Shown here one piece after another: positions 1 to 64,000 of a stretch of DNA of 64,000 bases. Position numbers and translations under genes: made by a program. Numbering within the stretch: the stretch's first letter is position 1; the number at the start of each line of letters is the position of its first letter. Source of the DNA: Beroe forskalii (taxonomy: Eukaryota; Ctenophora; Nuda; Beroida; Beroidae); NCBI GenBank assembly GCA_011033025.1, contig WFMF01000254.1:186001-250000 (forward strand), written 5' to 3'. The notes below the pieces were generated by a model. It saw only the letters and a program-made list of their open reading frames with translations, was not told where the DNA came from and searched no databases.

Positions 1-1940
1 TCAGCCGCTGGCGTATAGCGTGAAATACAATACCGGAGGATTTGACTATATAGTGGTGGCTGGGTCACAATTTGACTTATTAATAAACGTGACGCATTTA
101 AAAGTACCGGCTTGGTAAGGTGTCCTTAAACTTTGATCTGATCTGGAGCAGTAACTGAAGGACATATCAACTTGAAACACTCAGTATACGGAATTACGGA
201 GTGTCGCATCCAAATTGTATGAACAGGAAGTTTCAAGTCTATAGGCGTTCCAGCCTCGGTCCCAGCTCAGTTCATAGTTTTGGGTCACGTGACCAAGCCA
301 GCATGGCAGCTACATTATAAGATTCTTCGAGTTCCTTTGAGCCCTGGGCGAGTTCATTGTGCAGCCCCCAGCAGGGCTCAGACGCTTGGGCCAGTGAATA
401 TCTCAATCTAACAACATATCAACATAACACTGGTTTCGTGCGTGATGAAAGCATGAATAGAATGAATATGTAAATACTCCCTTGGTTGCTGTACACAACG
501 TAGCGTGCCTGGGGATCCTTCGCTATTCATGATTTATTGTTTACACACTCCCTCCCATTGTATAAGGCCATACAAAGCAGTGTACACATGATACATATCA
601 TACAGTACATTTCACACTCAAATCAGGTGGCATGACACATGGAACATATCAATATGCAACATTTAGTCTTCTCAGCGTCTTCACTCAGCAATATATTGAG
701 TACTCGTGGATTGTGGATGTTTCCACTTATCTAGTCTGCAGTCTATGCAGAATACCAAACTTTTTGTTTTGCTATAACATGCAGATATGACCTACAATTA
801 ATGACCGGTTTTGGTAAAAGTTTCCGCTATGCATCAGAAATAGAAGTTTTCCGATCGTACGGGATGGCTGAAAACACGCTGCAAATAACCTGGAATCAGT
901 GAGTGAAGCGTTGGTATCGCATAGCAGAGAGATAACAGGTGTTCCGGTTGGCCTGACTTCCAAAACACCCGTGGATATTTTTAAAATATGCCATAACGCT
1001 CCATGCTTAGACAAGGGATTGAGCAACCTCCACAAACTCCATATAAACCTCGATAAATCAAAAACCCGTTTTGACTACTTGAGAACTTCTCCGTCATGAA
1101 TGATGAAACAGAATTTCACTGATATCCTGAATATTTTGCTATCTGAGATCTCAGAATTTCTTATTCAACATTATTCAGCGCTATTTAATTTGCCAACTCC
1201 GAATTTCGCAAGGTTAATATTAAAATATTCAGCTTAGTATTTCAGAGTTTCCGTTCAAACAAAGCAACAAGTTCTGAATATTTCGCTTTTCATTTCATTA
1301 TACTTCTTCTAGAAGTAGGAGTTCATTGCAACGGGATATAAAGTCCTCCACTTTGTCAACAACCCCTCTTTGAGGAGCTCCGGGCAACTTTTAAAAGCTT
1401 TGAGGCTCATTATGCCTCAAAAGGAGGTGACTTATTTATCATTACTAACAATGACTAACGAACAGCTTCTAGCGCTATCATGCTACAATGGATTCTCGAT
1501 CCCATTTATCGTAGCGTTAGAAATGTCTCTCAAAGGTGTGCTTCTGATTATATACGAAGTGATAGAGCTGTCAGTTTGAGCTCTAAATTTCACCTGACAG
1601 CATCTCGAGCAAGGAAATAGACTGTTAAGCGCCAAACATTGAAGCTTTTGACTTTATGCTATGATCATGTCGATATCCTGATATCGCCAAAATCTATTTA
1701 ACTGCATGATCACCAACTTTTACTTTATGTCAGAATCTTTGATTCGTCCGGGTTATATTACCTGAGGGAGGGGTTTGAAAATCATACAACTATTTGATAG
1801 AATTTCGCATCAAATTTACTTCATAAATGCAATTTAAAAGCAGCGTTTATCAAACAGATTACCTTGATGGAAAATAATTGCATGAAATCTGTTATAGTTT
1901 GAAATAATCAGAACTATTATGACAGGTATTTACTTTCATG
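1..1940. other. No gene recognised
   Basis: Short open frames in this stretch (for example 772-1035 minus and 1370-1579 plus) show no domain, no splice context and no recognisable family. I see ordinary AT-rich sequence here and nothing else that I can name. Confidence 0.6.
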
Positions 1941-1947
1941 ACAGCCG

Positions 1948-2069
1948 GTTACCATGGCAAACAGTTAGCATGGAAACAACTGGTTGTTACCATGGCAACC
2001 ATTTACCATGGAAACAACCACTTACCATGGCAACCAGTTACCATGATAACAACCAATTACAATGGTAAC
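1948..2069. promoter_or_regulatory. Cluster of seven RFX X-box-like palindromes
   Basis: Seven 14-mers of the form GTTACCATGGCAAC begin at 1948, 1964, 1986, 2002, 2021, 2037 and 2056. The copy at 1986-1999 is a perfect palindrome and fits the RFX X-box consensus (GTNRCC, spacer, RGYAAC); the others have one to three changes. After the first pair, spacings mostly alternate 16 and 19 bp, so the array may have grown as a dimeric 35-bp unit. It could be a regulatory cluster or only a minisatellite whose unit resembles an X-box. No gene was recognised next to it. Confidence 0.6.
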
Positions 2070-2992
2070 TAGTTCACAGAACATCACGCTTCCATGACTC
2101 AAGGTTACCAGGGCAGTGTGTTGAAGAGAAATTAATTACGATGTGTGATATATACTGATCTAGGTGCTACCTTCACATTTTCAAAATTGAGTCTTCAGTC
2201 CTGCTAGGTGCGTTTATTTGAATTCTCAGCATCATATAGTTATAAAAGAGGGACTTTAAATTTTTAAATGTCCGAGAAAACGAGTATCCACTTTGACATT
2301 GATATTTCCATTTTACAATTTTCTGAATTGCAATATTCAATCATAGCGTAAATCTGGAATGGTTATTTCACTATTTTAGTACTTTTCGTCACAGGAATGT
2401 GAATGTGTACAAATAAAACTCAGCATCTTTTGCTGTGGAGAAGTCTACTTGTATTATCATATATTTCTTGATGATTCTTCAAAAGAATATTAAAAAAAAA
2501 TAAAACTCAGCATTAGTGAAGCAGTTTGCGAGGCATTATTATGTAGGAATGTAGATTAGTATTTAGTGCTGTACACTACTATATATGGTAAATCTCAACC
2601 AAAGTGCCGTGCGTACATTAACTGGTAAGTGTTTTGAAATTTATCAACATTCAAGATCCTGCAAAATAAAGTTTATTCCCACAACTTTGAACTTTCAGGA
2701 CGTTATGATTATCATATCAATGGAAAAAGTGGCGGTTTCTGAGGGTTCAAAACGTTTCCGAGCTTCACTCTTGATGTCCACTACAATAACAAACTGCTTT
2801 TTTATAGCTTTTTCTCGAAACATCTCCCCTGAGAGAGAGCGAGCTAGTCGTTAGTGTAACGCTTACATTGCTGCGTGTAACTACTCCTCATTATCAATGT
2901 TAATTACCCGGAGGTAATCCACCAATGAGTCAATGATCTGCTCTTATTGTAGTTATCACAGAGCAGCATTAAAATGCTTAGCAAGGGCGTCG
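2070..2992. other. No gene recognised
   Basis: The open frame 2585-2854 (plus) has no recognisable domain and no coding character I can support. Otherwise this is plain AT-rich sequence. Confidence 0.5.
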
Positions 2993-3190
2993 CGATGGTG
3001 AGGGTCACCGGTGAAATTCACTGCCCCCTGATGAGGGTCACTGGTGAGGGTCACTGATAGGGTCATGGAAGATCACTGGAGAGGGTCACTGGTGAGGGTC
3101 ACTGGTGGGGGTCACAAGTGAGGGTCACTGGAGAGGGTCACTGGTGAGGGTCACCGGTGAAGGTCACTGCCCACTGAGGTCAGTGGGTCA
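2993..3190. repeat. 13-bp minisatellite (GGTGAGGGTCACT)
   Basis: Imperfect tandem copies of GGTGAGGGTCACT run through this stretch, with variants such as GGAGAGGGTCACT. Each unit holds an AGGGTCA nuclear-receptor-like half-site, which is probably incidental. Confidence 0.85.
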
Positions 3191-3250
3191 CTCACACCAA
3201 AAACAGGCCAGTCAAGCCATCTAATAACGTTTTTAAGTGAAACCCAATTA

Positions 3251-3296
3251 ACTACGAGAATTCAATCCAAGGAGCCATCCATAAACTACCTACCTT
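3251..3296 (+). repeat. Dispersed repeat, copy 1
   Basis: This stretch (ACTACGAGAATTCAATCC, then GCCATCCATAAACTACC) is repeated almost exactly at 3441-3486. The phrase GCCATCCATAAACTAC resembles ends of non-autonomous DNA elements in which a GGGnCC(A/G)TCCATAA motif precedes G-rich sequence. I could not define the element's other end. Confidence 0.6.
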
Positions 3297-3440
3297 AGGA
3301 GGTTTATTTATAAAGCTTGTAATTTGGGGATTTTTCACACACCATGACAGTTCAAAATGACGTCATAATCATATGTTAACAAGAGTAATGATTGATAAAA
3401 TCCCCATATTTTCAACTTACCAAAATTTGAAACCTAAATA

Positions 3441-3486
3441 ATTACGAGAGTTCAATCCAAGGGGCCATCCATAAACTACCTACCTT
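3441..3486 (+). repeat. Dispersed repeat, copy 2
   Basis: Second copy of the unit at 3251-3296, about 190 bp away, followed by a G-rich stretch near 3500 (GGCGGGGGAAGGG). Together they suggest a degraded small element or a local tandem duplication. Confidence 0.6.
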
Positions 3487-3499
3487 CGCCAATTATGGC

Positions 3500-6400
3500 G
3501 GGGGAAGGGTGTTCTCAAATTTCTTAACTTGCAACAAGGGTAGAAGGGGTTTACCTATTACTGCACCGTGAGTTCGTTTGTCTGCCACTACCAACCACAG
3601 GTAATATCCGGAGTTTAATCGAACTTCACTAAATCATACGTCATGATGATCATACATGACCGTGCCTGATAATTATCTAATGGCCTCATCATTAACCGGA
3701 GATCAATTTCCATGCTGCATACAGGTAAGAGTTTGCTGTAATGATTGATTATTGGATTTGGTGTATCATTGCTTTATTGGCAGTAAAGCATTATCTGGAT
3801 TTGAATGTGTAGGTACATACTCAACCACAGAGATCATGAATGTACAATGAAATGCGTGATCGCATGAAAACTGTTTATCATGTCTAGCCTCCAGAAATAG
3901 AACTTCACTATTCTAACTCAACCAAAATTATCCTCATAAGTTCAAAATTAATGAACCAACAATTAATGTCTAGCCTATCTGTTCGATTATCCTTTAGCTG
4001 GCATTCTCGCCAAAGAACTTAAGAACTTACTTCCTTAATGCCCGTTTCATCCTTTGAGGAAGGTTAATTATAATTTGGTCGATGGATTCAACGTTTTATT
4101 ACAATCAATAGATGATGAAACACAATAAATGCTACACACAGAAGTCAGAATATTGCCTTCTTTTTCTTTTGCTCCGACGAGCGCTTACAGTTTACAATTC
4201 CCTCCCCCATAATGACGGAGGTGGGTAATCGCAAAATAATAACACTCTTTCCATTTTCCACTTTCCAGAAGCAGGACTTAACGGTGATTTCATTTTCCGG
4301 ACGCATTTCCGTTACTTTGACTTATCTCAAAAGAGAGAAGTTAGAGCTGAAGTAATGCTCGAAAATAGGACACAGGACACAGCTGTGGTAGGCAGCAACA
4401 TCATGCTTTATTATGGGTCGTTACATCACTTTCTGGTTTTGGAAGGCTCCTCATGCACTAGAGGCCCCCACACAGTCTTATCAAAAGTCAGATTACATGC
4501 ACCTTCCCATATAACATGGAGTGAAGTGGTCTGGATCCTGTTACAAAACGTCTGAAGTGCCACACAACCGGGCTTTCCTATCAGTTTGTAAAATGTAAGG
4601 AAACACCTGTCACCTAGGTTACTCAGTTACCAATTTACACGATCCAGAGCAGGTAAACATGATTCTACCCAAATAAGCTGCTCCTATAGAGCCCAAATGC
4701 GACTAGCAATCCTAAACTAAATTACCTGATAATTGTCAAGTTTAAGCCAATACGAGTTTAACACACTGGATTTTAACAATGGTATTTGTTTACCTGCGAT
4801 TGCTCAGTCTAAGTCACATTCGTATCACGCACTGACTTCTGATTGATGACGTCATTATCACAGGTTAGAGTGGGGTGTTGATGCTGTCAAGCACCTACCT
4901 GTTGTACGTGGAGTGTGTGCTATAAATAACTCAGGAGATATCTAGCTGGCAGGATGCCAGCAGCTAATTGCAGGCTAGGTGTTACACTACTGACGTGGAG
5001 ACACAGTATTTCCTGTTCTCAAATACACTGAAATGTCTTGAACAGGGTAGGCTGTGTAACAGTACCTGCCAATATCTTGTACATTTTACCTCTGAGTTCT
5101 GAAATGCGCTATCTGATAGACTCTAGTACTGATCACAGATTATATCAGTACATATCCTCGCTTTAATAGGGCCCCAAACAGCTGTTCATGCTGTGACCAA
5201 TCTGCAGCCCAAGAGATTGGGTTGTTGAGGCAGTGGCACGAGGGCGATAAGACATTAACAAACCTTGCTCGTGAACATGAGGATTGGGCTCAATTTTTTC
5301 ATCTTGCTAAGGTAGTAAAACCCTTGTACTACCTGAGAAACGATTAGAAAATGATGCAATGGTCAATCAATCATGTTTAAAATATGACTTGAAACGTATA
5401 GTTCCATCCATTAGCTTAAATCCATTGGCTGAACTGCGTCAATAAAACTAGTTCAGTAGTATCCTGACGTGTAATATCACAGCTACGTTTTGAGCTGGAT
5501 ATCATAAATACTTGTGCCAATTAGCCGAACACAGAGAGCAACTATTTGAGATACGAGACATAGAGAACGTAATTAAACCCGGTCTTCCGACAGAGACTAT
5601 TACATGTCTGGAGTTATGAAGCAGGGGAGGGAGACACTCTGATGGTCAAAGTTCAGACACTCAGAGTATTTCCACATCCCAAAGCAGAGTATTCCTTCCT
5701 TTCGACATTCTCCAAAATATGGTATTTGTGCACAACAAATGCAATCACATTTCATTTTGCTCACAAATTGCTAAATTGTGTAACATTGTGTAACATTTTG
5801 CAGCCTTCTCAAGTGACGTTCTCCAAGTCACGCACAGCGTTACGCAACATCAAACTATTCGAGGGAGGAGCACTGTTTCAGAAGCTCACTCAGCAGCCAC
5901 GTTACGTTAATAAAGAAATAAAGTCACCGAGAAGAGCTGCCCCCATCCAAATAAAATGAGCAAATGGTTATATTTTTCTACTTTTTCATCTCTCAAAACT
6001 TCTGTTTGCTCTCAGCTAAACATGGCGTCTGATAAACCCGTCAGTAATTCCAACATTCAACGCAGAACTAAGAGATTCACTTTACATTAGCGACACCTGG
6101 TGACAGCACTTCCAGTTGAGAACAAGGCCGCATCACTTCAAACGCTCATCCGACCTCGCTGTAACAGAGAGCATGTCATGGGAATTACTGAATGCTCTGA
6201 TAATACTAAATCCGAAAAAAGGGATGATTTATCGCTTTTGGCACATTTCCAATCCCCGTCAATCAAAGATTATCACACTGGAGATACTGAAATGGACTCG
6301 GTATAAGAAACCGGCACGCTAAATCTCAAAAAGCGTCCAGAATATGGGCATGGCGAAATTATTAGTAGGTTAATGTTTTATCATGAGAAATGAGTTAGAT

Positions 6401-6930
6401 CATATTGCAGCACTTATATTGAAGAAAAATATCAAAAAAAGTATGGAATATCAAACTTGAGCTTTTTACGCACATAAAGTTAAAAACACAATATATATCC
6501 CGTTGATGATAAGCGTAATTGAATTACTAGGGACACACAGCAGTGTAAATTGGCTTTTTGATTAAAAACCCACATGAGGCACCACTAAGGGCTTACAAAA
6601 TATAATATGACTAATTATATTCAGAGATATTATTAATAATATCAATTTATTGTAATGAACTAATAATAATGAATAATTAGATATTATTATTCAAGATAAT
6701 TAGATATTATATTCAGGAATAGAAAGCGTTAGAGTGGCAGTGTAGTATGGCAGTGTAACCAGTACACTACTGAAATGTATGATATAGCTTATGAAAGTTG
6801 AGGTAGCAAATAGATAACACCATCTTGATATTCTGTTGAAATTCAGCTGAGTCGAAGTGATGATATAAGCCAATGCCAAGTTCCCCAAGTTTTACAACAA
6901 TTTGATTAAAAAACGATTGCAAAGGTCTTT
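3500..6930. other. No gene recognised, one 43-bp element inside
   Basis: Open frames at 4355-4555, 5642-5959 and 6100-6322 lack family resemblance and splice context. The only named item is the 43-bp dispersed element at 4847-4889. Confidence 0.55.
4847..4889 (+). repeat. 43-bp dispersed TGACGTCA element
   Basis: Starts TGACGTCATTATCA and ends TTGATGCTGTCA, with GGTTAG in the middle. It matches the layout of copies at 12863, 34284, 52380, 52628 and 56995. Confidence 0.65.
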
Positions 6931-6940
6931 GTGTTCATCC

Positions 6941-7119
6941 TCAGAGCATCAAACATGATTTGAAGTTCTCACTTCCTTTAGAAAGACTTATGATTATGTG
7001 TGAGATCAAGGATAAGGAATTGTCAGAGCATCAATCATGAATCATGATATTCTGAAGTTCTCACTTCCTGTAAAAAGACTTATGATAATGTTAGTGTGAG
7101 ATCAAGGATAAGGAATTGT
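6941..7119. repeat. Tandem duplication, ~82-97 bp units
   Basis: Two adjacent copies start at TCAGAGCATCAA (6941 and 7023). Each contains GAAGTTCTCACTTCCT and ends in GGATAAGGAATTG. The second copy carries small insertions. Confidence 0.85.
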
Positions 7120-7227
7120 AGTGACGCAAGTCACAAAACCAATTTGTTTTGTGTCTTTGAATAATTCAATCTCTCACAAAGTTAAGATACTTATTCCTTA
7201 TCCATACACATATCACTGTGTGTACTT

Positions 7228-7252
7228 AGGTGTCTATGTGTGTGCGTGTGTG

Positions 7253-7290
<38 letters not shown>

Positions 7291-7316
7291 TGTGTGTGTG
7301 TGTGTGCGTGTGCGTC
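7228..7316. repeat. (TG)n microsatellite
   Basis: Alternating TG with scattered C interruptions. The apparent cysteine/valine reading frames across it are artefacts of the dinucleotide. Confidence 0.95.
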
Positions 7317-7816
7317 TGGCGTGGACAGAATTTACTGATTTTACACGGAGTATTTGATTTACAGATCACCATGTGTCCTCAAAAGCTCAAATATCGCAGA
7401 AATATCGCAACCTATGGCGATACAACGTGCATATATGTAGCTTTAACTTCTCTAGGTATTCTGATGATATGCAGGGATGGCAGATCTCCTTGCTGAAACA
7501 TGTACAGACTGAACAGTACAGTGTACACGCTGTACACTTATTCTACACGTGTAATGCCGCATATCGTACAGTCACAGCGACAGTTCGCCACTCTAACCCA
7601 TGAAAATGACATCACTCAAGGCAGTCATGTGTAACCATGGAATGAAGCACCTGGTGATGTGTTGCTCCCTACCCCCTTGTAACAAGTTTTAGTAACTCAC
7701 TTATCTCAAGCCCCGCCTTCGACCTTATTTTCAGACTCATCCAAGTTTGTGTGTGTGACTCAGGCATTTCAATTTGAAAATATCACTTTTCACTCGAAAC
7801 ACTCAGTGGCACTTAA

Positions 7817-9585
7817 AGGTGTTTGGTCATTAAAAATTCACTTTCTTTAATTATGATCTAGTAATAAAAATATGTGCAATACTATTTTGTTAGTATAACA
7901 GTGAAATTCCGGTGTTTCTAGCATGTCTGTGTCATTTGATATCCGGGATTATATAAAGTAGCGCGTGACGTAATCAAGGTAAGTGATACGACCGCAACAC
8001 CCCTGCAGCTCTGCAGGAGCCCGTATCCTGTGTAATGTATAAGCAAAATATCACTATTGTGTGTTTGGGTGCTTGTTTTGTTTTACCGTATCTGACTTAA
8101 ATAACGTTTAATTTTGAGAATAAACTGCAAGTTTTATTCATGGGAGATATTTCTTTTCTAAAGTTTGAATATTGTAGGTACGGATGCAAGTAAAACTTTG
8201 AAAAAAGGTCTGTTTCAAGGGCATTATCTGTGTCGGCTATTTTTGGAGGATTTTCGTATCTGCCACAGTCATCAGTGATCACAAAGTGATCAGTAATCAA
8301 TCCATGGAATAAAGGTGTCATCTCTACCTTCCTATAACTCCTTACCCCGACCCCTAAAGGCCTAACTTTGGCAAAAAACGGCTTAATTCCAACGTGGTGT
8401 ATGGTTTAATCTTTCACTGGTCACCCAGACAGATCGGAAATCACTCTTAGAGTTAGACCAGTTAAGGATAAATCTGATGGTCTTCTCTGATCACTTGTTA
8501 ACATTTCACTGGTCAGCCATAAACCAGACCGATGAGAACACTCTTGTCTCTTGACCAGTCCAACAATCACCATCTGAATGCGCGCCCTGACACGGGACAC
8601 TAATTCAATGATCAATCTGATGTCAGGTTACTGATCACTCATCACTTTAAAACTGGTTGCCTGTCACTGGTTGCCTGTCTCCAGTTCATTGCTCATCCTG
8701 ACACCAATTCACTGATCACCCTGACACCAATTCACTGATCAACCTGACAATTCACTGATTACCCTGACACCAAATCATTGCTCACCCTGACACCAATTCA
8801 CTGATCAGCCTGACACCAACCACTGATCACCCTGACACCAGTTCACTGCGCACAGTGACACCAATTCATTACTCACCCTGACCCAATTCACTAACACTGT
8901 TTACGCTGACACCAATTCATTGATCACTGACACTCCAACATCAATTCACAGATCACCTGATACCTGATTACTGATCATACCGACAACAAATTAACTGACC
9001 ACCCTGACAATGATTCGCTGTTCGCTCTAACACCAATTCGCTTAAAACTGATACCAGGATGCTGATCGCTATGAAACCAGATAATTTAACACTTTGGCAA
9101 TAAATCTACTTTTCATTGACGGATCTCTGGATACCATTCTACCAAGAACCTTCAAACCAGGCAGCTGTACAGTGTACTCTGTACAGTACGGGGAACAATT
9201 GCTTTACAAGTTTGAAAACGCTTGTTTATTTAAGTAAAGATTGTGATATATACGAAGTAAATGACTTGATAATACGAGTAAATAATAATTAATGCAACAT
9301 AATAATTATGTGAAATAATTGGGTGAAATTAGCTGGGCGTAAAACAAACATAAACACGGAATAACGATGTTATATTATTGCAGATGTAGTGTTTATTCTG
9401 TGCTGTGGATATGTATAGAATATCGCGGTGACCGAACCTACGTCATCAGCAGAAATCTTAACATGCATATATCTTCCGCTATATAGGGCGTAGCGCTACC
9501 GGAATTTCACCGTGTTGTTTGTTGTGATAAGTTGCATCTAATTACGTCGATTAACTTGTACCTTAAAATTGGTGACCAAACACCT
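7817..9585. mobile_element. Non-autonomous inverted-repeat DNA element, TTAA-flanked
   Basis: The left end AGGTGTTTGGTCA and right end TGACCAAACACCT are exact inverted repeats, each bounded by TTAA (7813-7816 and 9586-9589), which suggests a TTAA target duplication. Similarity continues inward: GAAATTCCGGT lies about 95-100 bp inside each end in inverted orientation. No transposase frame is present. The middle carries a minisatellite. TTAA duplication is typical of the piggyBac superfamily, but the AGG...CCT termini are not its usual ones, so I leave the superfamily open. Confidence 0.8.
8640..9050. repeat. ~22-bp minisatellite inside the TTAA element
   Basis: Degenerate tandem copies of CCTGACACCAATTCACTGATCA. 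The unit is related to the 22-bp unit at 36960-37490, which also sits inside an inverted-repeat element. Confidence 0.85.
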
Positions 9586-9589
9586 TTAA

Positions 9590-10440
9590 AAGGACTTCAC
9601 ACTTGTCGCGGAATGAAGGCGTGGTGGAGCGTGGAATTAATCTATTAATGAAGGGTTGAAAGGATTCTAGCTTATTGGTTAATTGCAAATGTTAGTAGGT
9701 ATGACTTAGGTATAAAAGTTTTGCCATTTTGGAATGTGGGCAGTCACTTCACACTTTCATAACCATAACATTTCATTTGGAATAGTACGTGTCTTCTAAT
9801 TTGTAATTTCTACAACCATAATAAGGTATTCCCTAACTCCCTATAGTTCTACTACAAGGTATTCCATGATAATTCCCTAGTTCCACTACACAGTATTCCT
9901 TTGTCTAACAGTGCAGAGCCTCATATAATTAGAGGAATGTGCAGTACGCACCCTTTACACACGCACCAGCATTACAATGAATAATCGGCTCTTGTTTCAT
10001 CGGAGGAAGGGTCTGAGAGTCAGAGCCACATTGACCACCTGGGTCTACAGGTGTGTTGGACAGTGGACACAGAGCTTCAAAGGTTTCCTCATTGGAAAGG
10101 GGCAAAAACGAACTGTTTCATTGTTTATCTTTTTCAGAGAGCATGAAGGGTAGCGTACAAGTGATAATCCATACTTAATAAAGTTTAATTAATAATAAGT
10201 TAAAATCAGTCAGAGTAATCTCTCCCATACACTGAGAGTTCCTACCTCCTCTTTAGTCTTTCTTTTCCCTCTCACCTGCAGTACCCAAGGCTGATCACAG
10301 CCTCGGTGTTAGATATAATAACACCCAATAAAGGGAAGCCAAGCACATGCGGCCTTCATGGCTGCGGCAGAGAGTAGTAACTCGGGAGAAGGCATGATAA
10401 CTAACATCCTTCCTTAATTATAAAGCACTTATATATATCC
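9590..10440. other. No gene recognised
   Basis: AT-rich sequence with no supported reading frame or repeat. Confidence 0.5.
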
Positions 10441-10489
10441 AGGGTGAGATTTAGTATGAGAGAGTTCCGTGTTGAACGTAAATATAGTG

Positions 10490-10940
10490 CGAAAGAGAGA
10501 GAGAGAGAGTTCAAAGTTAGAATGAGAGTGGGAAGGGGAGAGTGGGAAAGAGAGAGTGGGAAGCGGAGAGTGGGAAGCGGAGAGTGGGAAGGGGAGAGTG
10601 GGAAGGAGAGAGTGGGAAGGAGAGAGTGGGAAGGAGAGAGTGGGAAGAAGAGAGTGGGTAGGAGGGAGTGGGAAGGAGAGAGTGGGAAGGAGGGAGTGGG
10701 AAGGAGAGAGTGGGTAGGAGGGAGTGGGAAGAAGAGAGTGGGAAGGAGGGAGTGGGAAGAAGAGAGTGGGTAGGAGGGAGTGGGAAGGAGGGAGTGGGAG
10801 GGAGAGAGTGGGTAGGAGAGAGTGGTAAGGAGAGGGTGGGAAGAAGAGAGTGGGTAGGAGAGAGTGGTAAGGAGAGGGTGGGAAGAAGAAAGTGGGTAGG
10901 AGAGAGTGGTAAGGAGAGGGTGGAAGAGAGTGGGGAAGAA
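10490..10940. repeat. GA-rich 14-bp minisatellite
   Basis: About 30 tandem copies of GGGAAGGAGAGAGT with point variants. Because 14 bp is not a multiple of three, the long open frames across it repeat every 42 bp (14 residues). They are low-complexity products and I do not treat them as genes. Purine-only strands of this kind can form triplex DNA. Confidence 0.95.
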
Positions 10941-10989
10941 AATGGGAAATGGTTGGATAGGGAGTTGAAAGAAATTTAAGAAGAGAGTG

Positions 10990-13900
10990 CGAAAGTAAGA
11001 AACAGAGTTAGTAAGATTGTTAGAAAGAGTGTTACAAAGAGAGTGAGAAAGAGAATAAGAAAGAGAGTTAGAAAGAAAGTTAATAAGAGCTAGGTAGAAA
11101 GAGATAACTCAATAATTCATAGCAGCAGCTGATTTGGTTCACTTATGCATTACTTAGTGTGAACTTTAGAAATATTAAATATTCCCGATGAAACATGGAA
11201 TGAAGAGCAGTTTTAGTCACGTAAGCGCTTAGCGGCTCTAAGGATCACAGCTTGGGAGCTTTAGTGGGGCAAAGTGAGGAGGTTAAGAGGAACTCTGTGT
11301 GAGGAAGAGAGTTTTATCATCGCTAAAAGTTTATAGCAAAAGGTTAGAAGCGGCGGTTGTGATTGGGCAGGATTTTCCAGCCAATCACCGCAATCCATCC
11401 GATCACGTGTTAGGCTAATCCTTTAACGTGATAGGCTGATGGCAACTGGCGCGCGCTCTGCACATCTTGTTCCGTGCCAGTATTATACTGTGGTATTATA
11501 GAACCTATAATATGGAGTGTTGCAAATCATAGCATCATGATAAACACACTCAACACTGTGAACAGGAATATCATTCGAAAAATCATCGTGGCGAATCTGT
11601 CTAGAGATAACTAACTACTCGCCAAAATAACTTAAAGACTGTTAAATACCCAGCCACTTTTCTAGGTATTTCAAATAGCAAATGGCAGAGGCTCAAATTT
11701 ATGAATTTTCATAGTTTTTCATTGAAGGCGAAAGTCAAACGAGGTCATGAATCATCTATTCATTTTGATGTATTTCTCTCAGACATTAACTAAATCTCAA
11801 AGAGTTTATTTTCGAGCTCACATCGAAATCAACATTAAACATGTTTATCATTTAAACTTTAAAACGTTAATAAGTTAACAAAGTCTTTTGCGTCAGCTTT
11901 CAGCACATTAGATACGTCAAGTATAGAGAAATTGCAGTTTTAAAATGCACAGAATGTGCCCAAATGTATTAGGAAATGTTGACATATCCAATGACACGCA
12001 GTACTTGGAATCTTAAGTTTGCAAGCACTCATAATATTTTGAATCACGAATTGTGATTTTCACCAAAACTTTCTTAACCTTCCTCAGTTAAATTTAAATT
12101 TAATGAAGTCAGTTCGTGAAAAAATTCTGCAAAACCATTGGAATTTTCCTCATTCCTGGATTCCTGTAACTAGACTAATGACATTGACATTCCAATGGTG
12201 TCAATATTTCCGCTTTGGGAAATATTCTGGGAAGCAGGCATATTACCATGTAGTGTTGGAACAGAAATGCACGAGTAGAATCGCTATTCCCGGTTACAAT
12301 TACATTACAGCCGCTATTCTAATTGCGGTTTCCGGTGGTAGTCTCAGATTTCTGAAGAAGAAAACCACTTTGGTACGGGATTCCACGACTCTGAAGAAGC
12401 GGAGTGTCTCTTTTTCCAAAACATTGCGAGAAAGAGACGAAGTCACCTGTCGCAATAAAATGACACATTACAACAAGACGCCCCAAGACCTCACCATGTG
12501 ACAGGAGTTTTTAACTTATTTAACGTTTGGGAAACAAGCCAATCTCTTCGCTTAGCACGATGAAAATAATATAATCCATGTTATTTAGCTTTTTATGTTT
12601 TATGTCAAAACAGCACTGGTATTTTACGTGCTAATTACTAAGAAATTTTAGAAAAGAGAACCTGACTTTTGCTAACCAGCTAACACTACTACGCACACAA
12701 CTCATACAATGATCGGTCATTCAGGATTGAGTGCTTCCAATTAGCCTGCCAAACCGTTAATTAAACCTTCGCCAACAACATTCGCTTTTACGTGAATTCC
12801 TAAGGTTTCACGGCCTGATCGGCAGGTTTTATACGCCGCGCAAAGTGATAAGGCAGAAGAAGTGACATCATTATCAGGGTTTAGCGTGGTGAGTTGATGA
12901 CGCTGAACTGACCTATACTCTGCAAGGAGGTGTTGTAACGTACACACGAAATATTATTAAGTCGGTACACTTGACATACCTCGTAATGCCTTACAATTCC
13001 TTACATGAGGGCCATGTGATCAAACCTGCCAGATTTAGTCAATACTTTGAGTGTCGGAGCAATCGTTATACAGTGTGTGACTCGTAGTGGTACTCTTAGG
13101 CTCTTTTCACAATCATGGTGCAAGAGCAACTGAGGATTTGAATTATCATGAAAAGTGTTTAATAGCTGCCTCCTTTTGCGCTCCAATGTATCAAATCCGG
13201 CGGCCGGCATACCAAAGAGCAATATACCACTCGCCAGTTCGCCAGGATTTTGTGTCAATTTCACCCCAACACAACACGTACAAATTGCCACAACGCCTCT
13301 TAGAGCGTGTACAACAGCAGATTACTCAGGAGACATTAAATTTATTGCAAGATGTTAAATCCACGTGAATTATTACAGCGTGGATTACAAAGAAAGGGAG
13401 AGAAACTAGGAAGCTTGATTTTATCAACTGTCATGAAATGATACTTTTTCGTTTTTAAACGCTTGATGAAAATTAATAATGCCTCAAAAGATTTCCACGG
13501 TATCCCATGATGAAAGAATTTGAAAGTTTAGATTCTTTGACTCACTAACTTAAATTTCACAAAGTTCATGAATTATATTGTACAATACGACTGTGAAGGT
13601 ATGAATATCGCTGTATCACTGCTAGGGTTTCTACAAGAGTATTGAATACCAGGCAGCCTCAGACACTTTAATAGCTTATTTTGGTAGTTTTAGGTTTTCC
13701 AGAAAGTAGGAAACAACACTTGCGACAGCATTATTTGCAATAATTGTTTCCTTCAAGATAATTCTAGAAGTAGAATCATTTGGATTTCAAGGTATCATTC
13801 CACTGTGGTACTAGATGCCAGAAATTCATGACGTTTTAGATTAATTTTGTTTCCCAAGCTCGTCACATAAACAAATAAATATTTAAACAAAGCTAAACGT

Positions 13901-16900
13901 TTTTCTGACAGATCACGTAGTTTGAAGAGCGCTATTAAAAGCTTGCTCTGTCTAGACAAGCAAACAAGCAACAGAGGAAGCTTTAATATCACTTGCAACT
14001 GCTCTTATTCTCATGATTAACACAGTGGACAGCAGTAAGGGAAGTTCCACGATAGTGGTACCAGAACATAGTCCAGTTTAGAATTCCGATGAAATAACAA
14101 AATATGTCAATTACTTCTGAGTGGTCTCTCACTGTGCGGAAACTCGCCAGTATCATATGGGTTCTTAGAAAGGGATGGAGGTTTGCAACATGAAATATGA
14201 TTAACATGAAAAGTTATCATACAAAACTTTATTTCAGTTACATGGTCAGTATCTTGATGAAGAATTAGATATTCTGAGGTTATGTTATTAGTTTTCATCT
14301 CTAGCAGGATAGAGCTCAAGGTACTTAGGTATGTATAATATTGTATGTACTATCGACCTTTTGTCATCAAATTATGAGGTTTAACAGTAGGAGTTCGTGT
14401 AAGAAGACTATTACAGATGTGACAGATACAAATTTGATAAACATGACACAAGACAATAACTCCATGTACTGATAAAAAGGCTGCTTTCCATTACAATGAC
14501 TACAATGACCTTGTTAAACAGACCCCCCAACAGACGCGCAAACCACATAGCTTTACAAGTGCAAGTGTGAAAATTTCTAATCGAGGCAATTATCCAATCA
14601 TCGTAGAGTTGTCTAAGAAATATATTTAATAAATTCATATAGCATGCGTGCATTCAAAACTCACCCTAATGGCTTCTTGTCTTCTTAAATTCTTCATTTC
14701 TTAACTTCTTTCCTTCTATGTTTCCCAGGACTTCAATTCCCCTTGTCTTAGAGTCATTTCACCTATAAGGCACGTCAAACGTCTCTCCGATGTGCAGTCG
14801 TGTCCTCAATATGATACCTGACACGTATTTTGTATTATATAAGTTGTCAGGGAATTTAATTAATAACCTAACTCATGTCACATACTAAAGATTAACGTTG
14901 AATCAATCACGTTAAGTAATAAACCATGTAATAAATCACTCAATGAACCTCGGTAAACAGGCATCTATGTTCAGGATTTACAAAGGATATTTCCATGGTT
15001 CAAAATCATTTGAATTACGAATCCAAGTGGTTTTAGCATTGCGGGTTTTATAGTTATATAACATTATTACATCTTCGAAGAAGTCTCATTTCTCATCATG
15101 CAGGTAGTTAACTGCCCATTGTGCTCCGTGTGCTGCAAATAATACAAGATAAAATCCATTACTATCGGCACTTTAAAATTTAACGTAACATTATTTTTCA
15201 ATGCGAGCCTGTGATGCTGATAAAAGTCGTGATTCACGTAAGAGTAAAGTAATTGACGTATGCTTGACTGAAACGTAGTGAGTTATTTTATATGCGGTAC
15301 ATTTCTTCCTTTTATGAGCAGAGGATTTTTACTGGCGTGTACTCATGCACCGAAATCAAAATGTCAAAAGTTGGGTGAACCGTGAAATCGCAGGTACTAG
15401 GTAGATAATGATAAGATTATACACAGTTTCATAACTTCATAATTGAACCACATATTTCCAATCATAAGGAGTGATAGTTCTTGAAGAAAAACTTCATACC
15501 TTAGCTTCATCACACATCAGTAGAGCAGTAGGCAGTAATCAGCCCATTCTCCTTTTTCAACAGCAAAATTCAGCTTACCTAAAATTTCAAGCAGCCCCTA
15601 ATTTACATTAATCAGATTCCCCATTACTCCCCTCATATTCATAATTTCTTGATACTTTGATAAAACAAGTGATATCAAATGTCATAAGAAATGCAAAATT
15701 TTGATAAGGTGAAATCAATTTTCATTGAACAACAAGTAAAACAAGGGAATATATTTATTAAAATCAGTTGGTGATCCAATAAGGTATTTACAGGCATGGC
15801 ATAGGTTAATACCTACAATATTAATTACAAATGTTTTAAATACATAATAAGATAATAGGCTTTCAATGAGGAAGACTTCACTAAAGTACATGGACCATGC
15901 TTTCATGCTCAGAAATTGCTCATCAATAAACCAGCCAACAAATTACCCACCAGTTGAAATAAAGCAAGATTTTGTTACTCTCAATTGATCAGATAACTGC
16001 TTATTGTATTTCTAAGACATCATTATGATCAAGGAATAATATTGCATCAGACTGAAGGCAGTGAAGTCTTGAGTGAGTTTTCAACTTTCATGTTAGGTAT
16101 TGATACATCTTATAGGATATATCTATTATCAACAAATTTTTCATGAAATTTATGTCATGAAAATAATTTTAAAATAATTTTTAATTAAATTCATCTGATA
16201 ATTTCTTAAAATAAAAAAACTCTGCAAACTTTCCACTTGTATGGTTTTATATTAATGATGTTTACCACTTAATTCTTATTTTTGGGATTTTATTCATTGG
16301 ATAATTTCATTGATGGATGGTAAATGATTGGCTAGTTTACATTTAAGCATTATTCACTATGAAACATGATAATGTACTTAAATAACAAATTATAACACAC
16401 CAATTGTAATCAAATGAAGCATATGATGCTCATCATTATACACTTCTTTATAAAACTTTGCCTACTTCATAAAATATTGGTCATGATCTTGAATAGAATC
16501 CACAACAACACATTAAGTTTTGAGAGTCCAAAACACTGCCAAACTTTGTACATCATTCAAAGATGAATATTCATAATTTAATAAATCTACTAAAATCAAC
16601 ACTGGTTATGAAATTATTCCTCTGTATCCTTCATTATCCAATTGCAACTTGTTTAAATTTTAAAACTATTAAATATGTAGACAACACATCAAACACAAAT
16701 AATTAAGTCTTAATACCTAGGTACTTGACTTAGGGGAATGCCTAAATTTCAAGTAATACAATGAATGTTTTCAGTGAAACAGACAAAATGAAAGTTACCC
16801 AATTGATATGATAATGCCACAGAAAAGCATAACTTGTAATTTATAGAATTGTACTTAACTCTAGCTTCAAACAATTGTGGTGCTTATTGATCAAGAAACT

Positions 16901-17008
16901 CATCTCAAATTGCTGAGATTAAGAAGGACTGGTCAGAGTATGATTAAAAATTATCTGAATTGAAATTAATTTTTAATAAAAATTGTCATTCTGATAATTT
17001 AAACAAAA
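10990..17008. other. Gene-poor stretch
   Basis: Six kilobases of AT-rich sequence. The longest open frame, 12103-12501 (plus, 132 codons), has no domain I recognise. One 43-bp dispersed element lies at 12863-12905. The part next to 17009 is probably the 3' untranslated region of the MARCH gene. Confidence 0.5.
12863..12905 (+). repeat. 43-bp dispersed TGACGTCA element
   Basis: Reads TGACATCATTATCA, GGGTTTAGCGTGGTGA, GTTGATGACGCTG. The outer TGACGTCA motifs each have one or two changes. Confidence 0.75.
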
Positions 17009-17737
17009 TCATACCACCTCAGCCATTTGTGGTTCATCTTCATTACACATATTAACCTGAATTTCTGATTGAGGACCAGGCACTGGTGTCTGAGTCATAT
17101 CTAGAATTATGATAATTTGATTGGCTGCCTTCCATCGATTGAAGTAAGTCACATACATTTTGCATTGTGAGTACATAAATGAAATTCCTCCAACAAATCC
17201 AATGAATACAACTCCAATTTTAGTCCAAAAGGCCCAACCAATCTCATTAGCTTGGGCCTCTGAAATCAGTTTGTCCATCAAGACCCATATTGACCATATC
17301 ACACATAATACAGCAAGGAGATGAAATGCTATTGAACATATCACTTTTTTCCGTTCATAAGCTGTAAGATTTAACATTTTCCATTTATGAAATGGTTTGA
17401 GAGTACTCTGTAACTTAAAGTCATAATGACATAGTTCACACTGTTTTTTGTTAGATTTGCCTGACATATTTAACCAAGACTGTAAACATGTTTGGTGAAT
17501 AAATCCAAGAGATCCAGTACATTTACATGGAGAAATGAATCCTTCATCTTCAACACCACAGTGACAAATTCTACATATCTTTTCAGACTTAATAGAAGAA
17601 GTATCCTTGAACTCAGATATTGAACCACTTTCGATATCAGCAGATGGATGTACTCTTTCAGAACTTGGTTCAGAAAGTGGATTTACAATTACTTGCTTCA
17701 AAGGCATCTTTGGAGATGATTTAACAAGCGACATCAA
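17009..17737 (-). CDS. MARCH1/8-type membrane RING-CH E3 ubiquitin ligase
   Basis: A 242-residue protein in one uninterrupted exon. The RING-CH finger is complete, with the C4HC3 ligands Cys55, Cys58, Cys71, Cys73, His81, Cys84, Cys100 and Cys103. Two membrane segments follow (about 133-155 and 172-192), then a short acidic tail. The stretch after the finger (LKPFHKWK, ERKKVICSI, FWTKI, FMYSQCK) matches the MARCH1/MARCH8 branch rather than MARCH2/3 or the MARCH4/9/11 branch. Family members sit in endosomal and plasma membranes and ubiquitinate membrane proteins, driving their endocytosis; the substrate here is unknown. MARCH1/8 genes in vertebrates have introns, so an intronless copy could be a retrogene or lineage-specific intron loss. 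Two in-frame Met codons open the frame; I took the first. Confidence 0.93.
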   Translation of the reverse strand: MMSLVKSSPKMPLKQVIVNPLSEPSSERVHPSADIESGSISEFKDTSSIKSEKICRICHCGVEDEGFISPCKCTGSLGFIHQTCLQSWLNMSGKSNKKQCELCHYDFKLQSTLKPFHKWKMLNLTAYERKKVICSIAFHLLAVLCVIWSIWVLMDKLISEAQANEIGWAFWTKIGVVFIGFVGGISFMYSQCKMYVTYFNRWKAANQIIIILDMTQTPVPGPQSEIQVNMCNEDEPQMAEVV

Positions 17738-18630
17738 TTCAATTTCCTTCTCTCATGACACCTATGTGAAGTGTAATAGATTAGAAAATAGAAAATTTTG
17801 GAAACTATTTTCTCAGCATTCAATAACAGCAACTACATTTCAATCATGGTGCTGTCTAAAGCACACTATGAGAGATCTCATAATTGAATAACTATCAATT
17901 TAAATTATTTAAATTTTCAATAAATAGTTCAACTACATATTATGTTATAGGTATGAGTTCATGTTTGAGAATGATCTTCCACCTTTTTGAGGAGATACAG
18001 GTCTAATTAATTAATTAATTTATCTAATAGCTCCTATTTGTGAGCCCAAGGTACATCATACTAGCAAAAATCTAAATGAAAACCTAATCTTAAATACCAT
18101 AAACGTACAAAAACCATACAACCCTTTTAAAAAACAGTAAGCAAGAAAATTATGAAAGTTCTATCATGACCAACAGCATGTACTAAGTAAATTATGCAAT
18201 ACAGGTCTAGGATTGATGGCAAAATGCAAGTTTACATAGCTTGAGGCCCACTGCTAGGTGTGTTCATTGGTCAAAAACGAGGAGGTAAAAAGGGTTATAG
18301 AAAGAGTTGTTAAACTGCAAAATGATTACTTTAAAAACTTTCTTTGAAACAGCTATTCCTGAAATGGAAAACTTTCTGAACTTGGGCCTCAGAAGCCATT
18401 TTACTACCCCTTTTAACCACCCTTTTGACGAGCTAGGGTAGTGAAAAGGGAGTTGAAAAGGCAGTTGAAGAGGGAATAAACCCCAGATATATATAAATAC
18501 TTCATTCATAAAGTGATGCACCTTCACAAGGTACTCATTATCAAAATTCAGTATGTCTCCCATATAAACGGCTCTGAGTGACGTCACAGATCTAAACGTC
18601 AACTTTTCTGTATCCTGTACCTCACTGTAG
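17738..18630. other. Likely MARCH promoter side, no gene recognised
   Basis: Upstream of the minus-strand MARCH frame. It contains a TTAA-rich run near 18010 and two CTGAGTGACGTCA phrases nearby (about 18570 and 18750), which may be fragments of the 43-bp dispersed element. The 112-codon frame at 18264-18602 has no recognisable domain. Confidence 0.5.
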
Positions 18631-18713
18631 CCCTAACAAAAACCCCAACCTTAATCCTAACCCTAACCCTAACAAATCCTGACCCTAATGGCTAATCCTG
18701 ACCCTAACCCTAG
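18631..18713. repeat. Interstitial telomere-like CCCTAA tract
   Basis: Degenerate CCCTAA repeats with a pure core CCTAACCCTAACCCTAAC near 18656-18673. This is the complement of the TTAGGG telomere repeat of most animals. Confidence 0.8.
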
Positions 18714-18819
18714 TCCTTAAAGCGCTAGGTGCCCTTAATTATATTTTTCTGAGTGACGTCATTGTCATAGATAATGAAGGCTCCCGTTAGTCTTAGTCTT
18801 AGTAAAATGGCCACAGTCG

Positions 18820-19844
18820 GTTTAATCAACCAGGCCGGTGGCAGCCATGCTGAGCATAGAGACTATCCCTAGTACACTAGGCGAAGGGTGTGAACTCCTG
18901 GGTGGTTTTTTAGGCCACCCGACTGCCGGAGATATCCTGGGCTGAGAGTAGCCCACCGTCCAGGACCTCACTGGACCAGTAAGCTACCAACGCCCCTGGC
19001 TTCAAACAGACTGCAAAGCAAGTCAATGCTTGCCTGCAGATTAAGTCGGAGATCAGCCGGAGGTGGCTATGTACCACCTCCCTTCGTCTGACTGAGCCAC
19101 AGGGAGGTCTGACCCAACCAGACTGTGTAAATAATATTCCCATTGATTGGAGTTATGCTGGGATCAATGGGCAAAGCCCAGCTATGGGGTACTACCTGGA
19201 AAAGAAGAGAGGAACTGATTGTTAGTTTTGGTGATGTTTTTGGTGTTGTATTATTGTTCATTAATCATAGTAATGTTGCTAAATCAGATTTATTGGGAGG
19301 GACATCCTTTCGAAATGGGCTGCAGTTTATTGTATTTATTTCTATGGGTCTAGATGTACAGAAATTTGTTGCTTGACAGAAGTGGTGAGGTAATGAGACT
19401 TAGCTGGTTTGAAGTACGGAGTACCCAGCAGGTGAGGGTGATGAAAGTGGGAGATATAACGAAATAAAATGTTGTTTACTTATTGGAAATAATATGGGAG
19501 AATTGGACAGTGGGCTAATTTTTATAGCAGTAAGAGGGTTGATAATGCAGGGGTCGCCAATGCAACTGCTGATTCCAGAATGAAACAAAATTTATTTCAT
19601 GATGGTGCTGAGGAACCTTGGAGGGATCTGAACTTTAACAAGTTGTATGGGAGAAAATTTTTATCAGGGCTTCTTGAGTGGCCTTTGATAGTTTGATGGA
19701 GGAAGCCATATTGGTTTTTTGTAGTACAAAGTGGGTTATGACTACCGGGCTGTGCCAATGTTGTTACAGTATATAATATGTATGTATGGGTTGATCATTC
19801 CCTTTGAGGACAGTCTTCAAGTAGTGTACCTGAATTATAATGAA
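18820..19844. other. No gene recognised
   Basis: 18820-19130 is more GC-rich than its surroundings and may be an old repeat or a retroposed fragment. I could not assign it. Short open frames on both strands have no recognisable content. Confidence 0.45.
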
Positions 19845-19848
19845 TTAA

Positions 19849-20447
19849 AGGACGAGTAAAGCGAAATTTAAAGTATATAAAAAATGTCATATTATGATAG
19901 GCATCATAATTAAAAGCACTTTAGTCAAAGTCCGATGTTTCTATTCACTTCCTACCGCACGCTATAGCTAAATCAAAGAGCAATTCTAGGCGCAAAATAT
20001 GATGCAGTATGGTCCCCAGTATCAAATTACACCCTGAGTTCACTATGTAAACACAGTTTATATTGCACTTTTTTTGGCGGTTTTGATTGATTTTTTCACG
20101 TCTCGATTACTAATTAGATAGATTTTTGGTTTTTATTATTGACTCAGAATGCCACTAGACGAAACAAAACAGTGTTTAACCACTCATATGGGATGGATAA
20201 TTATACCAAAACGCAAGATAAATAACATGCAAAGTACATAACATGCAAGGTCGTGTGGATAGGAAGGGGACCAAATTTCGACATCAACTGCACGTTATGT
20301 ATGATAAATATATGGAGGGGAATATCTCGTCATTTGGGTGTGGTAGGATATTCGTTTTTTAACGATTAGATTACAGAATTGCCCTAGATTCTGTGTACAA
20401 CGTCTCAGAACGATATTTGAACAAAATTTCTTCGATTTACTCGTCCT
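19849..20447. mobile_element. Short inverted-repeat element (MITE-like), TTAA-flanked
   Basis: Ends are AGGACGAGTAAA and its inverse TTTACTCGTCCT, extended by similarity over about 22 bp (CGAAATTT against CGAAGAAATTT). TTAA lies immediately outside both ends (19845-19848 and 20448-20451). At 599 bp with no coding capacity it is a non-autonomous element. It shares only the TTAA-AGG...CCT-TTAA pattern with the element at 7817-9585. Confidence 0.8.
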
Positions 20448-20473
20448 TTAAGTAAAAAGATAGAAGAATAGTG

Positions 20474-22120
20474 TATTTGAATTAAAAAGAAATATTTCTT
20501 CAAGACATCAATCTACAAGACTTTTCTCCAACTCCATACTTGAACACCAACATGATTCCTTTAGGTAATGTAATGTGGAGAGCAGTAGGATCTTAATTAG
20601 TCACACCAAGATGAGTGGTGTGCAGGCATCTTCAGTCCAATACCTACCTCAGCTTTCGGGGTGTTTAAATTGCGAGAGCTTTTTATGAGGTAGGCCCCCC
20701 AGCAGTCACCCCCTGGTACCAGGGTATAGCACTGTCAAGTGCAGTGACCACCTGCCTGAATGAATCTGAAACTTGCTCTTTGGTCTTTGTCTTTACTCCA
20801 AGCACCAAGAAATTAAGCAACACACTAAGTGAAGAGAAGTAGAGGACCGGCGGATGGATCCGGGTCATTTGTGTCCTTTTACGTTGCACATTAATGAAAT
20901 TAATGCGAGTGGCATGCATCCTGATCCAATACTTCATCTTGAGAGATGCTTCTCCTGAAAATCAGGGTTAAAACATATTTGAATTAAAAAGAAATATTTC
21001 TTCAAGACATCAATCTGCAAGACTTTTCTCCAACTCCATACTTGAACACCAACATGATTCCTTTAGGTAATGTAATGTGGAGAGCAGTAGGATCTTAATG
21101 AGTCACACCAAGATGAGTGGTGTGCAGGCATCTTCAGTCCAATACCTACCTCAGCTTTCGGGGTGTTTAAATTGCGAGAGCTTTATATGAGGTAGGCCCC
21201 CCAGCAGTCACCCCCTGGTACCAGGGTATAGCACTGTCAAGTGCAGTGACCACCTGCCTGAATGAATCTGAAACTTGCTCTTTGGTCTTTGTCTTTACTC
21301 CAAGCACCAAGAAATTAAGCAACACACTAAGTGAAGAGAAGTAGAGGACCGGCGGATGGATCCGGGTCATTTGTGTCCTTTACGTTGCACATTAATGAAA
21401 TTAATGCAGTGGCATGCATCCTGATCCAATACTTCATCTTGAGAGATGCTTCTCCTGAAAATCAGGGTTAAAACATATTTGAATTAAAAAGAAATATTTC
21501 TTCGAGACATCAATCTGCAAGACTTTTCTCCAACTCCATACTTGAACACCAACATGATTCCTTTAGGTAATGTAATGTGGAGAGCAGTAGGATCTTAATG
21601 AGTCACACCAAGATGAGTGGTGTGCAGGCATCTTCAGTCCAATACCTACCTCAGCTTTCGGGGTGTTTAAATTGCGAGAGCTTTTTATGAGGTAGGCCCC
21701 CCAGCAGTCACCCCTGGTACCAGGGTATAGCACTGTCAAGTGCAGTGACCACCTGCCTGAATGAATCTGAAACTTGCTCTTTGGTCTTTGTCTTTACTCC
21801 AAGCACCAAGAAATTAAGCAACACACTAAGTGAAGAGAAGTAGAGGACCGGTGGATGGATCCGGTCATTTGTGTCCTTTATGTTGCACATTAATGAAATT
21901 AATGCAGTGGCATGCATCCTGATCCAATACTTCATCTTGAGATGCTTCTCCTGAAAATCAGGGTTAAAACATATTTGAATTAAAAGAAATATTTCTTCGA
22001 GACATCAATCTGCAAGACTTTTCTCCAACTCCATACTTGAACACCAACATGATTCCTTTAGGTAATGTAATGTGGAGCAGTAGGATCTAGTCACACCAAG
22101 ATGAGTGGTGTGCAGGCATT
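20474..22120. repeat. ~500-bp unit in 3.3 tandem copies
   Basis: Copies start at 20474, 20976, 21476 and 21972 (spacing 502, 500, 496), each opening with TATTTGAATTAAAAAGAAAT; the fourth stops near 22115. Copies are nearly identical, so the array is young. Each full unit encodes a minus-strand frame of up to 84 codons (copy 1: 20683-20937), but single-base indels change its length from copy to copy, which argues against coding selection. Each unit also has a hairpin (CCTACCTCA against TGAGGTAGG, 20643-20694 in copy 1), the palindrome CCTGGTACCAGG, and a CACACC/GGTGTG pair. I do not recognise 5S rRNA, snRNA or tRNA sequence in it. Confidence 0.9.
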
Positions 22121-22249
22121 CAGATGATAATGGCTGCATTTATTTAAGAATGCATCAAATTAGGCTTACATGTAATTAAGCCTAGAGCCTCAAAAAGGGC
22201 TTAATTTCATGTAGCTTAATGACATGTAGGCTCATTTTTCTGAAGGCGA

Positions 22250-23395
22250 TATTTCCTGTAATAAGTAGTTTGGTTGAGTTAAATATCATTTATGTATATA
22301 ATAAAGAGGAGGGGTCCTAATACTGATCCTTGTGGGACCCTGTACTCTACTAGTAATTTGTCGGAGTCTTCATTCAATGAGACATATTGCTTTCTATTAG
22401 ATAGATAGCTCTTTATCAATGAATAAGCGTTGCCTCGTATTCCATATCTATTGAGCTTATACAATAATTTATCGTGACTGATAGTATCGAAAGCTTTACT
22501 TAAGTCGATAAATATGCCAAGAACGTGCTTTTTGTCGCGAATCAGCTTCTCAATATGTGTTACAGAATAGTTGATCGCATGATTTGTGGAGTGGCTTTTC
22601 TAAAACCATATTGGTTCTCGTACATTAGATTTTTATATGTAACAAAGCTATACATTCTAGAAAATATTACTTTTTCAAAGATTTTGCAAATATTGGGCGT
22701 TGACACTGGTCTATAATTTTCAAGAAGTTGCTCATCTTCCTTTTTATAAATTAGGGGATGTTCCAGTTTTAAGCATCTGGGAAAATACCGTTTTGCATGG
22801 ACCTATTGTATAGTGCAAGATTATCGGACTTATCGTATGAGATGCTGCTTTGATAACGTGTATTGGTATGTCACTCGATTTACCATTCTGGAATTCTCTA
22901 ATGATGTCATTGATTTCTTCAGGCGTACAGTCATGGGTATATACTAGATGGTTGTTTTTGGTAAGTAATCAGTAAAACTGGGTATTTCAGTAACTCTCAC
23001 ATCACTCAGCTCATTATGAGTTATTTTAAGTTAGATGCTAATGATACGAAGTATTTATTTAAATTCGTTGGCAATAATTCTACGGTTGGTGATCTTTTCG
23101 TTATTAATGATAAATTGTGGTTTTGATCTGGCGCTTGCTCTTGCCCTCAATTTATTAATGGTCTCCCAGGTTTTTTCATATCACCAGATTTCTCTTCAAA
23201 TTTCCCTTGTAGTACTTCTCCCTTAGCATTCTTCCTCACTTTTTAAGCATTTTACGGAAGTCTTTGTACTTAGTGTATGCAGCGCTTTTTACTACATATT
23301 TCACAAAAGCATTCCCCTCCCCGGTCATCTTTTTCTCCTTCTTTACACGCCTTATTACGACACTTGCGCCATTTGTAATACAAGTCGTCACATTG
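22250..23395 (-). pseudogene. Degraded non-LTR retrotransposon reverse transcriptase
   Basis: On the minus strand 22279-22464 reads through the reverse transcriptase palm region, with LIKSYLSNRKQYV and the signature RVPQGSVLGPLLFIIYIND. Further 5' (higher coordinates) are fragments of the fingers and of the upstream linker, broken by stops and frameshifts. The sequence leaves the family pattern just before the catalytic FADD/YADD box, so the copy is 3'-truncated as well as mutated. It belongs to the LINE ORF2 type; the clade is not certain. Confidence 0.88.
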
Positions 23396-23421
23396 GTTAA
23401 TTGATGCGATAATACAGCAGT

Positions 23422-24826
23422 CAGCAGCGTAACGCTGTTACAGCAGCGTAACGCTGTTACAGCAGCGTAACGCTGTTACAGCAGCGTAACGCTGTTACAG
23501 CAGCGTAACGCTGTTACAGCAGCAACGCGTAACGCTGTGTTACAGCAGCGTAACGCTGTTACAGCAGCGTAACGCTGTTACAGCAACGCCAACGCTGTTA
23601 CAGCAACATAACGCTGTTACAGCAACGTAACGCTGTTACAGCAGCGTAACGCTGTTACAGCAACATGTAACGCTGTTACAGCAGCGTAACGCTGTTACAG
23701 CAGCGTAACGCTGTTACAGCAACTGTTTACAGCAGCGTAACGCTGTTACAGCAGCGTAACGCTGTTACAGCAGCGTAACGCTGTTACAGCAGCGTAACGC
23801 TGTTACAGCAACAACCAACGCTGTTACAGCAGCGTAACGCTGTTGCAACAGCATAACGCTGTTTTTTAGCAGCAACCAACGCTGTTACAGCAGCGTAACG
23901 CTGTTACAGCAGCGTAACGCTGTTACAGCAGCGTAACACTGTTCATGTTACAGCAGCGTAACGCTGTTACAGCAGCGTAACGCTGTTACAGCAGCGTAAC
24001 GCTGTTACAGCCGCGTAACGCTGTTACAGCAGCGTAACGCTGTTACAGCAGCGTAACGCTGTTACAGCAGCGTAACGCGCTGTTACAGCAGCGTAACGCT
24101 GTTACAGCAGCGTAACGCTGTTACAGCAGCGTAACGCTGTTACAGCAGCATAACGCTGTTACAGCAGCGTAACGCTGTTACAGCAGCGTAACACTGTTAC
24201 AGCAGCGTAACACTGTTACAGCAGCGTAACGCTGTTACAGCAGCGTAACACTGTTACAGTAGCGTAACGCTGTTACAGCAGCGTAACGCTGTTACAGCGG
24301 CGTAACGCTGTTACAGCAGCGTAACGCTGTTACAGCAGCGTAACGCTGTTACAGCAGCGTAACGCTGTTACAGCAGCGTAACGCTGTTACAGCAGCGTAA
24401 CGCTGTTACAGCAGCGTAACGCTGTTACAGCAGCGTAACGCTGTTACAGCAGCGTAACGCTGTTACAGCAGCGTAACGCTGTTACAGCAGCGTAACGCTG
24501 TTACAGCAGTTAGCAATAACGCTGTTACAGCAGCGTAACGCTGTTACAGCAGCGTAACGCTGTTACAGCAGCGTAACGCTGTTACAGCAGCGTAACGCTG
24601 TTACAGCAGCGTAACGCTGTTACAGCAGCGTTACAGCAGCGTAACGCTGTTATAGCAGTGTAACACTGTTACAGTAGCGTAACGCTGTTACATCAGTGTA
24701 ACACTGTTACAGTAGCGTAACGCTGTTACAGCAGCGTAACGCTGTTACAGCAGCGTAACGCTGTTACAGCAGCGAATTCGTAACGCTGTTACAGCAGCGT
24801 ATTCGTAACGCTGTTACAGCGTCGGC
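23422..24826. repeat. 19-bp satellite, about 74 copies, self-complementary unit
   Basis: The unit CAGCAGCGTAACGCTGTTA repeats head to tail for 1.4 kb with few changes. Each unit contains two nested inverted pairs, CAGCGT/ACGCTG and GTAAC/GTTAC, so either strand can fold into a run of small hairpins. Breaks in register occur near 23525, 23720, 23870, 24508 and 24770, where a few odd bases are inserted. There are no unique spacers, so it is not a CRISPR array. Confidence 0.97.
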
Positions 24827-24829
24827 GGC

Positions 24830-25918
24830 CAAATAAAAAATAAAATATGTCTGCTACTAGCAGAGTGTTTTTTTGATTTTTCAATTCCACCCCCTTCTGG
24901 AACACCTTAGAACTAAAAGAACGGGTTAAAATTTGTTTGAAATTAAAAACTCCTTTAGAATTAGAGTTAGATTATCTATGATCTACAAGTTCAACTAAAA
25001 TGGCAAAAACAAATAATATGACATGGGCAGTGGTGTCCCGACCTGACCTGACAGTTCGCAAAAGCACTGATCTATCATGGTAATTACAGACAGAACAAAA
25101 CACATAACATTTAAGTTTAACCCTAACATTCAATATTCATCATAACCCTAACTTATTGGTAACTGTAACCTAATGAAGGCTCTCGTTTCTAAATTTAATA
25201 AGAGATGACCATCACTGACAACAGCTGAGTATGCTTCGACAGGAATTGATAAGTAAATTTGAGTGTTGTCGTGCACCGCAGGCAAGAAAATCACGTATTG
25301 TATTTACTAAGAAAGGTCGGGGCACCACGGTGAAGCAGCAATGACTGGTGAGCTGCTAATATTCTACGTGGGTTATTTACGAAGGTTGCCGGCTATGATA
25401 AATTATGTTTGCAATTGTAAACAACAAAGAAAAGTTAGTTTAACTTGGAACCTATTCAGTTTGCTTCAAAATCGAAACTTAGTTTTGAATTAAACTTTAA
25501 AATGAAACTTTTTCACAAAACGTGGACTGAAATGTAGCAATTATCATAGAATATCTGATACATGTCGCTTATCAAATGTCGATGATCATTTGTGAATATT
25601 GGTATAATCATGAGAACCGAAAATCACCTTGTTTTCGATAAAATATCTGCACTATACTTTAAAGGTAATAAAACTTGATAAAATCAAATAAATGTTTCAC
25701 TTTCTATACACATTTCACTGTTTTTTGCTCTATTCACAAAGAATATCAATTCTTATTCAACTTGATTCGGAGTCTTCTTTTTCATCTACAATCAGGGACA
25801 TGGCCGAGCCAGGACCTCTACGGCAAGGCTTTTTCTCTCACATTCACTTCTCTTCATGTCTCAGAGAGACACAGTCTCGCTGCTTTATGTCTCACAAACA
25901 GACAGTCTCGAACAAGGG
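24830..25918. other. No gene recognised, 3' flank of the C1q-type gene
   Basis: AT-rich. The part next to 25919 should hold the 3' untranslated region of the minus-strand gene. Small frames at 25675-25974 (plus) are antisense to, or overlap, its last exon. Confidence 0.5.
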
Positions 25919-28900
25919 TCAACCGGTGGGTCCTACGATGTGAGCTGAGAAACTCGAGGTTCGCAGGATCTTGAAGTTGATTCCGGAATTGTTTTCAACG
26001 AATAGAAACACTTTATTTCCAGCCTGGAGAAGAAGAGGATTTACACTTGTAAAACTCGAGTAAATATTGACAGGCAGAGGGAGATTAGATTAACAGCTTA
26101 TGGATAAGACTCCTAGAAAGGGTGCTTCCCAGTAAAAGTTGAAATTTAAGAAACAAGGAGGATATCGATATCAGCAATTACCTCTATTCTGACAAGTCCA
26201 TCGATTTTCAGATTTGCAAATTTGCTCTGTAGAACTGGTATCTTTGTCTCCAGTGCCCAGGACAGGCAGGTCACACGATAAAATTATTTTATATCAAAAC
26301 GAATGTGAATTTACAATGAACACAAACACAAATTCACGTTTTTCGCGAAAGTCCTGCACTCATGTAACCGCTTACCATTTAGGTTTCATGATAATATTTG
26401 CGAGCATGTATCAATTGAATGAGGGATCGATTAGCGTGTTGGAATACACGTCACAACTCACAAGTCCCACTTTCCCCTCACTACTCCCCCTTCCCCCTCA
26501 CTACTCCTTCCTCCCCCACTGTATTCCCTTTCCCAGTGCCCAAGACAGGCAGTTGTCGTCCATGCAGATCCTTCCTGTGATATAGTCATCGTATCCTGGC
26601 GTCTCGATGTCCAGCATTCCCATGAGGTTGACGGTGGCAGACACCATGTAGACGCCTGTCAGAGGCGACACCAGGGCCCCTGACTTGTGGTCGAAGGAAC
26701 CGCCGCGGTTGAAGCTGAACGAGTTGTGCGAGGCCTAGGGTGGTTTGTTGGTAATGGGAAGATAGCTGAAGCGTGGGGATAAATAGGAACCAAGAAGACG
26801 GGTTACGTATAGGATATCATTAACTTTTACGTTCAGCTACTTTACACGACATTGGTCGGATTGTGAGACTTATTATATCTTCAAACCTTAGGTCGGATAA
26901 AGTTGTTGATCTGTATGCGGGACAGTCTCTGCAAATAGAGATCAGTCTTAAGAGACCCGAAGAACCCAGCTGTGGTCTCTCCGGCTGAATTCATGGAGTT
27001 GGTATCAACGTCCCGGGCATTGTTACTGAACACCACGTTCAGAATAGGACCTCCTGGACGGTACCGTCCCTTCCGTCCTCGCTTCACTTCCCCGTCCACC
27101 TCTGAGGGGGAGGGGGAATGATTGGTAATCCTTGGAATTTGGAAATTCATTCTCCAGGAAATAATAAGATGCAGTCTACATAAATTAGTGCTAGACAGAA
27201 TGTTCGGGAATTGGGACTCTAACTTTCAATGTGTCAATAAATCAGTTCTCCACAGAATTTGCACATCACAGAAAGTCAATAAAACTCCAGGACAATGTTC
27301 TATCTTACCTCTCAGAAGCTGGAGAGCCTCAGTGAACTCTTCCAACTTGAGGATCCCGGGAGGTCCCCGAGGTCCCCTCGGACCAGCAATAACTTCAACT
27401 GAATTCAGTGTCTGGAAAGGGGGGAGAGAGATGTGAGCGCGGTGAATTGGTGTTCAGGTTATTATATAAGGACCAAAAATAATTTTATTGACAAAGACTG
27501 AGTGGGGTCGGTCCAGCACCAAAATGAAAATGAAATTACAAATGAAACAATGCTAAGTCAATAGCCTTTGATGTGTCGACTATAAAGCTGTACGTTATTC
27601 GTCATGAAATATTTGAACTTATCGGTTTTCAAATTGATTTGATCAGCCGGAGCAGACAGCAGGTAAAAGGGGGTTAATACAATTCATTATCAGTTGGCAC
27701 AGGTTACACATAATTATTGACACTTGGAACCGCCAACGATTTGGTTCCGCAATATATCGCACAATGAATTAGTACAATCGATGATTTAATAATAAAAGTA
27801 GCAGTTTCTGACAGAAGTGGCGTCTTTAGTCTGCCGAATTTTCATTAGATTTAGCAAAATCTCATTCTCACGTTTTAATTAACGTTGCAAGGACAGCACC
27901 CGATACGTAGTTTAGGAATGAAGTCAAAATTGATCTTCCAGTATAGCCAGTCAATCATTTTTTCGAAAAACCGAAAACCCAAACAACCTACAAATAGTGT
28001 AGACTACACTATTTGTCTGCAATGCCCGCCAATGTTCCCATTTTCAGTGTTTTAGGAAGGTACTCACCTCGCTGCCCTTGCTTTTAGTAGCGTGATGCCC
28101 GAAGTCCTTCTCGAACTCACTGACACCAGTGTCATCCTCGTTCTGACTCATGAACTGGGCCCAGGACCGGCTGGGGTTGATCAGCGACTCATCATCTGAG
28201 TTCTCCACTTCACCCTGGTGAGAGATGTGTCATTGCCGTGTTTGAAAGTGATGAATTGGTTTCGCAGTGCAGTGCTTATGTTTGGTTTCACTGATTGCTA
28301 GTGAGGGAGTTCACTTGGTGATATCATGACCATTGTTTTGACTTGGTATGGTTGTCTGATTATGAAATCTTAAACTGTATGCTGATCAAAATTTAGACGT
28401 GCTGAAAAATAGGGTTATAGAATTGAAATAGGGTTATAGAATTGAACATTTGTAGAATAAAATGGAGTGTCGAGTGCTTCAATTTGCCAATTTTAATCCT
28501 TTATTGATCACCTATCTAACTGTCCCATCTGAAAACCATCAAGTTTAACTTGGGACCAAGGCAGTATATAATGGTACCTTGCAGTACATTACATTACTTA
28601 TTGCCGGGATAGAATAATATCAAGTTCATTTGTGGCCGAGGAGTTTTTGAGAATATGTTGTTATCTAATCGAGGCCTTCATTTCGTCACCATGTGCACCA
28701 AGAATGGGAACCGGGACGAATTGTCTCAAACATGGTACTAAATGCGTTTTACTCTCATTTGTACGCTGTAATGATTTCAAAAATGTTCTCAAGGTAACAT
28801 GTAGGTCAGGTTCAGCAGTAAATGCTCATCTGAATATTTCAAAATGAAGAGAAGAAAAGCTTCAGCGCATTAATACGGAGTGTATTAAATTTCAAAAATA

Positions 28901-31900
28901 TTTTAATGAACATTAATTATCATTAATTAGCTCTTTAAAGAAGCTTGGGAATTGGAAAATGTTTCTTAGAGAAGTGAACATTGATTTTTAAAAAGAGATA
29001 ATTAAGATGGCTTTCATGCATTGATTTACGTCACCATGAAAATTTAAATAGAGATTTAGTTATACAAGAAACAGACAATAGGGATCATAGCTCTTCAGCT
29101 CAACTTCATTGAAAATCGGAACAACATTAGTTGGAGGGTAAATAAATTTGACCTTACCTGCACACTGAGCCCTAGTTACATGACAAATACAACAAAGTTA
29201 CATGTATTACTCTTAATTAAACTCAAACAAATTATTAATTTCTAAATGAGGTCAGCAGAGCTACAAGAAAATATCAATTTTCATGAGAGAGAAAGTGTTT
29301 TTGGATTGAAAATTTGAACATCCAAGTACAGCAAAAATTCAATTCAATGATTTTTATTAAGAAAAGTATTTAAATTGCATGTAAACATGTAGCATATAAT
29401 TGTGGTTCAACTGACCTCTTTATTGTAATAAGTACAATCAATATCGACAACATGTCTTTTTACTTTGCAATTCCAAAACAAGCGTCGTTTCTGCCTCTAA
29501 AAAGATTGGTTCTAATACTCTAATATGCGCGAGATATGGAATCATAAGGATAGGTATAAAAAGAAAAATAATAGTAATACCTCAAATTTGAAGAAATTTC
29601 ATTGTCATGGAAAATTAAAAATGAGATATACTGGTTCGCCAAATTATGATTTCCATTAAGTTATCGTTTTTTGATAATATTGAATTATCCATGCCCATTT
29701 TGTCAGTCTTGAACAATTAGTGCAGAGAGCCGGGCCGAGTTTCAAGGAATTATACTGGATAAAGCTGCTGATAATCCCAGTGTCTTCACAAGTATTGCTA
29801 CATTAGAGAATAGACAAATATTCCACTGTTAAATGTCGCTACTTAAACAATGACTTGCCCCCAATACTAAGGATTAAATATTCCATCAGGATAATTTATA
29901 TGCCATTAAACCCGTACATACAGGCTCACATTTAGGCTACATATTCAGAACACCTAAAAATATTTATTAATAAGGAACCTCTCAGTCTTCATCGCAAATA
30001 TAAATGGATTTCCCGTGCAAACTTTTATTATTGGGGGTTTAAATTCAAAAGTTTCCACTGAAATATGTTAGCAGGAATTTCACCATTGATTCTAACACCC
30101 TTGTTCCATATTGATATATTCGACTAGAATATTCGAGTCGAATATTTGACCTTGAAAAAATCCCAGAGACGCTCTGGGCTCCATATGCATATTTTCCAGT
30201 CGAACTTTTGGCACGCAGGGTGAATCGTAATTCAATTTTGAAAGACGACACGGCTGCAGAATGATATCGATGGGCGAGCACATCATAATCGATTCCAGGT
30301 CTGAATACCCTCGGTCCCCAATACCCTCGATGATGAATTCCCTCAGTCACGAATACCCTCGAATGAAATTCGAGGGTATAGGGGATCGAGGGTATTGCGG
30401 CTGTTAGGGTACTCATACTCAGATCATCTCGAATACCCTCAGTCCCGAATACCCTCAGTCCTCAATGCCCTCAGTCCTGAATACCCTCACCGCTCAGTTC
30501 TGAATCCGTGATGAGACGAGCAGTACACGACGGTTTGTAGAGCTTCCTATCACGGCACTGCCACCGATGATGACCATTAGCTTTAGGCTTGTCAGCAGTG
30601 TAAACGTAGCCATCATAGCATGCCTGGTGGCCTCCTTTCCTCCCTTTGATGAAAGTCAGTTCTGGCTCTGATGAAAAAGAGTCTGAGTAAAGCGAGTGGA
30701 GGAACGACGTGTTTGGAGTATTGATGTCGGGGTCGTTGAAGTGGGCCACGTGGTCTGGAAGTAAGAAGTCGGAGGCATTCCGGAACGAGGGTATTCAGAC
30801 CTGTAACGATCATAATCACCTCAGTGTATTGTAATAGGGTAATAGAGTAATAGTATAATGACTTATATGTACACACTTGCATCATACACGCAATATGGTT
30901 GATGGCGTTCAACTTCTGATCCGAAACTGGAAAGATCAGTGCGAAAAGGGAATGAATGCGATTGAAATTATTATTTTTCTTGGGGTCCTTGTGATGACGT
31001 ATAGGCTAGAAGGAGTACCAGCATTCCTTATTTTGTATTGAGAACATTACAAATTGATACCAACGTGTTTTGATAGCATTTATAGCTATAATTTCAATCT
31101 AATCAGATATTCCTTAGCTCAATTGTCACTCAATTAGACTGTTTTGTTAATGAATTGGCCGATGTAATGAACGATGCCATAAACTTAAACATGACCGGGA
31201 CAAACCGTCTATCTGGGTTCCCCATACTATCTGGTCTCCCCCATACAATCTGGTCTCCCCCGTACTATCTGGGCTCCCCCGTACTATCTGGTCTCCCCGT
31301 ACTATCTGGTCTCCCCTGTACTATCTGGGTTCCCCCATACTATCTGGTTTCCCCGGTACTATTTGGGCTCCCCCGTACTATCTGGTCTCCCCCGTACTAT
31401 CTGGGCTCCCCCGTACTATCTGGACTCCCCCGTACTAACGTGGGCTCCCCCCATTTTTGTACTCCCCATGTCAACTTGGGCTCCCCCGAACCAACTTGGG
31501 CTCCCCCGAACTAACTTGGGCTCCCCAGTACCAAATTGGGCTCCTCCGTACTATCAGAGTATCAGGGTTCCCCCGTACTATCTGGGCTTCCCCGTACTAA
31601 CTTGGGCTCCCCCGTACTAACTTGGGCTCCCGCGTACTATCTAGGCTCCCCCGTACTATCTGGGCTCCCCCGTACTGCCGTGAGCTCCCCCATGCCAACT
31701 TGAGCTCCCCCGTACTATCTGGGTCCCCCATACTATCTGGTCTGCCCCATACAATCTAGTCTCCCCCGTACTATCTGGGCTCCCCCGTACTATCTGGTCT
31801 CCCCTGACCCCCCGTACTATCTGGGTTCCCCCATACTATCTTGTTTCCCCGGTACTATTTGGGCTACCCCGTACTATCTGGTCTCCCCCGTACTATCTGG

Positions 31901-34900
31901 GCTCCCCCGTACTATCTGGGCTCCCCCGTACTAATGTACTATCTGGTCTCCCCCGTACTATCTGGTCTCCCCCATACTATCTGGGGTCCCCCGTACTATC
32001 TGGTCTCCCCAATACTATCTGGGCTCCCCGTACTATCAGGGCTCCCCCATACTAACTGGGCTCCCCCGTACTATCTGGTCTCCCCATACTATCTGGTCTC
32101 CCCCATACTATCTGGGCTCCCCCGTACTATCTGGTTTCCCCATACTCTCTGGTCTCCCCCATACTATCTGGTCTCCCCCGTACTATCTCCAGTTTTAAAC
32201 TTTACAACACTACTTTATACAATCAAATTTGAGGACGCTGAGCCTCGCTAGCATGTGATAAGGCAGAGTCAGCCGCCAGGGTCATAGATAGGCTACTGAC
32301 TATAAACACCACTTCCCAAAGACTCATTGGCAATTGCCACTTGGTGAGGAAGTGTTGTTTGGAGTGCTTCATTTACACGTGTTACCTCTTTCTGTGTTGA
32401 GTGAGGGAGCAGTACTCCCTATTTCAGTGTTCATTGAAATTGACATTGAATTTGGGAGCGATACTCCCCTTGCTGCACCCTATTCCTCAACGCTTTCTGC
32501 CGCTGAGTCATTTCAGGACGGTTGCTACTCCTGCCACTACTGTTTGGTGTGTAACCCTTGGACCCTCTTCAAGTCCTTGATACGGAGCAGACTGGAATAC
32601 TGTTGCCCAGTGTGGGATCCCCACTTTATCAAGGATATCCAGGCAGTGGAGTCTATCCAGCGTTACTTCACTAAGCGAATAATTGGCACCAAAGATATGG
32701 ACTATTGGGATCGGCTTAAGAAGCTGCGATTGATGTCTCTCCAGCGTAGACGTGAACGATACACGATGATCCATACTTGGAAGATCCTGCAGAACAAGGC
32801 CCCAAATAGCACTGGTTTAGAGTTCTACAGTAATGAACGTCTTGGAATACGGGCTAAGATCCTGCCATTCAACTACAAGGCACAACGTTCAGTCTCAACA
32901 GCCTACGACAACTCATTCGGGGGTAAAGTCAGCTCGTCTCTGGAACTTACTCCCTAAATCAGTCAACTCCGCAACAGCCTTAGAGGCATTCAAAGTAGCC
33001 CTTGGAGACTTCCTCGCACAATACCCGGATAAGCCACCGGTTACGGGTTACACACCCTCAAACAGCAACTCCTTACTCGACTGGAGCTGTGAACGAGGAG
33101 ATGGAGTACGTGGACATCACTGATCCCAACTGCGATCCCTGCTAAACCCTTCAAAATGTATGTATGTATGTATGTATTCTGGTCTCCCCCATACTATCTG
33201 GTCTCCCCCGTACTATCTGGTCTCCCCGTATTATCAGGGCTCCCCCATCCCAACTTGGGCTCCCCCGTACCAACTCGGGCTCCCCCGTACCAACTTGGGC
33301 TCCCCGGTACAATCTGGGCTCCTCTGTACTATCAGGGCTCCCCCGTACTATACTTTCATAATGTATGCTCAAGTTTTGGTCATGAGATGACGCACTACGA
33401 TAATCTCATGATTTGATTAATTCATTATACAAGATTTGATTTAAGTTAAGATAGCTGATAGCTTTTTAATAGCGATACCAACTGTTCCAGTCGTATCATT
33501 TAAACTTAAGTTTTACAATTAGTTTTGTCATCGTAAATTATTGAGAGGGTACTATTGAAGTATTGAGTACTGGAGTACAATTGTCAGTATTTATATGAAT
33601 TTTGAGAGAGAAGCAGAAATTTATCCAACATCCACTTCTTCGAACGACGCAAGTGACAAGTCCGTGTGTGTTTCTAATTCAAAGAGTGTGTAGGTACACA
33701 CTGTACGCAGAACACAGCCGTGTAATAGGTTGTGTGTAGGTATTATATTAATTATCTCATTAAGTTCGTCATGAGAAAATCTCACAGAAAATATGCATAT
33801 GGAACTAAGAGCAAATATCTCACCCAAATATCCGACTAATTAGCATTGGTGCCTGATCTAATCAAGGTATCAATTACCGCAAATATTCGAGTACAGCAGA
33901 GAAAATCTGTAAACACGTTGACAGATATTTTGCGCGGATATTTGCCCGAATATCCCATAAATTCGACTCGAATTTTTACTCGAATTTCCTCTCGCGGATA
34001 TTCGAGTAAAAATTCGACTAAAAATATGCATATGGAACAAGGGTGTAAGTGGACCCGAGTGGACATTGATTCTAAGTGGACCCGAGATGACATTGGGAAT
34101 TTTTTAGTGGTCATTGTTTAGCGCATTAATTTGATCTCAGATTGCATTTGAATTGTTATTGTTCACAGTCTCGGATAATGATCGAGCCACGCAGTATATC
34201 TAATTCAGCAAGCCGGAATAAACCACGATCTTTTCTATTTCTAGTTGCACTAGCCATCAGCGTACGGATAGTCGGTTTAAAAGTGACGTCATTATCATGG
34301 ATTAGCATGTAAAATTGATGTCGTGAAAGCGACTGGATTCGAGCACGACCCATAAGTTGTGTGACTAACCATGCTGCTCCCGCATTACTGAGGGACACAA
34401 ACAAAAGGAATGTGGTGACACGTGACACGAGAGTTTTGAGAGTTTCGGCCAATGACCAGCGATCTCAGGATGTTTTCAGCCAATGAGCGACCAGCTCGGG
34501 ATTACAGTATCATGCAGTTTAAGTGGATGATACTTATAGCACTTATTCCTTTAGACAATGCACCATCTCGTTTTAAATCAGAGTTTTAAGTTCGCTGGGG
34601 CAGCATGCACGTGTAGAAAATCAATTATAATTTCTCAGGTTGTTTAAAATTTGATACTTTGTTGTCATTGATATCATCAGCAAAAAACGCGGAAGAACGG
34701 AAAATAAGATGGCTAAAATTGCGTACTATGATCGAAAATTTAACCTCACAATGAAGAAAAACTAGGAATACTATAGTCAATGCTCTACAAGAATTAAAAA
34801 CCAAAAACTACACTAAGAAAGTTGATTTAAACTTGAAAGTTGAAGCACCTACTTGTAATATCTCATCATTCTGTTGAAGACCTCTGAAGTTAGGAAGGGT

Positions 34901-35173
34901 TCTGAGTAGCTTCTTGTTACGGGGATTTCCCTGAAAAGGGGGAGTATTTCAGTAACTTGTGGCGGGTGTTGATTGGTGGAAGGAAACACCACGGGAATGT
35001 CATTTAACTTTTATAAAAAAATGAAGTTATGTACGAATTGTTGTTAAGCACGTTGTTGATTGTTGTACTATTAACGAAAATTTCACTCATAAAATCAATA
35101 ATGAATATCTAAGTAGGCATATTACCTTGCTGTGAACGAGAATAATACTTAATGCGAGGATAAAAACTTTCAT
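25919..35173 (-). CDS. Secreted C1q/TNF-type ligand, CTRP12 (adipolin)/erythroferrone-like
   Basis: Eight exons read on the minus strand: 35126-35173, 34853-34930, 28068-28214, 27309-27411, 26887-27101, ~26537-26734, 26182-26247 and 25919-26023 (stop TGA). About 319 residues. Residues 1-15 are a clean signal peptide (MKVFILALSIILVHS). A short hydrophilic region with SRSWAQF follows, then a minimal collagen-like stretch GPRGPRGPPG, then LKLEEFTEALQLL, a basic patch (KRGRKGR) that could be a processing site, and a C1q/TNF-like jelly-roll: GALVSPLTGVYMVSATV, GRICMDDNC, NLKIDGLVRIE, and the end AGNKVFLFVENNSG. Order and spacing match vertebrate CTRP12 and erythroferrone, secreted hormones acting in metabolism and iron control; a function here is inference only. 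Donors and acceptors are canonical and in phase except between 26537 and 26247, where no in-phase GT donor exists (a GC donor is possible). Confidence is high for the gene and moderate for the family branch. Confidence 0.88.
30094..30210. repeat. Inverted-repeat partner, left (CACCCTTGTTCCATAT)
   Basis: AACACCCTTGTTCCATAT at 30094-30111 is the inverse of 34029-34046, and the next 50 bp (many TCGAATATT variants) are similar too. A second partial unit, CCATATGCATATTTTCCAG, starts at 30181. See the right partner at 33790-34046. Confidence 0.65.
30300..30490. repeat. ~16-bp minisatellite (CGAATACCCTCAGTCC)
   Basis: Degenerate tandem copies, with one isolated inverted copy near 30785 (GAACGAGGGTATTCAG). 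The array abuts the FLYWCH exon at its splice-donor side. Confidence 0.8.
30491..30754 (-). CDS. FLYWCH zinc-finger exon (gene fragment or transposon remnant)
   Basis: An 88-codon frame between an acceptor (TTCTTACTTCCAG) and a donor (GTGAGG), both phase 1. The second half fits a FLYWCH finger: FIKGRKGG, then YDGYVYTADK, WQC, and CTARLIT, with the Trp-x-Cys and final Cys in place. The expected Leu-Tyr before the Gly-Tyr box is partly changed (ACYDG). FLYWCH domains occur in chromatin proteins and next to MULE transposases. The exon lies within the 6.6-kb intron of the C1q-type gene, on the same strand; no partner exon or transposase was found. It may be a nested gene, a captured exon or a mobile-element remnant. 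Confidence 0.6.
31200..32195. repeat. 19-bp minisatellite, first block
   Basis: About 52 copies of CTCCCCCGTACTATCTGGG with variants such as AACTTGGGCTCCCCCG. Long open frames across it (for example 31155-31514) are repeat products. Confidence 0.95.
32500..33178 (+). pseudogene. LINE 3' end (CR1/Jockey-like reverse transcriptase tail)
   Basis: 32560-33120 encodes the C-terminal tail typical of CR1/Jockey-type ORF2: LFKSLIRSRLEYCCPVWDP, VESIQRYFTKRI, LKKLRLMSLQRRRERY, then RLWNLLPKSVNSATALEAFK. The frame shifts once at a run of five G (about 32919-32925). Dropping one G would rejoin the two frames, so the copy was intact here recently or the run is a sequencing error. The 3' end is a short (ATGT)n tail at 33155-33177, as in several LINE clades. 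No catalytic domain is present, so it is 5'-truncated. It sits within the 19-bp minisatellite, which continues on its far side; 32196-32500 is flanking sequence I cannot assign. Confidence 0.88.
33178..33352. repeat. 19-bp minisatellite, second block
   Basis: The CTCCCCCGTACTATCTGGG array resumes directly after the LINE tail, so the LINE copy and its 5' flank interrupt one array. Confidence 0.92.
33790..34046. repeat. Inverted-repeat partner, right
   Basis: ATATGCATATGGAAC appears at both edges of this segment, with TTCGACTCGAAT-type palindromic sub-repeats between. Its right end, ATATGGAACAAGGGTGT, is the inverse of 30095-30111. It is either the right terminus of a ~3.95-kb element or a separate copy of a short palindromic repeat. 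Confidence 0.65.
34284..34326 (+). repeat. 43-bp dispersed TGACGTCA element
   Basis: TGACGTCATTATCATGGATT, AGCATG, then AAATTGATGTCGTGA. It sits in the second intron of the C1q-type gene. Confidence 0.75.
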
Positions 35174-35967
35174 TGTGTCTTTAGCACTGCTACAAACAGA
35201 AGAAAATTAAATTTTACATCAACCAGCAAAGCAACAAATTTATTACTCTCATAACCCCATAACAATATTAACAACAAATTTCAACAACAACTCATCAAGA
35301 AATGATCCAATTTGAGTCATCACATGCCCTTAAAATACTAACGCACCACAGAAGTGGCCAAGAAGTCAATGAAATGTGGCAATAAATTTACAGTGAGGTG
35401 CTGAACCAGTCCCCAAGGAATGTAACAAGTCCAGCCTGGACAATGCTCTCACTAATAAGCCCCACAGGACTGGATACGTTAAAAACACCTAAAACTCGTC
35501 GTCCAGTAGTCTACGGAATTAAAATTAAATTATATTAAATTTATTACATATATAGATTGTTGCGATGGAATTAGACCAAGTTTATTAACAACCGGACCTG
35601 GGTGCTAGATCCAGGAGGCAATGAATTAGTATATATAAGTAATAAGTATTTGACTGCGTAACATTGCCAATATATATTGCATACACACAGGTATATCTCA
35701 GACCATTAAGTCCCATTTAAGCAGAGGGAACCTCGCTGCCTAATTAAATTTAAAGGCAGCAGCCACTGTTCCACAGCAGGCTGCTACTGCTGCTGCACTG
35801 TGCACAGTGGTTACTGCTGACTCCGAGCTGGTTACACACCGTGAGAACACTCCTCAGAGCACCACTCTAAACCCTGACAATGACACCATTCCTCACCGCC
35901 TATATTGTGTCGTGTGCTATTGCTATCATGGTGGAACTGCCTGCCAGTTCCCAGGACTCAGCCTGAC
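35174..35967. other. Upstream flank of the C1q-type gene
   Basis: Holds its presumed 5' untranslated region and promoter. No clear TATA box at the right distance. A partial inverted copy of the 43-bp element lies at about 35861-35888. Confidence 0.45.
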
Positions 35968-36223
35968 ACAGGGGAGGCTGTTCCCAGGACACAATATCAA
36001 AGTGTCAAGAGGGAGAAGACTCCAGTGAACGTCATATAACTAATGGTTACAATGTTTGGAAGAAGTCCAATGCCCTGGAATTCTAATCAGTATATTCTAA
36101 TTAGTATATTCAGCGCACTGTCAGCGTAGGTATATATCGCGACTACATCAAGCAGTCTTGTGGGTTGCGAGTCTTCCTCCTCTTGGCACTTTGATATTGT
36201 GTCCTGGGAACAGCCTCCCCTGT
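35968..36223. repeat. Long hairpin: 55-bp inverted arms
   Basis: Arm 35968-36022 (ACAGGGGAGGCTGTTCCC ... GAAGACTC) and arm 36169-36223 are inverse copies with about three mismatches, separated by 146 bp. It could be a fold-back element, a local inverted duplication or a hairpin RNA source. Confidence 0.9.
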
Positions 36224-36235
36224 TCTAGGTCATTT

Positions 36236-36360
36236 GGCTTAACTGGACATTTGGCCTAACGCCTAAAACTCACACAATTTTGAATTTATCTCTCTCCCTG
36301 ACCCTGACCAGTGTTAGGCCAAATGTCCAGTTAGGCCAAATGTCCAGTTAGGCTAAATAA
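36236..36360. repeat. Second inverted repeat, GTTAGGCCAAATGTCCAG arms
   Basis: Left arm 36236-36260 is the inverse of 36313-36337 with one mismatch, and the right arm is partly duplicated (AAATGTCCAGTTAGG twice). Probably a small fold-back element beside the 55-bp hairpin. Confidence 0.85.
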
Positions 36361-36554
36361 CCGAATACCAGTCTTCAGGACCATCGAACATCAGCCATCT
36401 GCAAGGGCAGGGGGAGGGGGGCAAACTAGGCATACCAACAATTTCCAGATGTCGAGACATTCCAGAGACAACAGGTAAGCTCAGCTTCAAAGGCCCTCCA
36501 AAAAATCTCAGCGAGGGGGGTCTCCGCCACACTTACGAGTTTTCCCGATGTTTC

Positions 36555-37902
36555 TAGGCTTTCCAGTCCGATAATCGAAACCGATAATTATCTCCGATAA
36601 TTCGTCAAAATAAATTATCGGTTTATCTAGATAAAAATTATTTTATCTAGATAAAAATAACAAAATAGCTGGCGTTGAAAAGTGCTTGTAAAATTGGACT
36701 GGTTTCAACTTTCACCAGTCTGAAGGATCACTGCCATCAGTCAAGCATGTCACTGGCACCTTTCTGACCAATCACCAACACCAGTCTGACATACCACAGA
36801 CACCTATTTGATGTATAGTTGAAACTATCCTGATGTATCACTGACACTAGTTTAATGGATAACTGATACCGACACAAATCTGGCACCAGTGACACTATTC
36901 TGTCGTGTCACAGACACACATCAGATATTAAACATTGGCCAGACGTATTACAGACACTAACAATCTGCTATAGATGACTAAAACCAGTCTGCAGTATCAC
37001 TGACACCAGTCTGCCCTATCACCGACACCAGTCTGCCGTTTCACTGACACCAGTCTGCCGTATCACTGACACCAGTCTGCCGTATCACTGACATCCGTCT
37101 GCCGTATCACTGACACCAGTCTGCCGTATCACTGACATCAGTCTGCGGTATCACTGACACCAGTCTGCTGTATTACTGACACCTGTCTGCCGTATCACTG
37201 ACACCAGTGTGCCGTATCACTGACACCAGTCTGCCTTATCACTGACATCAGTCTGCCGTATCACTGACACCAGTCTGCCGTATCAATGACACCAGTCTGG
37301 CAGTGTGACTTATCACTGACACCAGCCTGCCGTATCACGGACACCAGTCTGCCGTATCACTGACACCTGTCTGCCGTATCACTGACACCAGTCTCCCGTA
37401 TCAATGACACCTGTCTGCCGTATCACTGACACCAGTCTGACTTATCACTGACACCAGTCTGCCGTATCACTGACACCAATCTGATGCATGATTGATACCT
37501 TTCGGGCGCATCTCTGACCTAGTCTGCTGTATAGTATTCCTAAAACCGTTCTGACGGATAAATTAGTAAATTGCATCACTCTAACACTGACAAATCAATG
37601 ATATCAACCTGAATGAACTCTGATACCAATCGGAATCACCACTATTACGTATCATTGGCAATTTTTGGACATAGTGTTATCAATAACAACAGACTCACTT
37701 TTCACTAACGCCAGTCGGGTGTATCAACAATCACCATGATATCAGACTGACGTATATTTAGCGAAAGTAACCAGATTGACAGTGGCAAAAAAGTTTCTAA
37801 AAACTGATAGATTTTATCTAGATAAAAATTTTATCTAGATAAAACCGAAATAATTATCGGTTTATCTAGATAAAAAATTTGTTACCGATAATGGAAAGCT
37901 TA
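36555..37902. mobile_element. hAT-like non-autonomous element with 8-bp target duplication
   Basis: GATGTTTC occurs directly outside both ends (36547-36554 and 37903-37910). The ends are TAGGCTTTCCA and, inverted, TAAGCTTTCCA. Subterminal regions hold several copies of the palindrome TTTATCTAGATAAA and CCGATAAT motifs on both sides. An 8-bp duplication, short imperfect inverted ends and subterminal repeats are the marks of hAT elements. No transposase frame; the middle is a 22-bp minisatellite. Confidence 0.82.
36960..37490. repeat. 22-bp minisatellite inside the hAT-like element
   Basis: About 23 copies of CTGACACCAGTCTGCCGTATCA. The shared phrase CTGACACCA(G/A)T links it to the array at 8640-9050. 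Confidence 0.95.
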
Positions 37903-37910
37903 GATGTTTC

Positions 37911-40900
37911 ACTAAGCGTGGAGCGAGGTAGAGGCAAGAGGACACTAAACCAGGAGGGTGAAGATATCGTTTTCTGAGGCACTATCCCTCAGGATACCTT
38001 ATCGGACATAATTATCACGGACATAATTTTCACAGGCTGAGGTGCTCAGCGTGACAGAAGTGTCCGTGATAATTTTTTCAATAAGGTAGTGCCTACTAAA
38101 CCGAGTGGATTGGATGAATCCCTCGCGCATCCATCGTCCGTTTCGAAGTAGTAAATTTCCTGGCAGTATATTCTTAGATACCGCCAATTTCCTGAGAGAA
38201 ACAGGGCAAGAGTAGCATCTACTCAACTCTTGAAGTAGCGTCCTTTGGAGCTGGTTGATTTCTCACAGAGAACCCGGATATCTCGCCCTCCGGAGACCTC
38301 CCTAACTCAGCAATTAGCAAGATCGATTAACAGGCCTGCCTCTTAGTCGCCAAACACTCCATTTGACCCTGACCCTGTCACCAACACTTTCTAATGTAAT
38401 TTACTGTGGAACCCACCTCCAAAAATAACCCAATATTTTATGAGGATTATATATGTAACGTGAAGCATTGTTCAAATAATTTAACACATCATTAAAAAGA
38501 GTTAGACTGACTGTCTTCGACTTAACAAGGTGTGAAGAAGATCGTTCTCCTAAGTCTTATCGTGACGATCATTACCACAACATAAACTAGACTAACAAAT
38601 CGACCCCTCCAAAAACACACCATTTCTACCCCGCGGGAGGGATGCTATATAACGTCAAAAACACACAAAATCATTATTCGCAGTCTTTGGTTAAACACTG
38701 CGCGCGCAAAACAGTCAATCCGACGTCATCAACTCACTACGTTTATCTATGAAAATGGCGTTATCGCAACAGAGTATTCATTTCGAGCACCTCTAAGCAG
38801 GTTATTTGCCCATCATGGAAGGGGCGATGAAGACAGGCTTAAAGACAAAAAGTACTAGTAAAATTAACGAGGTCATTCCTCTAGAAATTAGGCAACAGTG
38901 GACTGCAACACATTTTGTAAAACATATGCGAGATAAGTAGACACTTCAGATATCGTCATCATCAAAGCTCAGAGTGATGCATTGATGAGGTCTAAAAAAC
39001 CGTTTCTAACGCACAGGGTATTAAAGAGGGGTTAACCCGATTAGCTTCGTGAATAAACCAGTAATTAAACGCACGCGTCCATGGGAACATCTCGCTTTTT
39101 GGGGGTTATGAGAAACATTTTATAGAGGGAAATCTCATTTATGGAAAAACTCTTTTAGATTAATCAGAATTAAATGATAAGAAGAAGCGGTGATTCTTGA
39201 CCGTTATTAAAAAACAAATGAATATTGAAAGCGGGTAGACATAGATTTACAATGAACAATCCAAAGTGGATTAAAATGAACGCTGCCAAATATGAAACTT
39301 CAAAATATCAATAAACGAACACTTGAAAATGGACGTAGACTGCATTATCACAGAAGCGAGGTCTAAGCTGGCGTACATTATGGAAATGATCTGTTCTTCA
39401 TTTGGACAGATATCAAGGACGCTGGCTGTGTCACATTATGTGGGGGTGAATGACGAACAGTGAGAGATATTCAAGTAGCAGGGTAGCACTTGCCACCCTT
39501 CAAATTCCTTCTCCCGTCTGCGTGCCATTCTAGGTAGACACTCTGTCGTCAGAGATTTAGAAGTTTGCACTGTGATCATGACGTCATCTCCCCTGCAGCC
39601 TCCAATCGATCACCGGCCACATTATATATTCTTTCTGGAAAATCTGCCGAGCAGACCCAACAAACAATTCAATTAATCTAATGGAACAGCTACAATGGAT
39701 TAGTTAATGGAATATACCCACGTCCTACAGTAATAGATTGGGTGTTATTATGGTGTGGAAGCACGCAGTATGACGCCAAATGCTAAAGCTTAGAGGAAGA
39801 ATAAATAAAGTGAAGGAAATGAACCATGCGAACAAAGATTCAGACTTCAGAGTCATATGACAAAGTTAGTCATCTGACATCACACGACAATTTGACATCA
39901 CTGGAAATTTGGCATCATTACATCAGTGATGACTCGAATATGTGGATTGACATCACAGACGATAAGAGTTGAAATCATCGGAGGGGAACTATAATTGGAA
40001 CTGTAATCAGAACAACATTCTAGCCAGGTGGCTGGGGAGACGTCTATTAAATCCAGCGTACTTTTCACTGCCAGTTTATGGCATTTTGAGGCAGGAAAAA
40101 TCCAAAGAAATCACATTTGCACACTTCAACTAAATGGAAACTAGCACTATTTTTACTGCAATACTGCAATCTATTTCCATGAAATTCAAGAAACGGAGTA
40201 AAAACACATAATCGAGATTAGGAGCACACGCGTATGCCGTATAGGTATAATGTAGTTGATAAGAGTGATTGTGCACTACGAAATCCTGCTCGGGTAGAGG
40301 GAGAAAGAGAGAGGGTGTCACGCCGAACACAGGGGTATCAGGTGTTATTCTGTCTGGTTACCCTGTCTACACACCTAATAGGATCCTCCGGCCCTCCCAA
40401 TAATGGGTTCCCAGACAATTTCAGGGCTCGGAAAGAAGGCAGGGCGCTGCAACTATCATCATATGGGTAGGAAGGGGGTGAGCCAACCCTTCATGTGTGT
40501 ATGTATTTGAAAGAGTGTAGGTATGTGTATTTAAATCCAATCACAAATGTTACAAATAATTCCCTGGATTATGTTTCATGACAGAACAATGTAATGTTCC
40601 CTGTCGTATACCAATCAGATACAGATGAAATAGTGGAGCGATGGATACGTCGAGCCATGGACATCTCGGAGCACAATGGAACAAGTGATGAAAATATGAA
40701 AATTCGGTGACAAAAGAAGATGTGCGGTCAAAGTTGAAAGATACGTCAATTTGAAGAACATTCTATATGGACCAGGTGTTTTAAAGGGCAATTAATCAAA
40801 CAAAAAATGAGAAGTTATTATAATTTTGATTATTATATTCCAGGTGAGTCGTATGACAGCCTGACTCTGCATATTATAATATCACATATGTTTCTAAGTA

Positions 40901-42263
40901 GTTTCTGAGTAGGTACGTGCCTCCAAGTAGGCAAGGCCCCATTCAGACGCTAAAATATTAGAGGTTGCAGCTGCAACAAACAAAAGCCCAAGAAACTTCC
41001 TCCCGAATTTTCGAAATGAAATTCTATTTGAACGCTGGATTAAATGATCGAGACGTCGAATTGATGTTTAAAAACAAACAATGGCGATGATTATTTATCA
41101 TGGTACAGATTTAATATTTCGAAGAGAAAAACAGTTTAATAAAACACAAAGATATATTTGAAAAGTTTCTGAAAACAATTATCGCGTTTATTAAGATTTT
41201 AGAATTTCAAATTTCTTATTAAATGTCGAAAGTTGGGTATGAAGAGAGAGGTAACAAATTAAATGAGGTGTTTATGATAACAAGTAACCACGGAAACATT
41301 GAACCACGAGCTAAGACGATTACACGTGTTACAGTTGACAATGAATTGATAAGGGGGTGTGAAAGGCTGAACGGCGTCAAGCCAATAAACTGAATTTAGT
41401 CCCATGTCATTGTGGCGTACCGCGCGAGACTTAATAATACTTGAAAACAAATTGTTAGTTCCCGAATTTATTAAGGGACTAATTCTAATATTAACACGAA
41501 GTTCGCAGAAGATAAGAAGTGAAAGCAAGGTGGGCTGGATTGAGGGGAACATATAAAAAGGGGCGCGGGGAAGGGCGCGACTGGGGGTTATTAGCTTGTC
41601 TCAATCGCTGAGTGCATCGCAGAATTCCAATAATGATCTCACTCCGCACTATCTGAGAAGCGGAGAGCAGCGCTCGGCAAGCAAACAACATTGACAACCC
41701 CAGAGATGAAGTGCACTCAAATAATATGATCAAATAATGACATGCTCCGCTTTAATTGTACAGCTGCCCACGTGCGTGGTCATGTGATGCGCGAGCAAGC
41801 CACCTGCAGAGCCCTCGTCCTGTTGCGGTCCACATTCTAGACTCTGTACTCCACAAAGTGACACACCCACTCAGTCTCAAATACCAGGGGATCAACCTGC
41901 AATTTACCTTGACATGTCACTGAACCGTCTTGTCCGGGTTTGACTGTCTTGACATGACGGAATTCTCATGTCGTACAATGTGAAGTGAAATGTAATCTGT
42001 TTAAAAACTCCGCACCACGATAGTTATTTCAGACTTTTAACGTTCCGTTTAAATTTGTTAAGCATCTGCGTATCTACACTCAAATATAGGCGATGGAATG
42101 CCTGGGATTTGCGAGGCAAGAAAACAATCACTTCACCGCAAGATACACATCTTCATACGAAGTGAAAACAGTCGTGGGCACTTGGGTAAAACTCAGATAT
42201 AATGTAAAAGTAAGAACTACCGTACACTGTGGAAATGCAAAAAACTGCACGTGCATATGTGTT
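37911..42263. other. No gene recognised
   Basis: 4.3 kb without a supported frame. One inverted copy of the 43-bp element lies at 38721-38763. A TATA-like ATATAAAAAGGGGCGCGGGG occurs at about 41550 before a modestly GC-rich stretch, but no gene follows that I can read. A 66-codon frame at 42093-42293 lies just upstream of the CNBD gene and may be part of its 5' region. Confidence 0.5.
38721..38763 (-). repeat. 43-bp dispersed TGACGTCA element, inverted
   Basis: On the minus strand: CCATTTTCATAGATAAACG then TAGTGAGTTGATGACGTCG. The second half matches closely; the first half is diverged. Confidence 0.6.
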
Positions 42264-42277
42264 GATGCCATGGCAAC
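42264..42277 (+). promoter_or_regulatory. RFX X-box in the CNBD gene promoter
   Basis: GATGCCATGGCAAC differs at one position from the palindromic X-box GTTGCCATGGCAAC. It lies 89 bp before the chosen start codon, within the range where X-boxes control cilia genes. Confidence 0.65.
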
Positions 42278-42365
42278 CAGAGCTGATATTTAATGCTGAC
42301 AGTTAAAATTCGTAGTTTTGGATGGTTTACTGTTTTGCCAGCATTTCCAACTCCTCAACACAACC

Positions 42366-43972
42366 ATGGCTCTCTCTTTGATCGATTTGCTGGATTTACC
42401 CATTGGTGAACGGACTGAGGCCAATATAATTCTCAATATTCCTACCTTGAAGAGGAAATGCGATCTGTTTTATCACTTGACTGATAAGGAAGCCTTCCGT
42501 TTGCTCCAGAACTGTGAGCTTATTAGGTCCACGGCAGACATTGCAATTCCAGAGGCAACGGAGAATTTGTGCATTTTATTGAAAGGAAAGGTGTCATTTT
42601 GCCACAAAGCTTACAAAAGTAGCATTAGTCCAACTGAAGAAGAAAAAGAAGGAGAAGAGGACAAAGATGAAAAAGCAGGTGAAAAATCAGATGAAAAAGA
42701 CAAATCAGATGATAAGAAAGACAAAGCGAAAGAAGGAGGAGAAGAAAAGGCAGAGAAAGATCAGGAGATACCCATGACATCAGTGCGTCGACGGACGCTG
42801 GTTTTAGAAATGGTTGATGCTCTACTTGAGCACAGGAAGAGCATGCAAGAAGAGCACAGAAGGAGTATGCAAGAAGAAGCAAGGCGAATGTCTGTCGTCA
42901 ACAAGAAAGCAGCACAGAGTTCCGGCCCTGATGTGGCTCTGGATACAATTGAGGAGGATCTGGAACCTCCCAATATGTTCATGAGCAGGACGGCACTTTA
43001 CGGTAAAACAGTGGTCCAGTACTCGGACGGCTCGTATTTTGGAGGGCCGTGGTGCAACCATGACGTGGAGGCTAGCGCTAAAAACGACACTTTTACTTAC
43101 GTGGCGGATACAAACTCAACGATCATCCTCATACCGCCATCACTCCAGACATCCATAGTGAACTACCACTATCTGAACACGATCAGAGACAAGGAGTCCC
43201 TGCTGCAGTCCCACCACATCAGCAGGCGCCTCCCTAAGGCTCAGCAGTCTGCTCTGCTCCACGAGATGCTGGAGGAGCACTTCGTCCATGGGAACCTGCT
43301 CACTAAGCGCGGAGACACTGCAGATACTGTTTACCTGATCAAGGAGGGCTTCGCTAGACTCTACCTAGACGTTAAGGTGCCCAAAGAGATCCTCCCTGAG
43401 GCAGTCCAACACCTCCCTTCCACTCAGCTCAAACAACGACTCACTACAGTCAAGTTGGAGGTCATGGACGTAGGGCCAGGAGAATTTGTGGGTGGGTTTG
43501 AGCAGCTTATTGGACACAAAACATACCTCTTCAACATTGAGACTACCTGCAAAACAGTGGCGTACAACATGAGGGGAAACCAGTTCCGGGAAATAATGCT
43601 GCGGGAGAATAGCAAGCAGCTCCACCTTTTCAAGGAAGATCTGAAGATGAAATGGAGGATACGACGCGAAATGGCGAACTTCTCCTCTGTCCTGAGACGG
43701 ACAAGATCCTCCGTCGGTTGCTTGGGGAGGAGATCGCAGAGGAGGAGAGCAGTGCGATGGCTGCTCACATTCAGGAAGCAATGAAGAGCGACTCACTGCT
43801 CAGGAGGAAGTCCTCCCTCCCCTACTACATGCACATCAATGTGAGTCCTACTGAGCAGCTAGCTATAACAGAGATACAGTCCATGAGGCCTCCTAATCGC
43901 GGTCCTTTTGCTGACAGAGTGAGGAACAGAATGGCTGAACTTGGCTTCAAGTCAAGGAGAGGCATTAATTAG
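42366..43972 (+). CDS. Cyclic-nucleotide-binding-fold protein (CNBD2-like), intronless, one frameshift
   Basis: I start at 42366 because ACAACCATGGC is a strong Kozak context; an in-frame ATG at 42318 is weaker. Residues ~20-75 begin a first CNB fold (IPTLKRKCDLFYHLTDKEAF, then LLKGKVSF). A Lys/Glu/Asp-rich loop of about 45 residues (~90-135) and a basic helix precede the phosphate-binding region, DGSYFGGPW near residue 220. A second CNB fold spans ~300-425 (TVYLIKEGFARLYLDV, GPGEFVGGFEQLIG). Both cassettes lack the Gly-Glu and Arg of cAMP sites, so nucleotide binding is doubtful. The first frame stops at 43784 in unlikely Arg-rich sequence. The frame one base back is open from before 43652 to 43972 and reads like true coding sequence (KILRRLLGEEIAEEE), implying a lost base near 43660-43700. 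CNBD2 is a sperm and flagellar protein in mammals; that assignment is by resemblance. Confidence 0.8.
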
Positions 43973-44189
43973 ATGAGTCATTGCGTTATTTGAATATTAT
44001 TCACTCCGGTAATGTAATACTTAGGACCTTGTATTCTCTTGTATTTGGTGTCCTCCCTTGTTTGGTCATGAGTTCTAACTTCCTAAGCTTCAAAAGTCAC
44101 CGATTACTATCAATGATATCAGGAAGACAATAATCTTTAAAATTGTAACAATGATTCCAGAGATGACATGATTGATCAATTGACAATGA
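43973..44189. other. 3' flank of the CNBD gene
   Basis: AT-rich; presumably its 3' untranslated region. Confidence 0.4.
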
Positions 44190-44440
44190 TCTTTTTCCGG
44201 ATTCCGGAAGTAAAATGCACGCACAAGATCCGGATTGAAATAGGTCATAGGCGGTAATACAATCCAGCGCCATCTCTGTAAGGTTAAGCTGGAAATAGTC
44301 ACGTGTTACACGCTATCGAATCACAAGGCTGCGCCAAGGCCACGTGGGACGCGCGTGTTGCTAGGTAACGGCAGGTGATCCTCCACGTGACCACGCAGTA
44401 TACTGGTGATTAGCTGACGCGATAACGTCATGATAATACG
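44190..44440. promoter_or_regulatory. Candidate promoter: ETS site, three E-boxes, X-box, CRE-like site
   Basis: Within 250 bp are CCGGAAGT (44204-44211, an ETS/GABP site), CACGTG at 44300, 44341 and 44384, the RFX-like GTTGCTAGGTAAC at 44357-44369, and a CRE-like AACGTCATGATAA near 44425. It is richer in CpG than its flanks. It lies between the CNBD gene and the ETS gene and could be the start region of the latter, which would allow self-regulation through the ETS site. Confidence 0.5.
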
Positions 44441-46490
44441 CTCAAAGACAGTTCCTCATCAACGCAGCAGTATTATATCCTAACATTTTTTCACCTTAAC
44501 TCACGGATTAAGTCTAGCATTTCATTTTAGTAGATACAGTTTTCGCTTTCGTTGTGCAACTCGTACTGGAGATGATCAGTAGTTTAATGAACCGTGCAGA
44601 TAGCGGTGTCCCAAAGGTGGGCAGGTGTAATCTGAGTACAGAGCTATGTGGGGAAGCACGGATTAACCTACCTCTAGAGATCTCATTGCCAGCAGGTATT
44701 GTTTGTTTGTAGTGACTCATTCCAATCATTCAATCTTAGATTAACCACCACATTGACAACCGATTTTCACATAAGAAGTTCGTTTCTTTTGATATCGCAC
44801 TTGTATCATATTGATTTTAATTTTTAGAACAATCAGCTATTTTAACCCTCTCCGACTTGTAGAAACTAAAAAGGGGGCTTATGCCTACGAGCTACTTCAA
44901 GTATAATTTTAGAACTTGGAGGAATTGAAGAAGTTTGACATTTGACAATAGAAATTTACTTCCCTCTTAATATCATTGTGGCTTATGTACGAAATCCAAT
45001 CATCCTAGGACAACAGAGTAAAATATGAAATATCTTTTTCAAGATTTAATCTAAGTTAGTACTTACAACATGTATCAAACAGTAAGAACGCAGATAAGCA
45101 CGAAACGAAAAACGGTATTCTATTGATACTAAATTTCTTTCGAATGCGGGTTTCAATAAATGCGTCTAATCATCATTGAGATCACCATATTATGCAAATG
45201 ACCTACAGAATAGCGGCAAAGAACCTCTCCAATCCGGTGTGAAAGTCGGCAATTCTAACTTTAATCAGGTCTACATAACAATTGAGTCGGAATGTTCCTC
45301 TAAAATCTGCCTAGTCTCCGTCTTAAGTACTTCACTTCATTCCATTTTCCAATACGTACCTCACTCATAGTCACATATTCTGCCTGGGGTTGACGAGGTT
45401 CTGAGGGTGTTTGACTACAGCTCTGTTCTATCATAGCATGGATGACGTTCACTAATTGACTTTGCCCAAGAGAGAAGGGTGACGTTTCCTAATGATAATT
45501 TACTTCGTGCAAGACGTTTCCATTTCCAGATCTTTAGTAGACGTTACGTAATGTGTTGGGGGCCACGGGGTGACCTGGCAAATGTGCGCGGGTCGGAAGA
45601 AACGCATTTAATTAACGGGTCTACTGGAGAATAGTACCGATACTGGAGAATTAATGGAGGGTACTATACGTCAGACTTGTCAGTGACACATGCAATGGTT
45701 TCAGTGTTATTACGGGCACCATTACAATACTTTTAGGGGACTTTCAGGCCTCTAACACAAGAATGAAAGCCCTGCCTTCAACATGTTACCAGTAACGATT
45801 CCTTATCTCCAAGGTGATACCGCAATCTCCATGGCGACAGGACGCAGTGTGTGAAATCTCCATGGGGATTGTCCTTTGCGCCGGGTAAATCTCCAGGTGC
45901 AGATAAGGCAGGCATATTGGTCAGGTGGTATATTCGGTGCTTCGTCTGACGTGTCCTCCAACCACTGATAACAGATAAGAACCCGCCCACATGACACTCA
46001 CCACGCTGGAATATATGGGTTCCGGGTAAGAATTTACTGAAAATACCCCATGCCCGGCAGTTTAAACCGGTATTAGCAGCGCTTGAGTAGACGGGCTATT
46101 TCCGGGAACTCTGATTAGAGGCTCCCTGTTAAAAATAGAAGGTTTTTGTCTGCCCTCCGATAAGTTAAAAATACATTAAAACGAATAAAATAAAGTCCAG
46201 GCATCGAGCCATATATCATATTTGGAACAAAATGCCGTGTTTTTAAAATATTTAATTATTGAAACCAGGACAATAAGACATTGATAAGAAGTGGAAATGC
46301 AATCAAAATTCGAAAATACCTTGACCATAAACATGTATTACCGTATTACCCTCATATAGATTAAAATTACTTGTGATGCCTTATTTTACTAACATTATTG
46401 TCAATGATTAACATTAGAGTGAGCAATCAAGTCACTCTAAAGATATTGCTGTTATTGAGACCGGAAGGTAAAGTTAGCTCTGAATATCGA
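44441..46490. other. No gene recognised
   Basis: May contain 5' exons of the ETS gene that I could not identify. The 64-codon frame at 45176-45370 has no recognisable domain. Confidence 0.4.
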
Positions 46491-46504
46491 CCTTGAGTCC
46501 TAAA

Positions 46505-46818
46505 GGGAAGTAACAGGAAATTTGAAATGAATAGGAAGTTACTTTTTTCGGAATAATACGATACACTTCCTTCAGTAATGAACAGAACAGGGCACAGTAT
46601 CAAATTCCGGATTTAGAAGAAATTGAAAAAAAATGTCTCCAGTATTTTAGTGTACCTGGGAATAGAAATACAGCTAATTTTAAGGAAATGGGAAGTAACA
46701 GAAAAGTTGAAATGAAAAGGAAGTTTCTCATACGGACTGCTACGATACACTTCCTTTAGTAATGGACCGAAAAAGGCAAAGTATCAAATTCTGGATTTAG
46801 TAGAAATTGAAAAAAATA
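46505..46818. repeat. Diverged ~130-bp direct repeat, two copies
   Basis: GGGAAGTAACA at 46505 and 46690 opens two copies. Both contain ACGATACACTTCCTT, AGTATCAAATTC and GAAATTGAAAAAAA. Spacing is 185 bp with clear divergence. Confidence 0.85.
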
Positions 46819-48082
46819 AAAATCGATCTATCAAATTGGTTAACTGAAACATAGCAAGTTGGCCGTGCGGTCGTGTGCTTCACGTTATTATAATTGTAAA
46901 AAACCTGCAAATATATTCACGATACTTATTCTTCAAATCTGCTCGTGTTCAAGCACTTAATATGCTTTTTTAAATTTTATGATATGTTCGATCGACATCT
47001 ATGCAGGCCCTTCAGTGTGCTTGGGAAATGAAAATATTGCAAACGTATTTTGGGCATATCATGCGGATTAGATAGGTTCATATCACATTTTCAGTTAAAC
47101 TTAACCGATTCATAACTACTAACTAGCAGAAAATCTCCTTAGACTTAAGTCTTGCAGAACAAATCATAGAATCATAAGCCTCTGATCGGTAGACATATGA
47201 GGGAAGAAGAGGGGGCAGCTTCAGAGGACGATCACTACCAAAATCTTATGCGACAGAACACATTTAGCTAAAATTAGATGTCATGAAATTATAGATTTAA
47301 AGGAAGTATTGGATTTCTCCGAGCCTTAGCCCAAAAGTTTCGATTTTCAAGGAACTCAACATTTCTCATCACTTATAATAGAAGTTGAGATTATTGCTAT
47401 GGTAATTGGTAACAGGCAAAATTCAAGTTGTTATGGTTAACTGATGTTGCTATGATAATTAAAGTAATATCATCTAGATCACAGCTATCAACTCAATCAT
47501 GTTTTTGCTCCTCAAACACCGTAAAAAGTTGTCTTATTCTTCATATCTGCCCAAATAAGCACATGTTAAACGTACACTCCATCTCGTGACACAGCTCAAC
47601 AGTTATTCTTAGACATCCCCTGGTTATATCAAGAGACATCAGTATTTTAATTCTAGTATTGAGTTTAATCACACGGTGATTGAAATCTCCCTATTCTCGA
47701 TCACATGAAATCCCGGTGATCCCTCACAGACTCCTTGTGACTGTCGCAAGACACTCCAATTCCACCTACTCAAACACGACTTTATTGGGATTATACGCGT
47801 GAAGGTGCCCGGTCTAAATATTATATACGTTTGCTTCAGACACGTCAAAAGTTCCTAAATTGTGCTCTGAGTAAACAGCTTGAGTGGATGGGAACATAGA
47901 TACGAAGCGCACATATTACATGGGACGAGAGCCGGCTAAAAACATATGACTAGCCATACTACTCACTATATAATATATCATAAGCCAGCCAAACGATATT
48001 GTAGTAAATCTGAGAAACATTTGATTTGATGCAGTGATTTGATCATGAAGTTTGAGAAGTACTAAAACAGTTAATTTTTCAG
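46819..48082. other. No exon recognised
   Basis: Probably intron of the ETS gene. It ends in the acceptor TTAATTTTTCAG at 48071-48082. Confidence 0.45.
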
Positions 48083-51000
48083 ATCCGCTAAAGTGGACCA
48101 AGAGGCAAGCTCAGAATTGGCTGTGTTGGTTGAGGGAAGTCAACGATCTCGAGGAAATTGACATCACTCACTTCCCCGTGGACGGGGAGGGTCTCTGCTC
48201 GCTATCACAAGAATCGGTAAGGATATGTGTCTAACACCAGCTTCCTTTCACCAAGCTTCAAGGCATGTTTCATGCTTTCATAATTCATAAAATTGTCCGT
48301 AATGGCACACAAATTAAATAAAGTTTATAATACGACAATTCATGCGGAAACATAAGGCATCTTGGATTGTTATTTGAGGAATTACAAAATTACAGCACTG
48401 TCTGCCGAAATTAAATTTACCAGAAACGCTTCAATACGGAAATATTCATTCCTTAAAAGTCTAAGGTAGGTATTAATTGAAATAAATACCAACTTGAATA
48501 AAAATTCATCAATTTTCATAGCGTTTTGTCTAATTTCAAGCCCAACTATTTTTGTCTGGTGAGTCACGCAGTGAATAGTTGAATACAGATCTCGCTGTAA
48601 CTAAATATCACTAACTGTAAATATCTCAGATCGAAGGCTACAATAGGCATTCGAGCTAGCAACATCTTCAGAGCTACTCTGGACTTGTTACAGAGCACAG
48701 CTGTTCTGGTGAGGAACTCTCCTCCAGCAACACACCACTACCTTGAGACAGAGGAGACACCCTCCTACGACACTACCTCTCCAGATCGGCGGACAGCCCC
48801 GAAAAGAGGAGACTTTTCACCAAAAGGAGGCATCTCACCGGAAGAAGACACTTTGTACTGTGTCAAACAAGAACCAGAAGCCATGTCGCCACCTGCTGTA
48901 TCCGGGCCTAAAGAAGAGACGAAGCCATCAGAGAACATGCAAGAAGAGATGGGATATCCGGAAATAAGAGTTGACGATGAGTCGGAGGAAATGTCCACAG
49001 ACGTCAAGACGCCGATAAGCGTTCTCTCGCCACACGTGAAGACATCAAGAGATGTCTCATCGCCTGGAGCCCAGTCTCTTTCTTCTGAGTCTACCTTGGA
49101 GACGACAGCAGATCCCTTCAGGTTGGTTTCACAGATCTAGCTTTTAAATCAAAACTCATCACTGTTTAGGACCATTTTTTGGGGAAAATTACCATGATTA
49201 AACTTTTCAATAGCTTAAATTAAAGCTATTATGATTGTAAACTATCTAGACCGTAATACCAAACAGGAATTAAAATATCTATCACCATCAGGGTCTCGCC
49301 ACACTACCAGACCCCAGGGGTAGATGAGTACAACAGATCATGTGTTATCAGCAGTGAGGACATGAACAGACCTCACCCTGTTGCAGGACCAGAGGATGAG
49401 ATGTTAGATGCAGCGCACACTCTGGCTAAACTAGGTGAGAAAGCGGAATGTCGCATTCTCGATTGTCATTGACGACAAAGAGATCTGGTTTTGGAAATCT
49501 CTAAAACAATTGAAAAGTTATAACGCACTAGTATTTCGAATGAAATTCAGAAGTACTTTCGTCAGTTTGTGAGTTCTCGCATTAAGTCTAATATAATGTT
49601 ACCCTTCAGAGAGACGGAGGTCATCCGAAGGAAGTGTGGAAGTGGAGGAGGAAGCTATCAACCAGACGTTCTTTACAAACACTAAACTAGCGGACAGAAG
49701 ACAATCCAGCTCGGGGATTGATTGTGAGTGATATTTGATTTTCTGAAAAAACTAGAAATAAAAACTGAAAATAAAATAGGGCTAAAACCTGCTCAGTCAG
49801 AAACCACCATGGAACTATATAAAAATAATCCGGAGTGCCAGTAGACATCTAATTGCCGTCATGATAATCCGATATGATCCCCCTGATATAAAACACACCA
49901 AACGGATTACACAGAGCAGACAGAGGCCACCTCGGAGCCCGGCCAGCTCAGACATCACAAACTCTAAATACCGTCTGAAGTTGGATGGCACTCCGTTAAT
50001 CATCCCTGTAGCTAAATTAGGTGATTTGTCATGGTTGCAACGTTAAAACGACATTCCTCAAAGCCATCTGAGAGTTACGAGGACGTGTATGTTTGATATC
50101 ATCCTGTAATTGGTAATTAGGAGATTTTGGATCATTCTCTACTTAATTCTGAGGAATTCGATTGTAGGTTGTATCGAAGGCTATTGCACTCAAATGGTTT
50201 TTCATCTAGATTCATCAGATGGATCTATCACCCAAGTGCCTGCAGGGAGGTTCAAAAGGCACCCACAAATGGGTTAGGCAGGAGTTGCCAGACACCAATT
50301 ATTGGGTGCCTAACACCACCCATCATCTCAATCCAATCACATTCCAAATTTGATCTATCAGACACTTAGACCCCTCCACAGAACAAGAAAACCACATAAT
50401 CACAATTTGTCTAAGATCCATCCTGAAACCACCCCACCATTCGTCTAAGTGACATCCTGAGTCCCCCACACTCAGAACAGACACCCTCCAAGGTCCTCTC
50501 TGGACTCAGACCACCAAGGCAGAGTCCTAAACGAGCAAAACCCACAGATTAGTAGTGTCTCCTGGGTCATGGCTTAAACTTGCCCCAAAGAAACTAATCC
50601 CCGCCACCGTAAGCGGCTCACAAAATTAAAATATGTAAATTGGGCTGAGTTCCGAAAGAGAGATGAGTTGCGAAATAGTATAGTGTCTCGGAGCGCATTG
50701 TCTCAAGGATGCTGTGCGACAAAATCCTTTTCCTACTTTCTGTCTCCTGATCAACGGAGACGTATCATTAATTGAGAGCAGTTCTCACTCTGTTGTATCC
50801 AGTTATTGAGTTGCTGGTTCCAGACTTGCAGCGGAGTGGAGAGAGAGAGATTGGAGGGGAAGAGCGTGGTCTAAGTGAAGAGGTCTAAAAGCACAGGGAG
50901 GGGGTCTAAAAGACGAAGGTCTAAAAGAAGAGGTCTGGATAGGGGGGTCTAGGGAACTTGACATGGGCGAACTTTCAGAGGGTCAAGGCGAATTCATAAT

Positions 51001-54000
51001 ATATGAAAGTCTGGGCGATCATACGGGTCTGAAAAGGAAAACCAAAGAATTTCAATAATGAAATGTCTGAAGACAAAGGCCAATACGATGGTTACAACTC
51101 AAGGGTTGGTAGTCTCAAAAGAAAAGAAGTTGGAATGATGATTAATCAATGTCTCATTGTCTCAATCACCCAGTTATTCATTTCAGAGACTTATAAAATG
51201 TTTATCATGAAAGTGAAATTACCAAGTTAATCTTTACATAGAACCTCTGCTTACCCAGCAATCAGGATGCATCACTTAAACAGCCATTTCAGGTGGGAGA
51301 CAAGGCATCACACTTTGGCAGTTTATACTCGAACTACTGGCCGATGAGAAGTGTAAAGACATTGTTACCTGGACAGAACGGCCGCTAGAGTTCAAGGTGA
51401 GAGTTCTTACTTCTTACTTTCTCTTGGTTTACATCACTCGATTCACATCGGACAGTTCACTTCTGTATTCCTAGTGATTCGATTTTAGACGCACAATGGC
51501 AAAATATGTGAAGTTTAGTAGGTCGTAAGTTGAATTTGAGCTGAAATTTCAGATTTCATGTTGATTATCTTATAACTGTTTTATCGGGATATCATTGGGT
51601 TTCGATAAAATCCTAATTATCTTCAACAGCTCGGAACCTTTTTCCTCGTACTGTGTTTTTCAGTTTCCGGTAAAACGTTTCCGTTACTCATAACAATTAT
51701 TACTCAACAATTACATGACAGCATATTTCCCATATTTCTATGACAAACTTACGCTGCTTCCGTGACAACATCATGTTCCCATACGAGCACTGCCACACAT
51801 TTCCTTGCCAACAGCCAAGGTTATATTTCCATATTTCATAAATTGTTGCCACATTCATATCCATGCTAATCAGTAATACTGCATGCAGACGAGCTACTTC
51901 ATATCCTTGATAACTGGCAGTTCACAATTTACTCATCATTAAACACGCGATGTGAACACACGCAGGCACATAGTAGCTTCACTTTGAAAGCAGGTTAAAG
52001 GAAGGGTTTGCAAAAATAAATATCACACTCCTGCATCTCGAGATATTCATCATGCTCCTTTTTTGCATTATTAGCCACGCAAGATATGGAAGTTTATGTC
52101 AACCAATTCTTGTCTCCTTTTCAGTATAAAAGTCACGTTTGATATGACATAATTCGAGCAATTCATGTTTCCTTTTATAGCGTTGTTAGATACAACCTCC
52201 TGACAGTTTTACAGAACACGTTGGGGGTATGAGATGGTTCGTGCGTCAATCCAATGACTCACCCTGTACACGTGGGTAACACACTCAATCATTAGGTGTT
52301 CAGACACCCAAATATTTGCCATTACGTCAACCTCCTTTTAGGAAGTCTTGTTATTTATAGACCACGGCAGTAAGATGAGTGACGTCATTATCAGGCTTTA
52401 ACACGGTGAATTGATGACGTCACACCGCCTTACTCCCCCATAGCCAGCCTTATACGGTATAGAACACATACATAAAATGGGTCCTAAAATCTCACTCCAG
52501 CTATGTCATACAACAGCACAAACGTACCTAGCCGGTACTAAAGAACATTTTTCAGTTAATAAGTCCTGAATGATTATCAGTATCACATCACACTATTTGA
52601 GGCGCGCAAGAGTACTAGACGATATAGTGACGTCATTATCATGAATTGAAATGGTGAATTGATGATATAAAACAGGTTATTTGGTCGAGCACGGCATTAT
52701 TGTGAAGTTCATCACATGTCTTCGATAACTGTATTTCCGGTTTAAAACTGAGAATTTACCAGCTCGGTTTAATAGATCACTATACCATGAGTTGGTACAT
52801 GGAACTGAAATAGGAACTTTCATCCTAATCACGAGAATAGAAACAATCATGTACTCAAGGGTTTAATTCTGCCGATAAATATAATCACGAGGAATTATCA
52901 TTCTCCTAAAAACGTGGTATTTGTGACCATAAAAAGAGAACGGGCTTTCTGTTTGTTATGGCGACGAAAATTCGGTGGAAATTCTCATTCCACCATAATA
53001 TTGAGTGTGATTGAATCAGTAAAATAGTGGGTCGAATAAATCACGGACAACAAACTCTAGAATACCAATAGAGTGTACGAAAATAAAAACAAAAATATTC
53101 GTCCCCCGTTTTTAGTAGGAGTACGAAAATAAAGCATTGAAAGCTGCAGATAAAATAATAAAAGAACAGGCCAAGCCATTTCCGAAATTATAACATACGC
53201 CGCAATATATATAGCTATTCGATGCAGAGCCCAATTAATGCGTTGTAATGATCACAATGAAGTCAGGCCAGCCCTACCAAAATGACGTGTTACAATGGTA
53301 GAAAGTGAAGAGCTACCCTTGACAACCTCGCATAAATCATCGCATTTTATTGTAAACTTAAACCTCGCGTAGGGAAAAGGACGGATCATCGTCACAAGGT
53401 CATCATTCTAAACCATGATAACGAGGTCACTCTTAACCACTGGTTGCTCGAGCAAGGCAAATGATAACCAGAGGCCAATAATTACGGAGTGATTGGACCT
53501 GAGTATTGAGTCTAGTTAGCAAATTAACAAGTAATCAAGGCTTGGCTGTCAGTACTTCAGTAGTGCAGTACAAATAGTAATTCCTATTTATAGCGAGCAA
53601 CTTCACGTCGGAATGGTAACTGCTGGTTAAACTGGTTGTCACAGTGAACATTGTCACTTTTTGCCATTTGAAGGAGTAGGGTGGTGGAACATGGGGAAAA
53701 TGACTATTTATGGTGTCATTCTGATAAATGCTGTGTCAGAAATCGGTTAGTGGTTCCGGTTGGTGTTGAAATAATAAGGAACGGACAACTGGGAAACAAT
53801 TCAGTCCTTCATAACTCCAATGTAATAAACTGGATTTTTCCGTGCTTGTGGTTTACTGGTTTAACCACCACACACAAGAAAAATGGGTGGCTGACAGAAT
53901 TGTAAACGTCCGAAATAATAAATAATGTAGCCCATGATCCACCCAATCTAACCTTTGATCTATCAAACTAACCCATGACCCAGTGACCCACCAAATTGAT

Positions 54001-57000
54001 CCTATCATCCACCCAATCTAACCCATGATCCAGCCAAATCTTACTCACAATCCACCTTCATTCCACCCAATGTAACTCATGGGCCATGATCCACCCAATG
54101 TAACTCATGATCCAGCCAAATCTTACTCACAATCCACCTAATGTAACCCATGATTCACCCATTGTAACCAACGATCCACCCTATTTAACCCCTGATCCTT
54201 GACCCAGGTGATTAACAGCAAGGAGATAGCAGATCGGTGGGGGATCAGGAAGAACCGCCCTAAAATGAACTACGACAAGTTGTCCCGTGCCCTGCGGTAC
54301 TACTATAGGAAGAACCTTATACAGCACGTGCCCGGCAAGCGACAGGTGAGAAACCAATCGGGCGTCAATTGGGCAAAACCACGAATTAAAATTAGAATTA
54401 GAATAAGAATTAGTAATGCTGGAGCGGAAATAAAAAATAAATTTTAAGTAGTTTCAAAATGTGCACAGAGCATTCAGGTGTCAAGCCGATGTTGACAACC
54501 ATTTTGTTTGCTATTAAATTTGTAACTTTTAAGAAGAAAATTGAGAAAATATTAATTTCATAATTCAAATTCTTTGATAACTCAAAAACAAGGCACACAG
54601 GACGGAATTCAGACCAATATTATAGAAATTGACTTTTATATACGCGTTGAACGCTGATAAGCCCAATTAGTGACGGGTAGAATTAGCTGTCCAAAATTCG
54701 TCATATTTCGATGATTTCATAGATCTCACATAGGCTTATATAGGGATTAGGGTAGATGGGAACATGCACTAACTTTGGGAGAAGTCAATAGGATGGTAAT
54801 TAGAATTAATCTGAAATCATCTGAAAAATCTCAAATAAGCCCATATAAAGGGGATTGGTTCATCGACATTTCGTCGAACTGAGTTGTAACGAAGATGGTG
54901 TTTTAGACTTATATTTCACTCAATAAATAGGTTATTTCAAACTTTTGCTTTAGCACACTTCAAGAATTCAATAAACTAACATCAGCAAACGGTATTCTAC
55001 CCCCACCAAACACAGACACTAAACAGCTATCTTCTCTGGACCTTCATCAATCTAAGTCCCATCAAACGAAAAACAATCACTTATCCTTATCAGCTCTTTG
55101 ATCTCCCTTATCAGCTCTCTTACCTCCCTCATCAACTCTCTAACCTCCCTTATCAGCACTCTAACATCCCTTATCAGCTCTCTAACCTCCCTTATCAGCT
55201 CTCTTATTTCCCTTATCAGCACTCTTATCTCCCTAGTAAGCGCCCCTCATTTCCTTATTGGGTCCTCTTATCTCCCTTATCAGCACTCAATAAGTTCATG
55301 TTAGCCCCACAATAACAAAACTCCCTGCCAGGTGTATTTCTTCGTGGAGCACCCTGAGTCGCTGGACTTCACGCAGCTCCTGAACGCGGCGCTCTCCACT
55401 CACCCCCTCCGGGCTGCAGCTGCAGGCAACAGGAAGCAGTCAGCCTTCACCAGCGTCAGCACTACCTCCAAGAGACGGGCTTCCGCCCCCGAAATACTCG
55501 CTCCGAACAAGGTACTCGGGGGAATGTTGGAATGATATTTGCTGTTTTCTGATGAATTTTAATTTCCTCTTATTTGTGAAAAAAGAAGCACCTTCTAAGT
55601 TTTGTAAAAAAAGGTTCTAGACATGAGAAATGGAGCTAATAGGCGAGCTAATTAAATAGGCGAGTTGACATCCTCAAATTGGCATCTAAACTATAATGAT
55701 GACATCACTTTCATCTGTCTATTATTTGCGTCCTTGTCATGTAGAGAGGTCTGGAATGTTCTTCTGTTTGCACAATGTATCCTAGAGAGAAGGAGGAAAT
55801 AGGGGGGCTAGAAAAGAACTTCTTGAGATTTTCTTTTAGACTTCCTTCCGATGATCCATAATATTATTCCAGAAGCTGCTATATTCCAGAAGCTGCTATT
55901 TAATACACCGGCCGGAAATGTAAGGATTGTCTTCATAGGACAAGGAATTGAGCGAACTAGTTAAGTATCCAAATTGTAGCAGTCTGCAGTTGAGCCAGAC
56001 AACGAAGAAGTCTAATGTTGCGCAGAAACAGTAGACCATGAAATGTCATCATTTGACATTACCCTTATGTGTATACTGTTTACTCTTTGTACGCGTGTGG
56101 AAGGAAGGGGATTTTACAGAGCACCCTTATAAACATGACGTGATGTGAAGATAGCATGAAACCAAGCTTGAGAGAGGTACTGAGTGGTTATTGACAATGT
56201 AACACTCATTATCACTCAATGATAAGCAGGAAACAACATGGTGTCATCAATGATTTGCCTACTTTTAGAATATCCAAGTTATAAATATAAGCGGATTGCG
56301 GAGCCGAATTTGAAGCCGCTAAACTTATATGAAGCTCAGATCAGAAGTGTTGTAGCCGGAACTGAGTTCATTGCTTACGACAAAATCACACCATCGCACA
56401 TCACAGCTTCCTACTTTTTTATATCACTTTACAATATCACTGTTCATCACCTCACATCATGGTATCATCCCATATCTCGCGACATCATCTCATGATCTCC
56501 CTCGCACCGTGACGGAGCAACCAACAAAACCTGAAACTGATAAGCACTAATTGGCGCTCATTAACAGCTCGTCAAAACCCAGTTACAACGTGACGAAACA
56601 CCGCACGAAACTCGGGAGAAGTAAAAGTCTCACGCCCGCCTATCAGTGATTTAAACCATCCCATGCTGACAGTTGCAGAGTAAATATTATATACCAGCTG
56701 TTTCGTAACGTATCCCTTGTAACTATACGTAATTAGGAAATTATTCCGCAAAGTCTGGGAAGGTATTTGAAACGTGTGCCCTGTTCATATAACTTCCTGT
56801 GCCTGATAAACAGGCGGTTAAACGTAGTTAAATTACCGCGTTATGCCATGATAATGACGTCATCTCAACAGCTTCGTTTTATCGCGTGGGTATTAAAATA
56901 CGATGATAGGAGAAAATACCAGACATATCTTCTGCGACATAACATTATCATTGGAGGGATGCCACTGTTATTAATAACAGTATGCAGATGCGAGTGAGAT

Positions 57001-58206
57001 CATTATCACGGTTTAGAATGATGAATTGATGACATCCCACCACCTACTTCCAGTGTAGAGCTATTAGGATATAGGATGAGAGGATGAGAAAATGCTAGAC
57101 ATCTCATCTGAGAGATGATATCATAGGTTAAATGGGACAGTTCACAACGATTATATTTGGTCAGTAAACTTTCCTCCAGAAACCCATACCCTGGTCGGAG
57201 AGAAATGGAAAGCAATTGGATAATAGTTTGAACAAACATCTGAGGGAATCGCTAATAAGAGCAATAGGGATAATGGAGAGGGCTATAATTGGGACACTGT
57301 GGTACATATTCTGAGATCGGAACTATTGACCAATATCGTTACTAATAGTTACGGTAGTGAGATGGTTACCAATGTGGGCACTACCAATAGTTACGGTGAC
57401 AGTTCAAACTGCAGTTTGCGCGCCATTTGTGTGCATGGCATAAGTTTGCTCGGCGCACATGCATGTTAGTCGTGCCGCGCACACAAAAGACGCGCAACGT
57501 GCAGTTCGAACTGCCCCTGTTCCGGGAATACGATGAATAGCAACCCTCATTTCCTCAGAGACCACGCGAGTCAGAACCAGCACCGCTCTCCATGCTACGC
57601 TTCCATGGTAACATGGTGTCACCACAGCAACAGACACTGGTGTCACAACAGCAACAGACACTGGTGTCACAGCAACAGCAACATCTGGTGTCACCGCAGC
57701 AACTGTTGTCAATGCAGTCTCCCTTTACCCAACAGATACCACATTTCATCAACACAGGTATATACTTAATAGACAAATAATAATTTGAAAAACTGTACCT
57801 TGTATTTCATATCGTCGACAGTCTCCTGCGTAGTCGATGTGAAGTCGTAGTCTTTACACAGGACTCTACTTCTTCTTGTCATGGTCATGAGACCTGCCTA
57901 TAAACAGTTGAAAACATCAGATCGAGCAGATGAGAAAAGCATTTAATATGAAAATATTAAATAAGTATTTACAACATAAATTCCCTCACAGGAAAGATAC
58001 ACCCTGACCTAAGACAAACCACGCATCACCACCAACACCCCATGGTAACCCTGGAAACCCTTCTATCTACGGCTGCAAACAACCCGGCCCTTCTGGCAGC
58101 ATCTTCCTTCATGATGACACCCCCGACAACACTGACAACACCCCTGACACCACCCACCACCTTCCAAACAGTGCTGGATTCAGGGCTCGTCAAGAGACCC
58201 CTCTGA
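48083..58206 (+). CDS. ETS transcription factor with Pointed domain, GABP-alpha-like (5' end missing)
   Basis: Exons: 48083-48216, 48637-49121, 49292-49434, 49610-~49723, ~49917-50020, 51293-51396, 54208-54345, 55332-55511, 57559-57757 and 57992-58206 (stop TGA). Exons 1-2 carry a Pointed/SAM domain ([33 protein letters not shown]). A Ser/Glu-rich linker follows. Exons 6-8 form the ETS domain: [36 protein letters not shown], and the recognition helix [14 protein letters not shown] with both core-contacting Arg. Exon 9 gives QTLV repeats in a Gln-rich stretch; the tail is Thr/Pro-rich. The sequence after DP in the Pointed domain and the LWQF...CKD block resemble GABP alpha, which binds CCGGAAGT and controls respiratory-chain and housekeeping genes. 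Vertebrate GABPA lacks such a long C-tail. The junction 49723/49917 is out of phase with the obvious GTGAGT donor; a donor at 49728 would fix it. N-terminal exons were not found. Confidence 0.93.
52380..52422 (+). repeat. 43-bp dispersed TGACGTCA element, best copy
   Basis: TGACGTCATTATCA, GGCTTTAACAC, GGTGAATTGATGACGTCA: both ends are perfect TGACGTCA palindromes. Lies in an ETS-gene intron. Confidence 0.85.
52628..52670 (+). repeat. 43-bp dispersed TGACGTCA element
   Basis: TGACGTCATTATCATGAATT, then GGTGAATTGATGATAT; the right palindrome is lost. Second copy in the same intron, 248 bp from the first. Confidence 0.8.
53397..53430 (-). repeat. 43-bp dispersed element, inverted and shortened
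   Basis: On the minus strand: TGACCTCGTTATCATGGTTT, then AGAATGATGACC; about ten bases are missing before the right end. Confidence 0.6.
53930..54190. repeat. ~21-bp intronic minisatellite (ATCCACCCAATGTAACCCATG)
   Basis: Degenerate tandem units ending just before the acceptor of the second ETS-domain exon. Confidence 0.85.
55085..55290. repeat. 21-bp intronic minisatellite
   Basis: About ten copies of TATCAGCTCTCTAACCTCC (plus CT). It lies just upstream of the exon at 55332 and is pyrimidine-rich. The Ser/Leu/Thr frame across it is a repeat product. Confidence 0.9.
56823..56862 (-). repeat. 43-bp dispersed element, inverted
   Basis: On the minus strand TGACGTCATTATCATGGC, ATAACGCGGTAATTTAACT: first half perfect, second half diverged. 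Confidence 0.65.
56995..57037 (+). repeat. 43-bp dispersed TGACGTCA element
   Basis: TGAGATCATTATCACGGTTT, AGAATGATGAATTGATGACA: one or two changes in each end motif. Confidence 0.8.
57400..57513. repeat. Small inverted-repeat element
   Basis: 25-bp ends CAGTTCAAACTGCAGTTTG... (57400-57424) and their inverse at 57489-57513 differ at a few positions; each end itself contains the palindrome CAGTT(C/T)(G/A)AACTG. 114 bp in all, GC-rich centre, inside an ETS-gene intron 45 bp before an exon. Confidence 0.85.
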
Positions 58207-59023
58207 GATCGTGTTACTGCGTTTAACCTCTAGGAATTAGGTTTAAATTGACCCGGCAATTTAGTTTGAACTGCGTATTTGATATATAATTGCTACCATT
58301 TTTCGTATCATATTTGTATTGTTTGTTTGACGAAGCTGCATGCATGGTAAAATTGACAGGTTATTAGAGTGTCGAGCCAGATTTTTGATCATGCGAAAGT
58401 GCTGAAATTATCACAGTACTGATGAAATTGATTTCCGGCAACATAATGTTTGCAACAAATTACATTATTTCAATATTAGTATTAATTGAATATTTCCCTT
58501 TTAAATCAATTATCTTAGCTATCATATAGGAACAATTTACATTATAAAATTGTTAACAAATATTTTTTTTTTTTCACTTTGCAATCATTCGTTGTGATTT
58601 TTATTGATTTCTACAGTAAGCAATAAAATGGTATCAACAAAATCAATAATAAACATCAACAAAAATTAAATTTTCAAAATAATCATTCGCATACCTACGG
58701 TAAAAACACAAATTATTGCATACTTATAAATCGTAAATATTTAAAAAAATAAAGTAGGTCTTCAGTCTTTTAGGTTTGATTCCATCATAGGACAACTCGG
58801 TCCAAAATCCAATCAAAAAAACATCGGTTACATAAATAAATTAAGATTGCTACTGAAGTCAAAAATAATGAACAGATAATGCTTCATTGCGTGTCACAAG
58901 AATTGAGCTCAAATTCTTCATTAAGTTAAAGGGCTGGCAATTATCGCTAAATAAACATTCCCAGTCGAAATTTAAACCACTCAATGAACACTAAAAGATT
59001 ACACCGCTAAGCTTCTGACAGCC
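58207..59023. other. Convergent 3' flanks
   Basis: Region between the ends of the plus-strand ETS gene and the minus-strand gene at 59024. Very AT-rich with a T14 run near 58565. Both 3' untranslated regions should lie here. Confidence 0.5.
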
Positions 59024-60151
59024 TCAGTAAAAAGTGACTCCCCTCAAAGTGTCATCTGACTCCCTCTTCCTCGTTTCCTCCATGGACTGCTCACTGAGGA
59101 CCTGCAACTTCCTACTGATATCCACATTGGGCATCTTGTGATACAGATAGGAGTAGAAGCTGTTGATAGGGATGAAGGGATGGGACCTCAAGTAGGGCGG
59201 GGTTTCTCTCTCCGTTTCCACGGGACCACTCATCCCCACCTTCTTACGCAGGGATACCAGGTAGTTCTGGGCCGTGAACTGCCGGTACTTGGCACTGTTC
59301 CAACTCTTGAGGGCATGCAGTGCAGCAGTGCGCGGCAGTGCAGACACAAGGGATGTAGCCACCACTTGACTCTCTGGTTCAGGCGGCAGTGAGACAAGGA
59401 ATCTGCTGACAGTGGCGGCAGTGACTTTGATACTCCGATCAGAGACCCGTCTTAGGAACACCTCCCGGTGCAACGATTTGAAGGCTGCGTAAAGATGCAA
59501 CCACTCGAAGTTAGCAGGGAGGGTATTTCCCAGCTGAAACATTGCTAACTTGAATACATCCAGCAGTCGGAACAAGTCACTGAGCCCTGGCTCAGGTGGG
59601 GCCCTAAGGTCCTCATTCTGGGGAATCCAGCTGGGGTCTTGGCCAACTGCCATTAGTATGAGGGACAGGAGCAGCCGTCCCTGTTGAGCTAGGATGTTAA
59701 AGTAGAGCCTGGCAGCGTCGTGACATGCCCTGAGTGGGATCATCTCCTCAAACCTTCTCCTGATGAAGTACTGTAGAGCGTTGGTAAGGGTCTCACTCTC
59801 GTCATCAGACCCCACAGGGGACGAAACGTGTGAAGACAGGTCGTCACTGGAGCTGTGGTTAGACCGACTGAGCCCGAAGGTGGGGGAGGAGGTGGTGGAG
59901 AGGGACAGCTCACCACTGCTGGCACTGCCAGGGTGGTGGCAACACTTAGCAACGATCTCCTCCAAATTAAACCTGACAAAGTGCCCCACGTGACATACGA
60001 CGAGTTGGAACTTCTGAGAGGAGACCATCGGTTTGGTGATGTTTTGCAAGATGTTGGAGACTTTCAGGGCTTTGTTACGGGGTAGAACGGGTATCTTAGA
60101 GTCCTCATTGGTGTATGGTACGGTGTTGAGGATGTCTGCAGTGATACCTTC
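59024..60151 (-). CDS. Unidentified helical protein, last exon
   Basis: An open frame of 375 codons from the acceptor CTTCACTGCAG (exon starts at 60151) to the stop at 59024. The start lies in an exon further up that I did not find. The first ~65 residues are mixed (TNEDSKIPVLPRNKALKV). Residues ~72-120 are a Ser-rich, probably disordered stretch. The rest is predicted by eye as a chain of amphipathic helices (LTNALQYFIRRRFEEMI, LLLSLILMAVGQDP, ALHALKSWNSAKYRQF). There are no membrane segments or catalytic motifs that I see. The gene is clearly real from its length, codon use and lack of repeats. I considered a relation to the C-terminal region of gamma-secretase-activating protein, but I cannot support it from the sequence alone. 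Confidence 0.75.
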   Translation of the reverse strand, partial: EGITADILNTVPYTNEDSKIPVLPRNKALKVSNILQNITKPMVSSQKFQLVVCHVGHFVRFNLEEIVAKCCHHPGSASSGELSLSTTSSPTFGLSRSNHSSSDDLSSHVSSPVGSDDESETLTNALQYFIRRRFEEMIPLRACHDAARLYFNILAQQGRLLLSLILMAVGQDPSWIPQNEDLRAPPEPGLSDLFRLLDVFKLAMFQLGNTLPANFEWLHLYAAFKSLHREVFLRRVSDRSIKVTAATVSRFLVSLPPEPESQVVATSLVSALPRTAALHALKSWNSAKYRQFTAQNYLVSLRKKVGMSGPVETERETPPYLRSHPFIPINSFYSYLYHKMPNVDISRKLQVLSEQSMEETRKRESDDTLRGVTFY

Positions 60152-60329
60152 CTGCAGTGAAGACAGTGAACTTCAGACAGAACATCTTTCAGAGTGCTGC
60201 GCGCGACGCGATTTAATGAAATCTACACGCGCGCGCTACACGTACATAAGAAGCGCACAGCATTCAATCTGTTTTATACCGCGTATTCCATCAAGTTCAT
60301 CGTTTTCTGACATTGAGGTGCTATAGTAG

Positions 60330-60753
60330 ATACCTTATTGGCCCTTATTTAATCGGCCCATAAGGACAAAAACAACTTTAAAAATTTTTGTCCAAAGGGC
60401 CGGTTAAAAAAATGGCCGGTTAAAATGGGGCCGATTAGTTATGGCCAGATGAATCTTTTATTACTTGGCTTATGTACTGTTAAATTCATTTGACCGTCAT
60501 TATAAAACACAGGTAATGATCTTAACCATAATATTAGACGAGATTATGGGGTTTTGATGCAATTTAAAATAAAATTAATTCCTTTTCGCGGCTATTTTTG
60601 AGCAAAAAATTTATGGGTTTGACAACCGCCTGAATTTTTTTTGTCCAAGGGGCCGGTTAAAATGGTTCAAAAATGATTCGATTTTTGTCCATATGGCCGG
60701 TTAAAAAAGGGCCGGTTAAAAAAAGGCCGGCTAAATAAGGGCCAATAAGGTAT
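60330..60753. mobile_element. Inverted-repeat element (MITE-like), 424 bp
   Basis: Both ends read ATACCTTATTGGCCCTTATT inward. The interior has many GGCCGGTTAAAA and GGACAAAAA motifs in opposite orientations in its two halves. No coding capacity and no clear target duplication. It lies within or just upstream of the gene at 59024-60151. Confidence 0.88.
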
Positions 60754-61998
60754 TCGTCGTTCGAGCTCAAAATTGTCAAAAAGATCAGTCCTCGACAATG
60801 TTGCAGCGCACTCATAGCTCGACACAAGCCAGCTGATACGTCACGGAATGTTTCTAAAATATGGATTTCTAATAACTTAAGTTTCACTTGCATTTTACCA
60901 ACCCAGGGCAGGGGTAACAGGTAATGTAATAGTGATTCGCACTTCGCAGTGATATGACGTCATACATTCACATTATAATGCCAATACTTAGTATGATAAT
61001 AAACAAGGTTTTAAATAAACAAAAGCCCCAATAACCAAAAGTCCCAATGCTGTACACTCAGTCACACTATCTGTCTAGATGCATCACCTTTTTACGTAGT
61101 ATACCTCAAATTTGATTCTATAAAGTAGTATTCAAAAGTTTTAAACGTTATGACGACAAAAGACCTCGTAAAGGCTGCTACACCCAAAATAACTTGCTGG
61201 CGTTCTGAAAGCCATCGATTATCATACTTGTTTGTTTCCCTTTTGACCAATGGCAAAACTTGAAAATACTTGGTTAAGTCTTTGACGAGTGATGACCAGC
61301 CCCTCCTACATCTACCATGTTTTACTTTCTGCCCCTACCACGCCTTCCTTGATGAGTGACTACCAGCCCCTCGTACTTCTTCCACTCTAAAAAAGTTCCC
61401 ATAGTTCACCGCAGGAAGCAGCTAGCAAGCTGACATAACCAACATGGGTATAAAATGGAATGTGGATAGGTAAGTTGGTTGGAAATGAAAATCAAACTCT
61501 GCCGCAATCCTCAAATACTCTGAATTTTAAGACATGCTGCTAATTTTAAGAGACCCTCTCACTGATAAATGAATAGCTCATGCCCAAAACAAAGTAAAGA
61601 TCAAAGACCTGCTGTAGCGATTTTTCTATCAGCAAATAACCTTCAAAACAATGCTCAAATAAAGGTGTGTTAAATATTATGGATTTTAATGACCGTTTAT
61701 CAAATTTTGGAGGAATTGACGAGTTAAAATCAAAGATTTCCTTTGACATTTTCATCATTTTATTAGGCTCAGCAGATCTAATTCTTTGATATATTTACCG
61801 ACTAAGTGGCTGTTGTCAGAGCAAATCCTCTACAATGAGAAATACAATCGTCAATCTCTCTTAAATCAGTTTGAATGATTTTGCTCATCATTTCTCATTT
61901 CTTGATTTCTAAACCTCACAACCGCTGTTTTTGATAGACGAACTGTCAACCGATCGCACTGCATATAGGAATGAATGCTTAAAAAGTTCGTAATCAGG
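60754..61998. other. No exon recognised
   Basis: May contain upstream exons of the minus-strand helical protein. A ~30-bp phrase (GAGTGA-TACCAGCCCCTC type) is duplicated near 61283 and 61352. Confidence 0.4.
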
Positions 61999-62158
61999 AC
62001 TTAGAGAGACGAGAAACGAGACATAAATAGTCTGGAGACAGAAATCAAGGCTTAGAGAGAAGTTAATCAAGACATAGATAGTCTGGAATAAAGGAATCAA
62101 GGCTTAGAGAGACGTGAATCCAGACATAATAGGTTGGAGACAGGAATCAAGACTGAAA
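61999..62158. repeat. Tandem repeat in the presumed 5' UTR of the secreted-protein gene
   Basis: Units of about 56 bp carry GGCTTAGAGAGA, GAATC, and AGACATA(A/G)ATAGTCTGGA. They end ten bases before the start codon at 62168. Confidence 0.8.
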
Positions 62159-62167
62159 GAGACCGGA

Positions 62168-63116
62168 ATGAGGAAGCTAAGCATACTGTTTCTCCTGTGC
62201 TACTTCCCCTGTTACAAAGTAGATTCCCCAGGTAAGTAATGAAGATTACTCTGTTTTAGGGGCCGAAAAAGTGTATTGGCGTAAGGTGAATTTAAAAATG
62301 TAATCAATATACGTGGGGCTTCCAAATGAGCGGATGGGCCTGGATTTTTGACGTGAAAATTTATATACCCTTTAACGTGTCATGGAAAAATTATTACATA
62401 TTTACGGTCATAGGCCTATGATACTCCTTTCAAGCAAATTCATAAGTCAAGTATCAAAAAATCAAGCGACACTTTCCAGATGACAAAATTTGCAAGCAAA
62501 ACTTTTTAGCTGGGATGGATTTGAAATTTGAAAAATAAATTTAGGGAATTTATTGAAGAGATACTGATGTAACAACACTGTTAATTTTCTTAGCGGGAAT
62601 TTGAAAACCCACATTTTCCAGATTGGATTCCAGTGGAGTCAAAGTCAGAAATCATATATTTGGATACAGAGAAATCGTCACTGAGTGTGAAATGTGTCCC
62701 GTTTAGAGATCTGGGTGGTGACAAAGTAATTGACTTACGCTTTCAAAGTGAAAAAACTGGAGGTAGCAATCCCCATCCATTTCAAATCAATCTAATTATA
62801 TTTTTTAAAAATAGGCAAGTGTCAACATTCTATCTAAGTTGTCTTTTAGATAACGATCAAACCCTTGAAAGTCTTATATCAAGAGATACAGTGGCTACTC
62901 TATCTATTGATGGTAATGTTTGGAGGTTTACAAAAACTGAAAGTTCATTCACAATTGAGCTTAACGAGGAAATATTTTCGACGGTAACATACAGTAGTGA
63001 TTTTACGAATGACGAGTGTAAGACTATGTTGTCTTTCAAATCGAAGAGCTTCTATTTTACGAACGCAGATAAAATTTCGGCAGCATACTCAGTTCAAGAT
63101 CGGCCACGGACACCAG
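62168..63116 (+). CDS. Secreted protein of unknown family (first two exons)
   Basis: Exon 1, 62168-62231, encodes a signal peptide (MRKLSILFLLCYFPCYKVDS) and ends at a perfect donor, CCCAG/GTAAGT, phase 1. Exon 2 starts at 62622 after TTTTCCAG, runs in phase, and ends at 63116 before GTGAAA, again phase 1. Exon 2 gives about 165 residues: alternating hydrophobic strands (INLIIFF, QVSTFYLSC, SFTIELNEEIF, SKSFYFT) with three Cys, which looks like a beta-sandwich. Nothing more can be assigned. Symmetric phase-1 borders are common in secreted modular proteins, so more modules may follow past the window. Confidence 0.75.
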
Positions 63117-63216
63117 GTGAAAATCATTGAGATTATTTCAGATTAATTTCCAGTAATTTGTTGCTTGTTACCCCATTTACTCATGTCAATACGTCATGCT
63201 ACTGCAGACGGCGCTA

Positions 63217-63403
63217 AGGGATCGTTCACATAATATTCCGTAATCACCTAGGGGGGGGGGGGGAGGGGGTTCCGAATTATTACGCTAAATGTTATTGTAA
63301 CCGATAAAACAACTGTAAACTGTAAACTGTAAAACAACTGTAAACTTGAGGGAGGGGGTTGAAATCGGCTAAAAATTGATTATGTACTATGAGAACGGTC
63401 CCT
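63217..63403. mobile_element. Short inverted-repeat element with G-rich core
   Basis: Ends AGGGATCGTTC and GAACGGTCCCT are inverse with one mismatch. The inside left arm has a run of 13 G then AGGGGG; the inside right arm has GAGGGAGGGGG. The AGGGACCGTTCATA-type end is seen in short DNA elements of many invertebrates. 187 bp, no coding capacity. Confidence 0.75.
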
Positions 63404-63486
63404 CATAAGCCCCCTTTTCAAGCGGGCGGTAGCACAGGTAAAAAAATTAACGCCTCATTATGAAATTGGCACCGTTTTAAGGGAAC

Positions 63487-64000
63487 TTGAACGCATAACT
63501 ACAGCTTGAACGCGAAAACAACCTGCTATTCGCGTTCATTTCCTAATCGTGCGTACATTTCTATAAATTTGTGCGCCTCACTAATGATATGAACGCATTT
63601 CTGTCAGACACCTTTTGAAAATGAACGCACATATATGAAGATGTTCGCAGGAGGAATTTGGAGAGAGTTAGTTTAGAAACGTACGCGTCTTTACATGCAG
63701 TGAACGCATGTATTTATAGAAATGAACGCATGGTTACTAGGTTTGGTCGCAGGAGGAATTTGGTGAAATGTTTAGAAACGTACGCGTCTTTACATGCAGT
63801 GAACGCATGTATTCATATAAATGAACGCATGGTTACTAGGTTTGGTCGCAGGAGGAATTTGGTGAAATGCTTAGAAACGTACGCGTCTTTACATGCAGTG
63901 AACGCATGTATTCATATAAATGAACGCATGGTTACTAGGTTTGGTCGCAGGAGGAATTTGGTAAATTGTATATACGCAAGTTAACATAGAATGAACGCAT
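63487..64000. repeat. 99-bp tandem repeat, continues past the window
   Basis: TGAACGCATGGTTACTAGG recurs at 63723, 63822 and 63921, exactly 99 bp apart. GAACGCA words also appear singly from 63487 on. Since 99 is divisible by three, the plus strand is open with a repeating 33-residue peptide (ETYASLHAVNACI, NERMVTRFGRRRNLV), but no start or splice context supports a gene. Confidence 0.9.

Follow-up and report, generated by a model that had tools for sequence, protein, structure and literature searches.

The 43-bp stretch repeated through this region of the Beroe forskalii genome is very probably the core of a palindromic, MITE-type DNA transposon. In its better-preserved form this is about 101 bp long, with inverted repeats of about 25–28 bp on either side of a core whose two CRE-like octamers are spaced by 35 bp. 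The element would have inserted at TA, duplicating this target, and spread as several subfamilies, reaching thousands of copies that lie in clusters and in either orientation, after which the copies would have decayed neutrally. The window that we analysed is a stretch of 64,000 nucleotides (C308:186001-250000; assembly of 216 Mb in 1,134 contigs; G+C 40%). The 43-bp repeat itself is real and far above chance.

Copies in the window and in the genome

All nine copies described in an earlier note on this DNA are present, each within 10 bp of where that note had put it and identical to the consensus at 29–39 of its 43 positions. A TGACGTCA palindrome at each end, as the note describes, is a feature of the consensus but not of most copies in the window, since both palindromes are present in only one of the nine (52380). 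The left-end TGACGTCA is intact in five (4847, 34284, 52380, 52628 and the minus-strand copy ending at 56862) and altered in 12863, 38763 (minus), 53429 (minus) and 56995. Two partial traces had also been reported; the one near 35861 is a real copy (35846-35888, minus strand), while the one near 18754 belongs to another repeat, family C, which shares mainly the left block. Together with 35846-35888, the unlisted copies are 7614 (minus) and 38951 (plus). Parts of the arms survive in window copies, for example TTATACGCCGCGCA at 12829.

4847..4889, plus strand: core copy, 34/43, left CRE intact; no arm was seen, and the flank on the left resembles a tandem-unit end
7572..7614, minus strand: core copy absent from the earlier note, 31/43
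12829..12905, plus strand: core copy with outer end; core 12863-12905, 36/43; outer end TTATACGCCGCGCA at 12829, at the 34-bp distance ahead of the core that young copies show
34284..34326, plus strand: core copy, 35/43, left CRE intact
35846..35888, minus strand: core copy, 30/43; left arm ATAGGCGG upstream
38721..38763, minus strand: core copy, 30/43; downstream GCGCGCAGTGTTTAA, which resembles the outer end
38951..38993, plus strand: core copy absent from the earlier note, 31/43
39544..39586, minus strand: doubtful old copy, 29/43, matrix score 22.8
52380..52422, plus strand: best core copy, 39/43, both CREs intact, followed by right arm CACCGCCTTA
52628..52670, plus strand: core copy, 35/43, left CRE intact
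53387..53429, minus strand: core copy, 32/43
56820..56862, minus strand: core copy, 29/43, left CRE intact, followed by right arm AACCGCCTGTTT
56995..57037, plus strand: core copy, 37/43, followed by right arm CACCACCTA
3358..3400, plus strand: left block within a family B repeat
18745..18779, plus strand: left block within a family C repeat

A 43-column weight matrix trained on exact copies was run over both strands of 294 kb with a threshold of more than 13 bits; most of this sequence had been picked for holding the motif, the exceptions being the window and L029 and L030. The matrix returned 171 matches (a few places were read on both strands), against a mean of 0 to 0.2 in first-order Markov sequence for the same 294 kb, and the 16 kb of L029 and L030 contained no matches. 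Within the window, 15 matches fell at 14 places, 52380 being read on both strands, and these places comprise 12 good copies, one doubtful copy (39586, minus) and one within another repeat (3358). Counted by identity, 13 window positions matched at least 26 of the 43 bases, compared with 0, 1, 1, 2 and 0 in five Markov nulls.

The genome-wide count that the earlier note had proposed as a check bore the repeat out. The exact 14-mer TGACGTCATTATCA, which forms the left block of the core, occurs 7,719 times in the 216-Mb genome (3,926 forward and 3,793 reverse) against three occurrences of the reversed control (one and two), and most but not all of these 14-mers belong to the MITE-type family. With up to two mismatches the count rises to 31,278 against 2,076, families B and C being included, and both palindromes occur together 626 times against 0, with tandem units included. 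The copies are clustered: for the first 100 places in C1, reduced to 91 after merging tandem ones, the variance-to-mean ratio in 50-kb bins was 3.97, and the maximum over 2,000 random draws was 2.06. Separately, five spacings of exactly 22 bp between TGACGTCA octamers were seen among the first 100 octamers listed in C1; such pairs lie at L007:1861 and 1883 and at L010:40 and 62, and the two pairs read fall outside the 43-bp core.

The window also holds three large minisatellites (23422-24774, 31205-32188 and 36983-37483, with units of 19, 19 and 22 bp) and an open frame at 32292-32957 (plus) that on visual inspection resembles the terminal part of a non-LTR reverse transcriptase and has no Pfam match at E 0.001. 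Pfam domains, RINGv and cyclic-nucleotide-binding (cNMP), were found in two of the seven frames searched, 17009-17752 (minus) and 42300-43784 (plus), and nothing in the seven bears on the 43-bp repeat. Rfam gave no matches in the window at gathering scores, and viral contigs gave none to a 30-base pattern of the core.

Ends, target site and relatives of the full element

A search with a long-armed query gave 1,629 candidates; the 40 copies scored, counting that of the query itself, have 87–100% identity over 86–121 bp. Twenty young copies were fetched, and 19 were used after L050, whose right half was not found, had been dropped. The inner arm anchors lie 77 bp apart in all 19; adding 12 bp to either side makes 101 bp. 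The flanks look mutually unrelated. TA stands at the left end in 16 of the 19, at the right end in 16 and at both ends in 13. The ends of the element are of the TATACGCCGCGCAC type; those of the young consensus pair at 24 of 28 positions, and one copy folded as a DNA hairpin reached -36.9 kcal/mol (z -9.0). When arm pairs were sought without reference to the core, the eight rows found, at seven distinct places, all contained the core at three or fewer mismatches.

For an empty-site search, the flanks of 13 copies were joined with one TA and searched in the genome; only L047 has uninterrupted relatives. L051–L055, the five fetched relatives whose matches cross the junction, read GTTAAC where L047 reads TTA, element, TAA; in the TTAA of these five empty paralogs of the site, TA is present once. 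L056 holds the element at this site as well, and L058 matched the right flank only and is not informative on the junction. A weaker second case, judged by eye, is the upstream flank of L049, for which a repeat neighbour has GTAG at the matching place. No empty sites were found for the 12 window copies, with 1,901 of 1,920 flank bases searched (the last right flank was short). That clean empty sites were recovered for one copy only counts against the MITE as the best explanation.

The element thus combines shortness and high copy number with terminal inverted repeats and a target-site duplication, as a MITE does, and the duplicated target is TA, as in Tc1/mariner. It would have been mobilised in trans by a putative TA-specific transposase, most likely a Tc1/mariner-like one. 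The earlier note had suggested a tiny mobile element or the fixed core of a larger repeat, and each is right in part, the 43 bp being the centre of the element of about 101 bp. Alignments extended outward do exceed 43 bp, an outcome that the note had named as refuting if it led into a known repeat; the larger repeat matches no known name in the collections searched.

Tc1/mariner-type MITEs such as Stowaway are short, have inverted terminal repeats, duplicate TA and reach high copy numbers, and the superfamily of miDNA4 from Xenopus tropicalis likewise duplicates TA. The element resembles Stowaway-type MITEs in all four respects, but differs in that its core is better conserved than its ends, and the ends, TAC/AAC..GTA, are unlike those of many members. 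In PMC9659126, miDNA4 is classed as a Tc1-mariner MITE containing a satellite motif; on that account, both are MITEs of a TA-duplicating superfamily whose interior matches a tandem repeat unit. Here the unit is 35 bp, as long as the spacing of the two palindromic octamers, and most fetched arrays show no arm at seven of nine matching bases.

Helentrons insert without target duplication, and the TA duplication at the one resolved site speaks against a Helentron of the Pearl/DINE-1 type. According to PMC7492417, bivalve Pearl elements with central repeats were later re-classed as Helentrons; as portrayed there, they are, like the present family, small dispersed elements sharing a unit with tandem arrays, whereas here TA is duplicated and the element is palindromic over nearly its whole length. 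No name for the repeat was found in the sequence collections and literature searched, nor was the exact 14-mer TGACGTCATTATCA found in that literature. Searches for papers on CREs and transposons and on MITEs and palindromes, PMC1796609 among them, yielded no evident description of the family.

Core, arms and tandem arrays

In 116 copies chosen by their right half only, the left 14 columns are 76–94% conserved, and the seven columns before the left block 35–47%, a comparison without gaps in which indels add to the drop. Among 114 single copies, the left arm exceeded the 95% point of random sequence, gaps allowed, in 62% and the right arm in 61%. A stricter test on the same copies found the left arm in 60, the right in 35, both in 19 and neither in 38; if the arms were independent, both would be expected in 18.4. 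The mean core score was 47.4 with both arms, 42.4 with one and 44.3 with none. Among 20 copies with both CREs intact, hand-picked from 100 listed of the 626, six have both arms and five neither, with a neighbouring unit on the left in three and on the right in three. From these counts in single and both-CRE copies, the arms are frequent yet less constant than the core, and near-consensus cores without one or both arms are not explained by simple decay of one MITE. Co-variation of the arms within copies, as RNA-like selection might leave, was rejected: pairing averaged 15.6 within copies and 14.4 between them, the best of 2,000 permutations reached 15.8 and so exceeded the observed mean, and the best pairs were copies of the long-armed subfamily.

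The left block is the least variable of six segments in the 19 young copies; its 14 bp deviate at 3 of 228 non-CpG sites against 53 of 1,121 elsewhere (p 0.017, post hoc, with the outer 8 bp of each end excluded). An inverted duplication shared by L014 and L015 (about L014:3780-8100), about 92% identical where aligned and containing several shared cores, served as a neutral test. Its cores are identical at 91.2% of 262 bases, other positions at 91.9% of 3,240, and those near the core at 92.6% of 2,081. Three further pairs gave 42/42 in the core and 276/307 in the flanks (L047/L056), 33/43 and 216/275 elsewhere (L042/L057), and 43/43 and 258/268 elsewhere (L059/L060). When pooled, the four pairs look neutral (357/390 identical in the core, 3,728/4,090 in the rest), although single pairs scatter and the unchanged L047/L056 core leans against neutral decay. 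The core thus changes about as fast as the rest in duplicated DNA, and constraint on individual copies is not seen. Because resident copies look neutral, constraint on the copy-making elements would better explain why the left block varies so little from copy to copy, and we infer that the left 14 bp may be constrained in source elements, not in resident copies.

The earlier note had found the repeat not in tandem. This is true of the window but not of the whole assembly: 606 pairs of exact 14-mers are separated by 18–24 bases, against 0 in the control. The first 100 pairs form 43 arrays with periods of 35 (79 pairs), 34 (11), 36 (7), 38 (2) and 32 (1). Spacer identity is 0.89 within arrays and 0.66 between them, a difference that none of 2,000 permutations equalled; such array-specific spacers suggest that arrays have grown locally many times. 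The unit of 35 bp matches the octamer-to-octamer spacing in the MITE core, suggesting an origin by recombination or slippage between the two palindromes. In 16 fetched arrays, an arm at seven or more of nine bases was found on the left in none of 11 scorable arrays (control 3.1%) and on the right in two of 14, L083 and L084 (control 4.8%); in L020, related to L083, a right arm is visible by eye. As the same test finds a left arm in only 28 and a right arm in 26 of the 114 single copies, the arrays cannot be said to differ from single copies, and the idea that arrays lie within the arms of MITEs is not borne out by this test either.

These arrays bear on a reading that we consider unlikely, namely that the core and not the armed MITE is the spreading unit, with 35-bp arrays and single units dispersing alone (for instance as excised circles) and the MITE being one carrier of a mobile minisatellite unit. 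The tandem pairs absent from the control, the 79 of the first 100 listed at exactly 35 bp in arrays with spacers of their own, the few arms among the fetched arrays by the seven-of-nine test, and the commonness of cores without recognised arms all favour it. However, arrays are not clearly poorer in arms than the single copies in this small sample, their period is that expected if arrays arise within the MITE core, and no empty site was seen for an arm-less copy.

The left block also occurs in two other repeats, families B and C, which were found at 569 places (24-mer at up to two mismatches) and 1,318 places (35-mer at up to three mismatches), with 0 in either control. Three copies compared per family align beyond the left block, and the two families probably captured a core copy before spreading. 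Family B lies at window 3358, L002:1501 and L011:4848 and carries GGGGATTTTT and AAAAATCCCC along with the same left block. Family C, at window 18579 and 18754 and L026:4696-5135, has CRE octamers, CCTAA-rich stretches and CCCATATAA near its ends.

The CRE-like octamers and the meaning of the family

Beside the preferred reading of a MITE-type element stands a further proposal, which we hold to be quite unlikely. The 14-bp TGACGTCATTATCA would be the part that matters for spread, bound in source elements by a host bZIP factor of the CREB/ATF type or by a transposase; it would hence be fixed across subfamilies and be present in three or more repeat families that otherwise differ, and would let the 35-bp core multiply and travel with or without inverted repeats.

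That the repeat is instead a regulatory module under selection, binding CREB, ATF or AP-1 and spread or kept by the host, appears very unlikely. The bare octamer TGACGTCA does occur 30,002 times against 7,048 for its reverse, 31 of the first 100 octamers listed in C1 sit in exact 14-mers (two of these places, 79706 and 340847, being family B), and the left 14 bp are the least variable in young copies by the post hoc comparison above. Against this, the four pooled duplicated pairs show no excess conservation of the core, and in eight of the nine window copies given in the earlier note one or both octamers are missing. The earlier note had drawn its CREB/AP-1 module from the octamer, and the duplicated copies do not bear the module out; CREB/AP-1 function of intact copies is possible, the support for it being confined to the octamer and its abundance. 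A chance motif or low-complexity artefact has practically no probability left, being refuted by the reversed-pattern and Markov controls.

The biology of this MITE-type family with its TA duplication is ordinary apart from two habits: the core is steadier than the ends, and it has been converted repeatedly to 35-bp arrays. Transposition accounts for the dispersed 43-bp motif, and regulation is not needed as an explanation. The family offers a natural case of how thousands of transcription-factor-like sites can be spread through a genome by a transposon, and of how a MITE core can become a minisatellite again and again with the same unit.
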